A stretch of 64,000 bases of DNA from a virus. The translations under genes and the position numbers were made by a program. Positions within the stretch are counted from its first letter, which is position 1; each line of letters starts with the position of its first letter. The notes below the pieces were generated by a model, which worked only from the letters and a program-made list of their open reading frames with translations, searched no databases and was not told the DNA's origin. Below, piece by piece: positions 1 to 64,000 of the stretch. Location of the stretch: positions 16,186 through 80,185 of IMG/VR virus record IMGVR_UViG_3300009514_000016; one strand, written 5' to 3'.

Positions 1-53
1 ATTTGGAGTCGTCATGAATCGAACAAATCCGCCAGTTAGCATATCGCGAGTGT

Positions 54-94
54 AACCATGATTGGTCCAGATCAAATATGATAAAGTCATGGTT
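54..94. repeat. Inverted repeat downstream of tnpB (possible element end / guide RNA region)
   Basis: An 8-bp perfect inverted repeat (AACCATGA at 54-61, TCATGGTT at 87-94) with a 25-nt loop lies just past the 3' end of the minus-strand tnpB gene. IS200/IS605-family elements carry subterminal hairpins at their ends, and the guide (omega) RNA of TnpB spans the 3' end of the gene and the right end. That this hairpin marks such an end is inference from position only; the left part of the window is cut off at base 1. Confidence 0.35.
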
Positions 95-137
95 ATAAAA
101 AACAGGGACAATCAGGAACACTGATTATCATTATTTT

Positions 138-1286
138 TCATTTTTCTTTCTTTTGCAGCCCAGGGACCATAACAGGATTATTTAATCCTTCCACCTGAGA
201 AAAACAAGAATTTCCATCACTATTCTGTGACTTGAGAATCTCCTCCTGCAACCGCTTCTGCGTTCTTCTTAACAAATTAAGTGATCCCACATAATCTGCG
301 TCAGCTTTATGTCCGCATTGTTTGCAATGAAAACTCTCCTTACTCCTGTTCTTAATGGACTCCCAACCACAAAGCGGACATATCCTGGAAGTGTTTTTTG
401 GATCAACCTCTAAAAGATGAACACGGTTCTCTTCTGACTTGTTTCTGATCCTCATTACCACCTGAGAATATGCCCATGGGGCCATCTGTTTTCTTAACTT
501 CTTATAACTCTTCTTTGAAGTGTTCTTCTTCAAATTTGTCAAATCTTCAATTCCTAAAACCTGGATTTCATCCCAAGGGAGATTCTTAATAACCTTAGCA
601 ATATAGTCATCTCTCCTCTTAATGGCTCTCCTTTTAGCTATGGAACCTTGCTTCTTTCTAGCAACAGCTTGACATAGTTCCTTAATTTTTATTCCATATC
701 TCCTATTCTTATTGTCAACACAGAGTTTATTATAACCAAGGTCAATTGCTAAAGTGTCTCCCTTAGTCTTTAATGGAGTGTCAGGAACTTCAACAAATAA
801 ACTGATATATTTATTGGATAACTGACAACCTTGAAGCAGTTTAGCCCCTGGTTTCTTTAACCACCTGTTTAGTGCTCTATTTGATTTAATAGGAACTTCA
901 ATTGGAGAACCTTTTTTCATTCCAGAGATTCTAACACAATAATCAAAGTGTTCTTGTCTAAATTTTTCAACTTTGCAAGTGTTTATAGAAAGTCTGATTG
1001 CTCCTTCAACTTTTGGAACAGAAGCTTTAACTTTTAGTGCTTTTGCTGATTTCTTTGTGGAAATAACAGTTTCCAAAGAAAATTTTAATGCTTCAGTCTT
1101 TTGCCTATAACCAAGAGAGCCAGAATTTAATCTTTTCAATGTTTTAGCATCTAGCTTCCCTTTTTCTATCCAAAGAGAGGGAATATAAGAATTCACTGCA
1201 TGAAGAAGCTCTCTTCTATAAGCTTGAAGAGCTTTCTTTTTCTCTTGAGTTAGATGGGATATGGATATTTTAAAACTTCTTAACAT
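138..1286 (-). CDS. tnpB: TnpB-type RNA-guided nuclease (IS200/IS605 OrfB family)
   Basis: The 382-residue product has the complete TnpB layout: RuvC-I Asp in AIDLGYNK (about residue 182), RuvC-II Glu in GIEDLTNLKK (about 247), a CPLC...CKQC zinc ribbon (about 303-324) and RuvC-III Asp in ADADYVGSLNLL (about 331). Length and all catalytic residues are normal, so it should be active. TnpB proteins are RNA-guided DNA nucleases that help maintain IS605-type elements. No tnpA transposase lies beside it, so the element is TnpB-only or a domesticated copy. I chose the ATG at 1286 over an in-frame TTG at 1304, because that TTG lies within a TATAAT-like promoter region and the ATG begins the usual conserved N-terminus. 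The gene sits at the edge of phage accessory DNA, as is common for homing-like elements. Confidence 0.9.
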   Translation of the reverse strand: MLRSFKISISHLTQEKKKALQAYRRELLHAVNSYIPSLWIEKGKLDAKTLKRLNSGSLGYRQKTEALKFSLETVISTKKSAKALKVKASVPKVEGAIRLSINTCKVEKFRQEHFDYCVRISGMKKGSPIEVPIKSNRALNRWLKKPGAKLLQGCQLSNKYISLFVEVPDTPLKTKGDTLAIDLGYNKLCVDNKNRRYGIKIKELCQAVARKKQGSIAKRRAIKRRDDYIAKVIKNLPWDEIQVLGIEDLTNLKKNTSKKSYKKLRKQMAPWAYSQVVMRIRNKSEENRVHLLEVDPKNTSRICPLCGWESIKNRSKESFHCKQCGHKADADYVGSLNLLRRTQKRLQEEILKSQNSDGNSCFSQVEGLNNPVMVPGLQKKEK

Positions 1287-1295
1287 AGTGTGTTT

Positions 1296-1301
1296 ATTAT
1301 A
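1296..1301 (-). promoter_or_regulatory. Candidate -10 box of tnpB
   Basis: TATAAT on the minus strand with 9 nt to the ATG at 1286. It belongs to the GTATAAT class seen before many minus-strand genes here. The expected transcript would have only a few untranslated bases. No good -35 is visible. Confidence 0.45.
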
Positions 1302-1330
1302 CAATGGATTATTTTGCGGAAAGTGAAAAC

Positions 1331-1344
1331 AAGGAACGTTCCTT
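1331..1344. repeat. Perfect 14-bp palindrome upstream of tnpB
   Basis: AAGGAACGTTCCTT reads the same on both strands and lies about 45 bp upstream of tnpB. It could be an operator or the hairpin at the other end of the TnpB element. About 30 bp further, TTTGTCCCTATTTT (1376-1389) is roughly mirrored by an inverted copy near 98-112 on the far side of tnpB. These may be element ends, but the match is imperfect. Confidence 0.35.
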
Positions 1345-1382
1345 ATTGTGAGATTTTTGTCTTAGATTGTCCTTATTTGTCC

Positions 1383-1580
1383 CTATTTTGGAAAACTGTA
1401 AGTCATGCTGTTATCTGGATTAGTTTTGTTTTCAAAAACCTTGTCAACAATATGAATGCGAGAAAAGGCTTCTTCAGAAAGAATCAAATCTCCATTATAA
1501 ATGATGGTGTGATCTTTAAGGAAACATATCCCATCGCCTGTTTTAAGATAGAATGGATATATCAGCGCTATTGTCTGCAT
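1383..1580 (-). CDS. Small hypothetical protein (65 aa)
   Basis: A 65-residue open frame with an ATG preceded by AGGACATATA, which provides a plausible short ribosome binding site. The middle part alternates hydrophobic and polar residues (GICFLKDHTIIYNGDLILSEE), as in a small beta-hairpin protein. No family is recognised. It lies in an otherwise gene-free 420-bp stretch between tnpB and the first plus-strand gene. It could be a chance frame, and the opposite-strand frame over the same bases looks less protein-like. Confidence 0.4.
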   Translation of the reverse strand: MQTIALIYPFYLKTGDGICFLKDHTIIYNGDLILSEEAFSRIHIVDKVFENKTNPDNSMTYSFPK

Positions 1581-1709
1581 TATATGTCCTAATTGAAGTC
1601 TATTAATTTAAGCGATTTTCTGTTCATTTTTCCTTCATTTTAGAAGATGATTTTTGAAAAACATAAAGAATATATGAGAATATAGACATATTGCGGAAAA
1701 TCCTCAAAA

Positions 1710-2654
1710 ATGAACAACTGGCCAAATAACTGGTATAGTCAATTCAATAAAATAGCTCAATCTCGTGGTGCTTTGCAAGACATAATCGATGTGCAGAATA
1801 TATTTATTGATTCATTTGCTGAAACCGGGAAAATTGATCAAAAACTGCAGCAATCTATCGTTGATCCTGTTGTTGAAAATTCTGTGCGCGAATTGAGCGC
1901 ATCAGTGTCTCAATGGATAGATGATGTTCTGTCTCAAACAAATCAGTGGACGCGCGGAGATCAGAGAGATTTGTCTGTATCAGACTTGAATGTCACTTTA
2001 GAGCATAGTTGGGCGAATGCTATGAGAGAATCAAATACTTTTTATATAAATTTTTCATCTCCAATAACTAATAAAAATAGAGATTCATTATTGCGGATTA
2101 GCGAGATGACTCCCCCAGGAATGGTGGAAGGATATTCCAGCAGAGAATCGATTAGGACATATGATTTTGTAGAATTCAATATCAGAATACTTATAAAAAG
2201 CATATTGACAAGCATGATGTCTGAATCAATTAACGTATCTGGCAAGGGCGTCTATAGCGCATACGAAAAGTTTCTTGAGAAATGGATCATTCCGAATGTG
2301 AGCACAGAATATTATCCGCCAAATCCAAATAAACCCGGAGAAAAGATGCGCCCACATGGTCAACAAACTCATTTGTGGCATTTGGTTCATAAGCAGTTTC
2401 TTCCATCAAAAATATGGGATCTGATAGAAAAATACGGATTCAACATGACAGTCAGAGGAGATCATTCTTCCCTGTCATATAAAAGCCAGAGAACTAAAGC
2501 GCCATACAGATACGATCCAAGAAAAGGCACAACTGATTTCATTAAATTTCCAAGCATGGCAAATAAATGGGCGGAAAATAAAATGATAACAGACAATGAT
2601 AAAGTGAAGCTCATTAGTTTTATTCAGGAGGCAATGGATATCAAAGATGAGTAA
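1710..2654 (+). CDS. N-tagged hypothetical protein, MNNWPNNWY leader
   Basis: Unrecognised 314-residue protein. It opens with MNNWPNNWYSQFNKIAQS, a variant of the leader shared by about nine proteins in this window, here with the NNW unit doubled. The body has a helical stretch (residues 20-75) containing FAETGK...DPVVENSVREL, which resembles the AEKGH...VTDL segment of the proteins at 3380 and 62567. The three therefore probably form a paralogous family. No membrane segment or catalytic motif is visible. No clear Shine-Dalgarno precedes the ATG. It is the first gene of a tight plus-strand run and its end overlaps the next start by 8 nt. If the leader is a capsid-targeting signal, as I infer, this would be an internal virion protein. 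Confidence 0.75.
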   Translation: MNNWPNNWYSQFNKIAQSRGALQDIIDVQNIFIDSFAETGKIDQKLQQSIVDPVVENSVRELSASVSQWIDDVLSQTNQWTRGDQRDLSVSDLNVTLEHSWANAMRESNTFYINFSSPITNKNRDSLLRISEMTPPGMVEGYSSRESIRTYDFVEFNIRILIKSILTSMMSESINVSGKGVYSAYEKFLEKWIIPNVSTEYYPPNPNKPGEKMRPHGQQTHLWHLVHKQFLPSKIWDLIEKYGFNMTVRGDHSSLSYKSQRTKAPYRYDPRKGTTDFIKFPSMANKWAENKMITDNDKVKLISFIQEAMDIKDE

Positions 2655-3378
2655 CTGGTACAACATATTTAATCACAAAATGGCTCAAAACACTTCTTCA
2701 TACCCATATGAGAAAAATCCATTTAGCCTATCCAAAAGAGAAGTGGAACAACTCATGCATGACGCCAACAGAGATGTCGCTGATAAAGTCGCTGTCAACT
2801 CTGTGGGATCTCTATCTGAAAGAGATCTGGGATCCATAATGCAAGGAGGCGAGGATACTGTCAATGATATGTTTGATGAATTTATAAAAATTAAAGCTTC
2901 ATGGAGCGGCGGAATCATCCAAATATATATAAAAACTCCAGATCCCGCAAAAGAAGATCATATCACCCTTTACCTTAATGATATGGGAGTCGATGACGAA
3001 ACAGAGTTAGCTAATTATCTCCATGGCGCTGTATATGGGATGATTGTTCAATTTGTGTCCGATATGCACATTCAATACTCAACCGATGATATTCAAGGGG
3101 CAATTGACGATTTCTATAGCGGTGTAAGGCCATCTGATCTATCTTCTAAGGAAACACCCGAATATGAAGCGGAAATGCCACAGGAGGCCCCACAAGAGCC
3201 TGCAAAGGCTAAAAAACCATGGTATCACGAATATCTCAAGCAAGAACTAGAACACCAAAGAATTCAAGACAAAACATTTGAAGAAAAACTCATAGAAGAG
3301 ACTAAAGGAGACAAATTAGAGCAACAATTGCGGGAGTGGGAAGCTAAGGGATATATTTCAAGAAGACCTAGACGATAA
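2647..3378 (+). CDS. N-tagged hypothetical protein (243 aa)
   Basis: Unrecognised. It starts MSNWYNIFNHKMAQN, the same aromatic-rich leader ending in AQ as its neighbours. The first two thirds look globular and the last third is charged and Pro/Glu/Lys rich (PQEAPQEPAKAKKP, then a highly charged helix ending in RRPRR). The ATG lies inside the last codons of the upstream gene, consistent with translational coupling. The next gene starts 2 nt after its stop. No enzyme motif seen. Confidence 0.75.
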   Translation: MSNWYNIFNHKMAQNTSSYPYEKNPFSLSKREVEQLMHDANRDVADKVAVNSVGSLSERDLGSIMQGGEDTVNDMFDEFIKIKASWSGGIIQIYIKTPDPAKEDHITLYLNDMGVDDETELANYLHGAVYGMIVQFVSDMHIQYSTDDIQGAIDDFYSGVRPSDLSSKETPEYEAEMPQEAPQEPAKAKKPWYHEYLKQELEHQRIQDKTFEEKLIEETKGDKLEQQLREWEAKGYISRRPRR

Positions 3379-3379
3379 A

Positions 3380-4357
3380 ATGAATAACTGGTATCTCAAA
3401 TTCATCAAACTGGCGCAAGAAGAAAAGTCTCCAACATGGCAAGATGAATTCGCTGATATTAAAGATCGTTTCAGCGTCGCTCACGATATGATGGCAGAAA
3501 AAGGCCACCAAACCTTTCAAGACCCCATGGTCACTGATCTTACAAATATTGATTATATATCAGAACAATTCTTAAATCAACACACTAGCGAAATTTTAGA
3601 CAAAATAGAAACACTAAAAAGAAGTTACCAAAACCAAACAAATATCAATGATGAACCACAAGAAATGCCAGATGCTTGGATTGGACCCTATCACGAAGAA
3701 GAAATAACATATCCAGAAGCCAGAGGAAGATTAATGTTTAATTTGCCGCTAATGAATTACAACATAAGCATCAATATGGATATGTATATTGACGAACACC
3801 CATCAACATTTGCTTGGAATCCTAATAATTCATATTTTTCACTTGCAGCAGATTTCACTTCAGAACCAGTTTTATCTAAGAAAGCATTCGAAGGAGAACG
3901 CGGAGGAAGCTCAATAGTTCATATCCCATACACCTTAGCTAATGAAAAATATATAAAGCCATACCTGAAAAATCTAATAAATGGATCAGTTCATAGCTAC
4001 ATCAATCGAAATAGCAACGCACTTCAAGATATGCTCCAATCAAAAGCACCTGATCAACATATCGGAAACCTAAATAAAAACAACCAAATGCTAATGAATA
4101 TAGCATGGAAATTCAATGAAGCAAATACTAATAATTGCACTCCAGAAATTCTAGATGGACAATTAGATGGATTGCAACTGGCCGCAGAAATATGCGAACA
4201 CCCATATATCAGAAAAATCTACAATGACCACATCAATCCTGACGATAGGCGAGAATCTATCTATGTTAGCAGCCTGTGGTCTCTCCCATATTCTGTTTTT
4301 GTGCATTTAGTTCACTGGATGGAAGAATTTATCAATAAGAATTCTGGGCCATCCTAA
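3380..4357 (+). CDS. N-tagged hypothetical protein, paralogue of the 62.6-kb gene
   Basis: A 325-residue protein starting MNNWYLKFIKLAQEE, the clearest copy of the N-terminal tag. Residues 35-60 (MMAEKGHQTFQDPMVTDL) match the corresponding part of the protein at 62567 (ILAEKGHTEYESQDITDL). Both then continue into a globular domain ending with an aromatic/hydrophobic helix (VFVHLVHWMEEFI versus VLIHVINYMKDKI). The two are therefore paralogues of unknown function at opposite ends of the window. Its stop overlaps the convergent minus-strand gene by 4 nt. No catalytic motif visible. Confidence 0.78.
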   Translation: MNNWYLKFIKLAQEEKSPTWQDEFADIKDRFSVAHDMMAEKGHQTFQDPMVTDLTNIDYISEQFLNQHTSEILDKIETLKRSYQNQTNINDEPQEMPDAWIGPYHEEEITYPEARGRLMFNLPLMNYNISINMDMYIDEHPSTFAWNPNNSYFSLAADFTSEPVLSKKAFEGERGGSSIVHIPYTLANEKYIKPYLKNLINGSVHSYINRNSNALQDMLQSKAPDQHIGNLNKNNQMLMNIAWKFNEANTNNCTPEILDGQLDGLQLAAEICEHPYIRKIYNDHINPDDRRESIYVSSLWSLPYSVFVHLVHWMEEFINKNSGPS

Positions 4358-4902
4358 ATCTCTAATTGTTCATACCTGTCAACATCTTCAATAAAAGACT
4401 CAATTAACTCAACCTCAATTAGATTTGTACTACACATGTCTTCTGCGACGCTTGCGTCCATTGATGCTAGTTTTTCTTCTTTGCTTTTTGATTTATGTTT
4501 TACACAAGTTCCATATTTATCGTGAGGCAAAGTAGTGTTATTTGGTAAGAAACACACATTTTTGCAAAACCAAAAATATTCGACAATTGGCCAAGGTCGG
4601 TATTCTTCTTTTTGTTCTGATTTAGAAAGTATATATGTGAATCTCACAAAACTAATAAAACCAATCAAGCATATTATTGCGCCGCTAATGGAAATTATAG
4701 AATAATTTCCCGATGTTAACATGCAAGATATGATACCTATAGTAAAAAAGGTTAATACTACATAAAAACCCTCGAATTCCCCCTGAGGTGTTGTTTTATC
4801 AACAGAGTTTTTGATTCTATAATATATTATTATAGGAATTGTCACCGGAAGTAACATTATTCTCACCCAAAAACATAGAAAATCCAATATTATTCTCATC
4901 AT
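4354..4902 (-). CDS. Multi-pass membrane protein with C-terminal LEI tag
   Basis: A 182-residue protein with three hydrophobic segments (about residues 8-27, 47-63 and 70-92), so probably an inner-membrane protein. A charged, Cys-containing tail follows and ends in DRYEQLEI. That ending is one of fifteen C-termini here that fit aromatic-x-x-L-E-I. The ATG overlaps the upstream stop (ATGA), so it is translationally coupled. It is the last gene of the operon starting at 5680, and the LEI codons are followed by no downstream ribosome binding site use. Function unknown. Confidence 0.75.
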   Translation of the reverse strand: MMRIILDFLCFWVRIMLLPVTIPIIIYYRIKNSVDKTTPQGEFEGFYVVLTFFTIGIISCMLTSGNYSIISISGAIICLIGFISFVRFTYILSKSEQKEEYRPWPIVEYFWFCKNVCFLPNNTTLPHDKYGTCVKHKSKSKEEKLASMDASVAEDMCSTNLIEVELIESFIEDVDRYEQLEI

Positions 4903-5378
4903 ATCTCTAAATTCCCATAAGTTGTTGGTTTGAATTCTTTGATTTCTATTTCTTTGCTTTTAATGTCATTGTTTATTTGCTCATCAATTGTTGCATCTTG
5001 ACAAAAATTGAAATTGTTTTTCTCAAGAATTTTAAAAACATCGTCATATTTAGCTCTAATAATTACATTTTTATCAGTCAAAATAGCCAAATATTTGAAA
5101 CCCAAAACATTTGAGGAATAAATTTTATTTATAGTTGCTTTATATTTACAGTTTATAGCGCCATCATCATTGCTAATATACCTATCAAAAATATTGCTTA
5201 TTTCGCTGGCTTCAATTTTAGCAAGCTTCATGTTTTCATCGTAAAAATAATATCTTAAAATGTCAATATGAATAACGTCGGATGGACCCAATTCATGAGC
5301 ATAAAACGCTTCTGAAATAATCTGGACAGTCTTATGTGGAAGACTCCTATACGCACAGCGATACACTTGATTTGTCAT
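4899..5378 (-). CDS. Hypothetical protein with C-terminal LEI tag (159 aa)
   Basis: Unrecognised soluble protein. A GAGGAAC ribosome binding site precedes the ATG. The core alternates strands and helices, with no membrane segment or catalytic motif. It ends TTYGNLEI, the C-terminal tag. The tag codons (TTA GAG ATA TGA) overlap the start of the next gene. Second of three genes in a minus-strand operon. Confidence 0.72.
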   Translation of the reverse strand: MTNQVYRCAYRSLPHKTVQIISEAFYAHELGPSDVIHIDILRYYFYDENMKLAKIEASEISNIFDRYISNDDGAINCKYKATINKIYSSNVLGFKYLAILTDKNVIIRAKYDDVFKILEKNNFNFCQDATIDEQINNDIKSKEIEIKEFKPTTYGNLEI

Positions 5379-5395
5379 CTGTTCCTCATTATTCG

Positions 5396-5680
5396 CTAAT
5401 TTTCTTTTCTCATTGCATAAACTTCCTCACCAGTTTGCAATGCGTCGCACAATTCTCTAGCCATGCCAACAGCGTAATCTATGTCATGTGGAAAACTATC
5501 AATATCATCCAGGTGGTCTTTATTTACAAATTTACTCTTAAGGGCATTGTTAATATATGATATTAGATCTTTGGCGTTTTGTTTTGCTTGTTTCAGCCAA
5601 TCTTTCACTTCGCTGTCAAGAATTTTGTAGTTTCTTTTGTCTTCTTCAGTTTCTAATTTATAGAATAATTCTTCGCTCAT
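5396..5680 (-). CDS. Small helical hypothetical protein (94 aa)
   Basis: Highly charged, predicted all-helical protein without recognised family. It is the first gene of the 5680-4354 operon. It has a good ribosome binding site (GGAG, 8 nt before the ATG) behind a GTATAAT promoter at 5710. Unlike the other two genes of the operon it lacks the LEI ending. Confidence 0.7.
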   Translation of the reverse strand: MSEELFYKLETEEDKRNYKILDSEVKDWLKQAKQNAKDLISYINNALKSKFVNKDHLDDIDSFPHDIDYAVGMARELCDALQTGEEVYAMRKEN

Positions 5681-5709
5681 GATAGTCTCCGCATATAGTC
5701 TACAAATTT

Positions 5710-5715
5710 ATTATA
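5710..5715 (-). promoter_or_regulatory. Candidate -10 box for the 5680-4354 operon
   Basis: GGTATAAT on the minus strand, about 30 nt before the first ATG, followed by a leader with a GGAG ribosome binding site. Same box class as before other minus-strand units. Confidence 0.55.
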
Positions 5716-5780
5716 CCGGATATGGATTGAGGATAAAATTTTATTGCTATTACTGTTGGTTTTCTATTGAATGGTTGTTA

Positions 5781-6449
5781 CTATATTTCTAAAACTCCAT
5801 ACATGCCATTTGCAAGTTTTCTACTTATTATGGTCAAAAATCCTTTTTTATGATCTATAAAATTATCTTTATTATAATAAGGAATGCACAGGCGTCGCTC
5901 GCTATCGTCTAAGTCATTTTTTATGCTAAGTCTTTTACCAATGTCATAGCCAGACAGCGAATTCTGCAACTCAAGCCACATACGTTTACATTTAAAATAA
6001 AGACCTATATACTCTTTCATTAGTTTGGTCCCATTAAAATTAAATACATATATTAGATCCCCTCCCAAGATATTGTCATGTATATATGTTATTTTATTGT
6101 GTGGTTTGATCTCTTTTAGCGAATTTTTATTGTCCTCATGGCTTAGTGCTATATGGCATTTAGCTATTATTTTGCTTACATCGGTAGACGAATAAGTAAA
6201 GTTGCAATGTTGTTCTTTCATGCAGTATTCAGTAAAATAACTTTTTATCACATATGGAACAGCGTACGTCAGAATGTCCTTTTTTATCGCCTTATAGGGA
6301 ATTGCGTTTTCTAATTTTATTTGACCGCTCTGATCGAATTTGATGTCATCATATTGGTTTTCGTTGAAAAATTCTTGTATCATAGAATGAGTATTGCGTG
6401 GCAGTAATTCGTTAAATTTGCTAGTATATTGTTGCACAATGCCGCTCAT
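5781..6449 (-). CDS. Hypothetical protein with C-terminal LEI tag (222 aa)
   Basis: Unrecognised soluble protein with an AGGAGAT ribosome binding site before the ATG. It ends GMYGVLEI. This copy of the tag is informative because the next gene downstream begins about 100 nt away with its own promoter and ribosome binding site. The LEI codons (TTA GAA ATA TAG) therefore cannot be explained as a coupled Shine-Dalgarno. Monocistronic by layout. Confidence 0.72.
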   Translation of the reverse strand: MSGIVQQYTSKFNELLPRNTHSMIQEFFNENQYDDIKFDQSGQIKLENAIPYKAIKKDILTYAVPYVIKSYFTEYCMKEQHCNFTYSSTDVSKIIAKCHIALSHEDNKNSLKEIKPHNKITYIHDNILGGDLIYVFNFNGTKLMKEYIGLYFKCKRMWLELQNSLSGYDIGKRLSIKNDLDDSERRLCIPYYNKDNFIDHKKGFLTIISRKLANGMYGVLEI

Positions 6450-6470
6450 AGTATCTCCTATAAAAAAATA

Positions 6471-6505
6471 TTAGTGAATCTCAAAATTCTCAGATTAGTG
6501 AATCT
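6471..6505. repeat. Direct repeat TTAGTGAATCT x2 in an intergenic region
   Basis: Two identical 11-bp copies at 6471-6481 and 6495-6505, 24 bp apart start to start, upstream of the gene starting at 6449. Spacing of about two helical turns is suggestive of paired regulator sites; no protein is implicated. Confidence 0.4.
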
Positions 6506-6532
6506 TGGAATTAACAATTAGATTATCTATAT

Positions 6533-7978
6533 CTAGTTTCTAATAGAATATTCCTTTTTCCAAATTAATATATCGATATTCCTGTCCTCGCGTGTTTTGC
6601 GAAGATATTCTCTCCTTTGCGTCGCAAAGGGAATTGTCTCATGAAAAACAATCCCGCACTTCTCTGCTATTTTCTTGCAATCATCAACTAAATTATACTT
6701 TCTTCTGATATCCTCAACATATAGCCCAAAATATCCGCCATCCCGAACATGCTCAACACTTTTAGAGATGAACGGTTCCACAAAATTGGAAAGCCACTCT
6801 GAATAATCGCTGGATGGCGTCACTCCCTTATACTTTTCCACATCCAAAAATGGCGGGGAAGTAAAAACTAAATCAAAACAATCTGAAACCCTATCCAACT
6901 CCTCCAAACAATCGCCATGAATCACTGACAAATCCATATCAATCTGCTTTCTAATGAACTCTGCAGTTTTATTCAAGCCACTCACAGTGTCTGGAGACAA
7001 GTCTATGCCAACATACTTAGAAATCCCAGAAGCGGAAAATCCCAACATCCGACCACTAAACCCCGCACAAGGATCTAAAACCGATATGTGCTCATCACCA
7101 AATAAATGATGCTTAATCATCTTGGCAACTCTCGGAGGAAAATTGTTGACAGTTCCAGCCTTATTCTCTGTTCTGCAAATTTCTCTAATTCTACTGATAT
7201 TCACTTTTGGATAACGAGCCAAAACCTTTCTAATGCCCCTCTTGAAATCTTTGTCAGAATTAAAAAACTCTAACGGAGACATTTTCCCTTTCCGATAACA
7301 CTCCATCATATGCGGATGAAAAGAACTGGCCAATCCGCTCCCAACTCCATCCCACCTATAGTTGTCTGCTTTAGGAATGTAGTCATAGATCGTTTTCCAC
7401 TTGGCTAACATTTGGTCGCCGCTAAAACGATAGTGGGGGAATCCGTGCTTGCGATACTCTTGAAATATTTCCTCAACCTGAGCATCCATCTTATTCTGAG
7501 TCTCCTCAGAATTTATTTTGCTCTTCAATTTTTCAATCTGATTGACAGCAATCTTATTGCCTTTGGAAATATCCACTTCATTGTTATTGCCCAGCCACAT
7601 GGCTATCTGCTTCTGATCCTTGGAAATAACATCAGCAATGTCAACTTCAACAACGTCTTCTTTCATAACATTGCCACATGTCAAGGGAAAACCTGGAAAC
7701 CGAGATTGATATTCCGCCGCAGAGATATTGTGAACCTTCAAATGCCCAGTGTCATTCAACATCTTAAAAGGATGTTGGCATATCTGACACAAAATATAAT
7801 CCTGACCCAACACTCCATATTTTGACAAATAAGAGTTTTTATCTAACACTTTCTCTCTGACTTTGAGACGCTGATAGCATTTCTTGCAGCGCCCCTTAGA
7901 GAAATGAGGATATTCAATCAATCCGCATTCAACACATTTGTCGTGTTTGCGACTCCATTTATTCATATGCGCATCCAT
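6533..7978 (-). CDS. DNA methyltransferase with N-terminal zinc-finger modules
   Basis: A 481-residue protein. Residues 8-36 hold a CVEC...CKKC zinc ribbon. Residues 61-100 hold a Ros/MucR-like C2H2 unit (CQIC, then GHLKVHNISAAEY). Residues 300-475 form a SAM-dependent methyltransferase with motif I LDPCAGFSGR (301-310) before catalytic TSPPF (373-377). The SPP[FY] form is typical of amino methyltransferases (N4-cytosine or N6-adenine). The gene starts 3 nt after the stop of the upstream nuclease gene, which carries the same two finger modules in the same order. I infer a modification-plus-nuclease pair that shares one DNA-recognition module. A stand-alone modification or homing-type system is the alternative. 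Confidence 0.85.
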   Translation of the reverse strand: MDAHMNKWSRKHDKCVECGLIEYPHFSKGRCKKCYQRLKVREKVLDKNSYLSKYGVLGQDYILCQICQHPFKMLNDTGHLKVHNISAAEYQSRFPGFPLTCGNVMKEDVVEVDIADVISKDQKQIAMWLGNNNEVDISKGNKIAVNQIEKLKSKINSEETQNKMDAQVEEIFQEYRKHGFPHYRFSGDQMLAKWKTIYDYIPKADNYRWDGVGSGLASSFHPHMMECYRKGKMSPLEFFNSDKDFKRGIRKVLARYPKVNISRIREICRTENKAGTVNNFPPRVAKMIKHHLFGDEHISVLDPCAGFSGRMLGFSASGISKYVGIDLSPDTVSGLNKTAEFIRKQIDMDLSVIHGDCLEELDRVSDCFDLVFTSPPFLDVEKYKGVTPSSDYSEWLSNFVEPFISKSVEHVRDGGYFGLYVEDIRRKYNLVDDCKKIAEKCGIVFHETIPFATQRREYLRKTREDRNIDILIWKKEYSIRN

Positions 7979-7981
7979 AAA

Positions 7982-9145
7982 TTACTGTGATTCAGAAGTT
8001 AATTGCAAAGAATCTCTAAATTGTTTTAGTGCATCTTCTGCTGAATAGTCTTTAATTGGCAGTCCTAAATCTGGAAATAATTCGCATATTTCTTCCAAAT
8101 AAAAATCATTTCTTATATCATGGCCCCAAAATTTTATAGCATTCCATTCATGTTGGGCAAATTTTTTAAATCTCTTTTTGTCTAAAACAAAATTGCGCGC
8201 AACCCACCCATCTAGTTCATCGAATTCTTTTTTCCCAGAGAGGTATTCCCATCCATGCCAATAATCCCCCATAATTTCTATTATAATTTTCCTTTCTGGG
8301 TCGGCAAAATCAGTTGTGGCAAAATCCATAAAATTATACTGCCATACAATTTTAGGCGATTTTTCAGCATTTATATCTCCAATTTGAATGTGATATCCAC
8401 GATTCAGCATCCAATTGGCAAATTTTCTTTCAATTCCAGAGACTTTTTCAAAACCGCCTTCTCTATTTTTTTTGATCATTCTGGCTCTTTGAGCTTCGCA
8501 CTGCTCAGGGGAATTGATATATCCCCTAGTTTCTTTGAGTAATATTCTTCCAGCAGAAGTGGCTTCGCTTCTATAATCAAGAATTTTTTGAGCCATCATG
8601 GGATAATTAGGAAATTCATCTTTATATTCAGATGTCTTTATATTATGAATTTTTAGGTGCCCATAATCAGCGAGCCACAAAAATGGTTCATGACATATTC
8701 GGCAAATAACATAATCTTCATTTTCTACACCATCTTCCATTATTTCTGCATTTTTAGCTCTAGTTTTTTCTTTGCCTCTCTCGTTTTCAATTTCATTTCT
8801 ATGATCTTTATAGCATATTTCACACATTCCTAAAGACTTATGCGCATATTCTGTGCTTTTACATTGCACGCATTTCTTATGTTTTTTAGACCATTTTCCG
8901 TTTAAAGAATTCATACTGGGTTTTCCTGTTGTGATTTTTCGTAGATTCTCAGCCCCTTTGGAATAGAATTTTTTCATTTCCTCAGGCTTGTCCTTCATCC
9001 ATGATTCTCTTGTCGGCGCATTATGTTTTGCTTTATACTCTTTGGCGCTCATTCCATGAACTTGTCTAACATGACTCAAAATCGTTTTCTCTTGTTCGAA
9101 TCCACATTCTTCACATTTTAACATCTCATTATTCCTTTGTTTCAA
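7982..9145 (-). CDS. Zinc-finger Vsr/DUF559-like nuclease, partner of the methyltransferase
   Basis: A 387-residue protein with three metal-binding units: CEEC...H....H (residues 11-30, Ros/MucR-like), CVQC...CEIC (92-111), and CRIC...GHLKIHNIKTSEY (148-174). The last two match the modules of the downstream methyltransferase in sequence and order. Residues 239-355 resemble the Vsr/DUF559 branch of PD-(D/E)XK nucleases: NFMDFA, then KIIIEIMGDYWHG (Glu290, Asp294), then a late FW..D strand. It is the first gene of a two-gene operon behind a GTATAAT box at 9198. Likely role: sequence-specific cleavage of DNA lacking the partner's methylation, aimed at competitor or host DNA. The pairing is inference; the domains are visible. 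Confidence 0.78.
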   Translation of the reverse strand: MKQRNNEMLKCEECGFEQEKTILSHVRQVHGMSAKEYKAKHNAPTRESWMKDKPEEMKKFYSKGAENLRKITTGKPSMNSLNGKWSKKHKKCVQCKSTEYAHKSLGMCEICYKDHRNEIENERGKEKTRAKNAEIMEDGVENEDYVICRICHEPFLWLADYGHLKIHNIKTSEYKDEFPNYPMMAQKILDYRSEATSAGRILLKETRGYINSPEQCEAQRARMIKKNREGGFEKVSGIERKFANWMLNRGYHIQIGDINAEKSPKIVWQYNFMDFATTDFADPERKIIIEIMGDYWHGWEYLSGKKEFDELDGWVARNFVLDKKRFKKFAQHEWNAIKFWGHDIRNDFYLEEICELFPDLGLPIKDYSAEDALKQFRDSLQLTSESQ

Positions 9146-9197
9146 AATTTGCGTCTTGGCGACTGATCATTAATTGCGTCAATTGCCTTGTGATTTC

Positions 9198-9203
9198 ATT
9201 ATA
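9198..9203 (-). promoter_or_regulatory. Candidate -10 box of the nuclease-methyltransferase operon
   Basis: AGTATAAT on the minus strand, about 55 nt before the nuclease ATG. No clear -35 hexamer. A cluster of ATCGAT-like sites lies 50-130 bp upstream and may be operators. Confidence 0.5.
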
Positions 9204-9248
9204 CTATTGATTTTTGGCATCCGTGAAAGAAAAATGATTTTCTCAAAG

Positions 9249-9328
9249 AAAAATATCGATCCGTCTACAAAAAAATATCTAGCCACTAGGCGTATCGATA
9301 TATGCGAATAAGACGTGTCGATATTTTT
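9249..9328. repeat. Cluster of ATCGAT-centred repeats upstream of the nuclease operon
   Basis: AAAAATATCGA (9249-9259) and its inverted copy TCGATATTTTT (9318-9328) flank a palindromic TATCGATA (9293-9300). Three related sites within 80 bp suggest a regulator-binding region. They lie between the capsid terminator and the operon promoter. No gene is present in 9146-9410. Confidence 0.45.
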
Positions 9329-9346
9329 ATTAAACAGTTAAAAAGA

Positions 9347-9373
9347 AAAGGGAGAGAACGAGTCTCTCCCTTT
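9347..9373 (-). terminator. Rho-independent terminator after the capsid gene
   Basis: An 11-bp perfect stem (AAAGGGAGAGA / TCTCTCCCTTT) with a 5-nt loop. On the minus strand it is followed by a T-rich run. It lies about 40 nt past the stop of the major capsid gene and ends the long structural transcript. Confidence 0.85.
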
Positions 9374-9410
9374 CTAACTCCTTGATTTATAAGGACTTAC
9401 CTAGATCGGA

Positions 9411-10274
9411 TTAGGAACCAGATGTCACGCTGACTTTTGCCAGAGCATAGTCATTGATGATTACTATGCCCACTTCTTCATAAATTATCCAGCCAAGGCG
9501 AAGCTCTTTAGGGTTATCTGCTGGTAGAACGGTGATGTCCTGGCGAACCGGGAAGGCACCGACGTATTCGGCTGGAGCGAGCAGGAATACTTCGTCGGTT
9601 CTCATACGAGAAGAGACGTGAATATCTGCTGTCCAGAGGTGTCCGAATAAACCAGAGGTTAGAACCTCTCTCTGGGTTGCTTCATCGTAAACGGTTTTTC
9701 CGAAGTTACGAACGTCAGCATAGCGTGAAGCATGCATAACGATCTTAGCAACGGTTAGGTCGTGTTGCTCGATGAAAGCGAAAGCGCTGTTTAGGGCGGC
9801 TAGGGTTAGAGCGCCACCAGTTGTGGTGACAGTGTGATCAGCAAGAATGGAGCTTCTGATTGCGGCGAAGATGTTTGTATCTTCTTCCTTTTGAATAGCT
9901 TCTTTTGCTTTGATCTGAGCGCGGTCTACAATGTAGAATCTACGAGCTTTGATCTCGGAAATTCTGATTTGTGGGTTGACAGCGATCTCGAAAGTTGGGA
10001 CAAGGATTTCCTCGCCCTCGGTGATTTCGTCTGGCACAGCGCCTCTACGGGAGATGACGTGAGCGACTGAACGAACGTCTTTTTCGTAGCGAGCTAGGGC
10101 TCCTTGTGGTAGTTCGTCAACCATGAGAAGTTTACGACCTACAGCCTGATACTCAAGTGCTCTACGAATTGGTTCAACCATTGCCTGGGCAAGGGCTACA
10201 CGTCCTTCGTCTGTTTCAAGAGCTTGAGCGATAAGAGCTTCGCGTTCTGCTACTGCTGATTTATCTAAAGCCAT
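9411..10274 (-). CDS. Major capsid protein (HK97 fold)
   Basis: A 287-residue protein with HK97-type capsid character: a helical N-terminal arm, a long beta segment (VPTFEIAVNPQIRISEIKARRFYIVDRAQIKAKEAIQ), a spine-like helix and a C-terminal strand (IIYEEVGIVIINDYALAKVSV). It is the last gene of the structural block, followed at once by a strong terminator. Its codon choice is more GC-rich than that of neighbouring accessory genes, as expected for the most expressed gene. The ribosome binding site is AAAGGAATAAC. The 287-residue length suggests a compact HK97 core with little insertion. I see no cleavage site that clearly marks a removed delta domain. Confidence 0.82.
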   Translation of the reverse strand: MALDKSAVAEREALIAQALETDEGRVALAQAMVEPIRRALEYQAVGRKLLMVDELPQGALARYEKDVRSVAHVISRRGAVPDEITEGEEILVPTFEIAVNPQIRISEIKARRFYIVDRAQIKAKEAIQKEEDTNIFAAIRSSILADHTVTTTGGALTLAALNSAFAFIEQHDLTVAKIVMHASRYADVRNFGKTVYDEATQREVLTSGLFGHLWTADIHVSSRMRTDEVFLLAPAEYVGAFPVRQDITVLPADNPKELRLGWIIYEEVGIVIINDYALAKVSVTSGS

Positions 10275-10293
10275 TTTTGTTATTCCTTTTTCT

Positions 10294-10370
10294 GAGTTAT
10301 ACTTAGAAATTTCTTATTTGTTCTATATTAGAAACTTTTCTAATTAGACGCGATCTAATAAGAGTTATAC
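10294..10370 (-). promoter_or_regulatory. Duplicated GTATAACTC element before the capsid gene
   Basis: Two copies of GTATAACTC on the minus strand (10294-10302 and 10362-10370) in the short gap between the probable decoration gene and the capsid gene. The second is the core of a perfect AGAGT-TAT-ACTCT palindrome (10361-10373). They resemble the GTATAAT boxes used elsewhere and could give extra capsid mRNA. An operator or RNA-processing role is also possible. Confidence 0.4.
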
Positions 10371-10376
10371 TCTAAA

Positions 10377-10904
10377 TTAGATTACTAGTTTGAAGACTAG
10401 GTAGGTGCCGAGTGACAGATCGCCATTCAGACCGGAGCTTGTTCCTGGAACTCCTGATGGATATGGACCTGGAACTTCAACAACTGTTGCTACAACTTGT
10501 GAGTTTGCAGAAGAGGTTGTTGTTAGTTTACCATCTGAACCGACGAATAGGTCAGCGCCTACAGTGTAGGAAACGCCGTCGTCATATTGGTCAGTGGCGA
10601 ACTTTCCGCCTGAGTGATAGACGGTCATCTTGCCAGAGGCAGATGTTTCGTCTACGAATGGGTCTGATACTCTGTTCACAAAGCTATCTGAACCACCGCT
10701 GATTCCAGCGCCTACTTTTGGAAGACCAGGAGCGGATGATTTAGTATCACCAGCGATTCCTAGTGTCTTTGTAGAAGCGCCTCCGGTTGCTAGAGCAGCT
10801 TCTCCAGAGGAGTTTAGCTGAACGAACATTCCTTCAACGATATCTGCTGCGCTGTTTACAGGGTAAAAATCAGCGACAACGTGATAAATTTCGACTAATG
10901 CCAT
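10377..10904 (-). CDS. Probable capsid decoration / head structural protein
   Basis: A 175-residue, Gly/Ser/Thr-rich, beta-type protein (MALVEIYHVVADFYPVNSAADIVEGMFVQLN..., with GADLFVGSDGKLTT later). Its place directly before the major capsid gene and its small size fit a head-decoration or head-stabilising protein. Its first residues (MAL...) and ribosome binding site (AAAAAGGAATATAAC) resemble those of the capsid gene, indicating matched high expression. No cysteines or enzyme motifs. The assignment rests on position and composition, not on a recognised domain. Confidence 0.55.
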   Translation of the reverse strand: MALVEIYHVVADFYPVNSAADIVEGMFVQLNSSGEAALATGGASTKTLGIAGDTKSSAPGLPKVGAGISGGSDSFVNRVSDPFVDETSASGKMTVYHSGGKFATDQYDDGVSYTVGADLFVGSDGKLTTTSSANSQVVATVVEVPGPYPSGVPGTSSGLNGDLSLGTYLVFKLVI

Positions 10905-10950
10905 TGTTATATTCCTTTTTGGACTTTTTTCAAATTATTTGTTTCGACTA

Positions 10951-13900
10951 CTACTTTTCGTCAGATTCAAACATTTTGTTCTTTTTGTTTAGGCTCATGA
11001 GATTCATGAGTTTCTGAGCTAGATCTTCTGTTTCAGACTCTTTCGAGGCTGTTCTAGTAATTAGAGGAATTTCTAGTCCAGGGTTTTCCTTGCTTGCTGT
11101 CTTGGTGAGTCTATTGGAAGCAGCTTTTCTAACGGTTGCCTCATATTTTTGAATTAGAGGAACGGCTTGCTCTGATAGATCTGCAACAAGTGTTTCGTAT
11201 TCGTCTGCTTCGACTAGTCCATCTCTTAGAAGTGAGGCTGCAGTTTTGCAGGCTTCTTTATATCTTGCTGTTGCAACCTTAGTCTCATTGACTTCTTTTT
11301 CGGCTTTAGCAGCTTTAGCAGAGAGTGATTTTACCTTGTCAGACTCTTTATTGTCTTTGCTGGAAGAAACCTTTACAACTGTACGTTTCTTGCAGGACTT
11401 GCAGGTAATAGCATTGTTTCCAGATGCTACTACTTTATCGTGTCCGCATTGCGGGCAGGATGCGAGAACGGTTCCTTTGATTCTGGTGTCTCCACCTTCA
11501 AGTTCTTCGTTCCCCAGGTTTCCGCTTCCAGCCGGAATATTCGGGCCGTCTTTCGGAACAGAAGTTTCGTTACCTATTCTTGCGCCATCCCCCTTAGAAG
11601 GAATTTCTGGGGCTTTCTTGGTAGCAGGCTCTTCTTTGCCTAAAGTTTTTCCAGTTGATGGAACATCAACTTCTGATTCGTTGATATGATCAACTTTATC
11701 GAGTTTCTTTTCTTTTGGAGTTGATTCCTTTATTTTTTCTGCTTTTGGCAGTTCTTGCTGAGCAAACTTTTCATTAATTGCTTTCTGAGTGCTATCAGCC
11801 AGGGTTGTTCCCTTGATGTCGTAATCTCCTCCGTCTAGTTCTTCGTTTCCTAGTTGTTGATTTTTGACAGGAACTTCTGGTTTTTCAACTCCGAAGTTTT
11901 CTTCTTTGCCCATGGTTGCTTTTCCGCCTTTGTCTGGAACATCTGGTCCCTTCTTATCGACGTGTTCTTCTTTGCCCATGGTTTTTCCGTCATGTGTTTT
12001 GCCTAGATCCTTGACTTCTTCAACAGCGATTGGCTCTTTGAGTTGTTTATTCTTTGGAGATTCGCTTTTGACTGGTTTTGGTTCTACGCTATCAACAACA
12101 TCTGCGTTTTTCTGCAGGTGTCCGCCTTTGAGTGCTAGAGTTTCCATGGCCTCATCTTCTTCGACCATGTCTTCATCAGCAAGTTCTTCTGTCATATCTT
12201 CAACAGCATCTTCTTCTTTCATATCCTCTAGTTCTTCCTCGGCATCTTCGTGGAATTCTTCGAGTGAGCTTTCTAGTTGGTCTTCGACTTCATCTAGAAC
12301 GTTCTTTAGGGCTTCGGCGTCTTCTTCATCAAGAGTGATTGTAACAGAGCCTTCGCCTTTATCTCCCTCTTCGAATTCATAGCCTTCGTTGGCGATGTCG
12401 AATTCAGATTCTGTTTCGGCTGGAACTTCTTTTTCTTCTGGTTCAGTGTTGAAATCATAGTCAAATGCTAGGACCATGTTTTCTGCTTCTAGTTCGTCTT
12501 GTTCTGCGTATTCAGCTTTGATTGCTTCGCATGTTGCGCAAGCAGCTTTTTTGCTTAGACCTTCGGCCATTCTTTCGGCAACGCATTGTTTCATTGGGTC
12601 GGCTTCAGCTAGTTTAGAAGCGACTTTCATGAATAGTCCAGCAGTTACTTGCTTGCTGGCTTTCTTTTCCCATTGTGAAAGCATTTTGCAAACTGATTCA
12701 GCGAGTGGCTTGCCTTCAAATGGACCTGATAGACATACGGCGTTTTCACCATATCTGCGGCTCATTTTTTCGAGGCAAGTTTCAACTGGGAATTTGCGAT
12801 CAGCCATGTATGAGGCAACTAGTTGTTTGTGTGATTTTTTTGTTGCGGCGGAAATTATTTTGCCTTTTGGACCTTTTGGATCTGTTTCATCTTTGAATAC
12901 AACTGGAACCCATGTTAGGTGGGCAATAAGTTTCTTAGAATCTTTTGGATGTGCAACAATGTCAACTTTGTAGTTTTGCGAGCATGCAGAGCATGATCCG
13001 ATGTTGTTATCCATTGCGACTTTAGATGAATTGCAGTTCGGGCAGAAAGATCCGAATGATGCTTTTCCAGCAGTTTTTGTTGCTTTATCTGGAGAAATAA
13101 CCATTGAAAGTCTGATTGGAAGAGCAATTTTCTTAGAAGCGGCTAGTCCAACTGGCTCTTCCAGTTTTAGTCCGCCTTCTTCTTCTTCGCCTTCGCCGCC
13201 TTTGCTATCCTCGATAGTTCCTGGCCATTTGTGGACATCAATATTGACAGAGATTTTGAATTCTGCTCCGCAGGAGTTACATTCTCCTTCTCCGTTCATG
13301 ATGTCAACGTCGTCAGAGGCGCATGCTGGGCATGTTGAGCCTGGTGGTTGAGCTTCGCCTTCAGATTCTGTTTCTGCGGCAAGATCTTCTTCCATTTTTG
13401 GCTCTGCTTCTGGTGGAGTGGCAAGTGTTTCAGCACCAAGTCCGCCCATATCGGTTGGACCAGCAGCCAGATCGCCTCCGGCTGGAGCGGCAGTCATCTG
13501 ATCTGGAGTTCCGCCTCCAATTTGAGCAATTAGCTTGCGTCTTTTTTCCGCTCTTGCTTTCAAGAAATCTTCTTTTGATTCAGCTTTCTCTTTTGCGGCA
13601 GTTTTCTTTGTGGCCTTAGAGAATGCGACATGAACTTCTTTTGCTTTTTTGTCGACTTCTACGCCGGTTGCCTCAACAACTTCGAATCCGTTCTCAGCAG
13701 CAATTTCAACTGCTCTTGCGATAACAGATTCTTTATCATCGATTTTGGCATCGCCTAGATCATCGAATTTAATGTGAACATTTGCTGTCTCGTCGCTTGC
13801 GACTTTTGTTTCTTCTTCAGCGGAAGCTTCGGTTGTTTCTTCTTCCTCGGTTGAGTCTTCAGTTTCTTCAACTTCTTCTTCTTTTTCGGCTTCTTTTGTT

Positions 13901-16236
13901 TCTTCTTTGGCATCCATAGCAAGCAGTGTTGCTTCAAGATCGCTGCCGATTGTTGGGATTGAATCCTCTTCTTCAGCTTGCTTGACAAATTCTTCTGCCA
14001 TAGTGGTGATTTTGCCAGTTGAAACATTTGGGTGTTTGGCTAGAACAGCAATTCCTTCCATGATTAGTTCAGAAGGAACATCTTCATCAGTGATGGATGC
14101 AGCAATGTTCTTGCCTAGTTCTTTTTCAGAAGACTTTGCACTAGCGACTTTAACTCTGGTTTCTCCAGACTGGATGCTCTTGACCAAATCTGCAGTTCCT
14201 GATTGCCAAGATGGAGACACGATCTTGCTTGCAATGCTTAGAACTCTCTCTGGTTGAGCGCCAGTGCGGGCGACGACTCTAGCTAGAGCGCTGATGGAGG
14301 CTTTGATAACTTCATCAGATTTCTTAGCGAATCGTTTGCCAAGTGGTTGATCTTGTGAGTAAAGTTGTTTCTCGGTAATATCGTCTGTTGGAGACCATCT
14401 GCTATCTTTGGATTTCCACTCGTCAAGCTGAGCTTCCATGGTCTTTTCTAGTTGATCTTTTTGATACCATGAACCATTAGACGGAGCAGAGTTGCCTTTC
14501 CATGACTCATCTCTTAGCTGTTCGTCAGTGATGTCGAGACGTGGTTCGTCCTGTCTTGTATGATTTGCGATGTATCCTTCAGCGACAGAGGCATTTTTTC
14601 CTGGCTTATCCTTGTCTAGCTGATCTTCTGTAATTGTTTCAATAGATTTATTCCAACGAGGATGAGAAGTTGTTCCAACTCCTTTGCCGTCCAGCTGAGC
14701 TTCTGTTGTCTCTTCTGGGTATCCTTTTCTGCTATGGATGGCATTACCGTTGTGCTCTTCAAGCTGCTTTTCGGTAATGTCTTGGCGAGGCTCTTTCTCA
14801 CCTTCCCATTTGGTTTTTGCTTCTTTTATATCTTTAGCCACTGTTTTGTCTCCTGTGCTAGATGTAAGGATTTCTTTAGAAATTTCCTCAGTATGGGATG
14901 CCATAAGATCTTTCAACAAACTCTTAAGGACTGCTTCCTTTTCATCTGTCATAGCTTTTCTGATATTATTATCTTCAAAGTCGTCTATATTCAGACTTTT
15001 TATAACAGAATCCTTGTAATATCCGAAATAACTATTTCCATCGGCTACTACTTTATAATCTCCAGAGCTAGCTTCCAATTTTGAGCCAGACTCTTTTTTA
15101 TTGCCTTTTCCGGCAAATTGGTTTTTTATTGTTTGCAGTTGTTCTACAACTTGCGATATTTTTTCCATTGCTTTTTCGCGCTCGGCAGCAACCGGCATTC
15201 CAGTTATTGATCCAACGCCTCCGGCTGGAGCGGCTTCTGGAGAAACTTCTGGTTCTGCTGAGGCTTCTGGGGCTTCTTCTGGAAGACCTGCTGGACCATC
15301 TGGCCCTTCTGCTCCTTCTGGACCTTCGCCGCCAACTTGAGAGTAACCCATTTCAACCAAAGTATCAGTTGTTTCCTGAAGATCACCAAGAACCTTGATA
15401 AGATCAGTTAGATAATCCATGTCAACGATATGGCGCTGATCCAGCATGGCGCGGCAAACATCTTCAATGTCTTTTAGAGCGGCTTGCAATTTGTCAACTT
15501 CAGCTTTTCCGCCAGTTTTGATAGATCCAGCTGATACTATTTTTTTGATTTTGCCAACAGCAGATGCGGCTTTGGTCATATACTCTTCATTATCAATAAT
15601 GTCTTGAATTGTGCAATCTTCGCAAGCGCCATCGGTTACGCAAGAAAGTTCAATGAATTTAATGCCATAGTTTTCTTCGTAAACTTTCTTGCCGTTTACG
15701 GTGCGTCCTTTATGATTTTGAACGCACTTGCAATAATCTTCAGCGGTAACAGCTTTATTGCGGCAAACTGAGCAAACGGAATGCTCAACTTGGCATCCCA
15801 TTGAAACGTCAGTAATATAACCTTGCTCGATTCCTCTGCAAAGCTGCGGATAAGCTTGACGATCAATGAACATGACAGTATAAACTGATTTATCATCTTC
15901 TGACCATTCAGCAGAAACGACCTTGCCTTTGGCGGTTTCAATCTTATCGTTTTCATGATTCGTAAAAACTGGAACACCAACAAATGAACGGTAAGACTTT
16001 TTCAATTCCTCAGTTGAGAAATAATCTCCGTTATCGTTTGGCTCATCGGCAACGATTGCCTTGACTTTGATAAACAAGGCGTCAGGGTGCTTTTCGATGG
16101 CTTCTCTAATATTCTTTTCATTTTCTGTTCTATCTTTTTCTGCGTCAATAAGGATAGAGGCAGTTTTCACTGTCTTATCTTTCTTTGCAGTATCTATAAT
16201 AGAAACAATTTTATGAGTTGCTGTTTTTATAAGCAT
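10951..16236 (-). CDS. Prohead protease fused to a very long acidic scaffold-like region
   Basis: A 1761-residue protein. Residues 1-220 form a capsid maturation serine protease: a VFTNHEND strand with His94, and VSMGCQV with Ser145, followed by the Cys-rich CSVCRN...YCKC insert seen in such proteases of large phages. The rest is mainly acidic helix with low-complexity Glu/Lys stretches. It includes six [IM]-T-E/D-x-QL-type repeats (about residues 480-635), and zinc ribbons CPACASD...CNSC, CPNCNSS...CSAC and, near the C-terminus, CPQCGHD...CKSC. Such a fusion of protease and internal scaffold would deliver the protease to the prohead interior and then be processed. Several KTAS/KTAx sites along the chain may be self-cleavage points (inference). 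Confidence 0.8.
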   Translation of the reverse strand: MLIKTATHKIVSIIDTAKKDKTVKTASILIDAEKDRTENEKNIREAIEKHPDALFIKVKAIVADEPNDNGDYFSTEELKKSYRSFVGVPVFTNHENDKIETAKGKVVSAEWSEDDKSVYTVMFIDRQAYPQLCRGIEQGYITDVSMGCQVEHSVCSVCRNKAVTAEDYCKCVQNHKGRTVNGKKVYEENYGIKFIELSCVTDGACEDCTIQDIIDNEEYMTKAASAVGKIKKIVSAGSIKTGGKAEVDKLQAALKDIEDVCRAMLDQRHIVDMDYLTDLIKVLGDLQETTDTLVEMGYSQVGGEGPEGAEGPDGPAGLPEEAPEASAEPEVSPEAAPAGGVGSITGMPVAAEREKAMEKISQVVEQLQTIKNQFAGKGNKKESGSKLEASSGDYKVVADGNSYFGYYKDSVIKSLNIDDFEDNNIRKAMTDEKEAVLKSLLKDLMASHTEEISKEILTSSTGDKTVAKDIKEAKTKWEGEKEPRQDITEKQLEEHNGNAIHSRKGYPEETTEAQLDGKGVGTTSHPRWNKSIETITEDQLDKDKPGKNASVAEGYIANHTRQDEPRLDITDEQLRDESWKGNSAPSNGSWYQKDQLEKTMEAQLDEWKSKDSRWSPTDDITEKQLYSQDQPLGKRFAKKSDEVIKASISALARVVARTGAQPERVLSIASKIVSPSWQSGTADLVKSIQSGETRVKVASAKSSEKELGKNIAASITDEDVPSELIMEGIAVLAKHPNVSTGKITTMAEEFVKQAEEEDSIPTIGSDLEATLLAMDAKEETKEAEKEEEVEETEDSTEEEETTEASAEEETKVASDETANVHIKFDDLGDAKIDDKESVIARAVEIAAENGFEVVEATGVEVDKKAKEVHVAFSKATKKTAAKEKAESKEDFLKARAEKRRKLIAQIGGGTPDQMTAAPAGGDLAAGPTDMGGLGAETLATPPEAEPKMEEDLAAETESEGEAQPPGSTCPACASDDVDIMNGEGECNSCGAEFKISVNIDVHKWPGTIEDSKGGEGEEEEGGLKLEEPVGLAASKKIALPIRLSMVISPDKATKTAGKASFGSFCPNCNSSKVAMDNNIGSCSACSQNYKVDIVAHPKDSKKLIAHLTWVPVVFKDETDPKGPKGKIISAATKKSHKQLVASYMADRKFPVETCLEKMSRRYGENAVCLSGPFEGKPLAESVCKMLSQWEKKASKQVTAGLFMKVASKLAEADPMKQCVAERMAEGLSKKAACATCEAIKAEYAEQDELEAENMVLAFDYDFNTEPEEKEVPAETESEFDIANEGYEFEEGDKGEGSVTITLDEEDAEALKNVLDEVEDQLESSLEEFHEDAEEELEDMKEEDAVEDMTEELADEDMVEEDEAMETLALKGGHLQKNADVVDSVEPKPVKSESPKNKQLKEPIAVEEVKDLGKTHDGKTMGKEEHVDKKGPDVPDKGGKATMGKEENFGVEKPEVPVKNQQLGNEELDGGDYDIKGTTLADSTQKAINEKFAQQELPKAEKIKESTPKEKKLDKVDHINESEVDVPSTGKTLGKEEPATKKAPEIPSKGDGARIGNETSVPKDGPNIPAGSGNLGNEELEGGDTRIKGTVLASCPQCGHDKVVASGNNAITCKSCKKRTVVKVSSSKDNKESDKVKSLSAKAAKAEKEVNETKVATARYKEACKTAASLLRDGLVEADEYETLVADLSEQAVPLIQKYEATVRKAASNRLTKTASKENPGLEIPLITRTASKESETEDLAQKLMNLMSLNKKNKMFESDEK

Positions 16237-16239
16237 TTA

Positions 16240-16254
16240 GATTGGACCCCAATC
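16240..16254. repeat. Hairpin directly before the protease-scaffold start
   Basis: GATTGG-GGT-CCAATC on the minus strand ends 3 nt before the ATG at 16236. No Shine-Dalgarno is visible there, so a 6-bp stem in the ribosome-binding region could tune initiation. Confidence 0.35.
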
Positions 16255-16269
16255 GTTAAATTAGTAACC

Positions 16270-16848
16270 TCAGCTGGAGCTTTCTGACTCTAGCTCTTCC
16301 ATTAGTGCTTCCAGATATTCGGCTTCAGCCGCATCTAGAACGTTTTCAGCAACCAATGATTTTTTGCTGTGGCCGCTTGCGATTAGAGATTTGTACATTC
16401 TAGCTTCCAACTCGCCTTTTGGAGCTTTAGAGGCAGAAATAACATCCTTTTTATCGACAATATTGAATTCCTCAAGGGATTCTAGGTTATCATCGATTGA
16501 ACTGATGATTTTGCTCATTGCAACTCTTTGATCTCTGTTCGGGAATTCTTTTCTGCCAACGCTAACTCTGTCGATTAGTTTGCTGGCAGCTCTGTAGAAT
16601 CCTTTTAGAGCGGTTTTATCTTTGTTGGATAGTTTCGCAGCAGGAATTTCCGGCTCGCTAACTTTGGTCTCTTCTGTGTTTTTAGCTTGGACTGGTTCAT
16701 CTTGTTCAATTGAGCTAATCAATTCAGTGATTTCATCAGATAGTTCCAACATTTCTTTCGACTGATCGAATGAAACAGTTTCATCCATGGCTTTTTCATC
16801 GATTGTTTCGGCAATTTGAGCCAGACGTTCGAGTAATCTTTTTGGCAT
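16270..16848 (-). CDS. Helical head-associated protein (192 aa)
   Basis: Unrecognised, acidic, all-helical protein placed directly upstream of the protease-scaffold gene. It begins MPKRLLERLAQIAETIDEKAM, which has the same LxxIAxxLD flavour as helices at 57185 and in the 60.7-kb protein, and LAQ near the N-terminus recalls the processed leaders of other proteins here. It could be a second scaffold or core protein. Ribosome binding site GGAAAG. Confidence 0.65.
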   Translation of the reverse strand: MPKRLLERLAQIAETIDEKAMDETVSFDQSKEMLELSDEITELISSIEQDEPVQAKNTEETKVSEPEIPAAKLSNKDKTALKGFYRAASKLIDRVSVGRKEFPNRDQRVAMSKIISSIDDNLESLEEFNIVDKKDVISASKAPKGELEARMYKSLIASGHSKKSLVAENVLDAAEAEYLEALMEELESESSS

Positions 16849-16962
16849 AGCTATCTTTCCATTGTTTAAATTTTTGTAAAAACAGGCCGCACTGCTGCTT
16901 GCGTGTTTATTTGACTGTCTTCGCGATTAAATCCTTCAATTTTCTGAGAAATCAAGACTCTA

Positions 16963-18846
16963 TTAATCTAGTCTTATGATTCTTTTGATTGTTTCGTGGA
17001 TCTTTTTTGCGGCCTCTGGGTTTTGCTCTTTAACTTTGCTGGCCATTTTCTTTAAGTCATTAACAATAGATGACTTAGGTTTTCTGGCCTCTGGTGGCAG
17101 CGGCGGCGGAACAGATCTTGGTTTCTTTGGTAATGGTGGCGGCATTGGAGGCTGAGTTTGTTGCATTTCTTGACGCATTCTGGCTATTTCTTCTGGAGAT
17201 GGACCTTCCATCTCAAAAATATCCTCATCTGTTTCTACGTCAAATTCTGGAGTATCAGGAACTTCTGGGAATTCTGGCTCAACTTCTTCTAATTCTTCAA
17301 CTGGAACAGTTGGAGCCTCAATCTTTGGCTCTTCCTTGACTTTTTTCTTTTTCGGCGCTTTTGGTTTTTTGGTTTTTTTCTTAGTTTCGATTGGCATGTC
17401 AAGATCAGTTTCATTGATTTCAGCGTAATCAATCTCTGTCATACCTTGTTCTTCTAGTTCTCTGAGTGCGTCAATAACTTCAGGCTTCTTGGTTTTAGTC
17501 AATGGTTTACCCTTGGCGTCCAAGATAACCAACTGGTCATCATCCCAATCAAGTCTCACTTTAGTCATATCTCTGACGTTCCAGTCAGGAATGATCAAAG
17601 GCTCTTGAAATGCTGGCCCAAAACTTCCATCCTCTTGTGGATCTAAGTAGTTAGATCCGCCAACCAAATCTTTTGCAACTTGGAATGCGTGCTTTAGAGT
17701 TGGAAATGCGGATAGTCCTTTGACGTTCTGCGGATCGCCAATTCTATTACCAGTCTTGTCAGTGTTCATTGTTGACATAATGGCAGCAAAACCGATGTGC
17801 GGCCTAATAGGCAGGAAGCCTCCAAATCTTTTAATGTCTTGACGACCAACGGCTTGCGGGAACAATTGCTCTTGATACTCTTTCATTGACTCTGTTGGCT
17901 CAAATTGATAAGCATAATATGGCCCAACAGCTAATCTGAATGTGTCGCCATACATAACTTCACCTTCAGAAAACATATCGTAATCTCTGACTGGTCTAGT
18001 CTGATAGTTTCCGCTCCACGGATTTAGGATTGATCCCATTCCTTCTTTTTGAGCTGAAATTCTATAACCTGGCTGCGAACTTCCAGTTGCTTGAATTGTT
18101 TTTGTCGCGCATGTTGATAGGTCAACTATATCATAGTTTTTGAAGATTGGATCATCTGCAGTAACATAGCCACGAGCTTTGAATGTTTCAAAATATCCAT
18201 CGGCAGGATACATTTGCGGGGAATCAGGGTCTTTTGGTCTAAATCCTAATTTGGTGTTCATGACCATGTATGGTATATTGCCGCCCGCAGACACAATAAA
18301 TGGCTGACCTTTTTCTTGGTCTAATCCGCCATTAATTATATCGAGCGCCTGATCCAAATCTAAAACTCTTGGGTTGCTTCTTTGTGGAGCATTTTTGGAT
18401 TCATCCCACATGACATCAGTATTGATGTAGTGAAATATAGATCCTGGGCCAATATATCTTAACCCGCGAAGTGGTCTAGTCCCCTCGCTGTAGTGGCCTT
18501 CCGCAGGAGGCATTTCGAAACTCTCTCTAATTCCTCTAATTCCATATTTAGACGGGAACGGCATCATGCCATAATCAACTTTATGTAGTTCTTCTTCCCA
18601 GTCTGGGTAATAAACTTTCCATCCTGGAATTCCCTCTGGATGTTCTCTAAGCATTTGGTCGAATCTGGCTCTGGTAGATTCATTGACATTTCTTAGTTTT
18701 GCCAAAGTATCTTCGTCATAATTGAATGAGTCAGCATAAATTGGAAGCCATTTTCCAGCCCATTTTCTTTTATGAAAACGGACTCCACCAGCTTCGCGAT
18801 AAATTTGCTTGTAAATTAGAGAAAGTAAATTATTTCTATCAATCAT
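16963..18846 (-). CDS. Large structural-block protein of unknown function (627 aa)
   Basis: Unrecognised. Residues 1-430 look globular and aromatic-rich, without catalytic motifs. Residues 470-510 are Lys-rich (ETKKKTKKPKAPKKKK), then acidic. Residues 560-595 are proline-rich (PPMPPPLPKKPRSVPPPLPP), followed by a basic C-terminal helix. The ATG sits 3 nt after the stop of the upstream gene, so the two are coupled. Position among portal, protease and capsid genes argues for a virion protein. Confidence 0.7.
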   Translation of the reverse strand: MIDRNNLLSLIYKQIYREAGGVRFHKRKWAGKWLPIYADSFNYDEDTLAKLRNVNESTRARFDQMLREHPEGIPGWKVYYPDWEEELHKVDYGMMPFPSKYGIRGIRESFEMPPAEGHYSEGTRPLRGLRYIGPGSIFHYINTDVMWDESKNAPQRSNPRVLDLDQALDIINGGLDQEKGQPFIVSAGGNIPYMVMNTKLGFRPKDPDSPQMYPADGYFETFKARGYVTADDPIFKNYDIVDLSTCATKTIQATGSSQPGYRISAQKEGMGSILNPWSGNYQTRPVRDYDMFSEGEVMYGDTFRLAVGPYYAYQFEPTESMKEYQEQLFPQAVGRQDIKRFGGFLPIRPHIGFAAIMSTMNTDKTGNRIGDPQNVKGLSAFPTLKHAFQVAKDLVGGSNYLDPQEDGSFGPAFQEPLIIPDWNVRDMTKVRLDWDDDQLVILDAKGKPLTKTKKPEVIDALRELEEQGMTEIDYAEINETDLDMPIETKKKTKKPKAPKKKKVKEEPKIEAPTVPVEELEEVEPEFPEVPDTPEFDVETDEDIFEMEGPSPEEIARMRQEMQQTQPPMPPPLPKKPRSVPPPLPPEARKPKSSIVNDLKKMASKVKEQNPEAAKKIHETIKRIIRLD

Positions 18847-18849
18847 GTC

Positions 18850-19302
18850 CTAGTCTCTCTTCTTGGGATAGAGAACTCGATCCCAAGCCTTTTGATATTT
18901 ATCTTCCATCTCTTTTGGTTCTTTTGATTTTCCAGTATCTTCTCCTGGAACATGAACATTAGCCAGATGGGCTTTAGTATAAGATGGTATAACTGGAGCA
19001 GGAACACCCCATTTATCTCTTGCATACTTTGCTGCTGCCTGCATTGTTGGGAAATAATCGCCGCTAGGCGCATAATCAGCAGGCATTTTTCTAATTCCAG
19101 AAAAAAATGATTTGCCTTCTTTCTTAGAAAAACCTGGACCTAAAACTACATAATAACTGGAATCAGATGTGGCATCGTAACCTTCCCATCTGAAGTATGA
19201 ATTGGCACCAATTTCGCGATCATAGCGTTCTTTGAGAGTTTTAGATTTCTCTCTATAGATTTCTCGCCACTGAATTCCACGGTCTCTAATTCTCTTTGGC
19301 AC
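18850..19302 (-). CDS. Structural-block hypothetical protein (150 aa), GTG start
   Basis: Unrecognised protein with an internal YFRWEGYDATSDSSYYVVLGPGFSKKEG segment and a basic N-terminus. The GTG start is supported by AAGGAT seven nt upstream. It is followed within 3 nt by the next start. No motif suggests a function. Confidence 0.68.
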   Translation of the reverse strand: MPKRIRDRGIQWREIYREKSKTLKERYDREIGANSYFRWEGYDATSDSSYYVVLGPGFSKKEGKSFFSGIRKMPADYAPSGDYFPTMQAAAKYARDKWGVPAPVIPSYTKAHLANVHVPGEDTGKSKEPKEMEDKYQKAWDRVLYPKKRD

Positions 19303-19316
19303 TACTAATCCTTATT

Positions 19317-19342
19317 TCTAAATGAGTTATTATTCATTTAGA
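19317..19342. repeat. Stem-loop between portal gene and next gene
   Basis: TCTAAATGA and TCATTTAGA form a 9-bp AT-rich stem with an 8-nt loop. No T-run follows on the minus strand, so it is more likely a processing site or operator than a terminator. Confidence 0.35.
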
Positions 19343-19362
19343 ACAAAATGAAAGAAAACCTT

Positions 19363-21495
19363 CTAATCTTTTTGCTTCGCCTGCCTGATGGTTTCAGCTT
19401 TTTTCTGAACATTGGCGATAATAACTTTTGCGACTTCTGGCATTTTTTCTTCAATTTCGAAATCTTTAAATCTCAAAATAGTCCATCCCATTCCAGCCAG
19501 CAACCTGTCTCTTTCTTGATCAGAGGCAATCTGCTCTGGAAGCCCATGGAATAATCGACCGTCTGCCTCAATTCCAAACTTTATTTCTGGCATAGCGAAA
19601 TCAAGAGCAAAATCTTTTCCGCCTTTTGGGTTTTTCACTGGATACTGAGCATATTTGGCATACGGAATATTCATTCCCATTAATGCCTTATACATTTTGC
19701 GCTCAATGGAAGTAAACTGAATTTGTTGTCTTTGAACTTCTAAATAATCACCTTCTCCACCGCTGCTCTTTTTCTGCTTCTTAGCTTTTTCTGGAGTTAA
19801 TATCTTGCCGCCAGTTCCTGCCAATGCTGGACCCGGCATTCCGCCTCCTCCAGATTCTGCTGGAGGCGGCGCTCCTCCCGGTGCTCCTCCTGGTGCTCCA
19901 CCTAAGCCTCCTCCTGGTGGTGGTGGCATTGGAAGTCCGCCTCCCATTCCTCCTCCGAAACCGCCGCCCATGCCGCCCATGCCGCCTCCAATCGGAGCGC
20001 CCATGCTCGCCATTTGCTCTGCTTGCTCGAATCTTAGACGTTCAATTTCTTGATCAAAATCTATGCCGCCAAATAGTTCCCATAGAGTTTCTCTGGAAAT
20101 ATCTCCATTGCTTTTCATTTGCAATAGCATTTGCAATTTGGCTGAATTATCTCTGATCTTGAGATCATTCCATTTGATTTCTGGGACGACGTACACAGTC
20201 TCGCCCATCTTCTTGGATTTTTCTTCATCAATAAATCCGCGCATCTTGGCCAATGGCAAGAATATCTTCTCTTCAATCCACTCAGCAAGCTCTGTTCGCC
20301 AAGATTCCAATTTCTGAATCATAGCTTCAACACCAACCGCCGCAGATTGATAAGCAGCGGCCTCTCCGTTGAGCAGGGCTTGGTTAATCATCATTCCATC
20401 AAGAATTTCTTGAGAGATTAACTCAAATTCATTGCTCAGAGATAGGACGCGACCTGATGTTCCATACCATTCATAATCAAAAGCATGGTGAGTTACCAAA
20501 GTCAGGTTTGGATCGTTTGCCGTCAAAGCCAATTGAGCCTGAACATTCGCCAAGTCTTCTGGACCCGCTGGACGATCATCATTTCCAACCTTGACGACTC
20601 TAACTGGGAGAATTAATCTTTCCGCGACAATCCATTGAGCGACCATGAGCTTGTCTTTGTATGACAAAATCTTGAATAGTCGGCGGATAAAAGAAGATCC
20701 ATAAGTTGTATAAGAATTTCCCTTATGTTTTAGATGGGAAACAACTCTATTACTTAATTTTATTGGCTGACCAGCAGCAACTTTTTTTCTAACTTCAAGA
20801 GGAAGTCTCTCATAAATCTCTCTAGGAGATCTGGTCATCACCACTGATTTCAAAGTTTCATCTGGCAACATCTTGATCTGTGGGTCGTCAACAAAAGGAG
20901 AGTCTTCAACCTCTACATTGTCTGGGTTGAGAATAATAATTGCTGAGAATTCTCCGCCTTCATGATTGCATACCCCACCAGTTTCTGGATCAACAGAGCT
21001 TCCAGCACATTTGTCGCATTTGACTTGGAGCATTGGGAACACATCGCCAATGACAAGTCTATCATGAGAAATTTCTTTGAGGATTCTATTGAGTTTTATT
21101 TTCTTGCAGAAACTTTCGTAATATTGTTTGATATTTCTGTCTTGGCACTGCAGAGTAAATCCATTCATAGGAAATTCAGAATACCAGTCAATCGCAGCGG
21201 CAACTTTAGGCTCATTCTCATAAAAATATCTAGCCCATTGCATAACCTCTCTGCGCTTTGACGGAATCTGCCAGTTGATAGGCGTGTGAAGCGGAGAGTA
21301 ATATTGCGGTTGAGTTGTTATAACATTGCCGCCGATTCCGCCTGTCAACCCTGAGACACTGCCCAATCCAGCAATTCTAGTAAATTTCTTATCGTTGGCC
21401 GCTTGAATAGTCAATCCCTGTTTAGACATATGGTATGCCTCTTCAGTTCTACTAGTGATTATTTTGTTGGTAACTATTCTAGGAATCTTGTTCAT
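19363..21495 (-). CDS. Portal protein fused to a C-terminal DUF559/Vsr-like nuclease domain
   Basis: A 710-residue protein. Residues 1-500 have the portal pattern: tail-side wing (MQWARYFYENEPKVAAAIDWYSEFPMNGF), clip/stem region (NRVVSHLKHKGNSYTTYGSSFIRRLFKILSYKDKLMVAQWIVAERL) and late crown helices. A small CDKC...C.H insertion near 175 may bind zinc. A Gly/Pro-rich linker (about 505-575) leads to residues 595-690. This last part reads as a DUF559/Vsr-type PD-(D/E)XK fold: DFAMPEIKFGIEADG (Asp632, Glu643, Asp645), HGLPEQ..SDQERDR, GWTILRFKDFEI. A nuclease tethered to the DNA channel is unusual. It could act on packaged or ejected DNA, or help packaging termination. One 12-fold portal would carry twelve such domains. 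Confidence 0.82.
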   Translation of the reverse strand: MNKIPRIVTNKIITSRTEEAYHMSKQGLTIQAANDKKFTRIAGLGSVSGLTGGIGGNVITTQPQYYSPLHTPINWQIPSKRREVMQWARYFYENEPKVAAAIDWYSEFPMNGFTLQCQDRNIKQYYESFCKKIKLNRILKEISHDRLVIGDVFPMLQVKCDKCAGSSVDPETGGVCNHEGGEFSAIIILNPDNVEVEDSPFVDDPQIKMLPDETLKSVVMTRSPREIYERLPLEVRKKVAAGQPIKLSNRVVSHLKHKGNSYTTYGSSFIRRLFKILSYKDKLMVAQWIVAERLILPVRVVKVGNDDRPAGPEDLANVQAQLALTANDPNLTLVTHHAFDYEWYGTSGRVLSLSNEFELISQEILDGMMINQALLNGEAAAYQSAAVGVEAMIQKLESWRTELAEWIEEKIFLPLAKMRGFIDEEKSKKMGETVYVVPEIKWNDLKIRDNSAKLQMLLQMKSNGDISRETLWELFGGIDFDQEIERLRFEQAEQMASMGAPIGGGMGGMGGGFGGGMGGGLPMPPPPGGGLGGAPGGAPGGAPPPAESGGGGMPGPALAGTGGKILTPEKAKKQKKSSGGEGDYLEVQRQQIQFTSIERKMYKALMGMNIPYAKYAQYPVKNPKGGKDFALDFAMPEIKFGIEADGRLFHGLPEQIASDQERDRLLAGMGWTILRFKDFEIEEKMPEVAKVIIANVQKKAETIRQAKQKD

Positions 21496-21498
21496 TTT

Positions 21499-22665
21499 CT
21501 ATGCCAACTGTTCAATTAATATGTTGTCCACAAACATCAGGGATTCATCAGTGTTCACAAAGGTTTGTAGCATCGCCAGTGTATCTACTTTGTTCTCATA
21601 GACGAATTCTCCTCTATGAATGTTGTCAATGAACACATTAACTTTCTTCTGAACTCTATCGAATTCTAATGAAATATTATACCATGTTCCCAGAGAATAA
21701 TTGATGCCCAATCCGACATTTTGATGAATTGTGTTCTGGAACGAGATTTGACCCGGACTATCTAGCTCAGTATTGTCAGGCCCGACAAAAGAAACCATCC
21801 CTGCGAAGAATTCTCCAAAGGAAGCAACTCCTCCATCACTTTTGATTTCTCTTTCTACTCTAACGTCAGCAGTTATTCTTACTGCATTAACAAAATCATC
21901 GAAATCAAATTGTCTGCCAAAAACCTGACTTCCAGATCCCAGTCCTGGTTCAACTCTGAGCTTAAGACTCTTTGTCCCATCCTGAGCAGCGTCTGTCGTC
22001 ACTGTAAAAGTTCCAACAGAATCTACTGTAACTTTGCTTACAAAACTGATCCCTCTAAAGAGGAATTTTCCCTTAGTGACCGGCAGGGCAATTGGAATAT
22101 GGTCGAATACTTCTTTTAGCCCTAAAGGAAGAGAGCCTGTAAACCCTCTTACTCCACTGAAATCAGTGTCGGCGTCATATGCCTCAAAATTCTCTGAAAA
22201 CAATGTAAAAGGAAATGATCCATCATTAAATGTGTCAAAAGTATATAAATCGCCGTTCGGGTCAACAGCCAAATTTCCAATAGTATCTGATGGATCTTGG
22301 CTCAATAGCCTCGTCACGGTTGTGACTTTGCCATAATCTCTAACTAATCTTATCGCTGAATTTCCAGTGTCAACAACATAAATGTTGCCAGAAGCATCGC
22401 ATATCATGTGAGATGGGCGATTGAATCTGGCGGCATTTCCCAATCCATCCACAAACCCTGAGACCCCTCTAGTTCCAGCAAGAACTATGGGTTCATTGAA
22501 TCCTGGATTTATTTTTAGAATGAGATGATTCTCAATGTCAGAAACGTATATGTCGCCAGATGGAGTAACTGCAACTCCAGAGCCATCGCTAAGAATTAAA
22601 TTGGAAAGGATTCTCCGTCTGCCATCTGGTGTGATTTTTATCAGTCTGTTTAGTGGTGTTGCCAT
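21499..22665 (-). CDS. NHL beta-propeller plus jelly-roll (LamG-like) protein
   Basis: A 388-residue protein. Residues 1-165 contain NHL-type repeats (GVAVTPSGDIYVSDIENHLILKI; HMICDASGNIYVVDTGNSAIRLV; NLAVDPNGDLYTFDT), too few for a full six-blade propeller. Residues 165-388 form a concanavalin/LamG-like jelly roll (FSENFEAYDADTDF; SLKLRVEP; GTWYNISLEFDRVQKKVNVFIDNIHRGEF). Such pairs usually bind carbohydrates or proteins. Lying directly upstream of portal and coupled to it (3 nt), it is probably virion-associated: a head-surface adhesin or head fibre is my inference. No signal peptide. Confidence 0.7.
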   Translation of the reverse strand: MATPLNRLIKITPDGRRRILSNLILSDGSGVAVTPSGDIYVSDIENHLILKINPGFNEPIVLAGTRGVSGFVDGLGNAARFNRPSHMICDASGNIYVVDTGNSAIRLVRDYGKVTTVTRLLSQDPSDTIGNLAVDPNGDLYTFDTFNDGSFPFTLFSENFEAYDADTDFSGVRGFTGSLPLGLKEVFDHIPIALPVTKGKFLFRGISFVSKVTVDSVGTFTVTTDAAQDGTKSLKLRVEPGLGSGSQVFGRQFDFDDFVNAVRITADVRVEREIKSDGGVASFGEFFAGMVSFVGPDNTELDSPGQISFQNTIHQNVGLGINYSLGTWYNISLEFDRVQKKVNVFIDNIHRGEFVYENKVDTLAMLQTFVNTDESLMFVDNILIEQLA

Positions 22666-22674
22666 CTAACATTT

Positions 22675-24327
22675 CTATTGCTGTTGTTCCTGATCAGGAA
22701 ATTCATGTTCTACATCTTCATCCGCGCCAGTTTCATGAAGAAATTCTTCTTCATCTTCATAGTGTTCTGGAACATACTTGGCGAAATGGGTTATGGCCTC
22801 ATCCTCTGAATCATGGAAGTGCATCTTGCCAGCAACGACTGATCTCCATACGCCATCTTTGTAAAATACTCCACCGTCTAGTGAAGCTGATTTTCCTGGA
22901 TACTCTACAAAATCTTCGACTCTCTCTTCAACTGAATCGTCTTCATTTTCTTCAAATTCATCTCCAATGCCAATTGGGCCATTGGATTCTGGAAGATCAA
23001 TGTCTTCTGTTATTGGCATTTGATCCATTAGCTTTTGAACATCTGCCATATCAACCATGTCCGCTGGAGTGTCCGTCTGAATGGCTTGCAAAGTTTCATG
23101 AGTAACATCAAACTCTGGGGAAGAAGTCATAATCTGCATTGGGTGAACCCCTTGTATCCATGCTTCATCGTGAGTCATAGCGCCTAATTCATCGAGATTG
23201 TATCCCTGAGCGGCCATGAAATCGCCATAGCTCGCCATGTCTTGACTAATTTGCTCTTGAGCAACTGCTTGTGCTTTCTTGACCAGCCCGTTAGATGCAC
23301 TAACTTCTGGATTCAAGAACACTTGTTTCATTGCAGAGATGATTTTTCCGGCTGTTTTAATTTCTTTCTTACCAGAGCCAACAACCTTTTTGTCTGGTTC
23401 TGGTGCGCCGCCAAGATATTCTCTTTCTTCTGAAAGTTTATCTCTCATGTTGGAAAGGCGTTTCTCGTAGCTCCACTCATCTGGGCTAATTGGTCTGCGT
23501 CTCTGTCCTGGCTTTAGCTGATAAGAGTTTCCTGCGGTGTCATAATGAACTTCAAATCTCTTATTAAAATACCCGCCAACATAGTTCCCATCTTTGTCGC
23601 GATATTCTCTTGAGAATTTGTCAATAACATTTTGTCTGAAAAGAGTTTCAGCACAAATAATACGGTAATCATCTAGGGCAAGTCCATCTAAGCAGTGCCA
23701 GCGGCAAACATAATCAGAAATGACATTGCGAATCTTGGGACACCAGCGTTTTTCATCTGGTCCATTTAGGATATATGGTTCGCTCATACGAACTGCTGTT
23801 TTAGTGAATTTCTTTAAGTTAAACGCTTTCATTGGTTCTCTTTCGTGAATATCCTCAACAACTTGTTCATATTTAGGAAGTTCTTCGGATCTTTCCTCTT
23901 TAACTTCCTCTTCAACCGCCTTCTCTGGATCTCTCGCCATATTGTTCTTTTCGAATATATTGAACAATTTTACTGCTATTTCTTTTTGGTCTTCTTTTGC
24001 ATCTGGATGCTCTGACTCCCCCAATGCGATATAGGCGTCAATTAGCTCATCTGTGCTATGTTCCATAGATGGATTGGGAATCCGACTCAAGAAGTCAAAT
24101 TTGATCTCTTCTCTATTCTCGTCTTGCGCCAAGGAATCTAGCCATGTTTGAACAGAAGGGACTTCTTGACCTTGCTCATCCGTCATTGAATAACCGACAG
24201 CAGATTGAAAGAGCGGAGGATTTTGAACCCAGTCCTGAGAACCGAATTCCCCTTGTTGATCCTGCGGACCATCAAGGGGAGATTCAGAAATTTGTGCTAG
24301 TTTATAAGCTTTTTTGTTGAATCCCAT
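22675..24327 (-). CDS. Structural-block protein with AQ leader (550 aa)
   Basis: Unrecognised acidic protein. I start it at the ATG at 24327, which has GAGGAG directly upstream, giving MGFNKKAYKLAQISES. This leader ends in KLAQ like the MNNWY-tagged proteins. A central Cys-containing segment (RWCPKIRNVISDYVCRWHCLDG) may bind metal. The flanks are disordered-looking and Glu-rich. It lies between the propeller gene and another acidic head protein, and is probably internal to the head. Confidence 0.65.
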   Translation of the reverse strand: MGFNKKAYKLAQISESPLDGPQDQQGEFGSQDWVQNPPLFQSAVGYSMTDEQGQEVPSVQTWLDSLAQDENREEIKFDFLSRIPNPSMEHSTDELIDAYIALGESEHPDAKEDQKEIAVKLFNIFEKNNMARDPEKAVEEEVKEERSEELPKYEQVVEDIHEREPMKAFNLKKFTKTAVRMSEPYILNGPDEKRWCPKIRNVISDYVCRWHCLDGLALDDYRIICAETLFRQNVIDKFSREYRDKDGNYVGGYFNKRFEVHYDTAGNSYQLKPGQRRRPISPDEWSYEKRLSNMRDKLSEEREYLGGAPEPDKKVVGSGKKEIKTAGKIISAMKQVFLNPEVSASNGLVKKAQAVAQEQISQDMASYGDFMAAQGYNLDELGAMTHDEAWIQGVHPMQIMTSSPEFDVTHETLQAIQTDTPADMVDMADVQKLMDQMPITEDIDLPESNGPIGIGDEFEENEDDSVEERVEDFVEYPGKSASLDGGVFYKDGVWRSVVAGKMHFHDSEDEAITHFAKYVPEHYEDEEEFLHETGADEDVEHEFPDQEQQQ

Positions 24328-24328
24328 C

Positions 24329-25345
24329 TTACTCCTCTTCGGATTCAGATGGTTCATTTCTTGTTGTATCAGTGAAAAGCTTAGAAAGAGAATCGACTAT
24401 TTCAGCTTGCTTATCTGCGGAACGGGTTCCTTTGCCGACTTTTTTCCAGCTATCATCTTTTTCCGCTTTACGGCTAATGTCAGCTTTTCTCTTTTTAGCG
24501 GCTTCAACGCTTTGCTCTTTTGTGGTTTTCTCTGATGCGAAAGCAGAGCCTTCTCCGTCAAACATGCTGATTTGGTCTTTTCCGACTCCAACGTAAGACT
24601 GAGAAACTGCTGGCTCTGATGCTGCGGTCTGAACAGTGTGAGACTGAACTAGATCCAAGCCCTCTCTTAGAGAAGCAAGCATAATTTCCTGACGCTCAGT
24701 TTCCATTTCTTTGATTGAGTTCTTTCTGGCTTCAACAGACTTTTGAATTCTTTCTTTGTTGTCGTCTAATTCCATTGACTCGACTTGAACATCAAAATCT
24801 TCAAACATGCTAAACTGGCCCGGAGCAACTCTGTGTGATCCGCCGAAGTTAGTCTCTGTCTGAGAGCCCGAGTAACGAACCTCTCTCTCCAAGCTGGTTG
24901 ATTCAACCTTGAATCCACTATCGCCAAGTTTCTTAGCAACTTTGGTTGTGATTTTTTTCACAGAAGCCTCAATGTCGTCGTCATCTTCCATTTCGATGTC
25001 TTCTTCTGTTTCTTCTGATTCTATCTCCTCCAGCTCTTCATCGGTTGGTTCATCGTCTTCCTCCTCTTCGTCGTATCCATATCCAGCAACGATAAGAGTT
25101 TTTATTGCTTGAGAGCTAGATTCTGTGAATTTAATTCCAAGATTAGCCATTGCCTCAACAGCGGCTTCAGGAGATTCAGTGCTCTCTTTGTAATAAGAAA
25201 GCATGTCGTCATCTAGACCTTGAGCGGCCAAATCTGCTGGAATTTCTTTAATTTCTTCAACAGGAGAAAATGATTCTTCTACTGTTTGAGCTTCTTTCCG
25301 AGCAAACCATTCTAGATTGTTTTGATCTTTAGTTTTGCGCAACAT
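24329..25345 (-). CDS. Acidic structural-block protein with two clamp-binding-like motifs
   Basis: A 338-residue, very acidic protein (poly-Asp/Glu around 92-125). It has two near-identical short motifs, QFSMF (177-181) and QISMF (258-262), in otherwise disordered regions. Both fit the Q-x-x-[LM]-F pattern by which bacterial proteins bind the DNA polymerase sliding clamp. This could be coincidence, or a way for an internal head protein to capture the host clamp after injection. The ATG overlaps the upstream stop (TAATG) with GGAGAT before it. No enzyme motif. Confidence 0.65.
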   Translation of the reverse strand: MLRKTKDQNNLEWFARKEAQTVEESFSPVEEIKEIPADLAAQGLDDDMLSYYKESTESPEAAVEAMANLGIKFTESSSQAIKTLIVAGYGYDEEEEDDEPTDEELEEIESEETEEDIEMEDDDDIEASVKKITTKVAKKLGDSGFKVESTSLEREVRYSGSQTETNFGGSHRVAPGQFSMFEDFDVQVESMELDDNKERIQKSVEARKNSIKEMETERQEIMLASLREGLDLVQSHTVQTAASEPAVSQSYVGVGKDQISMFDGEGSAFASEKTTKEQSVEAAKKRKADISRKAEKDDSWKKVGKGTRSADKQAEIVDSLSKLFTDTTRNEPSESEEE

Positions 25346-25806
25346 TATTTTTTATCTCCTGTGCTCTTTTTAGAAATTGCTTTAGAAATGATAATTTTTT
25401 CCACTGCAAGAGAGCTTTTTGATTTCTTTTTATCGCCACTAATACTATGGCTTTTATTTTTCATCCAGTGAGCTAAAGCCCAAGGATTATCGCTGTCTTT
25501 TAGCTCTTCACCATTGTCTTCTTTAGCGGCAGCTTTGGGTTTTCCTGGTTTAACTTCCCAATCTAAGGTGTTTCTGCCTTGCAGGGAGCAATCTTCGCAT
25601 TGAGTTTCTCCACAATCGCATCCTTGGCTTTCTCCAATTCTCAAAAATTCCTCATGGACTTCTTGAGCAATGTTGAAAATACCCTGCTTATCAGCTAGGA
25701 CAGCCGCTTCTTCCATGGAAACACCTTTTTTCTCAGCTAGCCGAGAAATGATGTTATTAATGGATGCGTGGATTAGATTGGAAAATTCTTTTTTAGCTTC
25801 GCTCAT
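25345..25806 (-). CDS. Small Cys-containing hypothetical protein (153 aa)
   Basis: Unrecognised. The helical N-terminus (ASINNIISRLAEKKGVSMEEAAVLADKQG) is followed by CDCGETQCEDC, a likely single metal site, and a basic tail. It is coupled to the downstream acidic protein by a one-base overlap of stop and start. Confidence 0.62.
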   Translation of the reverse strand: MSEAKKEFSNLIHASINNIISRLAEKKGVSMEEAAVLADKQGIFNIAQEVHEEFLRIGESQGCDCGETQCEDCSLQGRNTLDWEVKPGKPKAAAKEDNGEELKDSDNPWALAHWMKNKSHSISGDKKKSKSSLAVEKIIISKAISKKSTGDKK

Positions 25807-25828
25807 TATTGATCCCTTAATAAACTTA

Positions 25829-25851
25829 GGGGCGGGACAACCGCCCGCCCC
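25829..25851. terminator. GC-rich stem-loop between two head genes
   Basis: GGGGCGGG / CCCGCCCC with a 7-nt loop: an 8-bp, wholly GC stem in AT-rich DNA. The T-run follows it on the plus strand, while genes on both sides are on the minus strand. It may stop antisense transcription, or act as an mRNA processing or stability element for the minus-strand operon. Confidence 0.5.
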
Positions 25852-25864
25852 TTTTCGTTTTTGC

Positions 25865-26677
25865 TTAGTAGTCTTGGACTAGCGCCTTAGCATATTCTTT
25901 TGGATAGTAGAGCCCGAAATAATTTTGCAACCATTTCTTGTCTTTATCCGTTAGCTTGGCAACAGTTGTGAACTTGCCTTTGAATCCAGCGTAAAGAGGA
26001 TCGCTAATGACAACAACTTCTCCGGTTCCTTCGTCCATTCTCTCTCCTGGAACAGACTTTTCAGACCCTTCTTCGTCAACGCAACCGCAAACGCATTTTT
26101 CGTCTTCGCATTTGCATTCTATTGACTCATGTGAAGCGCATCCCATTTTGGCACAATCCATGCAAAAATAGCATTCGTCATCTTCATCTTCGGCAGAGAA
26201 TTCCATTTCGACTGTCTCTTCTGGCTCTGGGATAGATGCGCATTTGTGTTCTAGAGCTTCTTCCTCGCCGCATGAATCGCAAGTAGATGCTTCTGTAATT
26301 TCTTCTTCTGGAGCCTCTTCGGATTTTTCTTGAGCAACTTTTGGATAAGTTGACTTGACGGCAGCGTAAATTGACGCCTTTAGTTCTTCAAGAGTTCCAT
26401 CAAACCATTTTGGAACTTCCTTGTACTCAGCCATTCTGATGAGAGCATCAGTTGCCTGCTTGGCATTGTTAATTGGATAGTGATGCTTTCCGTCTTTGAC
26501 TTTTGGATTACTGGAAGCAAAAACAACTTTTTCTTTTGAAGATTCAGCTTTCTTTTCTTCTTTGCTGGCTTCTTTTGTTAGTTTTTCTGAAGATGCGATC
26601 TTCTTTTGCTTGGCCACCCAGTCAGTCCAACTGGATTTGCTTGAGTCGCCTTTAATTTTATTGCTGAATAGTTTCAT
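25865..26677 (-). CDS. Cys-rich metal-binding head-block protein (270 aa)
   Basis: I start at the ATG at 26677 (MKLFSNK), which has AGGAG upstream. Residues about 65-110 (HHYPINNAKQATDALIRMAEYKEVPKWF) resemble a short helical module often found in or beside phage capsid proteases. Residues 130-200 are rich in Cys (CDSCGEEE; CYFCMDCAKMGC; CKCEDEKCVCGC), predicting several zinc sites. The C-terminal part (DKKWLQNYFGLYYPKEYAKALV) is a compact aromatic helix. Function unknown; position implies a virion or assembly role. Confidence 0.62.
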   Translation of the reverse strand: MKLFSNKIKGDSSKSSWTDWVAKQKKIASSEKLTKEASKEEKKAESSKEKVVFASSNPKVKDGKHHYPINNAKQATDALIRMAEYKEVPKWFDGTLEELKASIYAAVKSTYPKVAQEKSEEAPEEEITEASTCDSCGEEEALEHKCASIPEPEETVEMEFSAEDEDDECYFCMDCAKMGCASHESIECKCEDEKCVCGCVDEEGSEKSVPGERMDEGTGEVVVISDPLYAGFKGKFTTVAKLTDKDKKWLQNYFGLYYPKEYAKALVQDY

Positions 26678-26785
26678 GTTGATGTAACTCCTGTTTAGTG
26701 GGTAGTATATACGCACACAGATAAATTGTTATGGTATTAACGATTGTACCTTTAAAAAAAATCTTTTCCTCTATTTTTCGATAAT

Positions 26786-28735
26786 TTAGAGTGCAGCTTT
26801 AGCTTGCCCAATATTTGCCATGTTTTGCGATAGTTGATCCATCTCTCCAATTTGGCCGCTTAATCCTGAAATGACATCTATGGTTTCCATCAGATTGGCT
26901 CTGATGCTCTCTAGTTGTGCCATAACTCCTTGCATGTCGGCAGCGGCTGTAATTTTTTTAGAAGATTCAGAAATAGCGCGCAAAAATAGATTTCCATATT
27001 TTTTGTGATCATTGGCGCTTGCATATTTGGCAAAACTTGGTGTTTGCGCCAAAGTCATGTAGTCGTTATACTCTGTAATAGCAGTAATCCATGCCTCATA
27101 TGGGGACATATCAGTTTTAGCTCTCAGTTCGCGAATTCTCTTTTGCAAAGCCCTGGAGTTGGCAATAAAATATCCCTGGACTCCAACGTACTGAGCTTTC
27201 TTATTGAGTTTGTGTTGTTTGCTATTAAATGAATTTTTCATATTAGTCTCTTTTGCTAAATTGGAAGATGTTTTCCTTTTTGTGGAATTGTTTTTCGCAT
27301 TAATCGTTGAATATGAGTTCTGTATTGTTTCAAGATTATTTTTGATTGAATTCCCCATTTGAAGAACGATGTTGTCTTTTGCGTCTGCAGATATTTTCCT
27401 ATTAGCCAGAACTGTTCTAGCAAATATTCTAAACATATCATATAATAATATGAATCTTACTAGATCTGCATTTCTCCTGATTGCGGCATCAGCGCTGTCA
27501 TCTGTAATAACTGCTTTGATTACATTTTCTTTTACTGGGCCATATAATGCCATAACTGATTTTTGATCTAATTCTGTATCTTTTTGAATTTTTGACGATT
27601 CTTGATTTATTTGGTTGCCAACATTCCTCCATATTTTTTCCATATCTCTGTACGCTTGTTTTCGAGCATTTTGTAAAATAGCTTGTCTGACAAGTGGTAA
27701 AATTGTCGTATAAAATTGGCTATACCTGCTTATGTAATAATTGTAGTTTTCATTTGAAGACTGTTGCTGAGATAATTGTTCGCCTTCTTCGTCTGGATCG
27801 CCATCTAACTCATCATCTGACTCTTCATCCGATTTAGCTCTGTTTCTCATAATAGTGTTGATACTACTTATAAAGTTATCGCTTCTTATGGCATCAAAAG
27901 TTCCAAGTCCGCGCAATTCTGGCACCGGAGCAGTATTGATCCGATAAAATTCATCCGCCCATCTATAGAATGAACTCAGTGATGATAGTAATTGCATTTT
28001 CGGATCATTTTGATCAAAACCAGCCGCACTGCCAATCTGAGAAGCCATATTTTCTATAATTGGTCTGATTGAATTGTAATATTGTAAATATCTATCGTAA
28101 TGATTTTTGACATTGCTCCATGTAGACCTTAAGTCCTCGCTAAATTGATTGAGAAATCTAATTTGCATTTCACTAATGTTTTGCCCAACATTTTGCCCGA
28201 TATGAACGATAAACTTGTTTTTTGATTTGGCAGATGTTGTATTTTGAATTGCTATATTTTGCGATTGAGTCGATGCGCTCTGAGATGCGCTCTGAGATGT
28301 ATTCAGCGCTGTGGCAAAAGCCGCGCTGGCCCTATTCATGCTGGACACTACTTCCGTTGTTTGATCCTTCATGCCCATTACGATATCAGCTAAAGAGGAA
28401 ACGGCGCTTATCATGTTTTCTGGGATTAAATCATCAAAGCCTTTATACCGTTGATTCTGAAGGACACTCTGTGTGTTTCTTATTTCTTTCTCATATCGCG
28501 ACAGTGCTGCATGGTACATGCTAATGGATTCAACAACGGCAGGGATGTTCGTCTCAAGTATCGGCATATTATTGCCAAACACAGACATTATCTGATTGAA
28601 TTTATTGTGAATATATCCAGGGGTGTTTTGAGGATTTTGATTTTGCTGGTTGAACTGCGGACTCCCTTGCACTTGAGTTTGCTGAGGTTCGTTTTGCGCT
28701 AAAGTGATATGTTTTCTTTTATTGAACTTTGGCAT
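26786..28735 (-). CDS. Large helical structural-block protein (649 aa)
   Basis: Unrecognised. The N-terminus reads MPKFNKRKHITLAQNE, again a short basic leader ending in LAQ. The body is long helices with Gln/Asn-rich linkers. Near residue 490 an internal MKNSFNSKQHKLNKKAQ looks like a second leader, as if two tagged proteins had been joined; this could be a processing point. The C-terminal 150 residues are coiled-coil-like. Its start overlaps the end of the 1009-residue gene by 17 nt. Confidence 0.65.
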   Translation of the reverse strand: MPKFNKRKHITLAQNEPQQTQVQGSPQFNQQNQNPQNTPGYIHNKFNQIMSVFGNNMPILETNIPAVVESISMYHAALSRYEKEIRNTQSVLQNQRYKGFDDLIPENMISAVSSLADIVMGMKDQTTEVVSSMNRASAAFATALNTSQSASQSASTQSQNIAIQNTTSAKSKNKFIVHIGQNVGQNISEMQIRFLNQFSEDLRSTWSNVKNHYDRYLQYYNSIRPIIENMASQIGSAAGFDQNDPKMQLLSSLSSFYRWADEFYRINTAPVPELRGLGTFDAIRSDNFISSINTIMRNRAKSDEESDDELDGDPDEEGEQLSQQQSSNENYNYYISRYSQFYTTILPLVRQAILQNARKQAYRDMEKIWRNVGNQINQESSKIQKDTELDQKSVMALYGPVKENVIKAVITDDSADAAIRRNADLVRFILLYDMFRIFARTVLANRKISADAKDNIVLQMGNSIKNNLETIQNSYSTINAKNNSTKRKTSSNLAKETNMKNSFNSKQHKLNKKAQYVGVQGYFIANSRALQKRIRELRAKTDMSPYEAWITAITEYNDYMTLAQTPSFAKYASANDHKKYGNLFLRAISESSKKITAAADMQGVMAQLESIRANLMETIDVISGLSGQIGEMDQLSQNMANIGQAKAAL

Positions 28736-31700
28736 TTTTCTTTGCTATGGATTTGTTGTAGGCTCTCACGCTAGATGGACTTGATTCATACAGATAGCTT
28801 TCCAGCGTCGCCAACTGCATGCCGATATTGCCCTCATTCCACTCTTGATCTAAAATGTTATTGATGTTGGTCAATTTTTTGCTTATTTCTTCTTCACTAT
28901 GTCCTTTTTGAAACAAGATATCAGACATGCTCCTGCTTATAGAAACGAATTTGTCTTTGGAAATATAATCTGATGCATTCGGCACGCTTCTTATTTTGTT
29001 TTTGAATTTATTTGTCACATTATCATATATTGTGTCTGGATCATTCATCTTGCGAATATGGTGCGACGGATTTGGTCTCGATAGGATATCGAGTATCTCT
29101 GCCGCATTCATGCTAATATTGCTTTCATCCCATTCTTTGCCAAGAACATTTCTCACCTCTCTTATCTTTCGATTTCTTTCTTCCTCAGTCCCTTCTGCAG
29201 GATCATTGATTTGTGACAGGATGCTGAGTATTCTTTTGCTTACTTGATTTATTTCATTTTCAGATATATAATTTGATGCATTCGGGATGTTCTTTACTTT
29301 GCCTCGCAATTGCGCATCCATTTCTTTCCATGTCGTTGACGGAGCATCCAAATAAGATGTTCCATCGTAATCAGCAGCAATTTTTCTATTGCGTTTATTC
29401 CAAGCAACTTGTCGCTGAGATGGTTCTTCAACAGATATTTCCGGTTCACCAACTTGGGAGGGGTCTGTCTTAGGGGTTTGAGGTTGTGATTGATTTTTTG
29501 TTTTTCTTCTTTCAGTTGCTGCAGGATAATTCTCTTGTATGTGGGACAAAGATTTCTTAATTGATCCAACCAATTCGGGTTTAAATATGTTTTTCAACAT
29601 AGAGCTTAAATAATTAGAAAAATTTATCTTCTCTTCTGAACCGCCCTCATATTGCTTATACTGCCTGAATAAATCAGGCAAAATTTGTCGTATAGAATTT
29701 AATACTCCAAGCATTATTGAGGCATTTTTGATTCCCCCAACAAGGTCTTTTGATGTTATTATGTTAGCATTGAATGATTGCGCAGCTTGATTTAGATCTT
29801 CAATTGAATAATCTTGTTTTGCAATGTTGGCAATTTCACTTCGCAACTCAGAAGACATTGTCGATGCCAGTTCGTCCAATGTGTTTTGAACTGCGTCTAG
29901 TGGATGCATTTTGAGCATATCATCATAGGCGAAGTATCCTCTCCACAGAGGATCTTTTTCATTATCTTTCCGCCATGTATGGACTTTTTCTTCTTTAGAG
30001 GCCTGTTCTTGAGCATCTTTCAATTCTTGATTTTTTGCATTTAGTATTTCTGTATATTTATCTGCATCTATACCTGTAAACGGTTTGATGAATCTTTCAC
30101 TGAACTCCTGATGTGAACTTCTAAATAGAACCTTAATATTTTCTAGTGATTTTACTGAATCTTCAATTCTAAGGTTGATTTTTTCATAAGCGGAATTGTC
30201 CTTAGATTTTTCATTGAATATTTTTATTTTGTCTATGACATTTTGCAGCGATCTCTCATATTCTGGATTATAATTGGCGATTTTTATAACCCTATTGCCG
30301 CTAGATTTTCTAGACATTTCTGACAAATGCCCGCGAGTAATTGCCATGCTGTTATTTAGTCGTTTAACTTCTTTTTCAATTTGATTGATTGATTCATCTA
30401 GGAATGGCAATGCATTTTTAGCAAAATCTTTCGCGAATAATGTGGCCTGAGATTTTATGTCATTGTCTTGAATGGACCTCAAATGCTCATTGTGGATTTT
30501 ATTGAATTCTGAGAGTATTTCTTTTTTGAACTTGCTTACGTCTATAGACCCAAGAATGTCATAAACTTCTGTTTGAAGTTTTTCAAATTCGTCTCTGGCA
30601 TGTTGTGGGTTGACAAATTTTTCAATTGGCGATTCTGCTGGTGTAATTTCAGGCTCCATAGATGTCGATTTGGATTCTGTTCCCTTTTGAGCGCCGGATG
30701 GCTCATAAGCCCATGACCCGCGATCTTTATTGATCTCTTTTGGATCAAATTTAGTTGCACCAGATAGGCCTTCTGCAATTTTTTTTGCTGCATCAGGGTT
30801 TTTTGTTATAAAAGACTTAAATTGATCTTTTATAATTTTGAAATTTGTGGACACATTTTCTATTAAAGACGCAATATTTTTGGGAGTCGGAGGAACTGGG
30901 CCGCTGCCCAAGTCTAGCCCTCTCATCATTTGTTTAAATGTTTCATTCGCTGTTACGGTGGCATCGTCTTTGGACTGACCGAATCCTATGTCATTAAATA
31001 CTTTTGTGGCAGTTTGTTTTAAGTCATCATCAACTTCGTTACTGTTTATTATGTTTCTAGATAAATTCCACAATAATGCAAGAGCTTGACTTGTCTCTCT
31101 TAGTATTGTTGGCTGTGCCTCTATTATTGATGTTATTTTTGAATAGCTATTTCCGAGCAAATTTTCTATGGTCGCAAAATGTGTGGATTCTATTTTTTGT
31201 TCTGCCGCTTCCAGTATTTTACTGGCTATATTAAATATCTTGTTATTATTTGTTTTTTTCCCAATAGCAATTATATCTGCGCATGCGCAGGCTGCTCTTC
31301 CATAAATGTTTGCTGGATCATGTTCTTTGAACTTGCCCCATTTTCTTTTTTCCAAAGCTTTCAACGCTTTAGCGCCGGGAGTTCCCTTTCCCTTGTCAAT
31401 CTCATCGTAAAATTCTCTTTCAACCTTAGACATACTGTCGCCACCTGAGGCTCCTCCAACAGCGGCTGCATGCTTTCTGTTCCATCTGTCTGATTTTAGG
31501 TCTTTGCCCCTAAACTCATTAATAACTTCTTTCCAACATTCGTCAGCAGTCTTTACGCTGGATGATTTTTTCATTCTGTATAATTCGAGGAAAGCGGCTT
31601 CTTTTTTGACCCAATGCTCGCAATTATCTTTGATATCCAACATATTCATGACTTCAATGGCTTCATCCAAAGACTTTGCCTCTTTGAACAATAGGCGAGA

Positions 31701-31748
31701 TTGCAAGTCGCTAATAATATTTTTTAGTTCTTTTATTTCTTTCTTCAT
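28719..31748 (-). CDS. Very long helical protein with C-terminal tandem repeat (1009 aa)
   Basis: Unrecognised. It is mostly helical, with coiled-coil potential around residues 420-620. Near the C-terminus a unit of about 95 residues is duplicated: (VK)NIPNASNYISENEI...LGKEWDESNISMNAAEIL, then (IR)SVPNASDYISKDKF...LDQEWNEGNIGMQLATLE. Large size, helicity and place upstream of portal and capsid genes could fit an internal core or ejection protein. A tape-measure role is less likely because no tail genes surround it. Confidence 0.65.
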   Translation of the reverse strand: MKKEIKELKNIISDLQSRLLFKEAKSLDEAIEVMNMLDIKDNCEHWVKKEAAFLELYRMKKSSSVKTADECWKEVINEFRGKDLKSDRWNRKHAAAVGGASGGDSMSKVEREFYDEIDKGKGTPGAKALKALEKRKWGKFKEHDPANIYGRAACACADIIAIGKKTNNNKIFNIASKILEAAEQKIESTHFATIENLLGNSYSKITSIIEAQPTILRETSQALALLWNLSRNIINSNEVDDDLKQTATKVFNDIGFGQSKDDATVTANETFKQMMRGLDLGSGPVPPTPKNIASLIENVSTNFKIIKDQFKSFITKNPDAAKKIAEGLSGATKFDPKEINKDRGSWAYEPSGAQKGTESKSTSMEPEITPAESPIEKFVNPQHARDEFEKLQTEVYDILGSIDVSKFKKEILSEFNKIHNEHLRSIQDNDIKSQATLFAKDFAKNALPFLDESINQIEKEVKRLNNSMAITRGHLSEMSRKSSGNRVIKIANYNPEYERSLQNVIDKIKIFNEKSKDNSAYEKINLRIEDSVKSLENIKVLFRSSHQEFSERFIKPFTGIDADKYTEILNAKNQELKDAQEQASKEEKVHTWRKDNEKDPLWRGYFAYDDMLKMHPLDAVQNTLDELASTMSSELRSEIANIAKQDYSIEDLNQAAQSFNANIITSKDLVGGIKNASIMLGVLNSIRQILPDLFRQYKQYEGGSEEKINFSNYLSSMLKNIFKPELVGSIKKSLSHIQENYPAATERRKTKNQSQPQTPKTDPSQVGEPEISVEEPSQRQVAWNKRNRKIAADYDGTSYLDAPSTTWKEMDAQLRGKVKNIPNASNYISENEINQVSKRILSILSQINDPAEGTEEERNRKIREVRNVLGKEWDESNISMNAAEILDILSRPNPSHHIRKMNDPDTIYDNVTNKFKNKIRSVPNASDYISKDKFVSISRSMSDILFQKGHSEEEISKKLTNINNILDQEWNEGNIGMQLATLESYLYESSPSSVRAYNKSIAKKNAKVQ

Positions 31749-31758
31749 AATTTCGCCT

Positions 31759-32277
31759 TTAGGCCATTAGGACATATTCTCTAATATGCTGAATTCTTGG
31801 AATCACATATGCTCTCCATGCGCTCATATTGTGATCCCATGCCACACATAGTTCATTGCCAGTTCCAGCAGTGAACATGTCGTCTGGAGTAATATCTCTT
31901 TCGATAAAGTGATTCCCCATCAAAGTAATATAGGCTATATTCAGTTTGCCTTCCTTTTTTCTTATGTAATTGTCAATCAAGGTTCTTATGTTCAACGACC
32001 CCTCGACAGGGGAATCAGATAAGACATATCTTCCAGCCGGAACAGTATTAGGATTCAATCCAGTGTATTGAGTCCCTGGCTGTGTTGTTATTAGATTTCC
32101 ATATTCCGGGCTATAAATATCGATTTGTGGCCCTCTCCTGTCAACGTATTGAGGAGGAACCATGGCAATTTCTTGGCTTTCATCAATTTGCTCAACAGGA
32201 GCAACTTCCTGAACAGGATATCCTCCCAATTCAGTGTTGTCTTGTTGAGCATAGCGAAAACTAAATATCTCCACCAT
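31759..32277 (-). CDS. Structural-block protein with SH3/WYL-like C-terminus (172 aa)
   Basis: Begins MVEIFSFRYAQQDN, another short aromatic leader ending in AQ. The first half is Pro/Gln rich and likely extended. The second half (IAYITLMGNHFIERDITPDDMF...LCVAWDHNMSAWRAYVIPRIQHI) resembles a small beta-barrel of the SH3/WYL type, at low confidence. Its start overlaps the end of the DUF192 gene by 17 nt. Confidence 0.6.
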   Translation of the reverse strand: MVEIFSFRYAQQDNTELGGYPVQEVAPVEQIDESQEIAMVPPQYVDRRGPQIDIYSPEYGNLITTQPGTQYTGLNPNTVPAGRYVLSDSPVEGSLNIRTLIDNYIRKKEGKLNIAYITLMGNHFIERDITPDDMFTAGTGNELCVAWDHNMSAWRAYVIPRIQHIREYVLMA

Positions 32278-32983
32278 CGAATTTTACAACCTTATTTTCG
32301 TCATCTACAACAATCTTATGCCCAATTGCGATATTGTGCTTGGAGAAAAATCCTTTAGGAACTTCTAGGGCATAAACGCATTTGTCTTTAGATTTGTGGG
32401 CTTGCGTCGAAAGCGGAGTCATAGAGTCAATTTGTTTAATAGTATAATCTTGATCAATAAATGCAATGTCTAGTGGAATGTAAGTGTTTTCCATCCAGAA
32501 AGATAGATTGTGTGGAGATTGGAACTTGAAAAGCATCCCCTCGTTAGATCCAAGAGTCTTTCTATATTTTAGTCCGACTGACTGATCTATGGAATTAGAA
32601 GCTATTGATAACAACTTCACTTCTGGTCCAGATTCTTTTTTGTGCGCTTTGGTCATTTTGTTGTTGTTATTTGCAAAAATAAATTTCTCTGCTTTTTTCT
32701 GTTGGTCAAAAGTTGAAACTTCGCTAGAGAGAACGTAGTTGCGAATAAATTTTTTACCCTTAGAGGTGATAACGTGATCGCCATCTCTATAAGAAACCAA
32801 TCCTTTGGCTTTCAGAGCGGTTAGCATCATTCTGTCGAAATCCACTGGAACGCTCAGAATGTCGACTTCTCTATTTTTATCCCATAGATCAACTAGGGCT
32901 TTTGATTCTTCTCTGGATGCTGTTACTTCTTTTGATTTCCAGCTATCATCTGAAAAGAAAAATGGCATAATTGGTAGTGGCAT
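32261..32983 (-). CDS. DUF192 protein with N-terminal winged-helix-like segment
   Basis: A 240-residue protein. Residues 135-232 match DUF192: GLKYRKTLGSNEGMLFKFQ, then FWMENTYIPLDIAFID, YALEVPKGFFSKHNIAIGHKI. DUF192 is a small beta domain of unclear function, common in bacteria. Residues 20-80 (DLWDKNREVDILSVPVDFDRMMLTALKAKGLVSYRDGDHVITSKGKKFI) look like a winged helix. The combination is odd for a phage head operon. Ribosome binding site AGGAG. No signal peptide, whereas many bacterial DUF192 proteins are exported. Confidence 0.78.
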   Translation of the reverse strand: MPLPIMPFFFSDDSWKSKEVTASREESKALVDLWDKNREVDILSVPVDFDRMMLTALKAKGLVSYRDGDHVITSKGKKFIRNYVLSSEVSTFDQQKKAEKFIFANNNNKMTKAHKKESGPEVKLLSIASNSIDQSVGLKYRKTLGSNEGMLFKFQSPHNLSFWMENTYIPLDIAFIDQDYTIKQIDSMTPLSTQAHKSKDKCVYALEVPKGFFSKHNIAIGHKIVVDDENKVVKFDGGDI

Positions 32984-32992
32984 GGCTTTCTC

Positions 32993-33826
32993 CTAATCTC
33001 TCATTAATAGAGATCTAATTTTGTATGGACTGTCGCCCTTCATTACTTTATCCCATGTTGTGGGTTCCCAAGATAGTTCTCTAATTTCGAAATATATCCC
33101 GTTTCTGCTGTGTTCAGGATTGTATCTTGGTTGGTTCTTGATGGCTTTGTCCCTGTTCTCTAATCCATCCGCGACTCCATATGGCCCATCGAATGGATAA
33201 ACTCTTTCTAATTCTGGTAGATCCAGTCTATTATAAGGCCCGTCAACGTTATCTTTTGTTGAACTGTAGTACCCAGGTCCAAATAGTGATCCAGCGGTCC
33301 TCATTTGCTTTTTCTCTTCTATTTCCTCATGAAATGCTAAAAGCAAAATGATTCTGTATTTCACTCGATCTATGGCCATAAAATTGTTTTGCAGTCTTAT
33401 AATGTATTTTTGCAGAGCGTCTATATCTGACTGTTTAGCGAATACTCCATTTTTAGAGTCGCTGATTTCATCTATGAAATTCTGAGTTAGTTCTTCAATA
33501 TCGCTTTGTTGATCTTTTTGTGAAAAACTGACTAATTCTCTAAGTCTGTAGGATATTTTTTCGCCATTGCTAATAAATTCCGGCTTGACTCTTCCAAGAA
33601 TATCGGCGAATATATGTCTGATTGTTTGCCATGTTTTTTCTTTGATCGAGATATTGGCGCAAAGGAGAGAATTCAAAAAGTTATAGCATTCTTCAATGGA
33701 TTTGAATTTCTTCCATCCCTTTTTAGTCACGTCAAATGCGGAAATTGACCCATCTCTCTGCGGAGCAATTTGGTAATGCCACATTTCGTGAATTAGTCTG
33801 TCAAAAAATGGAATGTGATGAGTCAT
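32993..33826 (-). CDS. Protein with HExxH-like motif near its N-terminus (277 aa)
   Basis: Unrecognised. Residues 10-20 read DRLIHEMWHYQ, an HExxH pattern of zinc metallopeptidases, but only a dozen residues precede it, which is too short for a normal zincin fold. Its ATG follows directly, in frame, after the TAG stop of the upstream gene. Readthrough would therefore join the two proteins and place the motif centrally. The remainder is helical with a C-terminal Pro/Tyr-rich region (GPYNRLDLPELERVYPFDGPYG). It may be a peptidase remnant or a coincidence. Confidence 0.6.
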   Translation of the reverse strand: MTHHIPFFDRLIHEMWHYQIAPQRDGSISAFDVTKKGWKKFKSIEECYNFLNSLLCANISIKEKTWQTIRHIFADILGRVKPEFISNGEKISYRLRELVSFSQKDQQSDIEELTQNFIDEISDSKNGVFAKQSDIDALQKYIIRLQNNFMAIDRVKYRIILLLAFHEEIEEKKQMRTAGSLFGPGYYSSTKDNVDGPYNRLDLPELERVYPFDGPYGVADGLENRDKAIKNQPRYNPEHSRNGIYFEIRELSWEPTTWDKVMKGDSPYKIRSLLMRD

Positions 33827-34291
33827 CTATTGTTTTGCTTTCCATTTTTTGGCTAGAGTTGCCATTCCGATGTCCGAAATTCTTTCTATTTGATGTTCCG
33901 GGCCAAGTTCAATCATATTTTTGTTATGCAAAGAATTCAAGGCTTGCTGATTGATGTTTTGTATTCCGCGTCTCTTTCCGCTGCTGATATGCTTTGATAT
34001 TTCGAGAAGCATTCTAAATTCTTCATCATTTAAAATTGGAGCTTGCTCTTCATCTTCTGCGCCCATTTCTGGAAAACGCCATGCTGTTTTGACAGAGAAT
34101 CTTCCATACCAGTTGTTGGCACTGATCTTCTTTTTTATCTTTTGCAGATTTTTGGTTTCCAAAATATAACGTGAGTTAGAATTGCTTTCAATGACAATGG
34201 CTTTATCTCCCATAAGCATCTGGACTTTTCCAGTTCTTTTGGTTCCGCCATCATTCCATTCTACTGTATTAGTTGCGAATATTTTAGCCAT
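33827..34291 (-). CDS. SH3-like plus winged-helix-like small protein (154 aa)
   Basis: Residues 8-52 (VEWNDGGTKRTGKVQMLMGDKAIVIE..SRYILETKNLQKI) look like a small KOW/SH3 barrel. Residues 85-150 (LNDEEFRMLLEISKHI...ALNSLHNKNMIEL...ISDIGMATLAKKW) look like a winged helix. Between them lies ANNWYGRFSVKTAW, an internal copy of the MNNWYxKF-type tag. Start overlaps the upstream stop by 8 nt. Ends with TAG directly followed by the next ATG. Function unknown. Confidence 0.65.
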   Translation of the reverse strand: MAKIFATNTVEWNDGGTKRTGKVQMLMGDKAIVIESNSNSRYILETKNLQKIKKKISANNWYGRFSVKTAWRFPEMGAEDEEQAPILNDEEFRMLLEISKHISSGKRRGIQNINQQALNSLHNKNMIELGPEHQIERISDIGMATLAKKWKAKQ

Positions 34292-35591
34292 TAGATTGAA
34301 ACCTTAGTTCTTCTACTCCAGTTATTTTGACAACCTCTGGAGCAAGATAGTCCAGAGTTAATTCTGTTCCTTTACTAATTGGCAATTTAGCATACAATTT
34401 ACCTTTTGCGTTTATTTTTGCATTAGGGCTTTTATCGTAATTGATATACGTTCCCAATTCAGTTCTTATGTCACTGCCATTATGACTCGCACTCTTAAGC
34501 ATATCGCCAGTGACAATCACATTTCCGATATATTCGCCAGGGAATAAGTCTCTGTCGGCAATAACGCCTTTTCCATGAATTGAACTCTTATCAATTCTAT
34601 ATTTCTTGCTGGAAATGGATTTGCTTTGGAATTTATACCAAGCAGTCACTTCTGAAAAGTTATCATCGTAAAGACATCTTGTAATGGCCTGCCTCTCAGA
34701 CTCCCATAGCTTTCTATGCTTGAATCCGTTATTCTTTGTCGATGATTTATATAGAATATTATCTTCTCGATCCAAGATCGAAAAGTCAGTTTCTCTAAAT
34801 TCTGAGATAATATAGCGACTAGGAATAATTTCTATCCCGTGTTGGTACTCGATCTGGTTTTCATCCAACCACTGCATAATATATTCAGAAGGAACAATAA
34901 CATTATAGCCATTTCCTTTTGTTGCCGAAACAACTGGAACAATCATTCCAATCGTATCGCCATTTCTGGGATCGACAACTGCCCCGCCAGAAGCAGAAGA
35001 GGTTACTGGGCCATTTATTATGTGGACTTTCGGTTTATTTTTATCGGCAAATATAATTCTATTCTTGGAGAAAACATGGCCCAAACAAGTTCTGTTCCTG
35101 AACTGAGAATCTAGGCCAGCATAAACAATCTGATTGCCATTTCCAGCCAAAGAAGAATTTCCCAAATTAGCAATGAAAAGATTCCTCTCTTCCACTTCTA
35201 GAACAGAAAGATTGTTTTTTCTGCTGGCACAGACTATCTTTGCTTTTTGAAATCCAGAACTGCTATTGATCCAAACTTGGGAATGTTCTATTTTTTCTCC
35301 TAGAATTGTTGCATCCAGAGATGTGAGAATGTGATTATCAGATATATTAATCCCGCTGGAGAATTTGAATTCTCCATTAGAGAATTTGGCAATAATCATG
35401 CTAGAGCTATTAATAACTCTCTCTCTTATGTCGGATAATTTGTCATTATCTTTTTCTATTTCATCCAAATAGATCGATTCTTCATCATTGTTGCTGTCAA
35501 AAAGGATAGAAGCCCTGTTGTCCGCAAGGCTTCTAATCATCCCTTTATCTCCGCTAAATTTGTGAATTATGCGATCATTTATTCGAAACAT
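34284..35591 (-). CDS. Trypsin-like (probably inactive) protease fused to a SET domain
   Basis: A 435-residue protein. Residues 1-45: KOW/SH3-like barrel. Residues 60-245: trypsin/HtrA-like fold with the serine loop SSASGGAVVD (Ser201). However, the usual TAAHC position reads ILTSLDAT and the Asp strand reads NNLSVLEV, so His and Asp of the triad appear lost. Residues 335-418: SET domain: IHGKGVIADRDLFPGEYIG, then GTYINYDKSPNAKI (the NHxxxPN motif with His to Tyr), then GTELTLDYL (catalytic Tyr415). SET domains transfer methyl groups from SAM to lysine. The gene abuts that of an AT-hook protein with a lysine-rich tail, a possible substrate. Confidence 0.8.
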   Translation of the reverse strand: MFRINDRIIHKFSGDKGMIRSLADNRASILFDSNNDEESIYLDEIEKDNDKLSDIRERVINSSSMIIAKFSNGEFKFSSGINISDNHILTSLDATILGEKIEHSQVWINSSSGFQKAKIVCASRKNNLSVLEVEERNLFIANLGNSSLAGNGNQIVYAGLDSQFRNRTCLGHVFSKNRIIFADKNKPKVHIINGPVTSSASGGAVVDPRNGDTIGMIVPVVSATKGNGYNVIVPSEYIMQWLDENQIEYQHGIEIIPSRYIISEFRETDFSILDREDNILYKSSTKNNGFKHRKLWESERQAITRCLYDDNFSEVTAWYKFQSKSISSKKYRIDKSSIHGKGVIADRDLFPGEYIGNVIVTGDMLKSASHNGSDIRTELGTYINYDKSPNAKINAKGKLYAKLPISKGTELTLDYLAPEVVKITGVEELRFQSNG

Positions 35592-36335
35592 CTATATTTC
35601 TAGAAGCATGTCCTTGGGACCGTCCTCCTCGACAACCAAGAAATCGTCAAAAGCTTTAATGGCTTCATTTGTTTCCGGTTTCTTTGGAGCTAGATCCATG
35701 ACGGTAACTTCCTCTCCTTTTGTGTTAGATGATTTGATTTTCTTTGGCTTTTCTTCAGAAGAGTCTTTTATTTCAAAAGGAACCTCTTCTTTTTTCTCTG
35801 CTTTTTTAGATGGTCTGCCACGTTTCTTCGCAGTTTTCTTTGTTGCAGTCTTTTGTGCAGTCTTCTTCTTCGCAGGCTTTGCGCTTCTCTTTTCAAGAAT
35901 TTCTAGTTCTTCTGCTGATAACTCTGGCTCAACAGTCTTAAACTCTTCTTTGTCAACCTTGATAAGAAATTTTGCTTTTTCCGCTCCTAAGAAATCAGGC
36001 GCAAAAGAATGTTTCTTAGGCACTGTCAAGAATTTATCTTCTTTAGAAACTCTATAAGTAGCTCTTTTGTCGCCTTCCAGATATTGCAGGGCCATATGTC
36101 CTGATGGAAGATGAACTGAATAACGAACTGTTTCATTATCATCATATTCTTCTTCTTCTGGATGAATTTCAACTTTCCCAATTAGTTCAAGAACCTTGTG
36201 AGAAATCGCATTCTGCACTTCTGCGGTCTGGAAGTGAACATCGTCAATGTCCACGATTGAATTGTACGGGACTAACGCTCTGGCGCACTCCAACGAAACT
36301 GCGGTTTTTCTTGGGTTTATGTTTTTCAATTTCAT
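35592..36335 (-). CDS. AT-hook protein with histone-H1-like lysine-rich segment; LEI tail
   Basis: A 247-residue protein. Residues 1-135 are a globular beta/alpha domain. Residues 149-182 are Lys/Ala/Thr rich like histone H1 tails and contain an AT-hook (KKRGRPSKK), which binds the minor groove of AT-rich DNA. The tail is acidic and ends DMLLEI, a weaker form of the C-terminal tag without the aromatic. Its TAG stop is directly followed, in frame, by the ATG of the SET-domain gene. Likely role: DNA-binding or condensing protein, perhaps packaged, and a candidate methylation substrate (inference). Ribosome binding site AGGAG. Confidence 0.72.
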   Translation of the reverse strand: MKLKNINPRKTAVSLECARALVPYNSIVDIDDVHFQTAEVQNAISHKVLELIGKVEIHPEEEEYDDNETVRYSVHLPSGHMALQYLEGDKRATYRVSKEDKFLTVPKKHSFAPDFLGAEKAKFLIKVDKEEFKTVEPELSAEELEILEKRSAKPAKKKTAQKTATKKTAKKRGRPSKKAEKKEEVPFEIKDSSEEKPKKIKSSNTKGEEVTVMDLAPKKPETNEAIKAFDDFLVVEEDGPKDMLLEI

Positions 36336-36345
36336 TTCATTTCTC

Positions 36346-37014
36346 CTATATGGATTTTATAATAACCCCTGGAGCTATCTTCTCAATAGCCAGGGCTTTC
36401 TCAAAACTTGGGCAAATCACTTCAACAGTATTATCCTTGTGGATTTTTACTTCAATATCTTTATGCTTCTTAGCAAATTCTTTGGCCTTATCGTGACTAT
36501 CAAATTTTACGAAAGCAGCATAACTTTTGCCATCTTTGTCAACATCGGCATTTTCAATATTGTCTTTAATGATGTTTTTCAGATAAAGATCATGATAGTC
36601 TTCTGGACGTTGCTGTCTTAGACTCTTATTCTTTTCGTCCCGATCATCATCTATTTGCTGATCGCCACCCGAGATATCTGGCCTGCCATTTCCTTTGCCA
36701 TCCTTGCCTCTCCATCTCCCTCCGAATTCTGGGACAGAAGTGAATGGATTGAATCTCGGATTATTTCCTGTCGATGGGCTCCATCCGTATTCTTGATTGC
36801 CTCCCTGAAAAGAAGTTGGCAAACCTCCTCCGATACCTCCGTGGTAAGCTGTTTTGTATGCCTTAAGATTGAATCCAGACTTGTTAAATGATTGACTGGC
36901 CAGATGTTTTAGCAGTGAATCATGAGCATCTTGGACGCTTTTGAATTCCTTGCCTACAAAATCTGGATGCCCAATTTCATAAGTGTTTTGTCTGTTCTTA
37001 GTAATTTTAACCAC
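36346..37014 (-). CDS. Structural-block hypothetical protein (222 aa)
   Basis: Unrecognised. A short N-terminal domain (residues 1-45) is followed by a Gly/Pro/Asn-rich linker (YHGGIGGGLPTSFQGGNQEYGWSP). The C-terminal 80 residues have an RRM-like alternation (YAAFVKFDSHDKAKEFAKKHKDIEVKIHKDNTVEVI). GTG start directly after the TAA of the upstream gene. FNLKAYKTAY before the linker resembles the short basic leaders ending in TA/AQ seen in other head proteins. Confidence 0.6.
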   Translation of the reverse strand: MVKITKNRQNTYEIGHPDFVGKEFKSVQDAHDSLLKHLASQSFNKSGFNLKAYKTAYHGGIGGGLPTSFQGGNQEYGWSPSTGNNPRFNPFTSVPEFGGRWRGKDGKGNGRPDISGGDQQIDDDRDEKNKSLRQQRPEDYHDLYLKNIIKDNIENADVDKDGKSYAAFVKFDSHDKAKEFAKKHKDIEVKIHKDNTVEVICPSFEKALAIEKIAPGVIIKSI

Positions 37015-37863
37015 TTAATTCTTGCCGCTATAGATTCCCAATAGTTTTGATTTTGCAATCTTAATTTGTGCCATGCGAACAAAATCTTCTTCAGTGTATT
37101 CGCCCTTGCTTGAGAGAGAAATAAACTCTTCATCTAGCTTAGACATTGATTTAGAAATATCTTGCTCATCATTGCTGGCTATTTTTTGAAGTTTCTTATT
37201 GTATGCAGCCCTATTCCACCCATTGCTCAATCCTCTTTCGACAAAGTCGCCAAAAGAGAAATACTCTGGGCCTTCTTTTTTGCTGTGACTTGAATTGTCT
37301 CCGTCATAATATTTGGTTGACGGAGATTGAGTTGGATCATAATCTTCTTGCTGAGGCGTATTCTGAGTAATCTTGTGCTTTGGAAGGTCTTTCTGGTCAC
37401 CGATGTTCTTTTCTTGGAGAAGTTCTGAACTTTCGGCCCCAAAATACTCTGTGTCTTTTGTTGACTCAACCTCTAAAGCATTGGTTAGCTCTCTAAGCTT
37501 AGGAACGTCGCCATCCCAAGCTGACTCATTTCTATGAGGAACGCCTATAGCTTTCTTGGATTCAAATTTCTTTTCTGGCAAATCATGAACATCTTTAGAT
37601 CCATGGTGTTTGGTCTCTAGCAAAGTATTGTAATGATTTTTTGCAATTGCCTCGCCATCATACTCAGAAGCCTCTTCTCTCAATAGAGATTCTTCTGGCT
37701 TTGACCAATCTGTTTTGTGGTCAAACTTTTCTCTCTCTTGCTCAAGAAGCTTGTCTTCTGTTGGAAGATTGGCTTTTTCCTTTTTCTGGGATTCCAAAAC
37801 TTTCTTTAGGCTCTCACCTACTGAGTTCTCATCGCCATTGTTGTAGCTGATAATTTTTGTCAT
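37015..37863 (-). CDS. Charged, disordered structural-block protein (282 aa)
   Basis: Unrecognised, highly charged and low in hydrophobic residues up to about residue 200, so probably disordered. The C-terminal 80 residues are helical (NRAAYNKKLQKIASNDEQDISKSMSKLDEEFISL). TTGGAGA ribosome binding site. It could be a scaffold-like or internal head protein. Confidence 0.62.
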   Translation of the reverse strand: MTKIISYNNGDENSVGESLKKVLESQKKEKANLPTEDKLLEQEREKFDHKTDWSKPEESLLREEASEYDGEAIAKNHYNTLLETKHHGSKDVHDLPEKKFESKKAIGVPHRNESAWDGDVPKLRELTNALEVESTKDTEYFGAESSELLQEKNIGDQKDLPKHKITQNTPQQEDYDPTQSPSTKYYDGDNSSHSKKEGPEYFSFGDFVERGLSNGWNRAAYNKKLQKIASNDEQDISKSMSKLDEEFISLSSKGEYTEEDFVRMAQIKIAKSKLLGIYSGKN

Positions 37864-37927
37864 TTGTTTTCTCCAAGAATATAATAATCCTTAATCCTAC
37901 CATTTCGATAGGTGGATATCATATCCT

Positions 37928-38713
37928 TTATTTTCCAAGCGACTTAGCGGCGACTTTCTTTATAGCGTCTGCCGTCATATCTTGGCCGGTAGAAAATGTT
38001 TTCACAACAACATCATTTTTCATAATATCAAAAACATCTTTTCCTGATTCTGAGTGGGAAAAACATATTTTGTAAGTCCCAAGATGATATGTCTCATTAT
38101 TAGACTTCTTTTTCTTATTCTTTTTATAATTCTTGAAATCGGGGTGGTGACCATGTTCCTCATACCATTTGCGCCACATTTCTGGCTTATTGATCATCAT
38201 CCAATATTCTTGTTTTGCCGACTCAAATGGGGCTTGTTTCATCAATTTGGATGTTACAGTTTTATTGCTGGATTCTGCCATCCCTCCCAATCCTCCTCCT
38301 GGTTGTTGCGGCTGAGGAATTAATGGGATACTGTCGAGAATATCTGTTACTTCTTTATGGTATTTTTCGATGTTTTCTAAAATTCTATCAACTATCTGAT
38401 TAAGAGCCTTATGATAATTGTCATCCAAATACTCAAATAGATTCGTCTCATTATCCCATGGGTTAATATGGGACTGAATATAATCTAAAATCATATCTCG
38501 ATCAATCCCCAAGCCTTCTTCTTGATCAGAGTGTTTATTGGCTCTTTTATCGCGAATCAGATCAAGCACAATTCTTTTGCCCATAGTGTCAATTTTTGAC
38601 GGATCTTTAACCAGATCTTTGACTATTCTCTCGTATCCGAGAGCAATAGCATCATCAGTATGATCTATCGTTTTTTCTTTTGGTTCTTTTTGCGATATTC
38701 TATACCAATTCAT
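37928..38713 (-). CDS. N-tagged hypothetical protein beside terminase (261 aa)
   Basis: I start at the ATG at 38713, giving MNWYRISQKEPKE, a short version of the N-terminal tag. Upstream in-frame codons overlap terminase and lack a ribosome binding site. Helical body, Pro/Gly-rich linker (PLIPQPQQPGGGLGGM), then a basic C-terminal domain (KNYKKNKKKKSNN). It directly follows the terminase gene. Function unknown. Confidence 0.68.
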   Translation of the reverse strand: MNWYRISQKEPKEKTIDHTDDAIALGYERIVKDLVKDPSKIDTMGKRIVLDLIRDKRANKHSDQEEGLGIDRDMILDYIQSHINPWDNETNLFEYLDDNYHKALNQIVDRILENIEKYHKEVTDILDSIPLIPQPQQPGGGLGGMAESSNKTVTSKLMKQAPFESAKQEYWMMINKPEMWRKWYEEHGHHPDFKNYKKNKKKKSNNETYHLGTYKICFSHSESGKDVFDIMKNDVVVKTFSTGQDMTADAIKKVAAKSLGK

Positions 38714-38717
38714 CTTA

Positions 38718-40445
38718 TTACCTAAACCCTGTATAAGCAACAATCGCTCTCGGAAGCCTCTTGTCGTTCCTCTGATTAAAGTTCATTCCGACGTAAAGAG
38801 CGCCTGCCAAGCAGTCAGCTAAGTCGTCTGTTCCGACTTCGCCGTCTTGATCGGGATAAAGAGTATATCCCTTATGAGTGTACTTCATCTTCAACTCTTT
38901 CAATTCATTTATCAAATAGTAATTATCTGGAATGCTAACGTTTTCCATTCTGACCGCTTCTCGCAAAGCTCCATAAATTAGAGATTTATAGCTCTGACCA
39001 AACCTTGTCTCTACGGCATTTAGACCATATTTAACAAATCTCTGCCTGCTGTGAACAGATTGAAAGTTGTCAAAAGTCAAAGTTGCAAGCTGAAATCTGC
39101 GCGAAAGATCAATAATTTCATTGTCAATGGATTCCAAGTCTAATTCTTTTCCGCCTTCTGGTTCCCACCTTCTGATGAGATCGACAACAAATTTCTTTCT
39201 CTCTTCACCGCCTGTGTGAGTATAGTGCTCAACATGTCCAATAATGCATCCGTAAATGTGGCTTGAAATAGCCGGGTCGATGTGCATGTGGTATATTTTC
39301 CCTTTGACGCCCACATGCTGCTCTGAAAGAGTCAAATCGACAATATTTTCTACCTGCTCTCCAGTTAGGAAATTTGAAGCAGCGCTTCCGCTGAATTGCG
39401 CTCCATATTCCATCTCTGCAGAAACCGGATCTCTTTTGAAATCGTTTTTAAAGTCTTCCCTAGTAAGTGTTTCATTCGCAACCCATGTTGGAAGCTGGAA
39501 ACAAATTGTGTCCTGGGCTGACAAATCATTCCCCTGCTTGTAGAGTTTGTAGAATATCCCCTCTTTTCCAGCCGGGTTCGATAGACTCATGATCCTTCCA
39601 TGCTCTTTGAAAGTTTTAGTTGACGGAATCATGGACTCATAAACTTGAGAGCCACTGCTTTTTCCAGTTGAGGTGACAAAGTGGGCTAACTCATCAAAAA
39701 TAACGGCGATTGCCAGTTTTCCACGAAGCGAGGCGCTGTTGGAGTGCCCGCATCTTAGGACAATAGAGCCCTTGATGTCAATTGGATTGCCATCATCTTG
39801 CAGTTCTTTTTGTCTTTCTCTGTCTTTTCTGGTGTAGACGTGGATTGTGTCTTCAGTGCTTGCGCCGATTCTTCCAAAGAAATATGGAGAGTTTCTTAGT
39901 CTCGCTTTAATTTCTTCAAAAAGCGGAGATTTAGCCTGCTCTTTAGAAACAGCGCAGTTGATGATGGATATTTCCTTATCCTTTGGCAGTCCGTAAAACT
40001 CATGGGGATCGCCATTGTTTATTTCTAGCAGTTTATAGATTTCATAAGCACTAATAACTGAAATGATGAACGTTTTGCTGGAACGACGACCAAGGACTAA
40101 CACTAGTTCTTTAACATGTGCAGGAAGTCCGGCCTCATTTTTCATGCCGTACTTTTTAAGAGCGGCAGTCTGACCGTTCTCTTCCATGAGCCTGATCTCT
40201 TCTTCTGTCAATTCGAGATCTTCGTTCCCGATGCTTCCTCGATAGAAACATTTGAGAATAATTCGCTGCCAAGGCCACAAAGCGAATCCCTGAGCCTTAA
40301 CGTTTAGTAGATCTGATCTTTCGCAGAATTCGATAACGTTAGCAATGTCTTTGCCGGAAGTTAGGTCTGTAGATATTCGACTTGTTAAGTCATCAACAAT
40401 ATTGTTGAAACTTATCACTTGTTTTTTGTTTTGTTTTTTTGCCAT
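38718..40445 (-). CDS. terL: Terminase large subunit (packaging ATPase-nuclease)
   Basis: A 575-residue DNA-packaging motor. Walker A is the arginine-type GRRSSKT (119-125), and Walker B is AIAVIFDELAHF with Asp251-Glu252. The RNase-H-like nuclease shows HIDPA (Asp390), TFDNFQS (Asp459) and TDDLADCLAGAL (Asp540-541, 544). All key residues are present, so the ATPase and headful or site cleavage activities should be intact. It heads the structural genes on the minus strand and lies directly after a short degenerate paralogue (40517-41059). No small terminase is recognised in the window. Confidence 0.95.
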   Translation of the reverse strand: MAKKQNKKQVISFNNIVDDLTSRISTDLTSGKDIANVIEFCERSDLLNVKAQGFALWPWQRIILKCFYRGSIGNEDLELTEEEIRLMEENGQTAALKKYGMKNEAGLPAHVKELVLVLGRRSSKTFIISVISAYEIYKLLEINNGDPHEFYGLPKDKEISIINCAVSKEQAKSPLFEEIKARLRNSPYFFGRIGASTEDTIHVYTRKDRERQKELQDDGNPIDIKGSIVLRCGHSNSASLRGKLAIAVIFDELAHFVTSTGKSSGSQVYESMIPSTKTFKEHGRIMSLSNPAGKEGIFYKLYKQGNDLSAQDTICFQLPTWVANETLTREDFKNDFKRDPVSAEMEYGAQFSGSAASNFLTGEQVENIVDLTLSEQHVGVKGKIYHMHIDPAISSHIYGCIIGHVEHYTHTGGEERKKFVVDLIRRWEPEGGKELDLESIDNEIIDLSRRFQLATLTFDNFQSVHSRQRFVKYGLNAVETRFGQSYKSLIYGALREAVRMENVSIPDNYYLINELKELKMKYTHKGYTLYPDQDGEVGTDDLADCLAGALYVGMNFNQRNDKRLPRAIVAYTGFR

Positions 40446-40516
40446 GAAAATAACCGCAAATAGAATTAACTACTTACGGTTACAATTATTTATGATTGAA
40501 AACCTGCGTTTTATTC

Positions 40517-41059
40517 TTAGGACATAACTGAAAATACCTTTTGATTAAGTTTTTCTTCAATCATATTAACCAACTCGAAATGTTTGTTGCTATAAGAATT
40601 TAGGCTATCTGCGTATATGGCATCACATTTCGTTCCGCGGTATATTTCAATTTCATGAATATTCCCAAAATGGACAGAATATAAATAGTCCCCCAAAGGA
40701 AACGATATTTCATGATTAAATCCACAAGTAAGAAAAACATCATCCATATTTACAACTTCACCAATTTGCAAATTAAAAAACAAATTATTGAGCATAAGCT
40801 TGCAATTAAATTTAGCTCGACTTATGATCAGAATGTTTCTATCTCCGCAGCATTCTGTTTCTTGCATAAATTCTTCCGAATCAAATGCTGGAGCTATCTT
40901 TGTTGTCTCGTAATATTGGACATAATCTTTCATCGCGCAAAATAAAAGAGCCCATGAATTTCCTGCGCGCCTTGGAGCAACAATATGTCGATGAGCACCT
41001 TCTTCAAAAGTGCTCATGACATATTGCTGATATCTAGTCGGAGTAAAATGAAGAATCAT
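40517..41059 (-). CDS. Degenerate, truncated terminase-like ATPase domain
   Basis: A 180-residue protein that looks like only the ATPase half of a large terminase. The N-terminal TPTRYQQYVMSTFEEG is followed by APRRAGNSW, a terminase-type Walker A in which the essential Lys is Asn (RRAGNS instead of RRxGKS). A strand ILIISRAK then resembles the region after it. A Walker-B-like strand reads CDAIYADSLN, with Ser where the catalytic Glu should be. It is probably ATPase-dead and lacks the nuclease domain. It sits between groEL and terL, a place where a small terminase could be expected. It may be a regulator of the motor or a decaying duplicate. Confidence 0.62.
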   Translation of the reverse strand: MILHFTPTRYQQYVMSTFEEGAHRHIVAPRRAGNSWALLFCAMKDYVQYYETTKIAPAFDSEEFMQETECCGDRNILIISRAKFNCKLMLNNLFFNLQIGEVVNMDDVFLTCGFNHEISFPLGDYLYSVHFGNIHEIEIYRGTKCDAIYADSLNSYSNKHFELVNMIEEKLNQKVFSVMS

Positions 41060-41062
41060 TTT

Positions 41063-42688
41063 TTAGAATGGAATTCCTGGAATGCCGCTCAACATTTCCC
41101 CGCCTGCTTTTGGATTTTCCTCAACCAACATGACTTGGCTTGTTAGAAGCAATCCGGCAATGCTCGCAGCAGTTTCTAAAGCAGTTGTTGTAACTTTAGC
41201 TGGGTCAATGATTCCGCTCTCAACAACGTCTCCATACTCTCCACTCGCAGCATCATAGCCATATTCATACTTGTTTTCTCTGAGAACATTTTGGACAACA
41301 ACCTCCCCATTTGCTCCAGCATTCTCAGCAATTTTCATAATAGGAGCAGCAAGAGCTTCATAGACTATCTGAATTCCTCTTGCGAAATCTCCCTTATGTT
41401 CTTTGGCAAAGTCTGTTAGAACTTCTCTTGATCTTAGCAAAGCGATCCCACCTCCAGGGAGAACTCCAGTTTCAATTGCAGCTCTGGTTGCGTGTAGAGC
41501 ATCCTCGATTCTGGCTTTCTTTTCTTTCATCTCTACTTCAGTGGCAGCGCCAACATTAATCTGAGCAATTCCGCCAGCAAGTCTAGCTAGACGCTCTTGC
41601 AATTTCTCAGTTTCATATTCACTCTTTGAAGCAGCGATATGTGATTTGATTTGCTCAATTGCCTCGTCAATCTTTTCATCCTCGCCATAGCCATTGGTAA
41701 TAGTTGTTGAATGTTTGGTTATGACGATTTTCCCGCAACGTCCCATATCTTCAATTTTGAAGTCTCTAGCTTTCTTGCCTGAGTCTTTTAGGAGTGCTTT
41801 TCCGCCAGTGGCAACAGCAATATCTTCAATAAGGTTTCTCTGGGTGTCACCAACACCGGGGACTTTGACGCAGCAAGCACTCATTCTGCCTTGCAGCTTA
41901 TTGGTCAAAATGGTTGTCAAGAATATTTCAGAGAAATCTGGAGCAATGAGAACAACTGATTCGCCTTCATTGGCGCATGCTTGAAGCACTCCAGTTAAAT
42001 CTCTGATGTTCACATTTTTGTCATCTGTCAAAAACAGGCGAGCATTGTGGAAAACACATGTCTGCTTATCTTTTTCTGTTGCGAATGCCTGACTGACCCA
42101 TCCTTTATCAAATTGCATACCAGCAATTAGGTCGATATAAGTTTCATTGGTTTTGCCCTCTTCAACTGTGACAACGCCATCTGTCCCAACCTTCTCCATT
42201 GCATCAGCGATAATTTCGCCGATATAGGTATCGTTGTTGGATGCGATTGAGGCAACTTGAGTTACTTCATTTTTGCTGTCAATTTGCTTAACTTTGGCCT
42301 TCAAGTCTGCCATAACTTTATCGACCGCAGCGTGAATCCCGTTCTTTAGAGTGACTGGGTTAGCGCCAGCAGAAACTGCTTTTCTTCCGCTTTGATAAAT
42401 TGCTCTTCCAAGAACAGTAGAAGTTGTGGTTCCATCTCCAGCGACTTCAGCAGCTTTGACAGCAACTTCTTTTAGCATTCTTGCGCCAAGATTCACAAAT
42501 TCATCTGATACTTCAAATTCTTTTGCTACAGTAACGCCGTCTTTGGTGACTATTGGAGAACCGCCTAGTTTTCCAATGATAACATGTCTTCCTTTTGGCC
42601 CAAGAGTAGATCCAACTGCATCGGCAATTTGATTTACGCCTTGCTCAATAGCATCCTGAGCATACTCAAAGTATATGACTTTTTTCAT
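41063..42688 (-). CDS. groEL: GroEL chaperonin
   Basis: A full-length 541-residue GroEL with the ATP-binding motifs in place (GDGTTTSTVL near 86 and LPGGGIALL near 412). The apical domain is intact. The C-terminus ends GEMLSGIPGIPF without the Gly-Gly-Met tail of E. coli GroEL. Phage-encoded chaperonins fold capsid or other virion proteins. The location next to terminase and a GroES gene fits a dedicated head-assembly chaperone. It has its own GTATAAT box at 42719 and a GGAGAA ribosome binding site. Confidence 0.95.
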   Translation of the reverse strand: MKKVIYFEYAQDAIEQGVNQIADAVGSTLGPKGRHVIIGKLGGSPIVTKDGVTVAKEFEVSDEFVNLGARMLKEVAVKAAEVAGDGTTTSTVLGRAIYQSGRKAVSAGANPVTLKNGIHAAVDKVMADLKAKVKQIDSKNEVTQVASIASNNDTYIGEIIADAMEKVGTDGVVTVEEGKTNETYIDLIAGMQFDKGWVSQAFATEKDKQTCVFHNARLFLTDDKNVNIRDLTGVLQACANEGESVVLIAPDFSEIFLTTILTNKLQGRMSACCVKVPGVGDTQRNLIEDIAVATGGKALLKDSGKKARDFKIEDMGRCGKIVITKHSTTITNGYGEDEKIDEAIEQIKSHIAASKSEYETEKLQERLARLAGGIAQINVGAATEVEMKEKKARIEDALHATRAAIETGVLPGGGIALLRSREVLTDFAKEHKGDFARGIQIVYEALAAPIMKIAENAGANGEVVVQNVLRENKYEYGYDAASGEYGDVVESGIIDPAKVTTTALETAASIAGLLLTSQVMLVEENPKAGGEMLSGIPGIPF

Positions 42689-42718
42689 ATTTCAATTCTC
42701 CGTTTTGTTCGCTTTGCA

Positions 42719-42724
42719 ATTATA
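42719..42724 (-). promoter_or_regulatory. Candidate -10 box of groEL
   Basis: TTGTATAAT on the minus strand, about 30 nt before the groEL ATG, in the 54-bp gap after groES. It allows groEL to be transcribed separately from groES. Confidence 0.55.
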
Positions 42725-42742
42725 CAAGCTTTGTCGGTGTCT

Positions 42743-43069
42743 CTAAGCTGTTTCTACTAGTTCGTCTTCTGTTTCTTCAACTAGAGAGATAACAGCCAGT
42801 ACATTTTCATCTTTGACGACGGTGTACTTTTGTCCGCCGATTTCAATAATAGTTCCTTGAGAGAAAACAATCTGGTCTCCAAGCTGAACATCAAGATTTT
42901 CAAATTCTTTGACTTGAACACCGATTCTAACGACAGTTCCTTTAATGCTGTTACTATTCATTTCTTCTTCTGATTCAGGAATGAATAGAGCATCAGGGTC
43001 TTGTTCCACTTTTTTAACTGGAGTGACCAAGAAGTGTCTAGGGGCTGGACGAATCTCTACTTTGCTCAT
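42743..43069 (-). CDS. groES: GroES-like co-chaperonin
   Basis: A 108-residue Cpn10 with the RPAPRHFLVTPVKK start, a mobile-loop region (EQDPDALFIPESEEEMNSNSIKGTVVRIG), the LGDQIVFSQGTIIEIGGQKYTVVKDENVLAVI core, and an acidic tail beyond the usual end. It caps the GroEL encoded just downstream. Its start lies inside the last codons of the McsA-like gene (32-bp overlap), so the two are co-translated. The loop is longer than in typical GroES, as in several phage co-chaperonins that accommodate capsid proteins. Confidence 0.88.
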   Translation of the reverse strand: MSKVEIRPAPRHFLVTPVKKVEQDPDALFIPESEEEMNSNSIKGTVVRIGVQVKEFENLDVQLGDQIVFSQGTIIEIGGQKYTVVKDENVLAVISLVEETEDELVETA

Positions 43070-43376
43070 CTAAGTGCCTTTCATTTTCAATTTGTTTTTT
43101 CAATTCATTTGCCAATTCAAACTCGCCATTCATGATGGCTTGTTCTAATTGGGATTTCCGCTCTGAATCAGATATATCCTCTTCTTTTATGGAATCACGA
43201 GAAATGTTCTCGCAATTTGAATTTGTTCTGCCTTTATGTTTTATGCTGCGGCTCTGAATTTCAGTCAGAATAACTTCTAACTCTTCTCTAAAAACATCAT
43301 AGCATTTTGGGCATCCCAAGTATGGCGATGTTTTTAGGTTTGCAATTTGGAAACCGCATTCACAAGATTCTGGCAT
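43038..43376 (-). CDS. mcsA: McsA-like zinc-finger / UVR-motif protein
   Basis: A 112-residue protein with CEC near the N-terminus, then TSPYLGCPKCYDVFREELEVILTEIQSRSIKHKGR (Cys22, Cys25). This is very like the second zinc module of McsA, followed by a UVR-like helix pair (SQLEQAIMNGEFELANELKKQI, 75-96). McsA activates the protein-arginine kinase McsB and modulates ClpC/CtsR in Firmicutes-type bacteria. Only part of the four-CxxC set is present. The phage copy, joined to groES, may act on host protein quality control. Start supported by a TATAAT box exactly 5 nt upstream, so the mRNA is probably leaderless. Confidence 0.75.
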   Translation of the reverse strand: MPESCECGFQIANLKTSPYLGCPKCYDVFREELEVILTEIQSRSIKHKGRTNSNCENISRDSIKEEDISDSERKSQLEQAIMNGEFELANELKKQIENERHLDEQSRDSSSP

Positions 43377-43381
43377 TCGTC

Positions 43382-43387
43382 ATTATA
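43382..43387 (-). promoter_or_regulatory. -10 box 5 nt before the mcsA-like ATG (leaderless start)
   Basis: TTGTATAATGACGAATG: the box ends 5 nt before the start codon, so transcription should begin at or beside the A of ATG. The same spacing is found before the genes at 45028 and 57128. Confidence 0.6.
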
Positions 43388-43396
43388 CAAGAGTTT

Positions 43397-43912
43397 TTAG
43401 GAAACTCGCATGCTCACTTCATATATTGTTGAGCCAATCACATAATAGTAGCGATTGATTAGTTTGAAAATAGAATTGGGTTTCAAATCAAATATGGCAT
43501 GAAGCGCTGCATTGTTTACAGTTGTGAACGGTGTGACGCTCGGGCTTAGTCTTCTGTTCCCGTAAACCAAAGCAATGAATGGTGTATTTTTGGATCTGTG
43601 TTTGACTATCGCCAAATTGATTGGGGCTGGCTCATTGGTTGGCCCGTCGTCAATATCGTTTTTGGGAGTAAAATCGTTTGGAGGATTTCTTCTCTCAGTG
43701 ACATCGACTCTAGTTATTCTGTAATAAACAAAATCCTGCCCCTCCCTATAAACTTCATTAGCATCGCCATCAGATGTTAGGGCAGCAGAAACAGCACTGA
43801 CGATTGGCTCAACATCGGTGTCTTCATCTCCAATAATGGCCACGAATTCTCCGGCAGTAAATTTATCTGTAGCTTCGTCTATGAATTCGCTGATAGTAAA
43901 AGTTTTACCCAT
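43397..43912 (-). CDS. Hypothetical protein (171 aa)
   Basis: Unrecognised beta-rich protein (FIALVYGNRRLSPSVTPFTTVNNAALHAIFDL...YYYVIGSTIYEVSMRV). Its ATG directly follows the TAA of the upstream zinc-finger gene, with GAGATATAA serving as ribosome binding site. It could be a virion or tail-completion protein; nothing decisive. Confidence 0.62.
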   Translation of the reverse strand: MGKTFTISEFIDEATDKFTAGEFVAIIGDEDTDVEPIVSAVSAALTSDGDANEVYREGQDFVYYRITRVDVTERRNPPNDFTPKNDIDDGPTNEPAPINLAIVKHRSKNTPFIALVYGNRRLSPSVTPFTTVNNAALHAIFDLKPNSIFKLINRYYYVIGSTIYEVSMRVS

Positions 43913-44248
43913 TTATATCTCTATGTTTGTAAATCTGTCTTCTGAACCACCAGTTTTAGGAGTGTTTTTGCCCTTAACAAATGTATCAGCGATTTTTGTA
44001 GCCAAAAATTTGTCTATGCATCTAGGCCCGTGAAAAGGAACGTCATATATATGTTCTTTTTTCTTATCTGGCTCAGCGGCTGGTCGGTAGATCTTTAATC
44101 TGCAATACATAGTTCCTGTTCGGATCTCTTTATTGCATCCGGGGCATGTGTAGTCTTTGGACGCAGGAAATCTGGAATCTCTTATTAGTAAATACTCTCC
44201 TAAAGATTTTCGAATTAGGGGATTCCAATCTGTGTCCTTATTAGCCAT
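43913..44248 (-). CDS. Small zinc-finger protein, variant LEI tail (111 aa)
   Basis: Residues 35-82 contain CPGCNKEIRTGTMYCRLK and later PFHGPRCIDKFL, a CxxC...HxxxC arrangement like a PARP/LIM-type zinc finger. It ends DRFTNIEI, a variant of the C-terminal tag with Phe and Ile. Stop and next ATG abut (TAA ATG). Likely a nucleic-acid- or protein-binding adaptor; no specific function recognised. Confidence 0.68.
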   Translation of the reverse strand: MANKDTDWNPLIRKSLGEYLLIRDSRFPASKDYTCPGCNKEIRTGTMYCRLKIYRPAAEPDKKKEHIYDVPFHGPRCIDKFLATKIADTFVKGKNTPKTGGSEDRFTNIEI

Positions 44249-44249
44249 G

Positions 44250-44591
44250 TCACTGCCTTTTGATTTTAGATATTTCTAACACTAGATATCTCAAATACAT
44301 TGGAATTAGGAATATCGCAGCAATAGGAAAGAAATAGGCCGACACTCCAAACAACGCTGACATTGAGATGAAAATAGCTGCATTAAAACCAAATTCAAGT
44401 TTTGTATGCTCTTTTCCCTCTTTTGATTTATCAGAAAGTTCTTGAATCTTGTCTAAAATCTTCTCTGAAGCGGCTGTCATAGATTCTGCTAGTTGTTGGC
44501 CTTGTTTGTCTTTTGCGGATTTCGCATTTTTAAGTGTATCAATAAAATCATTATATTCTTGGCCGTAATTGTTTTTATTTTCTTCTGTCAT
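44250..44591 (-). CDS. Small membrane protein with coiled coil (113 aa)
   Basis: I start at the ATG at 44591, which overlaps the upstream TGA (ATGA). Residues 10-60 are a charged helix with coiled-coil potential. Residues 65-100 form two close hydrophobic segments (AAIFISMSALFGVSAYFFPIAAIFLIPMYL), a membrane hairpin. The C-terminus VLEISKIKRQ contains LEI internally, seven residues before its end. Function unknown; small inner-membrane protein. Confidence 0.66.
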   Translation of the reverse strand: MTEENKNNYGQEYNDFIDTLKNAKSAKDKQGQQLAESMTAASEKILDKIQELSDKSKEGKEHTKLEFGFNAAIFISMSALFGVSAYFFPIAAIFLIPMYLRYLVLEISKIKRQ

Positions 44592-45028
44592 ATTTCCAAC
44601 CCAACCCATCTGTCAGTGTGGTCCCACATTTTTTTGTTCTCTTCATGAAGATATTCGACACTGATATCTTTGTAGACGCAAATCTCTCCAGCGTGAGGCC
44701 CCTCAATAAATTCAATATTAAATGAAGTGCCAGTGTAGTAGTCTACGTCAATTGAATGTATTATACCAACGGATTGTTCCGGGTCAAATCGTTTCTTAAG
44801 TCTTACTTTATCGCCTATTGTTGGCATCCATTCCATATTGCACGATCCGATGATTTCATATTGTCTAGGATTTAAGACGGCCCGATATCCGGGTTTACCG
44901 CTAATGAATGAGACAAGAACAAATAGGCCAGTCTCGCGCTCTTGCACGCTAAGAATTCTGGCGACACAATTGTGAAGTTGGTGATTTTCGGCCAAACACC
45001 GAATCACTTTATCTTTTTCCGGTTTCAT
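44588..45028 (-). CDS. KOW/SH3-like protein with LEI tail (146 aa)
   Basis: Two barrel-like segments: residues 20-65 (CVARILSVQERETGLFVLVSFISGKPGYRAVL) and 70-125 (PTIGDKVRLKKRFDPEQSVGIIHSIDV...NIEFIEGPHAGEICVYKDISVEYL). They resemble KOW/SH3 domains. It ends DRWVGLEI, the C-terminal tag with Trp as the aromatic. A TATAAT box lies 5 nt before the ATG, so a leaderless mRNA is likely. Confidence 0.68.
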   Translation of the reverse strand: MKPEKDKVIRCLAENHQLHNCVARILSVQERETGLFVLVSFISGKPGYRAVLNPRQYEIIGSCNMEWMPTIGDKVRLKKRFDPEQSVGIIHSIDVDYYTGTSFNIEFIEGPHAGEICVYKDISVEYLHEENKKMWDHTDRWVGLEI

Positions 45029-45033
45029 GCGCT

Positions 45034-45039
45034 ATTATA
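45034..45039 (-). promoter_or_regulatory. -10 box 5 nt before the ATG at 45028 (leaderless start)
   Basis: CTGTATAATAGCGCATG on the minus strand, with the same 5-nt spacing as before the genes at 43376 and 57128. Confidence 0.58.
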
Positions 45040-45045
45040 CAGCGA

Positions 45046-45861
45046 TTAGGAATATATTCTGAGAAGAATATCCTTGATTCTATCGTATCCGAGAGTCTTT
45101 TTCAAACCCAGCATGGCAGTGCTAATGGCAAATGCCCAACGATAATCGTTGTCTTTAATCGAGTCTTTATCAACCTGTTTTGGCTCAACAGTTAATTTGC
45201 CAACCAATTTATCATAGTAGTCAATATTGTCATAAACCTTATTGAGATTGGCTCTTTCAATATATGATCTCCAAAGATCATTCATATCTTCAGCTATTTT
45301 TTTGAACTCTTCGGCTTTTCCAGTTTCTAAAATATCAGTAACTCTGTGGTGAGTCTCATTATAGCGGTGAGTGTAATTCCTGTCGTGAACTCTGTTCTTG
45401 AGAGTCTTTTTCCATTGTCCAAATTCTTTCATCATTTTTCTATTGCGAGCATCGAGCATAACTTCTGCTTCTAATTTTTTAAGCATTTCAGGAGAATAGT
45501 CTAGCATGACGTTTTGAGGGTTTTTATAAACGCGATACTCAGCGTCAAAAGCTTCAACAACTCTTTTTTTATTCCATGAGCCAGATTTCGCAATACTGCC
45601 ATCAAACTTTTTATTGTTAATGCTGTTTTTGATATCGCGCGGATAAATATGGGTGTCAGCTAACATTGTAATGGTTGATGGAATATCCATGTCTATGTTG
45701 GCCATTTTTTTGATGAGAAATCGGTAATCAACCCCAAATAGGTTCTGGGCGATTTCATCTGAATCTTCAGCGTGCTGCATAATGAATGCAAATTTCTCTG
45801 ATCCAAGAATGGTGTGCAGATCGTTTACTAGGTTTCTAATTTCTCTTGAATATGGTTCCAT
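45046..45861 (-). CDS. Hypothetical helical protein (271 aa)
   Basis: Unrecognised. I use the ATG at 45861 (MEPYSREIRNLV) rather than a TTG six bases upstream. It is largely helical and charged, with many Tyr/His/Arg residues (WKKTLKNRVHDRNYTHRYNETHHRV). No transmembrane or catalytic motif. It lies alone between two promoter-bearing units. Confidence 0.65.
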   Translation of the reverse strand: MEPYSREIRNLVNDLHTILGSEKFAFIMQHAEDSDEIAQNLFGVDYRFLIKKMANIDMDIPSTITMLADTHIYPRDIKNSINNKKFDGSIAKSGSWNKKRVVEAFDAEYRVYKNPQNVMLDYSPEMLKKLEAEVMLDARNRKMMKEFGQWKKTLKNRVHDRNYTHRYNETHHRVTDILETGKAEEFKKIAEDMNDLWRSYIERANLNKVYDNIDYYDKLVGKLTVEPKQVDKDSIKDNDYRWAFAISTAMLGLKKTLGYDRIKDILLRIYS

Positions 45862-45918
45862 TGACAATTTCTCTTTGCAAAAGATATATTGACAATTACA
45901 ATATCTTGAGGAAGATTC

Positions 45919-46290
45919 CTATAGGAAATTTGCCGAAAAGAAAATTATCCCAGCGATAGACATGAGCGCAAGCCCTATCCATAATGCTCCAATGGACAGT
46001 TTATTCTCTGCTTCTGTCTCCGTTTGCGCTTCTGATTTTGTATTCAATTTGTCCAGAACCTCCAAAATCAGTTCATTATTAGCGTAGCATATATTAATAA
46101 TGTCTCCTGTTTCCTGATAGATGGTGTTGAATGATTTTTCTACTCCTTTAACAAGCTGCTCAAAATAAGCTGCTGCTTCCATGCTCCGAGCTGTTATTTC
46201 TTGATTCTGAGCAGCCTGAGCACATTCCTGGCACAATTCGCTCTCATTCAGCTCTCCTAGTTCATTGCAGTTATTACATTCTCCGAACAT
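45919..46290 (-). CDS. Zinc-ribbon, tail-anchored membrane protein (123 aa)
   Basis: I start at the ATG at 46290, which has AAGGAG 7 nt upstream. MFGECNNCNELGELNESELCQECA holds a CxxC...CxxC zinc site. A coiled-coil-like middle follows, and one C-terminal hydrophobic segment (LSIGALWIGLALMSIAGIIFFSANFL) ends the protein: a tail-anchored topology with the zinc domain in the cytoplasm. It resembles small host-membrane-interacting phage proteins, but no family is recognised. Confidence 0.7.
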   Translation of the reverse strand: MFGECNNCNELGELNESELCQECAQAAQNQEITARSMEAAAYFEQLVKGVEKSFNTIYQETGDIINICYANNELILEVLDKLNTKSEAQTETEAENKLSIGALWIGLALMSIAGIIFFSANFL

Positions 46291-46318
46291 ATTCAACTCC
46301 TTATGAGATTCAACCGCT

Positions 46319-46324
46319 ATTATA
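46319..46324 (-). promoter_or_regulatory. -10 box of the zinc-ribbon membrane protein gene
   Basis: CATATAAT on the minus strand, about 28 nt before the ATG at 46290. Divergent from the plus-strand box at 46381. Confidence 0.5.
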
Positions 46325-46380
46325 TGAATAAAGTGTTGATGGCCAATGATTTTTAAATTTTCCTCTTTTCCGACACCGAG

Positions 46381-46386
46381 TATAAT
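46381..46386 (+). promoter_or_regulatory. -10 box of the plus-strand gene at 46410
   Basis: GAGTATAATACC on the plus strand, 23 nt before the ATG, followed by AAAGGA as ribosome binding site. It forms a divergent pair with 46319. Confidence 0.55.
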
Positions 46387-46409
46387 ACCAAAGATTGAAA
46401 GGAATGACA

Positions 46410-47729
46410 ATGAATTGGGAAAACATCACAGAATTTATTGTTCCAGCCATGACGACTGGAATAGCCCCGCGCCCAAATATCAAAAACATCAAAACTGAAA
46501 ATCTTTTTCAGTACACAATCAAGTCATATCTCGAATGGACAGATAAAAACAGTCTGACCATTGTTGCTAAAAACGCAATCCCTGGTGATAACATACATCT
46601 CTCTGGCTGGAATTTATCGGCAAAAACCTTAGATTTAGACGTTAAGTCTATGACTTTCAAAGAAAAATTGTCAACTTTTCTTCTTCCAGTCAAAAGTTAC
46701 CCGCCAAATACTTATGACTCATTTGCCACAACTAAAAATGGCAAAATATTTAATATATCCAATTACCCATATCAAGACCCATACTACAAAACACAAACCA
46801 AATCTGATTACCACGACTACCGACTGCACATACTGAATAATGATGATAAAACTGGATATGCCGGGGAATATAATATTCTGACTCAAGAACATCCGATGTC
46901 AGTAAATATCCCCATTAAAGACCAAATATTTGATCACATAAATGAGAGAAATCCATATCCATTCATGAGCACTAGTAATAACAAAGAAAAAACGCTGATA
47001 AGCAATGAGAAATTAGGATTATTCACTGTCTATGATGAAAACCTTAACTACTGTTTATTTGTTGTTCAAGCAAAAGGAGCTAATGCTGCCATCCTGTCCC
47101 CGAATGGATGTCAAATAATTGTATTCTTGCAACATAAAAACAAGCTAAATTACAAATGCTATGACATAAATTCTGGAACATTGACCAAAACTGGTCAATT
47201 TGCCATCGGGAACAAAAGAAACAAATTTGAACTCAAACCTGAACTAATGGCAATGGACAGCAAAAGAAAGCTGATGTATCTTGGCTATCATAATAATGGA
47301 ATCCCATATATTGCAGTTGCTAATTTTGCAGATGATTCAGTTGTGATCAAGCCATTGGGCGACATAAATGAAATCACTTCTATTAAACAAGATGGAGATT
47401 ATATCTCTGTTGGCGGGGTTATGGTTAAAGGGATGAATTCTATTAATGCCTATGTCCCAAAGAACACCTTTTCGCTTGCTCTAAAAACAAAACCGACTCA
47501 CATATGTAACTCTTTCTTTCAATATGATGATGAAGAAAAAACAATCTCTCACTGCAAGCAATACGATTTCAGCTACAAACTTAATATCGCTAAATCACAG
47601 AGCATATCAAGCAATATCGCTAATAATATGTTGGCTGTTATGGTTGACGATCGCATTCAAATCAAGGAATTCATCAATGAGGAGTTGAAAAACACATATG
47701 ACAAGAAATACCAAGACCTTGAAATCTAA
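46410..47729 (+). CDS. Possible beta-propeller protein with LEI tail (439 aa)
   Basis: Unrecognised. I take the ATG at 46410 (MNWENITEFIV), 9 nt after AAAGGA. Strand-rich throughout, with repeats of type NEKLGLFTVYDENLNYCLFVVQ / GANAAILSPNGCQIIVFLQHKNKLNYKCYDINSG / MAMDSKRKLMYLGYHNNGIPYIAVANF that look like propeller blades. It ends KKYQDLEI, the C-terminal tag on a plus-strand gene, which shows that the tag is not limited to one strand or operon. The next gene starts 1 nt after its stop. Confidence 0.68.
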   Translation: MNWENITEFIVPAMTTGIAPRPNIKNIKTENLFQYTIKSYLEWTDKNSLTIVAKNAIPGDNIHLSGWNLSAKTLDLDVKSMTFKEKLSTFLLPVKSYPPNTYDSFATTKNGKIFNISNYPYQDPYYKTQTKSDYHDYRLHILNNDDKTGYAGEYNILTQEHPMSVNIPIKDQIFDHINERNPYPFMSTSNNKEKTLISNEKLGLFTVYDENLNYCLFVVQAKGANAAILSPNGCQIIVFLQHKNKLNYKCYDINSGTLTKTGQFAIGNKRNKFELKPELMAMDSKRKLMYLGYHNNGIPYIAVANFADDSVVIKPLGDINEITSIKQDGDYISVGGVMVKGMNSINAYVPKNTFSLALKTKPTHICNSFFQYDDEEKTISHCKQYDFSYKLNIAKSQSISSNIANNMLAVMVDDRIQIKEFINEELKNTYDKKYQDLEI

Positions 47730-47730
47730 T

Positions 47731-48300
47731 ATGCCCGGAAAGACTAAAAAATCTTCTAAAGAATCACATTACGAGAAAATGGGGAAACCATCTGAAAAGT
47801 ACATCAGAAGTTTTTCTCAGATTCCAACTAGCAGAATGAGTGAAGAAGATTACTGTCTGATCATGGATAGATTTTTTTTCCAATTAAACAATATTGACGA
47901 AAAGAAACCGCAAACCCTAATTGATAATATCAGTCTAAAATATGAAACAAAAGATGGAGAAGTCAAATATAGCCCCATAGTTGACACTGATTATTGGGTC
48001 AAATATGACGTGAAAGCCAGAACGTACTATATCTATCACTTGATGGCTCGAAAAGTGTCGCAGGGAAAAAGCAAAAATATCCGACTAGAAAAATGGAATG
48101 AAGAAAAACATGGGCCAATCATTCCGCAAACCAGAATCAAATCTAAAAAAGATTCATCAAGAGAAGGGGCAATTTATCCTCATGGCCATCAGTGTTTGAT
48201 TCGGTGGGATGACGGCAAAATAGAATTTCTTAAAACTAAAAGCAGCTTAGTCTTTCTCTGGAAAGAAGACTACGATATTTATAAGACTTTTATAAAATAG
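47731..48300 (+). CDS. Hypothetical protein (189 aa)
   Basis: Unrecognised. I start at ATG 47731 (MPGKTKKSSKES), just after the upstream stop. Basic N-terminus; the body mixes helices and strands (YWVKYDVKARTYYIYHLMARKVSQGKSKNIRLEKW), and a C-terminal IYPHGHQCLIRWDDGKIEFLKTKSSLVFLW has a barrel-like look. No catalytic motif. Confidence 0.62.
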   Translation: MPGKTKKSSKESHYEKMGKPSEKYIRSFSQIPTSRMSEEDYCLIMDRFFFQLNNIDEKKPQTLIDNISLKYETKDGEVKYSPIVDTDYWVKYDVKARTYYIYHLMARKVSQGKSKNIRLEKWNEEKHGPIIPQTRIKSKKDSSREGAIYPHGHQCLIRWDDGKIEFLKTKSSLVFLWKEDYDIYKTFIK

Positions 48301-48360
48301 CAGGGTGAATATTCGACTTGTCTGAATGGAAAGGAATAATCCTTTTCAGGACAAATCGAA

Positions 48361-48759
48361 GTGAATTTTGAAGAAGAACAAAGCAAATACGCTTACAGAA
48401 AAAACTTACTGTTAAATATGTTTGGCAACAAATGTGCTTGCTGCGGATATGAAGGAAGTCCATCAAGCATGCATTTCCACCATAGAAATCCTGAAGAAAA
48501 AACAGCATCTATCTCCCAGCTTTTAGGCGGCAAGTGGATTAAAGTTCTCAAAGAGGCAGAGAAATGCATTTTATTGTGCAGTCGATGTCACGCCGAACAT
48601 CATGATGGGATAGTTGAGATCCCCGAGGATGCAAAAACAATAATATCCAAGCGAGATGTTTCTTCAGAACTAAAAGAAGACTTAAATAAAATTGCCGAAA
48701 ACACCGGAATGGAGTATAATGATGCGATGAAAATGCTTTTCGGATTTGATTTGGATTAA
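48361..48759 (+). CDS. HNH-family endonuclease-like protein
   Basis: A 132-residue protein with the treble-clef HNH layout: CACC (25-28), MHFHHRNPEEK (His40, His41), and ILLCSRCHAEHHDG (Cys73, Cys76, His77, His80). Proteins of this kind are free-standing homing nucleases or phage packaging/repair nucleases. The C-terminal 40 residues form a small helical, possibly DNA-binding part. GTG start; no close ATG fits. Free-standing, in an accessory plus-strand cluster. Confidence 0.82.
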   Translation: MNFEEEQSKYAYRKNLLLNMFGNKCACCGYEGSPSSMHFHHRNPEEKTASISQLLGGKWIKVLKEAEKCILLCSRCHAEHHDGIVEIPEDAKTIISKRDVSSELKEDLNKIAENTGMEYNDAMKMLFGFDLD

Positions 48760-48761
48760 AA

Positions 48762-49283
48762 ATGAAATACTACACGGGAATCGGCTCAAGAAAAACTCCT
48801 GCGGATGTCCTAAGCAAAATGCAGCAAACCGCCTCTGTGCTCGCCAAGAGAGGATATGTGTTGCGCTCTGGAGGCGCGGATGGCGCTGACTATGCCTTTG
48901 AATGCGGTGCAGCCTCAATAAATCCAAAATTGGTTCATCTCATGTTGCCATGGAAAAACTTCAACGCTAATATCAGGAATAAAGGCGTATTCTGTTTTAT
49001 ATGCGGTGACAACGACAAAATGAGAGAAATTGCGAGTCAAGTTCATCCGGCTTGGGGCAATTGTTCTTATGGAGCGAAAGCGCTGCACACAAGAAATGTT
49101 GCTCAAATCTTGGGGCCAGAATTAGATTGCCCATCGGATTTTGTTATTGCATGGACTGATCAAGGAATGAAAAAAGGCGGGACAAGAACTGCCCTCATGA
49201 TTGCAGAACAAAATAATGTTCCGATATTCAATGTTTTCAATGAGCAAGATAAAAAGAGATTGAAAGAGTTTTTGGGAGAATAA
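48762..49283 (+). CDS. SLOG-family (DprA/LOG-like) Rossmann protein
   Basis: A 173-residue protein with the phage SLOG pattern: KYYTGIGSRKTPADVL at the start, LAKRGYVLRSGGADGADYAFECGA, then FVIAWTDQGMKKGGTRTALMIAEQNNVPIFNV. SLOG domains bind nucleotides or nucleotide-derived ligands. In bacterial defence proteins they sense NAD-derived signals, and stand-alone phage members are common but unassigned. It begins 2 nt after the HNH gene and may bind a host signalling nucleotide (inference). Confidence 0.75.
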   Translation: MKYYTGIGSRKTPADVLSKMQQTASVLAKRGYVLRSGGADGADYAFECGAASINPKLVHLMLPWKNFNANIRNKGVFCFICGDNDKMREIASQVHPAWGNCSYGAKALHTRNVAQILGPELDCPSDFVIAWTDQGMKKGGTRTALMIAEQNNVPIFNVFNEQDKKRLKEFLGE

Positions 49284-49286
49284 AAA

Positions 49287-49859
49287 ATGTTGAATCCATT
49301 TTTACTATCTGTTGGGTCTATATTCATAGACAAATACAGTAGATATCAAAAAGTTTTAAGCATCGATAGCCATAATGGTTTTATAGAATTTCAACTCATA
49401 AACGGCACTGGTCCAAAACATAATCATCTGAATTCTGATAAGGGATGGTGGAACTCATGCACTCTAGTGGATGACACTAGCTCTTTAGGAGTAGACCCTT
49501 GGCTATTGAGCCAGGGCGATTTAGTCCACAATGTTCTAACCGGAAAAAAACAAACAGTTCAGACCACTAGTTCAAGTGGCATCATTTTTAAAGAAGACAT
49601 GCACACTCTGGTTGATTTAAATGATCCAGTTTGGCATTACTGCAAACTCGATCTTGACCTAGATTACATGGATTGGGATGATATCATTATTGATCTTAGT
49701 GATATCACAACTATAGAAGAAGAATTAGAAGAATCTCTAAAAACTCCTGAACAAAAGAGCAAAGAGGCTGAAATAGACTTTTTCTTTTTCCCTGAAAAAT
49801 GGGCCGAAAGAGTTAAGAGAAACCAAGAAAAGTACGGCAAGAATAACGATACTTTTTAA
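49287..49859 (+). CDS. Hypothetical protein (190 aa)
   Basis: Unrecognised. The N-terminal 110 residues are strand-rich (SIFIDKYSRYQKVLSIDSHNGFIEFQLINGTG; GDLVHNVLTGKKQTVQTTSSSGIIF) and may form two SH3-like barrels. The rest is acidic. It is the last gene of the 46.4-49.9-kb plus-strand run, and its end overlaps the convergent CCA-enzyme gene by 4 nt. Confidence 0.65.
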   Translation: MLNPFLLSVGSIFIDKYSRYQKVLSIDSHNGFIEFQLINGTGPKHNHLNSDKGWWNSCTLVDDTSSLGVDPWLLSQGDLVHNVLTGKKQTVQTTSSSGIIFKEDMHTLVDLNDPVWHYCKLDLDLDYMDWDDIIIDLSDITTIEEELEESLKTPEQKSKEAEIDFFFFPEKWAERVKRNQEKYGKNNDTF

Positions 49860-51094
49860 AGAGCTGTTTTCAAATAGCCTCGCGCGAAATCCATAATTGC
49901 AAATTCATCATCTGCAATAGATGGGTTATCTAAAATGTGATCTTTAACCAATTGATTCACAGTTCCCAGTATTCTAGGATCTTCCGAAATCGCGGGGAAT
50001 TCATCCATTAGCTGTTTATTGTTTATCTTCGGCTTTTGCAATAAAGAGATAAATTCTTCTGGACTATGAGGCAAATACTCATTGCGATCTAAAATATCTC
50101 TGAATTTAGTTCTCTGATCTGGCCGCAAGAATCCTAGGGCACTAACATTCATTATCGATGATTCAAATAGCTCATAAAGCAAGTCTATGTTTTTATTGTT
50201 TTGCATTTGTCTTTTCAGATAAGTTGCAAATGGTTGATTCTGCGCAATCATTTCTTCAATAACGGAAACTAACCCCAGTCTCTTCATGTCTTGGAACATA
50301 ATATGAGCATTTGGTTCATCCAAAATATTTTCAACCAGTATCGTTCCAATGGCTTCCCATGGAGCATTCTTCATTTTATCAGCATTTCTCATTATAGATT
50401 GTTCAACTTCTGGAGACAGAGTAAATCCATATTTGCCCATGAATTTTATTGCTCTTAAAATTCTTGTTGGGTCGTCTGAAAATGTCACATCTGGATCAGA
50501 CGGAGTTCTCATATTCTTATTATAAAGATCTTTAAGTCCAGTTCCAAGGATATCAATTGTATCGGAAGCATCTGGACCATCATCTAGGTCAGCCATTCTC
50601 CATAACAGAGTGTTGAAAGTGAATTCTCTTCTCAACAAGTCTTCTTGAATTGTTGCTGGTTGAACATCTGTCGGCTTGTATCCCTTGCCTTCGTCATCTT
50701 TTGTTTTGCCATATGACTCTTTGCGGGCGTTGGCTATTTCAATTATTTCTCCATTGAAGTTTTGTCCATCAATAATCCAATCATCTTTGATTGTTACGAT
50801 TGCGACTCCATACTGATTAGTTGCCAAATTGGTTTCAACTGGAATTTCGCTCATAATATTGTGAGCAAGCCAAGCAGAATCTTTCCCTTCTCCCATGGCG
50901 ACGCTGTCAATGACAATATCAATATCTTTTATGGGCTTTCCCAATAGGAAGTTTCGAACTGCCCCTCCAACAACATAAGTATCATTCCCAGCGCCTAATT
51001 TTTTAGTAACTTCTGAAATGAATTTCATCAGAATAATAGATTTCTTGTGTTCATCGACTATGTTTTGCGCGAATTTATGATACCAATTATTCAT
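49856..51094 (-). CDS. cca: CCA-adding enzyme / poly(A) polymerase head-domain protein with N-terminal tag
   Basis: A 412-residue class II nucleotidyltransferase: YVVGGAVRNFLLGKPIKDIDIVI (GG at 43-44, DxD 57-59), the RREFTFNTLLW motif, and DDPTRILRAIKFMGKYGF as in bacterial CCA-adding enzymes. It repairs tRNA 3' ends (CCA), or less likely adds poly(A). I start it at 51094, which gives MNNWYHKFAQNIVDEH: the enzyme carries the same leader as the hypothetical tagged proteins. If that leader targets capsids, the enzyme would travel in the virion and restore tRNAs early in infection (inference). TAATG overlap with the upstream gene. Confidence 0.85.
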   Translation of the reverse strand: MNNWYHKFAQNIVDEHKKSIILMKFISEVTKKLGAGNDTYVVGGAVRNFLLGKPIKDIDIVIDSVAMGEGKDSAWLAHNIMSEIPVETNLATNQYGVAIVTIKDDWIIDGQNFNGEIIEIANARKESYGKTKDDEGKGYKPTDVQPATIQEDLLRREFTFNTLLWRMADLDDGPDASDTIDILGTGLKDLYNKNMRTPSDPDVTFSDDPTRILRAIKFMGKYGFTLSPEVEQSIMRNADKMKNAPWEAIGTILVENILDEPNAHIMFQDMKRLGLVSVIEEMIAQNQPFATYLKRQMQNNKNIDLLYELFESSIMNVSALGFLRPDQRTKFRDILDRNEYLPHSPEEFISLLQKPKINNKQLMDEFPAISEDPRILGTVNQLVKDHILDNPSIADDEFAIMDFARGYLKTAL

Positions 51095-51561
51095 TATCTC
51101 TTTCTCTGATCCCTCATAAAATCTTCTATAAGTTGTTTGACTTGTTTCCTCCACTCATCATAACTTGTTTTTGAGGCGACTAAAGATTCTTCATAAGTTG
51201 TTTGATCTAGAACCTCAGAAAATTTCATTTCCCCATTATTGCCGCATGCGATATCAAATTTATTAAGCAATCTTTTTCTGGAATTATAAGACAGCAAGTC
51301 AGACAGAGATGTAATTATGGCAATAAATGCATCTGGTTTTTCACAAATATTTATTTGCTCAATGTCGGTTTGAGATTCAATGAACTTTTTATTCCAGTTA
51401 TAGGCGATATAATCCATGTTCTCTGACAATCCTTGTGGTGGACCAATGGGCGCTTTAGGCTCTTTTATAAAACCCACATCGCGTCTAGGTTGAATGGTTC
51501 CCAAATCCGGCTCTGGGGATTCAATGCGTTTTTTCTTTTTGATCTTTTTCTTTTTGGCCAT
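51094..51561 (-). CDS. Basic-N-terminus hypothetical protein (155 aa)
   Basis: Unrecognised. It starts MAKKKKIKKKKRIES, a strongly basic tail. The rest is helical (LSDLLSYNSRKRLLNKFDIAC). Its TAA stop overlaps the ATG of the CCA enzyme (TAATG), so the two are co-translated. No catalytic motif. Confidence 0.65.
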   Translation of the reverse strand: MAKKKKIKKKKRIESPEPDLGTIQPRRDVGFIKEPKAPIGPPQGLSENMDYIAYNWNKKFIESQTDIEQINICEKPDAFIAIITSLSDLLSYNSRKRLLNKFDIACGNNGEMKFSEVLDQTTYEESLVASKTSYDEWRKQVKQLIEDFMRDQRKR

Positions 51562-51604
51562 AATGATAACAATTGGGAATAAAATCATCTATTCCCTTTA
51601 AAGT

Positions 51605-51630
51605 AAAAGAGCCGGTTACCCGGCTCTTTT
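51605..51630. terminator. Rho-independent terminator downstream of the small heat-shock gene
   Basis: A perfect 11-bp stem AAAAGAGCCGG / CCGGCTCTTTT with a TTAC loop and T-runs on both strands. It lies 20 nt past the stop of the small heat-shock gene and separates it from the CCA-enzyme operon. Confidence 0.88.
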
Positions 51631-51649
51631 GTTCCTCAGGAAAATCAGA

Positions 51650-52066
51650 TTATTTCGATATTTTGATCTGTTTCAAAACAGGTTTCTCTTCTTCTTTTTT
51701 ATTCACTCTCAACTTCAACACTCCATTTTTGCAAGTTGCAACCAAAGTATCAATATCTGCATCTGATGGAAAATTATACTTGTAATAGTGCGATCTTGAT
51801 TCTAAGGTTTCTTCTGAGCTTTTTGCACTTACTTCAACATGAGATTCACCGCATTTTATCTCAATGTCTTCATCAGAAACTCCTGGCACATCTAGGTTCA
51901 TATAGTAATAATGCCCTGGACACTCTCCTAAGTCTTGAATCTCTTTCCAATAGTGAGATTTCAAAATACTCTTGTCTTCCAACATGTGTTTTGCGCCAGA
52001 ATAAGCCCCATGCCAAATCTTATCAAAATCACTCCAAAGTTTATGCCACATACTCGAATGAAACAT
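51650..52066 (-). CDS. Small heat-shock protein (Hsp20 / alpha-crystallin)
   Basis: A 138-residue protein with the alpha-crystallin domain: GHYYYMNLDVPGVSDEDIEIKCGESHVEVSAKS...YYKYNFPSDADIDTLVATCKNGVLKLRVNKK. The A-x-x-x-N-G-V-L signature appears as ATCKNGVLKLRV. Small heat-shock proteins hold unfolding proteins. Similar genes are known in cyanophages and other large phages. Strong AAGGAGAAT ribosome binding site and its own terminator, so it is a monocistronic, well-expressed unit. Confidence 0.9.
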   Translation of the reverse strand: MFHSSMWHKLWSDFDKIWHGAYSGAKHMLEDKSILKSHYWKEIQDLGECPGHYYYMNLDVPGVSDEDIEIKCGESHVEVSAKSSEETLESRSHYYKYNFPSDADIDTLVATCKNGVLKLRVNKKEEEKPVLKQIKISK

Positions 52067-52092
52067 AATAATTCTCCTTATAAATAGTCTTT

Positions 52093-52107
52093 ATGCCAAA
52101 ACGGCAT
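52093..52107. promoter_or_regulatory. Inverted repeat ATGCC-N5-GGCAT upstream of the heat-shock gene
   Basis: A 5-bp inverted repeat with a 5-nt spacer, about 25 bp upstream of the Hsp20 ATG, in a gap without genes. Possible operator or 5'-UTR hairpin for heat or stage-specific control. Confidence 0.4.
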
Positions 52108-52154
52108 ACATAAATGTCATAATAACATGAATAGCAAGCGGTGTGCCAAATCAA

Positions 52155-52955
52155 TCAGATTTCTAGTTTTGCGAAATCTTGTTCACAATTCCCTATGGAT
52201 TTCATGATTTTTTTAATATATCTGTTGTAGGCGTTCAGGTATTTTTTCATTAAATACGTTTCGCATATTTCCAGATAGCGATCATTTTTGATGTCATATA
52301 TTTTTTTAGACTTACCTTTTTGCATAATTTTAAATCTGTTAATGAATAGTTCTGGCCTGTCCAAGAACGGAATTATATTAGCAAACTCATCTTTCCCATA
52401 AGGGAAACCGCTTATATTCCGCTTCATCCACACGCCGCTATGTTTATTGAAACACTCGAAAGTATGAATAGAGTATCCGGTGCCTTCTCCGTAAGAAATA
52501 GTCCTGTTATTAGAGCATACTCTGAATTTTTGAGCATCAAAAGATATTTTGTTAAATTTCTTGCCAAACTCTTTTCCAAAATTCCTTTCGATAAACATGT
52601 AAAACTCTTTGGGAATGCTTAAAAAGAATTTATCGGTTCTGTTGATCTTTTCTGGTTTGACTTTAGCGCGGTACTCACATTCATATGCAACGTAATATTC
52701 TTCTTTGTCGATATAATCGCTGCAAAGAGAAATAGAGTCAATATCTTTTCTGAAATTTGCTCCTTCATAGAGTTCCGTGAATGTTTCTCTACTTCCGTCT
52801 CTGCCCATGCTGTCATTCAACAAATACGTCATCAAGTCATGAATATCATATGAAACTACAAACACATATTCAATTCCAGACTCGTCTTTGAAACCAATCT
52901 TGATTGAATTGCTTGTGTAGTGTCGGCCATCGAAAAATGTCCATTCTTTTTTCAT
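52155..52955 (-). CDS. Hypothetical protein with LEI tail (266 aa)
   Basis: Unrecognised. I start at the ATG at 52955 (MKKEWTFFDGRHYTSNS), 1 nt after the upstream stop. Mixed alpha/beta, aromatic-rich, without catalytic motif. It ends QDFAKLEI (CTA GAA ATC TGA). The next gene is 89 nt away with its own ribosome binding site, so the tag codons have no translational job here. Its upstream partner (52957) also ends in a tag variant. Confidence 0.7.
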   Translation of the reverse strand: MKKEWTFFDGRHYTSNSIKIGFKDESGIEYVFVVSYDIHDLMTYLLNDSMGRDGSRETFTELYEGANFRKDIDSISLCSDYIDKEEYYVAYECEYRAKVKPEKINRTDKFFLSIPKEFYMFIERNFGKEFGKKFNKISFDAQKFRVCSNNRTISYGEGTGYSIHTFECFNKHSGVWMKRNISGFPYGKDEFANIIPFLDRPELFINRFKIMQKGKSKKIYDIKNDRYLEICETYLMKKYLNAYNRYIKKIMKSIGNCEQDFAKLEI

Positions 52956-52956
52956 A

Positions 52957-53691
52957 TTACAATTCCAAGAGAGAGTATTCTTTTTCTGTTGGGGCAGCAA
53001 CCCGATTTATGGCGTTGTATTTACACATAATAATTGCGTTCATAGGCGAATTCTTCTCATAAACCCATGCATGTTGGATTTTATCTGATTTAGGCGACAC
53101 AATAGCTGCGCCACTATCCCTTTTAATGCAAATCTCAAATAGCTCTTCAAAAACTTGATCATTCCAATAACTCAGAAACATATGCGCTGAAGGCTCTCTT
53201 CGCACAGGGTAAAACCTATAAATAACATTTTTGTTGTCAACTACATAGTATGAATCGTCTGTCGGACACTGATAAATTTTGTCGTAGAATATTTTCCTGT
53301 CTTCATTAAAGTGCTTGCCAATCGACTCTCCGCATATATTGGATAAATCATCGTAAGTTGCTTTTGCTATCTTACTGGACAATTTCCCTTTTGGCCCTTC
53401 ACCACTAACGCTATATTTCTTCCCATCCTTAGTGATTGCGATGCTTTTAGGGTTGATCTCGCTGAATATTGATTGCTTTGTAGCCGTTTTAATTTTCTTA
53501 CCTTTAATCTGAGATTCGTCACGTTCAACATCGCCATAAATTGCTTTGATGAACAAATTTATAGATAAAGCTGATTGCATAAAATAATACTGACTTAGAA
53601 CCCCCATTTCCTCATCGCATTGATCACCAACAACGAAAAGCGGTCCAGCATGCAAATAGCTTCCATCAAATTCAAAATATTTATCCGACAT
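52957..53691 (-). CDS. Hypothetical protein with LEL tail (244 aa)
   Basis: Unrecognised. It starts 11 nt inside the end of the methyltransferase gene. Residues 1-70 look like a compact domain (YFEFDGSYLHAGPLFVVGDQCDEEMGVLSQYYFMQSALSINLFIKAI), followed by a strand-rich region. It ends KEYSLLEL, the C-terminal tag with final Leu instead of Ile. Position after a methyltransferase might suggest a partner role, but no nuclease motif is visible. Confidence 0.68.
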   Translation of the reverse strand: MSDKYFEFDGSYLHAGPLFVVGDQCDEEMGVLSQYYFMQSALSINLFIKAIYGDVERDESQIKGKKIKTATKQSIFSEINPKSIAITKDGKKYSVSGEGPKGKLSSKIAKATYDDLSNICGESIGKHFNEDRKIFYDKIYQCPTDDSYYVVDNKNVIYRFYPVRREPSAHMFLSYWNDQVFEELFEICIKRDSGAAIVSPKSDKIQHAWVYEKNSPMNAIIMCKYNAINRVAAPTEKEYSLLEL

Positions 53692-54493
53692 CTGTAAACA
53701 TTCCTATTTTGGATCTGATCTCAGCAAAATAATCATCGTCTCTTTCGATGAGAACAAATCTTCTTCCCAAATCTATTGCCGCCTCTCCAACAGTTCCAGA
53801 GCCACCAAATGGGTCTAAAACAATATCATTCTTAAAAGAATATAATTCAATAACATCCTTTGCCAACTCATGAGGAAAAACAGCCGGATGATTTTTATCT
53901 GATCTTGGATTGATTTTCCACACATTTGTTGAATTGTATTCGCCGCTTATTTTGGATTCTTCAACCATATTCTGATCAGGATGTCTTTTTACAAACCACT
54001 CAACTAACTTGTCGCTAGATTTCCTGTAAACCATAACATATTCAGTTATCGGAATTGTCTTATACTGCATCGGTTTTCTGTCAACAGCAAATCTTCTTCC
54101 CCTGCCACACCCCGCCCCTTCCGGTTTCAACCATATAATATCGTCTATAAATTCAAAATCCGCATCCATAAACAATTTATGAATATCAAATGGGATTGCC
54201 AGTCTTTTGGATGATTTGCTTCTGTTTTCTCTTGCCACTATGACATGAGAAGTGTTCATTATGAAAAACTTTCCATCCATCAAAACTCTTTGGCATTCCA
54301 AAATTAAATCATTTATAAAAGCGAGATAATCTGGATATGATTTGTATTCAGCATATTCCGGTCTTGCATTGAAATATGGCGGGGAAGTAAAAATTAAATC
54401 AACACTCTGATCAGGAAGTTTCTTTAACTCATCCAGACAATCTCCATGTATTATGGAATTTTTTAGATTTGATACAATATATTTATTCACCAT
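53681..54493 (-). CDS. Beta-class DNA amino-methyltransferase
   Basis: A 270-residue methyltransferase: HGDCLDELKKLPDQSVDLIFTSPPYF (motif IV, residues 16-41) comes before LDPFGGSGTVGEAAIDLGRRFVLIERD (motif I, 226-250), the order of the beta class. TSPPY suggests N4-cytosine or N6-adenine methylation. No target-recognition extension is evident beyond the central 130 residues. No nuclease partner is recognised next to it, so it probably protects phage DNA against host restriction. TATAAT box 8 nt upstream of the ATG. Confidence 0.93.
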   Translation of the reverse strand: MVNKYIVSNLKNSIIHGDCLDELKKLPDQSVDLIFTSPPYFNARPEYAEYKSYPDYLAFINDLILECQRVLMDGKFFIMNTSHVIVARENRSKSSKRLAIPFDIHKLFMDADFEFIDDIIWLKPEGAGCGRGRRFAVDRKPMQYKTIPITEYVMVYRKSSDKLVEWFVKRHPDQNMVEESKISGEYNSTNVWKINPRSDKNHPAVFPHELAKDVIELYSFKNDIVLDPFGGSGTVGEAAIDLGRRFVLIERDDDYFAEIRSKIGMFTDVG

Positions 54494-54501
54494 AGCGATA
54501 T

Positions 54502-54507
54502 ATTATA
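54502..54507 (-). promoter_or_regulatory. -10 box of the beta-class methyltransferase
   Basis: CGGTATAATATATCGCTATG: box 8 nt from the start codon, no Shine-Dalgarno, so leaderless or nearly so. Confidence 0.55.
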
Positions 54508-54530
54508 CCGCACAAAGATAAAATTGGCAA

Positions 54531-54929
54531 TTATATTTCTAGTTCTGAGAACCTTTTCATTGGGTCATACAATTTCGATATAACTTCTTTTTTATGGGCA
54601 TCTAAATTAGGATATTCAACACCGTGAATAAAATATCTGTGCTTTCCTGATGGCGTTATAATGGCGGGGCCATCCTCTCTGTGATATTGCTCATTAAAAT
54701 AGTAAGCAATGAAACCATCGGCGCATACAACGGCAGGCCCATCTTCTCTATGAAGTTGTCCCCATTTATTTTTCCATTCTTTTCTGAATTCTCCATTGGA
54801 AAACAAAATATACTTGCCAACCATTTTGCGAGCATAAGTTTCATTAGAATTAATAACTAATGGCTGTGCTTCATCAATATATATGGTTTCAGGGTATTTG
54901 CTAGAGTTGTTATACGACGTTATCTTCAT
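54531..54929 (-). CDS. HREDGPA-repeat protein with LEI tail (132 aa)
   Basis: Two repeats of the form (W..)xxG-x-LHREDGPAVV...AYYFNEQYHREDGPAII..GKHRYFIHG. Such MORN-like HREDGPA units recur in uncharacterised phage and giant-virus proteins and likely form a beta-sheet ladder. It ends KRFSELEI, the C-terminal tag. The next gene's start is 38 nt away behind its own promoter, so the tag codons are not a ribosome binding site. One of at least six repeat-family genes between 54.5 kb and the window end. Confidence 0.8.
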   Translation of the reverse strand: MKITSYNNSSKYPETIYIDEAQPLVINSNETYARKMVGKYILFSNGEFRKEWKNKWGQLHREDGPAVVCADGFIAYYFNEQYHREDGPAIITPSGKHRYFIHGVEYPNLDAHKKEVISKLYDPMKRFSELEI

Positions 54930-54966
54930 AGCGCCATATTCTAAAAAATATTACTTTCTCCTAGTT

Positions 54967-55473
54967 CTATCTCGGCATGGGGTACTTTTGATCCCATTCA
55001 TATTGCGCTATATCTCTAGCCCTAGAAACATCTGCAAACAAATCTAGGTGGTCTGCATCGACATCGCCGTACAGACGATAGGAAAAGAAATGATGCAATT
55101 CATGAGCCAGCGCCCAAAGAACACTGTTAGAGTAAGGAACATTATAGATTCTTATTCGGTTATGCCAAGTGCTATAATTCGCCCCGCAATAGCCTGTAGA
55201 AGTATAGGGGCATGACACACGACCATAATCATTGATGATGATTCTAATATTTGGAGTTGGGATGGGCAACTTTGATTTTGCAACTTGATTAGGATATAGC
55301 TCTCTGACAAAAACCCCAAATATAAAATCTATCTGCTCTGCGAGATTTCTTTCTATGGCCCAGTCCGGGGCTTCATAATCAATATTCCAGATTGGCGTTC
55401 TGTGATCATATCTTTCACATCCAGTCACAAATAAAAACAATAAAAGTAAAGTTAATTTAGTTTTCCATTTCAT
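54967..55473 (-). CDS. Lipoprotein with zincin (HExxH) motif
   Basis: A 168-residue protein with a lipoprotein signal: MKWKTKLTLLLLFLFVTGC, lipobox FVTGC, Cys19 acylated. Residues 119-131 hold VLWALAHELHHFF (His124, Glu125, His128), then DVDADHLDLFAD, which may supply a third metal ligand. So it is probably an exported, membrane-anchored metallopeptidase or a remnant. A phage-made lipoprotein on the host envelope could block superinfection or remodel the surface (inference). It overlaps the end of the upstream oxygenase gene by 17 nt. Confidence 0.8.
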   Translation of the reverse strand: MKWKTKLTLLLLFLFVTGCERYDHRTPIWNIDYEAPDWAIERNLAEQIDFIFGVFVRELYPNQVAKSKLPIPTPNIRIIINDYGRVSCPYTSTGYCGANYSTWHNRIRIYNVPYSNSVLWALAHELHHFFSYRLYGDVDADHLDLFADVSRARDIAQYEWDQKYPMPR

Positions 55474-56014
55474 ACATCATCCTAAACTTACTAGATATTC
55501 TCCATAAATTCAATCCAAGTCTTTTGGGGGAAGGTTTAGCGGAATGTAGGTTTTTACAGTTAAATTGCCATACAGACCCTGGGATCAAATTTACTGATTT
55601 AATTCCAGTTTCTTTTTCTTTAGTCCAAGTAAACCCCTTATACCCCAATCTGTATTCAAATTCACATTCCCCAATAAGATTTATCCCCCAACTTTCATAG
55701 TCGGCATAGCTATCATCTCTGTGAGGATTGATGCCGATACCACTTTTCCCGCTCCAAGTTAGAAGCCCAATTTCAGGCTGCCAATCTGAAAATTCTTTTA
55801 TAACATCTTGAGACCAAGAAAGAATTTTATTTGCAGTTTCTGAATCTGGCGCAGAGAAAAATTTTCTCTCATTAAGAGACCATTCTCTGCCAAGCCATAC
55901 TCTTTTTCTCCCTTTGGCATATGAACTAACATCCTCATTCATGTGGGGATACATTTTTCTGCATGTATCTATCATTTCTTCAGGCACAGAAATAGGACCG
56001 TATATATTCAGCAT
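55457..56014 (-). CDS. 2-oxoglutarate/Fe(II)-dependent oxygenase
   Basis: A 185-residue protein with the double-stranded beta-helix signature: GINPHRDDSYADY (His98, Asp100), INLIGECEFEYR, LIPGSVWQF, then NLHSAKPSPKRLGLNLW (His157, Arg165). Iron is held by H-x-D...H and 2-oxoglutarate by the Arg. Substrates of phage members include DNA bases, proteins and antibiotics; here none can be named, though an AlkB-like or base-modifying role is possible. Its ATG directly follows the TAG of the upstream gene. Confidence 0.8.
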   Translation of the reverse strand: MLNIYGPISVPEEMIDTCRKMYPHMNEDVSSYAKGRKRVWLGREWSLNERKFFSAPDSETANKILSWSQDVIKEFSDWQPEIGLLTWSGKSGIGINPHRDDSYADYESWGINLIGECEFEYRLGYKGFTWTKEKETGIKSVNLIPGSVWQFNCKNLHSAKPSPKRLGLNLWRISSKFRMMYEMEN

Positions 56015-56710
56015 CTATATTTCCAATCCAGAATAAGTTTCGTCAACTTCTTCTTCTCTTTCGCATTTTTTCTTGGCCTTTTTCTTTGATTTTTTCTTTC
56101 CACCTTTAAAAAGATCAGGTCTGTTTTCTTTGCGATAGGGAGTAAGTTCTTTCAAAACATCAAAATACTTTGGATCAGTTAAGAATGTTATTTCCTCTAA
56201 TATCCCTAATGCTGCATCTTTCTTTTTTTGTTCCTCATATAGCGCGTAGACATTATCCGCTATAACAGATGAAATTACAGAGCATGGATTGCGATAAGAT
56301 AGATGGATTACACTTGTCTCTGGCGGGCAGAATTGCCATCTATCTTTTGCAGGATCAGTAAGAGCATTTTCTATGTCCTTCTCAATATTTTCTTCTCCGA
56401 CCCCCTTGTAGAGATCCCATCTTAACGTAAAAGCCAATCCGCATTTCGCCCAAAAAACATTTGATCCAACATGTAAAACACCGTTTGAGCTTTGATTGCA
56501 CACAGACATATTCATTGAGGAAAAACACCAAGGACATCCATCTCGAAATATCTTTGATACATTATGGATGTACTTGTAATTTTTACATTTGTCACATATC
56601 TTGTCTTTGACTAGGTATGCCGAAAAATCAAAATATTTTCCTGGATCTCCTTTACATAACTCGCAATCATATGGAACTCTCAACGGCTCGGGCATTAATG
56701 CGGTTTTCAT
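56015..56710 (-). CDS. Cys-rich zinc-binding protein with basic tail and LEI tag (231 aa)
   Basis: I start at ATG 56710 (MKTALMPEPLRVP), preceded by GGAGAATTGAG. Residues 15-70 carry several Cys pairs (CELC, CDKC, CPWC), a multi-zinc module. Near the end, GGKKKSKKKAKKKC is strongly basic, followed by an acidic stretch and ETYSGLEI, the C-terminal tag. Possibly nucleic-acid binding. Coupled to SufU upstream and abutting the oxygenase downstream. Confidence 0.68.
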   Translation of the reverse strand: MKTALMPEPLRVPYDCELCKGDPGKYFDFSAYLVKDKICDKCKNYKYIHNVSKIFRDGCPWCFSSMNMSVCNQSSNGVLHVGSNVFWAKCGLAFTLRWDLYKGVGEENIEKDIENALTDPAKDRWQFCPPETSVIHLSYRNPCSVISSVIADNVYALYEEQKKKDAALGILEEITFLTDPKYFDVLKELTPYRKENRPDLFKGGKKKSKKKAKKKCEREEEVDETYSGLEI

Positions 56711-56711
56711 C

Positions 56712-57128
56712 TCAATTCTCCAAATCACTCAAAATCTTGTTAACCAAATGCCAACACATAGTAACGCATTTGACTCTCATTGGGTATTCTCTTACTCCTG
56801 AGAAAACCATGAGTTTTTCATCTTCAATATCTCCATCATTAGTCAACATCCCATGGAATTTTTCAAATATATTTTTAATATCACTAACGCTCATGCCTTT
56901 AAGCTTCTCTGTCATGATGGACGCCGACGCCGTGGACAGGGCACATCCGCTGCCTGTGAAGTTAACTTGCGAGACTGTGTCGTTTTCTAATGATAACCAT
57001 AATTGAATTTTATCACCACATAAGCGATTATGTTCAGATCCACAGTGTGTATACTTTGATGGTTCACTGAAATTACGCGGATTATTATTGTGATCAATAA
57101 TCACTTCACGGTATAAATCGTCAATCAT
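56712..57128 (-). CDS. sufU: SufU/IscU-type Fe-S scaffold or sulfur-transfer protein
   Basis: A 138-residue SufU-like protein: LYREVIIDHNNNPRNF at the N-terminus, CGDKIQLWLSL (Cys37, Asp39), GSGCALSTASASIMTEKLKG (Cys62) and REYPMRVKCVTMCWHLV (Cys121). These are the three zinc/sulfur-binding Cys plus Asp of SufU. SufU takes sulfur from SufS for Fe-S cluster assembly. I find no sufS, sufB or sufD here, so it would work with the host machinery. The homologue-supported start at 57128 has a TATAAT box 5 nt upstream, which is good evidence for a leaderless mRNA. Confidence 0.88.
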   Translation of the reverse strand: MIDDLYREVIIDHNNNPRNFSEPSKYTHCGSEHNRLCGDKIQLWLSLENDTVSQVNFTGSGCALSTASASIMTEKLKGMSVSDIKNIFEKFHGMLTNDGDIEDEKLMVFSGVREYPMRVKCVTMCWHLVNKILSDLEN

Positions 57129-57133
57129 CAAAT

Positions 57134-57152
57134 ATTATACCCGAGATTCGGG
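57134..57152 (-). promoter_or_regulatory. Leaderless promoter of sufU with a palindrome behind the -10 box
   Basis: TATAAT at 57134-57139 ends 5 nt before the ATG. Immediately upstream of the box, CCCGA-ATC-TCGGG (57140-57152) is a perfect 5-bp inverted repeat. Abutting the -10 box it could be an operator, or the hairpin of an upstream terminator. Confidence 0.6.
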
Positions 57153-57184
57153 TGCGGCAAATATTAAAATCTAATTACATGTAG

Positions 57185-57625
57185 TTATTCAGAAAGCGCA
57201 GCAGCCGGAGCGTTTTCCATAAGTTGAATTTCATTTAGAGCTTCATCAACTGTGGTTTTGAATGGAATTCCATAGCTTTCCTCATATCCTTCCATATAGG
57301 TTTTTGCTTTTTCAAGATCTCTTTTCAATGTTGTCATATCTATTGCTTTGTTGCGATATGCATAAATACTCTCAATAACATGGTTAATCCATCCAACAAT
57401 ATCTTGTTGATGAGAGCCGAATAGCCCACTCATCAATCCAGAGTCATCTGCCCATTGCCTTCCTCGCAATCCAATTAATTTGCCCAAAACCTCGTCAATC
57501 CTGCCGCCATCGCTCATCGCGCAGATGATATTATCAATCTCTTCAGAAATCTCAAACATTCCAATTTTATCTAGTTTGTCAGCTATTTTCGCAAGTTTTT
57601 CTGCAAATGTTTTTGTGGTTGCCAT
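57185..57625 (-). CDS. Helical protein with LDKIG-type motif (146 aa)
   Basis: Unrecognised. The opening helix FAEKLAKIADKLDKIGMFEISEEIDNII matches a motif also present in the 60.7-kb protein (LVRIANKLDKLGLHEEADKLDLLV) and faintly at 16848 (LAQIAETIDEKAM). It may be a shared docking helix. The rest is helical and ends AAALSE without the LEI tag. Confidence 0.66.
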   Translation of the reverse strand: MATTKTFAEKLAKIADKLDKIGMFEISEEIDNIICAMSDGGRIDEVLGKLIGLRGRQWADDSGLMSGLFGSHQQDIVGWINHVIESIYAYRNKAIDMTTLKRDLEKAKTYMEGYEESYGIPFKTTVDEALNEIQLMENAPAAALSE

Positions 57626-57711
57626 GTAATAATGATCCTAAAATTCGAACTATATGGTTCAATTTTAGATTATTGCTAATGATTTCCTTTCAATATTTTT
57701 GGCGCAAAATA

Positions 57712-58263
57712 TTATATTTCCAGCATTGAGTACGGATCATCTTTAGTCATAACCTTTAAAACTAGATCATGCTTTTCTTTATCTGATTTATATTTTTCGA
57801 TGATAGGTTCTTTATTTTTATATTCTTCTGATTTTGAATTAGTGTTGAAACTATTTAAATATTGAGTATACTTCGCAATATGTCCTTGCCATTCAGCGAC
57901 GTAACTATCATACTTTGATGCTTTTATTTTGATTCCTAAAATATAGTATTCTTTGCTCCCTCCAGATGAAAACCATGCAGGCCCATCTTCTCTGTGAATA
58001 TACCCTGACGCAGTTCTATAGGTAGTTGTGTCTAAAGTTGTCGTTACATGCGTTGTTTGCGGAGTGGACGGTATGACGATTAGGCCAGTGCCACACTTCA
58101 TAGATTTAAAGTTTTTCATTTCATAGATAATAAAGATAATAAACAAAAATACTGTTGCAAGATATGCGATGCTTACTGTAACAGCGTCAAAAAATATGAG
58201 GCCCAAAGGAAAAGTGAAAAACAATATGTTAGGAATTTTATCTCTTATCTTTTGCGCTATCAT
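57712..58263 (-). CDS. Membrane-anchored HREDGPA-repeat protein with LEI tail (183 aa)
   Basis: I start at ATG 58263 (MIAQKIRDKIPN), with AGGAG 8 nt upstream; longer frames have no ribosome binding site and cross the promoter. Two hydrophobic segments (about residues 12-27 and 30-48) are followed by one repeat unit ASGYIHREDGPAWF and a charged helical tail ending DDPYSMLEI. The tag codons (CTG GAA ATA TAA) are 87 nt from the next start. Probably a membrane protein that displays the repeat in the cytoplasm or outside. Confidence 0.72.
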   Translation of the reverse strand: MIAQKIRDKIPNILFFTFPLGLIFFDAVTVSIAYLATVFLFIIFIIYEMKNFKSMKCGTGLIVIPSTPQTTHVTTTLDTTTYRTASGYIHREDGPAWFSSGGSKEYYILGIKIKASKYDSYVAEWQGHIAKYTQYLNSFNTNSKSEEYKNKEPIIEKYKSDKEKHDLVLKVMTKDDPYSMLEI

Positions 58264-58290
58264 GTTAGATCTCCTAAAAGTATGCATTCC

Positions 58291-58296
58291 ATTATA
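58291..58296 (-). promoter_or_regulatory. -10 box of the membrane HREDGPA gene
   Basis: CATGTATAATGG on the minus strand, 27 nt before the ATG at 58263, followed by an AGGAG ribosome binding site. Confidence 0.55.
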
Positions 58297-58360
58297 CATG
58301 ATCATTGTGTTTGTTCCTAATTCCGCCCAAAAATAAAGCAAATCAAATAAACAGGAAATT

Positions 58361-58366
58361 TATAAT
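58361..58366 (+). promoter_or_regulatory. Candidate -10 box of the plus-strand tagged gene
   Basis: TTTATAATCC on the plus strand, 20 nt before the ATG at 58387. Weaker context than the minus-strand boxes. Confidence 0.4.
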
Positions 58367-58386
58367 CCAAAAAGAAATAATCCCTT

Positions 58387-58989
58387 ATGAACAATTGGTA
58401 TAATAAATTCCACAAAATATCTCAACAAAACTGGATGCAAAATATCCAAGAACAATCCAGCGTAGATGGGAATATAGGGCAAGAAGAAGAATTATCTGAA
58501 ATTCACTCAAAAAGCTACAAAATGAAAAAGAATGCTGCCGCTTTTGAGATAGCCGGAGCCGTGTTCCTTATAACAAATATCTTGATCGCTCTCAAGTATA
58601 GTGTGACTGACTCAATTGATCCAGAAACTCTAAATCGAATTGATGATCAGGCCGAAAAAGAAAAGATAGCAAGAAATAAAATTCAAATATTTGACAAATT
58701 ATCTAAACAATTATTCAATCTCGTGCATAGTCTAAATATGCTCATTGATGATGATAGTAATGTTAGAGAACAGATAATGGAATATGCCAAAATAGCTAAA
58801 AGCACTAGCATAGATTATGAGAATTTAGTTTTAGATGGAAAGTCCCTGCCAACTGAAACCCACCGAAAAGAAGATAGTTTGAAAAATGTTATGCCAAATA
58901 TGTTAGACAGACTAAAAAATAAACTGGAAGAATTCCATGCAAAAGGCGATGAAGTTGCAGGGAAAGCGTTGTCGCAAATTCCACAGTAA
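58387..58989 (+). CDS. N-tagged membrane protein (200 aa)
   Basis: It starts MNNWYNKFHKISQQNW, the N-terminal tag. One hydrophobic segment (FEIAGAVFLITNILIALKY, about 51-69) is followed by a charged helical region of coiled-coil type. It is a lone plus-strand gene inside a minus-strand region and is convergent with 58991. A membrane segment in a tagged protein is a point against a simple capsid-interior destination for all tagged proteins. Function unknown. Confidence 0.72.
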   Translation: MNNWYNKFHKISQQNWMQNIQEQSSVDGNIGQEEELSEIHSKSYKMKKNAAAFEIAGAVFLITNILIALKYSVTDSIDPETLNRIDDQAEKEKIARNKIQIFDKLSKQLFNLVHSLNMLIDDDSNVREQIMEYAKIAKSTSIDYENLVLDGKSLPTETHRKEDSLKNVMPNMLDRLKNKLEEFHAKGDEVAGKALSQIPQ

Positions 58990-58990
58990 T

Positions 58991-59683
58991 TTATATCTCT
59001 AATCCTGAATATGGATTATCATATAATTGTTTGTCCAAGATATCTGCTTCTACTAAATTCTTTTTGCTCACAATCAATTTATCACTGTAATTATTATCAA
59101 CAATATCTTGCACCCTGATATTGTCGTCAACATATTTGTTCTTAGGAATATACCATTGACGCTTTTTCATGAATTCTTTGGCATAATGCATATCAAGCCA
59201 TCTGTTTGTAAAGAAATCAACCAAATCTGAATACTGAAAAACACAAAGTGTGCGCTCTATTTTATAGAGAAAACCATCTGTCGGAATTCCAAGGTGAGTC
59301 AACTTTGCCTTGTGATCGTATTCCATTTTATCTTTGTGCAATTGCCACAAAAATCCACCAATGTTATAAAAAATACTTTCATCACTTCCATTGTCCCTGT
59401 GACCTTCTGGAATTTTATCTAATTTTTCATTTATCTCTTTAACCGTTGGTATCAAATTGGAACTTAGGTCGCATTCGGTGTTGGATGATCCGTCTTCAAC
59501 AGTCAAAACTTTGCCTAATAGATTTTTATTATTATTGTGAGTGAAGCTAATTTCAATTCTAAATTGAGATGAACACGCTGTAGTTATCTTAGTTTGACAT
59601 GCTGGTGATAGATTTTTCATAAATTCATCAAGAGTGTATCTTTTCCAATTTGGGTCGTAGCCCCAATAATATAAATTGCCCAT
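58991..59683 (-). CDS. Hypothetical protein with LEI tail (230 aa)
   Basis: Unrecognised alpha/beta protein with aromatic-rich start (MGNLYYWGYDPNWKRYTLDEFM). EGHRDNGSDESIFYNIGGFLWQLHKD may be a worn HR..DG unit. It ends DNPYSGLEI; its stop is followed by a convergent gene, so the tag codons (TTA GAG ATA TAA) cannot be a ribosome binding site. Start overlaps the upstream stop (TAATG). Confidence 0.7.
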   Translation of the reverse strand: MGNLYYWGYDPNWKRYTLDEFMKNLSPACQTKITTACSSQFRIEISFTHNNNKNLLGKVLTVEDGSSNTECDLSSNLIPTVKEINEKLDKIPEGHRDNGSDESIFYNIGGFLWQLHKDKMEYDHKAKLTHLGIPTDGFLYKIERTLCVFQYSDLVDFFTNRWLDMHYAKEFMKKRQWYIPKNKYVDDNIRVQDIVDNNYSDKLIVSKKNLVEADILDKQLYDNPYSGLEI

Positions 59684-60144
59684 TATATCTCCAATCCTGA
59701 GTAAGGATCTCTCTTTGTGACAATGAATTTTTTGTCTTCGATATAACTGCCATAAATAATAGTCTCAAAGTCTTGTTTGCTAAAACATTTTCCACCAATA
59801 TAGTAATGATTTTCTTCGCCCACCATAACCGCAGGGCCATCCAATCTGTGGATCTTGCCGCAAACAAAAAAGAGTCTACTATCTGCTGCCCAAAACGATA
59901 CATTAGATTCTAAAATATGAGGAAACTCAGAAATAACTGGAATCTCCTGAGCTACCAACAATGCTGGACCTCCAACCCTGTGCCGAACCCCATTGAGCCA
60001 CCACTCCTCAGAGCCATTGTCCCACACAACTGCTGGCCCACCTTCTCTGTGAATCCTTCCGTTATCATCATAATAAGTTTTATACTGAGGAGATTTCATG
60101 AACTGAGAAAAGAAATCATAGCCCAAGTTATCAAAATTAAACAA
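59683..60144 (-). CDS. HREDGPA-repeat protein with LEI tail, TTG start (153 aa)
   Basis: Three repeat units: GRIHREGGPAVVWDNGSEEWWLNG, VRHRVGGPALLV, and GKIHRLDGPAVMVGEENHYYIGG. It ends KRDPYSGLEI. The TTG start at 60144 has GGAG 8 nt upstream, within the tag codons of the previous gene. The tag codons of this gene in turn form GGAGATATAATG with the start of the next. Function unknown; one of the tandem repeat-family genes. Confidence 0.75.
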   Translation of the reverse strand: MFNFDNLGYDFFSQFMKSPQYKTYYDDNGRIHREGGPAVVWDNGSEEWWLNGVRHRVGGPALLVAQEIPVISEFPHILESNVSFWAADSRLFFVCGKIHRLDGPAVMVGEENHYYIGGKCFSKQDFETIIYGSYIEDKKFIVTKRDPYSGLEI

Positions 60145-60146
60145 CT

Positions 60147-60623
60147 CTAAATCTCCAATAACTCATATGGGTTTCTAGGATGAGCAAGCTGAATCTCTCC
60201 AGCAATTTTTTGAACAATGCCGTGTTTGGCCTTATAGGATTCTGCGGATTTTTTATATCTTCCCATATCTACAGTGTCTATTATTTCATTGCGCGATCCA
60301 AAATAAGCACCGTCAACATAATAATAAGCAGATCGGACAATTGGCTTTCCTTGATCTTGACGGTCAACTCTCTGAATCGCAGGGCCATCGACATTGTGAT
60401 ACAACCCATTTTTGTAGTATTTGTAAAAATAGAAGAACTCATTCTTTATTTCCACATAAGCAGGGCCATTATCTCTGTGAAGTTTTCCATTTTTATGCCA
60501 AGTTCTTATTGATGTATTTTGACCTGAAAATTGCAATGAAGATGGCTCATCATTAAAGCTGTGCAATTTCCCATCGTCATTATAGGTTCTAATACCGCCA
60601 TTTTTAAACGTTTTCTTTTTCAT
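60147..60623 (-). CDS. HREDGPA-repeat protein with LEI tail (158 aa)
   Basis: Three divergent units (GKLHSFNDEPSSLQF; WHKNGKLHRDNGPAYVEI; YKNGLYHNVDGPAIQRV) followed by a strand/helix (YYYVDGAYFGSRNEIIDTV). It ends RNPYELLEI. Ribosome binding site GAGATATG. It is preceded by a TATAAT promoter and a 5'-UTR stem-loop at 60650. First gene of a three-gene run of similarly tagged proteins. Confidence 0.75.
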   Translation of the reverse strand: MKKKTFKNGGIRTYNDDGKLHSFNDEPSSLQFSGQNTSIRTWHKNGKLHRDNGPAYVEIKNEFFYFYKYYKNGLYHNVDGPAIQRVDRQDQGKPIVRSAYYYVDGAYFGSRNEIIDTVDMGRYKKSAESYKAKHGIVQKIAGEIQLAHPRNPYELLEI

Positions 60624-60649
60624 ATCTCTAACATTTCAAATGCAAATAA

Positions 60650-60678
60650 CCCCATGTTTGAAACATAGGGCCATTATA
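60650..60678 (-). promoter_or_regulatory. Promoter plus 5'-end stem-loop before the HREDGPA operon
   Basis: TATAAT at 60673-60678; the transcript should start near 60667-60670 with CCCTATGTTT-C-AAACATGGGG (60650-60670), a 9-bp stem with one bulge. A stem-loop at the extreme 5' end is a known way to protect mRNA from decay. Confidence 0.55.
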
Positions 60679-60697
60679 CATGAGAATACTATTAGTC

Positions 60698-62239
60698 CTA
60701 TATCTCTTTGGGATTTATATCTTCGCTAAACATTAGCTGATCAAAATACGCCCCTAGATCATCAATAAATCTGGCATATTGAATGTCATTCATATTGCGG
60801 ATTTCATAACTAGACATTGCATTTGGTCTGTATAACGCTTGTTTAATTATTTCTTCAGGAAAGCCAATTTTTTGATAGAATCCCTCTAACAATCCGCGCT
60901 CAAATTTGTCTGGGTACTCTGTGTATGATATGGTTTTAGAGTCTTTATCCAAATAAGCGACATAAGTTTTAGATGAAGCAGGATCAAAAACAATAGGAGG
61001 CGTAATTAACGCGATATCAAATAAAGCAGCTAGTTCTGGCCTGCTCAATTCATTAATCGGTTTGGTTTTTTCATACATCTCTATAAATGTCTGGTCATTC
61101 ATATCTCTGACTGGCATGTCCCCATATCCATGCTGAGCATACAACTCCTGCAACATGGCCTGCTCTTGGGGACTCAACTCCCTATCAACTCCAGCGCATC
61201 CAGTGCTCAGAGTGCATGCTCCAATCATTATTAACAAAGCAGCAGCCCATTTCCTAACTGATTGGGCAGCATTCCCAAACATGCCTTTCAATTTATCAAA
61301 CCATCCTGTTTGTTTCGCTGTGTTCTCAACTGCAGAAACATCTTGAGGAGTGCTCTCGCCGTTTTCTGCAATCTTTTTCAGCCGCGAAATATATGAACTA
61401 GACAAAATAACTATTGATGGCTTAGACTTACTAACTAACAAATCCAATTTGTCAGCCTCCTCATGCAATCCTAGTTTATCCAATTTATTCGCAATTCTCA
61501 CAAGCTCGCTTAACACTGAAGCTCTGACTGGATATTTGCCGCCTCTTGGGATTTCCGCATGGTGCTCGTCTATTAGTCTCATTAGTTCCTCTCTGATATT
61601 TTCTTTATTAGATAACATTTCAGGAGTAACTGGCTTCCACACTTCACGCAACTTCCAGTTTTCTTCATCTGATCGGTCAATGTCAGGCATTAATGCCAAT
61701 TCTGATTTCTCTTGCTGAAATATCGGTTTTATTTTGAGTGCAGGCTCTTCTGGAAGCGGAGTAGCGCTTCCGCTTTCATCATAATTTTCTAGATACTCCA
61801 TCCATTTTTTATGATCTTCAATTTCTTCTGGAGTTGATTTGCGCTCTTTGATGTTGGGGTCATTAAATACAGTTACATACCCGCCATCGATGACTTTTTT
61901 AGTTTCTTTCGACCATTCATCGCGTTTATTATACTGAATAAGAGATATGCCTTGGTTAACTGAGTATAAGTAAGCAGGTCCATTGTCTCTGTGAATCATG
62001 TCGTCAACCCACCACACTAATTCTTTAATGCCTTCCCACAAATCTAAAGCCGCTGGTTTATCTCCGTCCCTGTGTTTTAATCCGTTTTTATAGTAAACTG
62101 TCGATCCGTTTTTCTCAATATAGGCCGGAAGATCGCCATCCCTATGGAGTTCCCCTTGTTCGTTTTTCCACTGTTTAGTTCCACGGCCAGTCACTGCGTC
62201 AGGATTCGCATTTACGGGATCGTTATAAGGATTTTCCAC
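60698..62239 (-). CDS. HREDGPA-repeat protein with an internal lipobox-like segment (513 aa)
   Basis: GTG start with GGAGA upstream. Residues 1-120: three repeat units (GELHRDGDLPAYI; GLKHRDGDKPAAL; MIHRDNGPAYLY). Residues 240-268: the LVRIANKLDKLGLHEEADKLD helix. Residues 318-350: KGMFGNAAQSVRKWAAALLIMIGACTLSTGC, an almost perfect lipoprotein signal, but in mid-protein. The last 160 residues form a helical domain ending NPKEI. Either this is a fusion in which the middle segment is a membrane helix, or a lipoprotein starts internally at Met320; a usable ribosome binding site for that is not clear. The first 65 residues match the protein starting at 63721. Confidence 0.75.
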   Translation of the reverse strand: MENPYNDPVNANPDAVTGRGTKQWKNEQGELHRDGDLPAYIEKNGSTVYYKNGLKHRDGDKPAALDLWEGIKELVWWVDDMIHRDNGPAYLYSVNQGISLIQYNKRDEWSKETKKVIDGGYVTVFNDPNIKERKSTPEEIEDHKKWMEYLENYDESGSATPLPEEPALKIKPIFQQEKSELALMPDIDRSDEENWKLREVWKPVTPEMLSNKENIREELMRLIDEHHAEIPRGGKYPVRASVLSELVRIANKLDKLGLHEEADKLDLLVSKSKPSIVILSSSYISRLKKIAENGESTPQDVSAVENTAKQTGWFDKLKGMFGNAAQSVRKWAAALLIMIGACTLSTGCAGVDRELSPQEQAMLQELYAQHGYGDMPVRDMNDQTFIEMYEKTKPINELSRPELAALFDIALITPPIVFDPASSKTYVAYLDKDSKTISYTEYPDKFERGLLEGFYQKIGFPEEIIKQALYRPNAMSSYEIRNMNDIQYARFIDDLGAYFDQLMFSEDINPKEI

Positions 62240-62566
62240 GAGACCAGTTCTCCATAAGGTTTTTATTCTATTTGTTTCTTTTTCCTAAGAATTCCTACAT
62301 ATTTTCACAAGATCTCCCAGTTCACAATTTTTTTGAGACCTATTTTTTTCAACTATGTTTTTTGCAATTTTAGACAATTATTCCACAACTCTAAAAATGC
62401 TGAAAATAACCACTTTTCGGCCAATCCCTTTTTCTTCAATTTCCAACAATTATTGCAATCCATTCCAGAAAAGGAAAGAAACCAAATCAGCCGAAAATAA
62501 AGATAACCTAAAAGAACTAGGAAACGAACAAATAATCAAAACCATAAATAAATTAGAACTAATATA
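62240..62566. other. Gene-poor divergent intergenic region
   Basis: A 327-bp AT-rich gap between divergent genes with several long T-runs (around 62328-62350). A 70-codon plus-strand frame (62355-62567) has no ribosome binding site, odd composition and a stop overlapping the next ATG. I do not call it a gene. Probably promoters and leader DNA for both sides; no box convincing enough to place. Confidence 0.5.
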
Positions 62567-63415
62567 ATGAACTGGATCCATAGATTCAAAGCTGCCCAAA
62601 TAACTCCGCATATGCAGGATTTCCATGATATTCTAGCTGTGGCAGCCGATATATTAGCCGAAAAAGGCCATACTGAATATGAATCCCAAGATATAACAGA
62701 TTTAATAAATAGTATAGAACCAATTGTGCGCCAAATAGTTGAACCACAAATAGCCAACCTAGAACAAGAAGTGCGAGACACGCTAAATAACCCTCCTCCT
62801 CGACCAGAAGAAGAAATACATCCAAATCAAATGCCTTCATATGAACCGCTGAAAGTAAAAGATATTGATATAGATAAAAATGTATCCATAGAAGTCTATG
62901 TAGAAAATAGTATCATGCCTGAACCAGATATTAGATTCGAATTAGACGGAGAATCATCTTTTTTGTATCTTCCATACAATGAAGAATTAGGATTAATAGA
63001 GCCATTCTCTGAAGATACAAAAAACAAAATATTCTCCCATATATTCTATCTAATAAAATACCATATCAATATGAATAGCGATACAATAAGTCAATTGCTG
63101 CAACGAAAAGATATGTACCCAGAAACTTATACTACAAATCAGGGGCTCCAAAAACTAATAGGAGAATTCAACCACCGAATCATACGCAATAGACGATCTA
63201 CTAGATCGCCATATAATAGACTTCTGTACCTAAAAGATGAATATCTAATAAATGTGCTAGAAAAATATGTCCCTGATAAAGTCGGCACAATTAGAAGCGG
63301 ACCATTTGATGGGATAAAAAATATAACCTATGAAGGAATAATGAGTCTACCTCAACCTGTGCTAATACATGTAATAAACTATATGAAAGACAAGATTAAT
63401 GGAAGTAAACAATGA
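62567..63415 (+). CDS. N-tagged hypothetical protein, paralogue of the 3.4-kb gene
   Basis: A 282-residue protein starting MNWIHRFKAAQITPH, a shorter tag. Residues 25-60 (AAADILAEKGHTEYESQDITDLINSI... with VVR-type continuation) match the protein at 3380, as does the C-terminal hydrophobic helix. A Pro-rich, acidic linker (NPPPRPEEEIHPNQMPSYEP) separates the first domain from the second. Function unknown. Stop and the next start overlap (ATGA). Confidence 0.74.
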   Translation: MNWIHRFKAAQITPHMQDFHDILAVAADILAEKGHTEYESQDITDLINSIEPIVRQIVEPQIANLEQEVRDTLNNPPPRPEEEIHPNQMPSYEPLKVKDIDIDKNVSIEVYVENSIMPEPDIRFELDGESSFLYLPYNEELGLIEPFSEDTKNKIFSHIFYLIKYHINMNSDTISQLLQRKDMYPETYTTNQGLQKLIGEFNHRIIRNRRSTRSPYNRLLYLKDEYLINVLEKYVPDKVGTIRSGPFDGIKNITYEGIMSLPQPVLIHVINYMKDKINGSKQ

Positions 63416-63714
63416 ACTGGTTAGATAAACTATACAATCAAATACGCAATAAACCTACACAAGAAGTAGATGACACCACAAAAGCAATGAGACAACAACG
63501 CAAAGCAGAGTTCTATGAGGCTTTGCCTAATGTCCCAGAAGAACATCGTGAAAAACTTGAAAAACTATTCAATGATACAGTAATGCGTGAATCTGGAGTG
63601 AATTGCCGATGCACGGGAGAAATGCTCCCTCTTGTAAAAATAACAGGATATGAATTAGGAATCAAACACCCAAAAGATCCAAATCCATTCTATTATGCAA
63701 TAGAGAGACAATAA
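63412..63714 (+). CDS. Small N-tagged-like protein (100 aa)
   Basis: Starts MNWLDKLYNQIRNK, the weakest member of the leader family. Helical, with GVNCRCTGEMLPLVKITGYELGI as a short ordered segment. Coupled to the gene before it by ATGA. Function unknown. Confidence 0.62.
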   Translation: MNWLDKLYNQIRNKPTQEVDDTTKAMRQQRKAEFYEALPNVPEEHREKLEKLFNDTVMRESGVNCRCTGEMLPLVKITGYELGIKHPKDPNPFYYAIERQ

Positions 63715-63720
63715 ATAAAA

Positions 63721-64000
63721 ATGAATAATTGGTATCTTAAATTCAATAAAACAGGCCAAAATTCTAATCCTTACAATCACCCTGATAACCAGGATTTCAC
63801 AGAAATAGATTCTGCTGGATGTAAGATTTGGAGAAATTCTGCAGGAAAAATCCACAGGGATGGCGACAAACCTGCCTATATTTATCCTGATGGATCAGCA
63901 TTTTATTACAAAGAAGATAAGCTTCACAGAGAAGGAGATAAGCCTGCTGTAATTTGGCCCAATGGAACAGTAGAGTATTTCAAAAACAATAAGCTTCACA
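63721..64000 (+). CDS. N-tagged HREDGPA-repeat protein (cut by window end)
   Basis: Partial. It begins MNNWYLKFNKTGQNSNPYNHP, a full N-terminal tag, then runs into repeat units GKIHRDGDKPAYIYPDGSAFYYKED and KLHREGDKPAVIWPNGTVEYFKNN. The stretch after the tag (NPYNHPDN...) matches the first residues of the 60.7-kb protein (NPYNDPVN), which lacks the tag. So the tag has been added to, or lost from, otherwise homologous proteins. The 3' end lies beyond base 64000. Confidence 0.78.
   Translation, partial: MNNWYLKFNKTGQNSNPYNHPDNQDFTEIDSAGCKIWRNSAGKIHRDGDKPAYIYPDGSAFYYKEDKLHREGDKPAVIWPNGTVEYFKNNKLH

Follow-up and report, generated by a model that had tools for sequence, protein, structure and literature searches.

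Genes with a common C-terminal ending

The window, i.e. the whole 64,000-nucleotide stretch analysed here, is part of an 80,185-base virus record, 16 kb of which lie outside it. The products of 14 genes in the window carry a C-terminal tag of the strict form [YFW]-x-x-[LIVM]-E-[IL], which was counted at the ends of ORFs of at least 60 aa throughout the record. These genes and the related cases in the window are as follows:

1..111, minus strand: 5' part of a tagged ORF (L002 16009-16296) whose end, DPYGALEI, is outside the window
4354..4902, minus strand: 182-aa ORF, ends DRYEQLEI (tag codons 4357-4374); convergent with a plus-strand gene ending at 4357
4899..5378, minus strand: 159-aa ORF, ends TTYGNLEI
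5781..6449, minus strand: 222-aa ORF, ends GMYGVLEI; a same-strand ORF starts 101 bases further
35592..36335, minus strand: 247-aa ORF, ends PKDMLLEI; marginal, without an aromatic residue at -6
43913..44248, minus strand: 111-aa ORF with a CPGC zinc-like motif, ends DRFTNIEI
44250..44609, minus strand: 119-aa ORF with RYLVLEI six residues short of its end (RYLVLEISKIKRQ)
44588..45028, minus strand: 146-aa ORF, SH3/KOW-like by eye, ends DRWVGLEI
46395..47729, plus strand: 444-aa ORF, ends KKYQDLEI (tag codons 47709-47726)
52155..53000, minus strand: 281-aa ORF, ends QDFAKLEI
52957..53691, minus strand: 244-aa ORF, ends KEYSLLEL
54531..54929, minus strand: 132-aa ORF with an HREDGPA-type repeat, ends KRFSELEI
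56015..56728, minus strand: 237-aa ORF with Cys pairs, ends ETYSGLEI
57712..58341, minus strand: 209-aa membrane and repeat ORF, ends DPYSMLEI
58991..59683, minus strand: 230-aa ORF, ends NPYSGLEI; convergent with a plus-strand gene ending at 58989
59683..60144, minus strand: 153-aa repeat ORF, ends DPYSGLEI
60147..60623, minus strand: 158-aa repeat ORF, ends NPYELLEI

All 15 genes named in the original prediction end as it described, 14 of them in the strict form (YSGLEI being used three times) and the one at 35592 in the marginal DMLLEI. Seven more strict endings (YSGLEI, YKWLEI, YENLEI, YRMVEI, YDFIEI, YDFLEI and YGALEI) are found in the 16 kb of the record beyond the window. The RYLVLEI of ORF 44250..44609 is possibly a near-terminal copy of the tag or a chance occurrence in a hydrophobic stretch. 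No relatives of the 444-aa ORF were found among viral contigs, and a single-sequence fold model of the SH3/KOW-like ORF was uninformative.

The proteins that carry the tag had been described as unrelated, which is true of most of them. Two groups depart from this: a pair beyond the window (L002 14428-14781 and 14778-15485) and the four short-repeat proteins whose genes end at 54531, 57712, 59683 and 60147. Other proteins with related repeats lack the tag, so tag and body are separable.

Enrichment and codon usage

In the whole record, the strict tag ends 21 of the 92 ORFs, where composition predicts 0.023 (Poisson log10 P = -54), and none of the 619 non-gene ORFs; inside proteins the same motif is seen twice versus 6.4 times expected. 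The DNA pattern TAY-N6-YTN-GAR-ATH-TRR has 14 matches versus none in the reversed control. The Tyr, Leu and Glu codons of the tag follow genome usage (p = 0.96, 0.68 and 0.46, respectively) and all three stop codons are used. For Ile, ATA is favoured (13 versus 5.9, p = 0.001). The view that selection acts on the peptide is supported.

A trivial cause would be that the tag codons contain the Shine-Dalgarno sequence of the next gene. The list of six tags that no start codon closely follows proved correct: the genes ending at 4354 and 58991 run into a convergent gene, and the nearest downstream start of an ORF on the same strand is 101, 89, 38 and 87 bases away from 5781, 52155, 54531 and 57712, respectively. 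The tag at 58991 cannot be the ribosome site of the next gene because its neighbour is convergent. Given that, except for Ile, the codons follow genome usage and that three tagged genes of the record have convergent neighbours, this explanation fails in the 80-kb record.

A sister form of the tag in other phages

When protein ends in additional genomes were searched for motifs without bias, a sister form of the tag, R-F-[ED]-[IL]-[LM]-D-[LI], emerged on 57 small proteins among the 812 ORFs of a 548-kb relative, where the corresponding DNA pattern had 46 matches versus none in the control. Four more records (351, 298, 65 and 33.5 kb) have the sister form, which across the relatives reads R-[FY]-[ED]-[IL]-[LM]-D-[LI]; the tag is thus present in six phage records. 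Here, too, the aromatic residue at -6, the aliphatic at -3, the acid at -2 and Ile/Leu at -1 are fixed, with Arg at -7. The originally predicted motif holds in the 80-kb record but is a local variant of a more widespread tag. The two forms belong to different capsid-protein clades and could have arisen independently.

Near relatives of the 80-kb-record phage, chosen by portal and capsid protein, do not have YxxLEI. These tag-less genomes initially made the tag look peculiar to this phage, a view overturned by the sister form. Scanning viral contigs for YSGLEI with its exact codons gave only four chance matches, and no cultured phage matched the carriers of the tag phages.

In the 548-kb relative, 15 of the 58 near-C-terminal matches are followed by 1-16 further residues. 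With about a quarter of the copies extended in this way, the tag probably does not require a free carboxylate. Four possible N-terminal copies were also seen. The extra residues and N-terminal copies also argue against free-C-terminus recognition and hence against a degron, i.e. a tail by which a host or phage AAA+ protease would keep early proteins short-lived. The small size and accessory nature of the carriers, their hydrophobic C-terminal tail and an AAA+ ATPase gene within the replication cluster of the 548-kb relative would suit such a signal. However, the acid and aromatic positions of the tag are invariant, which is unusual in simple degrons, and we regard this explanation as very improbable.

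Conservation and structure

The tagged proteins of the window had no homologues in the relatives examined, so conservation could be assessed for the sister form alone. In 32 pairs of sister-form homologues from different tag phages, the median identity was about 39% for the bodies and 86% for the last seven residues. Among further, unselected homologues, the tag was kept in 19 of 22 from tag phages and in none of 25 from other phages, so that the ending is retained in orthologues within the phages that have the sister form. Neither of the outcomes named beforehand as refuting the prediction, a lack of enrichment over composition and loss of the ending in orthologues, was therefore seen, the second being judged from relatives with the sister form. 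The linker varies in length while I..RF[ED]ILD[LI] remains constant. In a model of one carrier family, pLDDT was about 80-94 in the body and about 61 in the tail, which places the tag outside the fold; a fold search with the model of the SH3-like family gave no significant match.

The DNA of the sister form does bear a translational-coupling bias. The tags of the 548-kb and sister phages over-use GAG, TTR and a final A, and most of them have an ATG near the stop; coupling to the next start codon thus accounts for some of the codon choice. Dismissal of the Shine-Dalgarno cause therefore stands for the window, and in the relatives coupling is a real secondary layer. A DNA-level artefact, in which the tag codons would serve the next gene as ribosome site or coupling element, or would be a seam where gene cassettes recombine, is hardly credible as a full account and has largely been refuted already: Tyr, Leu and Glu codons in the window are unbiased, several tags have no following start or face a convergent gene, the Arg and aromatic positions have no role in a ribosome site, and in homologues the peptide is retained while its codons change.

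A putative docking peptide

We consider it slightly more probable than the contrary that the ending acts as a docking peptide, transferable between proteins, that takes accessory proteins to one intracellular hub; the shared docking or address role originally proposed is supported. The peptide would be a short linear motif, about 7-11 residues long, carried by a loose C-terminal tail. Its position -6 is aromatic, -3 aliphatic, -2 acidic and -1 Ile or Leu, and Arg or Pro is frequent at -7. Proteins as different as metal-binding ribbons, SH3-like domains, short-repeat proteins and membrane proteins would all be brought to one common partner in the infected cell, the body providing the specific activity and the tag the place.

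In the 548-kb relative, several conserved carriers are scattered through the replication genes, beside those for a DnaE-like polymerase, a primase, a DnaB-like helicase and an AAA+ ATPase, the last at 417-419 kb. Because of this arrangement, the partner may be sited at the phage replication/expression centre. A special case would be a sliding-clamp or replisome epitope, by analogy with T4, where the C-terminal epitopes of gp43, gp55 and gp33 are interchangeable, bind the clamp gp45 and can work internally (PMC2988020). Like these, the tag is short and hydrophobic-acidic, sits at the C-terminus of unrelated phage proteins or close to it, and has a variable linker; its aromatic-x-x-L-x-[IL] spacing recalls clamp motifs. 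However, T4 has three such core replication and transcription proteins, whereas in each of the present phages a different sequence is borne by 21-57 small accessory proteins and not by the DnaE-like polymerase, primase and helicase. The core replication proteins themselves have other acidic/aromatic tails (IESVDMFEDLF in the polymerase, DIDDVF in the helicase). Hydrophobic/acidic C-terminal docking peptides are also found in the bacterial beta-clamp motif, consensus QL(S/D)LF (PMC9690074), and the SSB C-terminal tips, from which the tag differs in its aromatic at -6, its accessory carriers and the absence of Gln. No carrier has that Gln, and each of the 21 strict tags of the 80-kb record has Tyr, Phe or Trp at its site. 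No clamp was recognisable by sequence, and a 437-aa protein near the clamp loader matched none. A clamp epitope appears distinctly unlikely.

Alternatively, the tag could load proteins into the prohead, from where they would travel with the particle and enter the next cell by injection, as with the N-terminal capsid-targeting sequences of T4 or the C-terminal peptide of encapsulin systems. Cargo signals are marked by a constant terminal peptide on variable bodies (PMC5694885, PMC8346489), as is the tag. Two tiny proteins consist of about 37 residues of the capsid-protein N-terminus fused to the tag, and a tagged zinc ribbon resembles a domain of the giant head protein; an earlier suggestion that a head protein had gained the tag was withdrawn, the match being the shared ribbon only. 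Nevertheless, none of the 28 head-block genes of the 80-kb record is tagged, compared with 21 of 64 elsewhere (p = 0.0002), and the tag is absent from relatives with 83-84% identical capsid proteins. T4-type sequences, which share the constant peptide and varying bodies (PMC5694885), are N-terminal and cleaved; a closer match to them, and a better fit to a capsid role, is the recurrent N-terminal peptide MNNWYxKF/MNWYKKAQ that tag phages also bear. Encapsulins are HK97-fold shells with the Family 1 cargo-loading consensus SDGSLGIGSLKRS (PMC8346489). Their peptides are likewise short, usually C-terminal and found on unrelated cargos, with hydrophobic positions and an acid or Ser before Leu, but each system has few cargos, whereas the tag has no Gly pattern and avoids head genes. 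No LGIGSL-type core was found, the tag cores being YxxLEI and FEILDL. Apart from the phage capsid protein, no shell was noticed in an unsystematic look. On balance, we view a virion cargo signal as unlikely.

We infer that the docking peptide is read by a single partner that is intracellular and not the capsid, a capsid protein being an unlikely candidate. Phage GroEL was excluded by its absence from three tag phages, and a search by gene sharing found that, weak matches aside, the 80-kb record has no gene in common with tag phages alone. A type VII secretion signal was dropped, since its motif YxxxD/E accommodates YxxLE but not RFEILD.

Implications

According to a 2020 review (PMC7950403), it has yet to be characterised whether sorting signals exist on phage proteins, and the wider question is how the hundreds of small uncharacterised proteins of large phages are sorted and recruited. 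A literature search with the tag strings found no paper, in keeping with the statement that no phage signal of this form had been described. The tag marks roughly 20-60 small proteins per genome as one functional set, makes new members of the set recognisable from sequence alone and offers an 8-residue bait for finding its binding partner. Tentatively, at somewhat less than an even chance, these phages may represent a huge-phage lineage with a general C-terminal address code, in which freely exchangeable small proteins are directed to one hub in dialects such as YxxLEI and RFEILDL. If so, dozens of unrelated small proteins per genome would plug into one phage-made or phage-captured hub.

Phage genome

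All ORFs of the 80,185-base virus record that holds the window (positions 16,186–80,185) were examined, including those in the other 16 kb; gene calls were mechanical (longest non-overlapping ORFs), all genomes compared were metagenomic records, often fragments, and the scans may not have covered the records nearest to the window. The record encodes terminase, portal and GroEL, its portal relatives include Bacillus phage G, and its capsid protein is 83% identical to those on other huge-phage contigs. A capsid-protein relative was also seen on a contig of 1.36 Mb (L228, JAFDWS010000002.1, 1,363,254 bases) from what is labelled an Armatimonadetes MAG; neither an S7 nor a 16S gene turned up in its genome.

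Other genes of the record (L002, coordinates in the whole record)
Window 138–1304: Cas12f1-like TNB-domain protein
Window 41063–42688: phage GroEL
Window 51650–52066: HSP20
L002 8130–8786: probable peptide deformylase (by eye)
L002 10456–10993: five tRNAs
L002 7–741 (record end): tandem repeats; judged by eye, the minus strand seems to encode a fibre protein of collagen-like Gly-x-y type

Tag in the window phage

The strict tag [YFW]xx[LIVM]E[IL] closes 21 of the 92 ORFs of at least 60 aa in the whole record (14 in the window, seven outside), against 0.023 expected from composition (log10 P of −54), so that the enrichment implied by the original prediction of a recurrent C-terminal peptide holds. 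Inside proteins the pattern occurs twice (6.4 expected), and it is absent from the 619 other ORFs of the record. Counting from the C-terminus, position −2 is always Glu, −1 is Ile (20) or Leu (1), −3 is Leu (18), Ile (2) or Val (1), and −6 is Tyr (17), Phe (3) or Trp (1); position −7 is Arg in six tags and Pro in five. Tag codons follow background usage except for ATA, favoured by the last Ile (13 versus 5.9 expected). A ribosome-binding-site artefact can be ruled out as the cause because three of the tagged genes run into a gene in convergent orientation and several more have no nearby start; the original prediction had likewise considered a Shine–Dalgarno origin insufficient.

Most tagged bodies have no Pfam or PHROG family match. 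HREDGPA-like repeats are common to four tagged proteins and two further repeat proteins are untagged; the tag is separable from the body. None of the 28 ORFs in the head block (9,411–43,376 of the record, capsid protein to terminase/GroEL region) carries the strict tag, as opposed to 21 of 64 elsewhere (p 0.0002).

Sister form in relatives

In ∼100 records of phages closely related in their portal and capsid proteins, the YxxLEI DNA pattern was at control level. When enriched end patterns were sought without bias, one further genome gave a strong signal at the C-terminus: a record of 547,943 bases (capsid protein 71% identical) with endings such as SRFEILDL, NRFEIMDL and FRYELLDI. Their layout is that of YxxLEI: Arg at −7, aromatic at −6, aliphatic at −3, acid at −2 and Ile/Leu at −1. 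The DNA pattern of this sister form, R-[FY]-[ED]-[IL]-[LM]-D-[LI], gave 46 matches there and none in the control; 57 ORFs have the tag at the end or within 16 residues of it. Pattern scans detected it in four more records (350,866, 297,710, 64,827 and 33,533 bases). In the capsid-protein tree, the window phage and the 548-kb and 65-kb phages fall into separate supported groups, and the tag is absent from large fragments of the window phage's close relatives, one of them 476 kb long; among these phages it was thus either lost, transferred or evolved anew. It is unlikely that the tag is read by a fixed partner such as the capsid protein.

Tag codons of the sister phages show an excess of GAG, TTR and a final A, and the next ATG is close to most tags, so the tag DNA also acts in coupling there; Phe codon use and most Arg choices do not depart from background. 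Window tags show no such bias apart from ATA.

Carriers in the 548-kb phage cluster at 136–153 kb, and several carriers that have orthologues sit among genes for DnaE-like polymerase, primase, DnaB, UvrD and AAA+ ATPase. Three proteins of the 548-kb and 351-kb phages (L331, L332, L355) share another ending, ELEDDLGGVDRY, beside a polymerase gene that appears split, with an additional 345-aa ORF adjoining. The core replication proteins have varied acidic/aromatic tails (DDEFDFD, IGWDDI, DIDDVF). Two carriers of 72–74 aa (L336:18421–18639, minus strand; L387:1486–1710, plus strand) join a capsid-protein N-terminal segment of ∼37 residues (EALxTDEGRxALAxAMVEPIR) to the tag.

Conservation and position

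Across 32 homologous pairs between tag phages, median identity was 86% for the last seven residues and 39% for the body. As these pairs had been picked for tag presence, homologues not picked for it were also compared: the tag was at or near the end in 19 of 22 from tag phages and in none of 25 from other phages, 24 of the latter being a single zinc-ribbon domain of a giant head protein. Retention in orthologues, also predicted, therefore holds for sister-form phages; for the record's own tagged bodies no homologues were found among the relatives compared. In an SH3-like family (n = 9), I..RF[ED]ILD[LI] is fixed and body and linker vary; the model has pLDDT ∼80–94 for the body (a weak loop excepted) and ∼61 for the tail. 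One copy (L320:1861–2152) stops early, and RFEILDI* follows it in a different reading frame, through a frameshift, a sequencing error or decay.

Copies in the 548-kb phage are exactly terminal (43), 1–16 residues before the end (15) or internal (1); in sister phages 59 are terminal and two near the end. A similar string stands near the N-terminus of four proteins. Recognition through a free carboxylate is therefore unlikely.

Recurrent N-terminal peptides

A second terminal peptide, MNNWYxKFxKIAQ or MNWYRISQ, begins about eight other window proteins and is possibly a capsid-targeting signal.

Window proteins with the N-terminal peptide
1710–2654, plus strand
2647–3378, plus strand
3380–4357, plus strand
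37928–38743, minus strand
49856–51154, minus strand: tRNA nucleotidyltransferase-like (by eye)
58387–58989, plus strand
62567–63415, plus strand
63412–63714, plus strand

Starts in relatives are MNWYKKAQ, MKIYKLA-like or MYRYKKA. In an unrelated large phage (L293–L299, a 159,837-base record, and L008), many proteins begin with MKYKEILxEA, an N-terminal T4-like targeting peptide.

Proposed role

Functionally, the tag resembles the interchangeable tails by which T4 proteins bind the clamp (PMC2988020) and encapsulin targeting peptides (PMC8346489). It belongs to neither system by the tests made, since the polymerase here, unlike that of the T4 clamp-binding set, is untagged, and the tag lacks Gln, the LGIGSL core of encapsulin targeting peptides and an N-terminal position. 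The data fit a docking peptide that sits on a flexible tail and through which tagged proteins would dock at an intracellular hub; we infer such a hub in preference to a virion cargo role from the absence of tags in the head genes and from the recurrence of a second, N-terminal peptide in the same phages.

What the first reader, a model, noticed from the sequence alone, without database searches (positions are those of the whole stretch)
6533..9145. Methyltransferase and Vsr-like nuclease sharing matched zinc-finger modules
Both proteins carry, in the same order, a W-S-[RK]-K-H..C-V-x-C zinc ribbon and a Ros/MucR-like C..C...GHLK[VI]HNI..EY unit. One continues into a SAM methyltransferase and the other into a nuclease. 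Sharing the recognition modules would give the two enzymes the same target. This would be a compact phage-borne restriction-modification-like system, or a way for the phage to exclude rivals that lack its methylation. The two are one operon.
Basis: partly seen in the sequence, partly recalled or inferred. Interest (0 to 1): 0.82.

Follow-up and report, generated by a model that had tools for sequence, protein, structure and literature searches.

The report
Self-protecting homing nuclease-methylase pair in phage
Next to its coat-protein gene this virus of microbes carries a DNA-cutting enzyme and a DNA-marking enzyme built on the same DNA-reading fingers, and many related viruses carry such cutter-plus-marker pairs, often fused into one protein, which suggests a selfish gene that marks its own DNA so that its cutter attacks only rivals.

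Summary
Gene A (6533-7978, methyltransferase) and gene B (7982-9124, nuclease) share a zinc ribbon plus Ros/MucR unit in the same order (40% identity over 112 aa, E 2e-27), lie 3 nt apart, and each module keeps the codon composition of its own gene, so this is no recent duplication.

Surroundings change the reading. The genes sit directly after the major capsid gene (MCP), a site that related phages fill with homing-type nucleases. There, A-type methyltransferases are coupled to such a nuclease: 11 distinct adjacent pairs and 13 distinct LAGLIDADG-methyltransferase fusions. Nuclease class varies (T7-EndoI-like, LAGLIDADG, Vsr-like here). Ten further distinct proteins join MucR/zinc modules, a Vsr-like nuclease and this methyltransferase in one chain, after another structural gene: the one-chain form of B+A.

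Best reading: a homing/exclusion nuclease with a co-inherited methyltransferase that protects its target, between homing endonucleases and restriction-modification. Coupling and location are shown; common target, methylation-sensitive cutting and mobility are inferred. Against it: related nucleases also occur without the methyltransferase (L049, L031, L204), most pairs do not share modules, and the nuclease structure model failed. I found no prior description.

The parts
7982..9124 (-). Gene B: 380-aa nuclease (two MucR/C2H2-type units + zinc ribbon + Vsr-like PD-(D/E)xK nuclease); the ORF is open to a TTG at 9145
9020..9115 (-). B N-terminal C2H2/MucR-like unit CEECG...HVRQVHGMSAKEY (not present in A; shared with LAGLIDADG ORF L087:11999-13159)
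   Evidence: (Bnterm vs L087 E 1e-9)
8807..8896 (-). B zinc ribbon WSKKH..CVQC...CEIC
8597..8713 (-). B Ros/MucR unit CRICHEPF...GHLKIHNIKTSEY
8090..8437 (-). B nuclease domain (FMDF, IIIE, GDYWH, D315, D336), Vsr/DUF559/Hef-like
6533..7978 (-). Gene A: 481-aa amino-methyltransferase with zinc ribbon + MucR N-terminus
7871..7960 (-). A zinc ribbon WSRKH..CVEC...CKKC
7685..7801 (-). A Ros/MucR unit CQICQHPF...GHLKVHNISAAEY
6569..7501 (-). A helical middle domain + class I SAM methyltransferase (DPCAGFSGR 7049-7075; TSPPF 6848-6862), conserved with MCP-downstream methyltransferases of relatives
9346..9374 (-). Terminator-like hairpin with T-run between the MCP gene and B
9198..9227 (-). Promoter-like site (TTCACG-18-TATAAT) upstream of B; number of such sites in the region is not above chance
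9411..10274 (-). Major capsid protein gene (phrog_2522); its downstream flank is the insertion hotspot

Best explanation
A and B are one mobile unit: a homing-type (Vsr-like) endonuclease with its own protective methyltransferase, lodged behind the conserved capsid gene. B binds a long target through C2H2/zinc-ribbon/MucR modules and cuts it in DNA of co-infecting relatives that lack the element; repair from the donor copies the cassette, or the rival is simply destroyed. A carries the zinc-ribbon and MucR modules too, so it is directed to the same target and methylates it (N4-cytosine or N6-adenine) in the carrier's genome, making B's target unreadable or uncleavable there. In relatives the same arrangement is made with other nuclease families or as one fused polypeptide. 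Shown: shared modules, intact catalytic motifs, tight gene coupling, fusions, nuclease swapping with methyltransferase retention, capsid-flank location. Inferred: common DNA target, methylation blocking cleavage, actual mobility.
For: Shared module A/B, E 2e-27. Methyltransferases of A's clade directly behind the MCP in relatives are preceded by, or fused to, a homing-type nuclease: T7-EndoI-like with zinc finger/NUMOD3 (8 distinct loci), LAGLIDADG adjacent (2), LAGLIDADG fused (2). Eleven more distinct LAGLIDADG-methyltransferase fusions also lie directly after an MCP of the same family (MCP HMM E 1e-120 to 1e-125); one further fusion (L020) is 8 kb away. Ten distinct single-chain proteins have MucR/zinc units + Vsr-like nuclease + methyltransferase, 41-91% identical to L121, with both catalytic motif sets invariant in the three aligned in full. 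A falls with the MCP-downstream, nuclease-coupled methyltransferases (SH-aLRT 86), inside which the nuclease class changes repeatedly. MCP-downstream loci: nuclease present in 15/16 with and 18/49 without methyltransferase, p 5e-5; dereplicated 11/11 vs 18/47, p 1.5e-4. Module kin are homing endonucleases: L006 between the halves of a split-intein DNA polymerase gene, PA5oct 'Hef-like' next to tail sheath, L087 LAGLIDADG at the same MCP site. Methyltransferase core modelled at pLDDT about 90, with M.BseCI and CamA DNA methyltransferases among class I folds found.
Against: The methyltransferase is dispensable for related nucleases: L049 (close relative of the L052/L055 nuclease, intact motif) and L031 have the EndoI-type nuclease at the MCP site without it, L204 has the MucR+Vsr nuclease without it, and 18 MCP-downstream loci have nuclease only. 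In the NikA/RHH-type pairs nuclease and methyltransferase do not share modules, so 'matched modules' in two proteins is seen only once. No clean empty-site pair was found. Many other methyltransferases of the superfamily have no nuclease partner. The EndoI HMM was seeded from methyltransferase neighbours, which inflates the association test, and the loci are related by descent. B's fold was not confirmed. A's placement has support 86 and a long branch. No methylation or cleavage data exist.
Confidence: 0.5

Rival explanations
1. Hitchhiking cargo: B is an ordinary free-standing homing endonuclease that is safe in its own genome because its target is interrupted or diverged; A is a phage anti-restriction or regulatory methyltransferase that travels behind nuclease genes because that place is an insertion hotspot. 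The shared modules reflect general shuffling of homing-nuclease DNA-binding parts.
For: Nuclease-only loci are common at the site; LAGLIDADG ORFs with the same start as that of L047 occur alone in several loci; most pairs do not share modules; LAGLIDADG homing normally needs no methyltransferase (established knowledge).
Against: Fusions into one chain exist with two nuclease classes; 11/11 distinct MCP-downstream methyltransferases in the dereplicated count have a nuclease immediately upstream or fused; A and B modules are each other's nearest.
Confidence: 0.27
2. Phage-borne restriction-modification system of type II character used mainly to exclude other phages or plasmids, with a short recurrent target methylated across the whole genome, not a homing element.
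For: Nuclease and methyltransferase genes are neighbours with matched recognition parts; single-chain relatives resemble the type IIG layout; PADLOC type II methylase models hit A.
Against: Nuclease kin are homing enzymes and the nuclease class changes freely; location restricted to flanks of structural genes; nuclease occurs without methyltransferase; B has no PADLOC hit.
Confidence: 0.13
3. A uses its modules to bind at B's own locus or target and acts as a regulator or competitor of B rather than as a protective enzyme; methylation is secondary or lost.
For: Ros/MucR fingers are known transcriptional-regulator folds (established knowledge; Pfam match).
Against: SAM motif I and TSPPF intact in A and relatives.
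Confidence: 0.07

Closest known systems
Vsr-like (EDxHD) homing endonucleases of fractured genes / split inteins (Dassa et al. 2009, cited in PMC10448857; paper itself not held)
   Same: Catalytic E..GDYWH..D..D pattern; MucR-type unit; L006 shows this nuclease class with the MucR unit between the halves of a split-intein DNA polymerase gene
   Different: Here free-standing behind the capsid gene, with zinc ribbon added, and coupled to a methyltransferase carrying the same modules
Hef-like homing endonucleases of phages PA5oct and Campylobacter NCTC12673
   Same: PA5oct protein has the MucR unit (about 38% identical over 53 aa); both are placed next to tail sheath; related nuclease motif
   Different: No methyltransferase partner in the annotated neighbourhoods
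Actinophage methylase with internal LAGLIDADG domain, Taj_79 (PMC9957025)
   Same: LAGLIDADG nuclease and methylase in one polypeptide; authors considered and doubted an R-M role
   Different: There the nuclease is inserted inside the methylase; here nucleases of several classes are N-terminal fusions or separate genes repeatedly coupled to one methyltransferase family
Type II / IIG restriction-modification systems (review PMC4081073)
   Same: Nuclease and methyltransferase that may share target recognition; one-chain versions exist
   Different: Nucleases are of homing type, sited at phage structural-gene flanks, and also occur alone
phrog_12517 / N6_N4_Mtase phage methyltransferases
   Same: A and the relatives tested match this family
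   Different: Zinc-ribbon + MucR N-terminus of A was not seen on any other methyltransferase outside fusions

Membership tests
Vsr-like (EDxHD) homing endonuclease | Vsr-like active-site residues (D, E, H of GDYWH, distal D) | tested here: met
   Alignment with L006, L099, L120, L058: G286, H290, D315, D336 invariant
Vsr-like (EDxHD) homing endonuclease | PD-(D/E)xK / Vsr fold | tested here: inconclusive
   AlphaFold pLDDT 49.5; sequence search of PDB gave nothing significant
Homing endonuclease (any class) | Located in an intron, intein or flank of a conserved gene, patchy among relatives | tested here: met
   Directly after MCP; absent or replaced in the other MCP loci
Homing endonuclease (any class) | Empty target site present in element-free relatives, precise insertion | tested here: inconclusive
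   No relative close enough for a clean empty-site comparison
Homing endonuclease (any class) | Cuts a long specific site and is copied into it | not testable with these tools
   Needs biochemistry and mixed infections
Type II restriction-modification system | Adjacent nuclease and methyltransferase genes, both with intact catalytic motifs | tested here: met
   3-nt gap; motifs intact
Type II restriction-modification system | Nuclease needs its methyltransferase and does not occur without it | tested here: not met
   Related nucleases without methyltransferase: L049, L031, L204; B itself is known from this one record only, with A
Type II restriction-modification system | Methylation of the same site blocks cleavage | not testable with these tools
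   No methylome or assay
Type IIG single-chain R-M | Nuclease and methyltransferase in one chain sharing recognition domains | tested here: not met
   Window has two chains; relatives L121, L151, L134, L190-L200 have one chain
Amino-methyltransferase (N4C/N6A) | SAM motif I followed by [DNS]PP[YFW] motif | tested here: met
   DPCAGFSGR then TSPPF; class I fold, M.BseCI among hits

The most novel reading that the evidence does not exclude
There is a widespread class of mobile elements in phages in which one methyltransferase family gives modification-based immunity to interchangeable homing nucleases (LAGLIDADG, EndoI-like, Vsr-like), as pairs or single-chain enzymes: 'homing-modification' systems that bridge homing endonucleases and restriction-modification.
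Probability: 0.42. Interest if true: 0.88.

Novelty: new variant of a known kind. Interest (0 to 1): 0.76.

Why it matters
Homing endonucleases are normally thought to be harmless to their own genome because their insertion destroys the target, while restriction enzymes need methylation. Finding homing-class nucleases, including LAGLIDADG enzymes that a 2023 paper says had not been described as parts of R-M systems (PMC9957025), repeatedly paired with or fused to one methyltransferase family would link the two kinds of selfish DNA cutters, explain how a homing nuclease can afford a target that survives in its own genome, and offer zinc-module nuclease/methylase pairs with one specificity.

Tried and rejected
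Recent duplication of the module between A and B: rejected, module GC3 follows its own gene (A 0.43 in 0.42; B 0.22 in 0.27) and DNA identity is only 59%. Modules being common on unrelated phage proteins: scans for the zinc ribbon found only A, B and L087 plus chance ribbons in portal proteins L168/L170; a DNA pattern for HLKxHNIxxEY gave two chance hits; 50 relatives' records gave only nuclease or nuclease-methyltransferase carriers plus one weak match in an unrelated ORF. LAGLIDADG fusions being inteins inside the methyltransferase: rejected, the nuclease precedes the whole methyltransferase, and in L051 and L072 also its NikA/RHH N-terminus; no N-extein was seen. Direct protein-pattern scans with A, B or the module alone found almost nothing. 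Clean empty-site comparison failed. AlphaFold of B too poor to search. One paper wanted (PMC2677866) is not held.

Full report
OBSERVATION. The window is bases 16186-80185 of an 80,185-bp virus record. Two adjacent minus-strand genes lie at 7982-9124/9145 (B, nuclease) and 6533-7978 (A, methyltransferase), 3 nt apart. BLASTP between them aligns A 1-105 with B 78-189 at 40% identity, E 2e-27. Pfam ROS_MUCR is found in B (7.5e-11) and, slightly under the cut-off, in A (2.6e-4). Only these two ORFs of the record carry the module. B has one more C2H2/MucR-like unit at its N-terminus. B probably starts at ATG 9124, preceded by AAAGGA. A strong terminator-like hairpin lies between the capsid gene and B (9374-9346), and a promoter-like site lies at 9227-9198, though such sites are not more frequent than in shuffles.

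AGE OF THE SHARING. GC at third positions is 0.42 in A and 0.27 in B, and each module follows its own gene (0.43 and 0.22); module DNA identity is 59%. The sharing is old or was acquired long ago, not a fresh copy. Among 11 MucR-type units compared, A and B are each other's closest (52%). The zinc ribbon has one more real relative, in a LAGLIDADG ORF (L087:11999-13159) that also shares B's N-terminal unit.

WHAT THE NUCLEASE IS. B's C-terminal domain matches Vsr/DUF559/Hef-like nucleases: tblastn with the domain reaches a Vsr-annotated phage endonuclease and Campylobacter Hef-like homing endonucleases at weak E. The alignment with L006, L099, L120 and L058 keeps G286, H290, D315 and D336, and L099 hits Pfam DUF559. 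The MucR unit is met on homing nucleases: PA5oct 'Hef-like' beside the tail sheath gene, and L006, an ORF between the two halves of a DNA polymerase gene split at an intein, the 'fractured gene' arrangement attributed to Dassa et al. 2009 (reference seen in PMC10448857; the paper itself is not held and its content is from my own knowledge). The fold was not confirmed: AlphaFold gave pLDDT 49.5 from a shallow alignment.

WHAT THE METHYLTRANSFERASE IS. A matches phrog_12517 (1.5e-15) and amino-methyltransferase models. Residues 160-455 are modelled mostly at pLDDT about 90; Foldseek finds class I SAM methyltransferases, with the DNA methyltransferases M.BseCI and CamA among the hits. The order motif I then TSPPF, with a short C-terminal tail, leaves little room for a C-terminal recognition domain, so recognition probably sits in the N-terminal half: the middle helical domain and, in A, the zinc/MucR modules (inference).

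LOCUS IN RELATIVES. A scan with the capsid protein gave 80 loci (61-84% identical). The portal-to-capsid block is conserved and everything downstream of the capsid gene is variable. In 65 loci with at least 2.5 kb downstream: nuclease only 18, nuclease and methyltransferase 15, methyltransferase only 1, neither 31. Fisher p is 5e-5, or 1.5e-4 after dereplication (11/11 versus 18/47). Caveats: the loci are related and the EndoI HMM was seeded from methyltransferase neighbours. The nuclease in front of the methyltransferase is T7-endonuclease-I-like with zinc finger and NUMOD3 traits (L083, L052, L055, L026, L029, L044, L036, L065), LAGLIDADG in a separate ORF (L047, L050) or fused (L051, L072). 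Spacing between separate genes is -64 to +62 nt. These methyltransferases carry a NikA-like (RHH) N-terminus instead of A's zinc modules.

FUSIONS ELSEWHERE. The methyltransferase scan added LAGLIDADG-methyltransferase proteins L095, L106, L124, L129, L140, L147, L150, L156, L158 and L160, and a genome scan added L171. All eleven lie directly behind a capsid gene of the same family (HMM E 1e-120 to 1e-125). L020 has another such fusion, 8 kb behind its capsid gene. Three proteins, L121, L151 and L134, contain HTH repeats, zinc and MucR units, a Vsr/PD-(D/E)xK-type nuclease and the methyltransferase in one chain. A last scan raised this to ten distinct proteins: L121, L190, L191/L195, L192, L193/L194, L196, L151/L197, L198, L134/L199/L203, L200/L201. 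Where the upstream gene could be read it is a roughly 1,400-aa gene with a PPGVYTRTLTE start, tail-sheath-like by my reading but not confirmed by Pfam or PHROGs. These are one-chain counterparts of B+A: a single set of DNA-reading modules with both catalytic domains.

TREE. On the methyltransferase tree (80 rows, quick search) A falls with the capsid-flank, nuclease-coupled group (14 rows, SH-aLRT 86), although A has a long branch. Inside that group the labels EndoI-adjacent, LAGLIDADG-adjacent, LAGLIDADG-fused and Vsr-adjacent interleave. The Vsr-fused proteins form one starred clade next to the other LAGLIDADG fusions. So the methyltransferase stays while the nuclease class changes, which hitchhiking alone does not easily explain.

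COUNTER-EVIDENCE. L049 has a nuclease closely related to that of L052/L055, with intact motif, behind its capsid gene and directly followed by the gene that in L055 follows the methyltransferase: the methyltransferase is simply absent. L031 likewise has the nuclease alone, and L204 has the MucR+Vsr nuclease alone. The contig carrying L134 has a second MucR+Vsr nuclease without methyltransferase (L188). Hence the methyltransferase is an accessory, not a strict antidote, at least for those relatives. Two-chain sharing of modules is seen only in the window.

MECHANISM. Most likely B is a homing or exclusion nuclease and A shields the target in carrier DNA. Shown: coupling, intact motifs, shared modules, hotspot location, nuclease swapping, fusions. 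Inferred: common target, blocking by methylation, transfer between phages. Confidence 0.5 for the full chain; I would put functional coupling of A with B at about 0.85 and homing-type origin of B at about 0.8.

LITERATURE. Searches for LAGLIDADG or homing endonucleases with methyltransferases found no description of such systems. [quoted passage not shown] The library holds only open-licence papers, so absence is not proof of novelty.

Noticed in passing
window 19363-21495 and L077:798-3077, L079, L082, L084, L012 and others: Portal proteins of this phage family carry a C-terminal DUF559/Vsr-like nuclease-type domain (FEADGDFWHSD..RD..L...GW.V.R); the window portal hits HNH/homing endonuclease PHROGs at its C-terminus.
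   Followed up: partly
L087:13163-14648: Two paralogous ORFs (SLMSKNCIPLDDWSGFW... / GMMSKTAKPFDDWAGFW...) sit between a zinc-module LAGLIDADG ORF and an A-like methyltransferase that they overlap; L014 has an ORF in the same place before its methyltransferase. Unknown function.
   Followed up: no
L120:660-4210: Apparent fractured (split-intein-like) gene region with two Vsr-like nucleases, in a contig that also carries methyltransferases.
   Followed up: no
window 138-1304: TnpB/Cas12f-like transposon protein (Cas12f1-like_TNB, 1.7e-16) near the window end.
   Followed up: no
window 41063-42688: Phage-encoded Cpn60/TCP-1 chaperonin (7.3e-69).
   Followed up: no
L093-L123 (e.g. L101, L100): Other contigs carry two or three tandem paralogous methyltransferases of A's superfamily without any nuclease detected by these HMMs.
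   Followed up: no
window 1710-4357 and relatives: Many ORFs of this phage family begin with a near-identical leader such as MNNWYxKFxKLAQ / MNWYKKAQ / MKIxKTA, as if sharing an N-terminal signal (packaging or processing tag?).
   Followed up: no

What the first reader, a model, noticed from the sequence alone, without database searches (positions are those of the whole stretch)
19363..21495. Portal protein with a tethered DUF559/Vsr-like nuclease domain
After a normal portal core and a long Gly/Pro linker, residues 595-690 show the D...E-x-D core and the GW.ILRF strand typical of DUF559. Twelve nuclease copies at the packaging and ejection pore would be a new design. Possible roles: cutting at packaging termination, destroying host DNA near the injection site, or processing DNA on entry.
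Basis: partly seen in the sequence, partly recalled or inferred. Interest (0 to 1): 0.82.

Follow-up and report, generated by a model that had tools for sequence, protein, structure and literature searches.

The report
Phage portal carrying a built-in DNase
In a large, so far uncultured group of big phages, the ring protein through which DNA enters and leaves the virus head always carries a DNA-cutting-type enzyme domain on a flexible tether, which suggests an unrecognised DNA-processing step inside the virus particle.

Summary
The ORF is on the minus strand (21495 to 19363, 710 aa): a portal core, a Gly/Pro/Met-rich linker, and a C-terminal DUF559 domain (PF04480, over its cut-off). AlphaFold gives a confident PD-(D/E)XK fold (pLDDT 86). 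Its best solved matches are the DUF559 protein 3hrl (Z 14.1), I-Bth0305I (13.4) and Vsr (10.9).

It is not a one-off. In portal-first scans, every relative in this clade whose gene end lies on the contig carries the domain; one has it in the next frame of a broken gene. Contigs reach 548 kb. The predicted active-site residues are invariant. Domain and portal distances agree (Mantel r 0.93), and the domain's dN/dS (0.028) equals the core's (0.025). The nearest outgroups, phage G and a second group, have the low-complexity tail but no nuclease. So the fusion arose once and became fixed.

The large terminase keeps its own nuclease residues, so this nuclease is additional. Portal topology places it inside the head. 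I favour a core virion role, processing phage DNA at the portal as T4 gp4 or portal-bound endonuclease VII do. A released, injected effector is the main rival. Catalysis is untested. Portal-enzyme fusions are known; I found no described portal-DNase fusion.

The parts
19363..21495 (-). Portal-nuclease fusion ORF, 710 aa (P0001)
   Evidence: single open frame, ATG start
20005..21339 (-). Portal core (about residues 53-497)
   Evidence: phrog_16240 E 2.8e-55; SPP1_portal E 4.9e-5; low-confidence model aligns to 80alpha/SaPI1, SPP1 and other portals at Z 8-10
19717..20004 (-). Gly/Pro/Met/Ala-rich linker (about residues 498-593) with a lysine-rich end
   Evidence: linkers in 62 relatives are 88-202 aa
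19393..19716 (-). DUF559/Vsr-like PD-(D/E)XK nuclease domain (about residues 594-701)
   Evidence: PF04480; AlphaFold pLDDT 86.4, pTM 0.79; 3hrl Z 14.1, 3r3p Z 13.4, Vsr Z 10.9
19507..19602 (-). Predicted active-site block: D632, E643-x-D645-G646, H650, D659, R662, D663
   Evidence: Invariant in 65 aligned relatives and in 62 distinct portals
38718..40445 (-). Large terminase with intact ATPase and nuclease residues (D390, D459, D540/D541/D544)
   Evidence: phrog_2 E 6.5e-23; residues invariant in 16 of 16 records
10951..16236 (-). 1761-aa head protein with an N-terminal head-maturation-protease-like part (about residues 50-210); candidate processing enzyme
   Evidence: phrog_18299 E 6e-16 at residues 52-204
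9411..10274 (-). Major capsid protein, same strand and same head module
   Evidence: phrog_2522 E 8e-71

Best explanation
The protein is a tailed-phage portal that gained a Vsr/DUF559-type PD-(D/E)XK nuclease domain once, in the ancestor of a large clade of big, apparently virulent phages, and has kept it ever since. Shown here: the fusion, the predicted fold, the invariant active-site residues, co-inheritance with the portal core, selection as strong as on the core, and intact terminase nuclease residues alongside. Inferred from known portal structure: the C-terminus leaves the crown, which lies inside the head, so a ring of about twelve nuclease domains on 90-200 residue tethers surrounds the inner mouth of the DNA channel. 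Proposed mechanism, not shown: the tethered domains nick or trim phage DNA that is aberrant or has reached the portal (branches, nicks, flaps, loose ends) while the head is being filled and finished. That would make the portal do what T4 does with separate nucleases (gp4 at head completion, endonuclease VII bound to portal gp20). Cleavage must be structure-selective or gated, otherwise it would destroy the packaged genome. The confidence given is for the mechanism; the anatomy alone I put at about 0.95.
For: Fusion and family. Fold. Catalytic residues invariant. Fixed in the clade in portal-first scans: 21 of 23 and 73 of 80 loci fused in frame, the rest cut off by contig ends except L183. Absent from phage G and from the G-like and intermediate portals. 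Mantel r 0.93 between domain and core distances. Median dN/dS 0.028 domain, 0.025 core. Terminase nuclease residues invariant. Eight records of 296-548 kb each have the portal DUF559 copy; six have no other. RuvC 0 of 8, RecU 0 of 8, endonuclease VII 1 of 8, RusA and T7 endonuclease I only below cut-off, whereas phage G, which lacks the domain, has a clear RuvC. Inteins sit exactly between the E and D of E-x-D-G in four relatives. Stem, wing and crown inside the capsid with the crown touching DNA; T4 endonuclease VII bound to the portal (PMC9958956). T4 gp4 DNase activity needed for packaging (PMC7824862).
Against: No activity has been measured. A domain inside the head cannot easily reach a branch stalled outside the channel entrance, so debranching needs the tether to thread out or the portal to be oriented or processed differently. 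The resolvase pattern rests on 8 versus 5 records, most of them perhaps fragments, and is not statistically strong. The linker could be cut by the maturation protease, which would free the domain and favour the injected-effector rival. How the packaged genome would be spared is unexplained.
Confidence: 0.45

Rival explanations
1. Injected effector. The maturation protease cuts the linker, the freed nuclease domains stay in the head and leave with the DNA, and in the new host they attack host or competing DNA, as proposed for enzymes fused to MuF and portal proteins.
For: Precedent for portal and MuF fusions to enzymes thought to be injected (PMC5512222, PMC9503650). A protease-like head protein lies in the same module. 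Most short linkers end in a basic [KR][KR]G motif just before the domain (77 of 87), which could be a cut site.
Against: Effector domains usually vary and are swapped or lost; here one domain is fixed in every member and evolves as slowly as the portal core. No sequence evidence of cleavage was found.
Confidence: 0.27
2. The nuclease makes the headful or terminal cut that ends packaging, taking over from the terminase.
For: It sits at the packaging pore (inferred), and portals of headful phages take part in sensing a full head (general knowledge).
Against: The terminase in 16 of 16 records keeps all RNase H-type nuclease aspartates and the ATPase motifs. The terminal cut is made outside the capsid, whereas this domain should be inside.
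Confidence: 0.05
3. A captured homing endonuclease: the domain descends from an EDxHD/Vsr-like homing enzyme and still acts, or acted, to spread the portal gene.
For: Second-best solved match is the homing endonuclease I-Bth0305I. Portal genes of relatives are full of intein-like insertions. A free-standing Vsr-like gene sits near the capsid gene of the window.
Against: The domain is fixed, vertically co-inherited and shows no presence/absence variation in the clade. No extra DNA-recognition module was detected.
Confidence: 0.06
4. Catalytically silent DNA clamp: the fold is kept only to bind DNA at the portal, like the nuclease-fold domains that became structural parts of mitochondrial ribosomes.
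For: Vsr-like folds occur in non-catalytic roles in the structure-match lists (mitoribosomal proteins, FASTKD4).
Against: Every expected active-site residue is invariant in 62-65 distinct sequences, which a mere binding role does not need.
Confidence: 0.05

Closest known systems
Portal-fused enzymes of Iyer, Aravind and colleagues (PBECR RNase, 2H, Nudix, inorganic pyrophosphatase) and MuF-effector fusions
   Same: An enzymatic domain fused to a portal or head protein, presumed to be carried in the virion (PMC5512222, PMC9503650)
   Different: Those domains are of other folds and sporadic; this is a PD-(D/E)XK DNase-type domain present in every member of a deep clade. The passages of these papers that I read name no DUF559 or PD-(D/E)XK portal fusion.
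T4 gp4 head-completion nuclease
   Same: A PD-(D/E)XK nuclease acting in head maturation; DNase activity reported as required for packaging (PMC7824862); PD-(D/E)XK fold predicted (PMC1189080)
   Different: Separate small protein of the TnsA / T7 endonuclease I branch, not DUF559, and not fused to the portal
T4 endonuclease VII (gp49) bound to portal gp20
   Same: A DNA nuclease associated with the portal that releases stalled branched DNA during packaging (PMC9958956)
   Different: Different fold, non-covalent, acts on DNA stalled outside the channel
DUF559 protein NGO0050 (3hrl), I-Bth0305I (3r3p) and Vsr (1vsr, 1cw0)
   Same: Same fold by structure comparison (Z 14.1, 13.4, 10.9) and, for 3hrl and 3r3p, aligned E-x-DG/NG motif
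   Different: Stand-alone, homing or mismatch-repair enzymes; none is a virion part
Bacillus phage G portal gp14
   Same: Closest annotated portal (33.6% identity over residues 63-491), with the same kind of Gly/Pro-rich C-terminal tail
   Different: No nuclease domain; phage G has a RuvC homologue

Membership tests
Tailed-phage portal protein | Sequence match to a portal family | tested here: met
   phrog_16240 E 2.8e-55 and further portal families
Tailed-phage portal protein | Gene in a head module with terminase, maturation protease and major capsid protein on the same strand | tested here: met
   Terminase 38718-40445, protease-like 10951-16236, capsid 9411-10274, all on the minus strand
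Tailed-phage portal protein | Portal fold (wing, stem, clip, crown) | tested here: inconclusive
   Aligns to 80alpha, SPP1 and other portals at Z 8-10, but the full-length model has pLDDT 46
Tailed-phage portal protein | Dodecameric ring at one vertex | not testable with these tools
   Inferred from known portals
DUF559 (PF04480) / PD-(D/E)XK nuclease superfamily | Profile match over the curated cut-off | tested here: met
   32.6 bits in the full protein, 37.2 in the domain alone, cut-off 20.6; 65 of 65 relatives match
DUF559 (PF04480) / PD-(D/E)XK nuclease superfamily | alpha-beta-beta-beta-alpha-beta core fold | tested here: met
   Model pLDDT 86.4; 3hrl Z 14.1, rmsd 1.6 A over 93 residues
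DUF559 (PF04480) / PD-(D/E)XK nuclease superfamily | Conserved acidic active site | tested here: met
   D632, E643, D645 with H650, D659, R662, D663 invariant; DF and E-x-DG aligned with 3hrl
DUF559 (PF04480) / PD-(D/E)XK nuclease superfamily | Nuclease activity | not testable with these tools
   Needs purified domain
Vsr mismatch endonuclease | Match to the vsr family model (TIGR00632) | tested here: not met
   No vsr hit for P0001 at E <= 0.1; only a DUF559 model, far below its cut-off. Fold similarity only (Z 10.9).
EDxHD homing endonuclease (I-Bth0305I type) | Mobile: patchy distribution, not co-inherited with its host gene | tested here: not met
   Fixed in the clade, Mantel r 0.93 with portal core
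EDxHD homing endonuclease (I-Bth0305I type) | Extended DNA-recognition modules tethered to the catalytic domain | tested here: inconclusive
   Pfam and PHROG scans of P0001 show only portal and nuclease domains; weak modules could be missed
T4 gp4 head-completion nuclease (TnsA-like) | Sequence membership in the TnsA/gp4 branch | tested here: not met
   P0001 matches DUF559 and MTES_1575, not TnsA models; a similar role is only proposed
Polyvalent / MuF-type injected effector fusion | Enzymatic domain fused to a head or portal protein | tested here: met
Polyvalent / MuF-type injected effector fusion | Variable, swapped effector domains between relatives | tested here: not met
   The same domain in every complete member of the clade
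Polyvalent / MuF-type injected effector fusion | Delivered into the host cell | not testable with these tools
   Needs virion proteomics and infection assay

The most novel reading that the evidence does not exclude
A whole clade of large phages has a portal that is itself an enzyme of the packaging/ejection machine: an essential, ring-mounted DNase at the inner mouth of the DNA channel that replaces the separate portal-bound resolvase or head-completion nuclease of other phages.
Probability: 0.4. Interest if true: 0.82.

Novelty: new variant of a known kind. Interest (0 to 1): 0.66.

Why it matters
Portals are usually treated as passive rings and pressure sensors. A portal with a fixed, selected DNase would add an enzymatic step to packaging or ejection, raise the question of how a packed genome survives beside about twelve tethered nucleases, and give a ready test system for what portal-associated nucleases do. 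It would also put a function on one of the many DUF559 proteins of phages and help to recognise this clade, whose portals score weakly in Pfam.

Tried and rejected
Chance or artefact: rejected, the fusion recurs in dozens of independent contigs. Sampling bias: the scan that used the nuclease motif as a pattern could only find the motif, so fixation is judged on the portal-first scans, although ranking by full-length match may still favour fused relatives a little. Terminase replacement: rejected because the terminase nuclease residues are intact. Prophage or host copy: none of 24 pattern hits in 84,980 species genomes encoded a relative, so no host was learned. Fusion in annotated phages: none; the domain alone hits mostly helicases and homing enzymes. 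TnsA-type gp4 nuclease in the large relatives: the search found nothing, but its control also rang nowhere, so it says nothing. Phage G RuvC protein against 16 records: no match, without a positive control in that run. Full-length portal model: poor (pLDDT 46), used only as a guide. PADLOC: no defence model hit. The primary paper on I-Bth0305I is not held, so its active-site residue numbers were not checked.

Full report
WHAT IS THERE. The reported stretch is an open frame on the minus strand, ATG at 21495 and stop at 19363, 710 residues. The window is bases 16186-80185 of an 80,185-base IMG/VR virus record. Residues 55-482 match the portal family phrog_16240 at E 2.8e-55. Residues 627-696 match DUF559 (PF04480) at 32.6 bits in the whole protein, cut-off 20.6, and 37.2 bits in the domain alone. 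Between them lies a low-complexity linker, 68% Gly/Pro/Met/Ala. Terminase, maturation-protease-like protein and major capsid protein are on the same strand.

FOLD. AlphaFold on an alignment of 65 domain sequences gave pLDDT 86.4 and pTM 0.79, with the helix, three strands, helix, strand, helix order of PD-(D/E)XK nucleases. Foldseek and VIA-align put it next to the DUF559 protein 3hrl (Z 14.1, rmsd 1.6 A over 93 residues), the homing endonuclease I-Bth0305I (Z 13.4) and Vsr (Z 10.9). Sequence-profile search of the PDB gives the same two leaders (E 1.2e-7 and 2.6e-7). The full-length model is poor (pLDDT 46), but its core aligns to known portals at Z 8-10.

DISTRIBUTION. A portal query found 23 viral loci. 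All 21 whose gene end is on the contig carry the domain; L018 and L021 are cut off. A scan with patterns from the portal core only gave 80 loci. Seventy-three are fused, six run off the contig before the domain, and one (L183) has its portal gene broken over several frames with the domain in the following ORF. A third scan, anchored on phage G, gave 57 fused portals. The portals of phage G, its close relatives and a second group (L226-L230) end in low-complexity tails without the domain. Records with the fusion reach 548 kb, and eight of 296-548 kb all carry the portal DUF559 copy. No relative was found in 84,980 bacterial and archaeal species genomes. In the annotated phage collection the nearest portal is phage G gp14, 33.6% identical, without nuclease, and no annotated phage shows this domain on a portal.

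CONSTRAINT. In 62 distinct portals the residues corresponding to D632, E643, D645, G646, H650, D659, R662, D663, G670, W671 and R675 are invariant; position 649 is W in these relatives and F in the window. Pairwise distances of domain and core correlate at r 0.93 (Mantel, p < 0.0005 on 2000 permutations). Across 60 close pairs, which are not independent, median dN/dS is 0.028 for the domain and 0.025 for the core. The window's portal branches first within one of two subclades. Together this means one fusion event, then vertical inheritance under strong selection for an intact active site.

INTEINS. Among 126 distinct portal ORFs of this family and its outgroups, 54 have one to four large in-frame insertions at several sites. 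Their ends have intein character, for example C...HN/C or GN/S junctions. In four relatives (L019, L146, L163, L180) the insertion lies inside the nuclease domain, exactly between the E and the D of the E-x-D-G motif; inteins favour nearly invariant sites (general knowledge). The window's own portal has none.

IS IT A SUBSTITUTE FOR SOMETHING? Not for the terminase nuclease: D390, D459 and D540/D541/D544 and the ATPase residues are invariant in 16 of 16 records. As a resolvase substitute the evidence is suggestive only. In eight large records RuvC is 0 of 8, RecU 0 of 8, endonuclease VII 1 of 8, and RusA and T7 endonuclease I only below cut-off. Phage G, without the domain, has a clear RuvC, and Rctr197k a clear endonuclease VII. 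These numbers are too small for a test, and the records may be fragments.

MECHANISM. Established portal structure (PMC9958956) puts stem, wing and crown inside the capsid, with the crown touching DNA. A C-terminal extension should therefore lie inside the head. In T4, endonuclease VII binds the portal and releases branched DNA that stalls packaging (same source), and the virion nuclease gp4 is required for packaging (PMC7824862). I therefore propose that the tethered domains process phage DNA at the portal during filling and finishing of the head. The weak point is that a domain inside the head cannot easily reach a branch outside the channel. The main rival is a domain freed by proteolysis and injected, the role proposed for other enzymes fused to portal and MuF proteins (PMC5512222, PMC9503650). 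Against that stand the fixation and the slow, non-swapping evolution of the domain.

NOVELTY. Portals fused to enzymes are a known theme. A PD-(D/E)XK DNase-type domain fixed on the portal of a whole clade was not found in the papers searched, a library that lacks most subscription journals. I file it as a new variant of a known kind.

Noticed in passing
Window: 3' ends of 15 ORFs, e.g. stops at 4354-, 4899-, 5781-, 35592-, 43913-, 44588-, 47729+, 52155-, 52957-, 54531-, 56015-, 57712-, 58991-, 59683-, 60147-: Fourteen of 103 ORFs of 100 aa or more end in a shared C-terminal peptide [YFW]xx[LI]E[IL]-stop with varied codons, so at protein level; 0.008 would be expected from its internal frequency. 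A fifteenth ends in MLLEI. It may be a sorting, packaging or processing tag. None was seen in the loci fetched by then.
   Followed up: partly
Window 1710, 2647, 3380, 58387, 62567, 63412 (+) and the 49856-51154 (-) ORF, at an internal start: Several unrelated proteins begin with a similar peptide, M-N-N-W-Y-x-K-F followed by A-Q or similar; perhaps a capsid-targeting or propeptide signal.
   Followed up: no
L006, L010, L012, L014, L017, L019, L020, L074, L146, L163, L177, L179, L180 and others: The portal genes of relatives carry one to four intein-like insertions at several sites in 54 of 126 distinct ORFs, including one site inside the nuclease active-site motif.
   Followed up: partly
Window 7982-9145 (-): A 387-aa protein with a MucR-like zinc-finger region (PF05443) and a weak Vsr match (TIGR00632, E 2.5e-4, below cut-off) next to the capsid gene; probably a free-standing homing endonuclease.
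   Followed up: partly
L183 / record G012 (187 kb): Portal and terminase genes are both broken over several frames, with stops inside; sequencing errors, introns or recoding not resolved.
   Followed up: no
L216, portal ORF of 1016 aa: A phage G-like portal has a different, long C-terminal extension in place of the usual short tail; not identified.
   Followed up: no
Window 40517-41059 (-): A 180-aa ORF next to the large terminase that looks by eye like a terminase ATPase N-terminal fragment (PRRAGNSW); no family match.
   Followed up: no
Window 41063-42688 and 42743-43069 (-): Apparent phage-encoded GroEL and GroES beside the terminase gene, recognised by eye.
   Followed up: no
Window 138-1304 (-): TnpB/Cas12f-like transposon-associated nuclease (PF07282, E 1.7e-16).
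   Followed up: no
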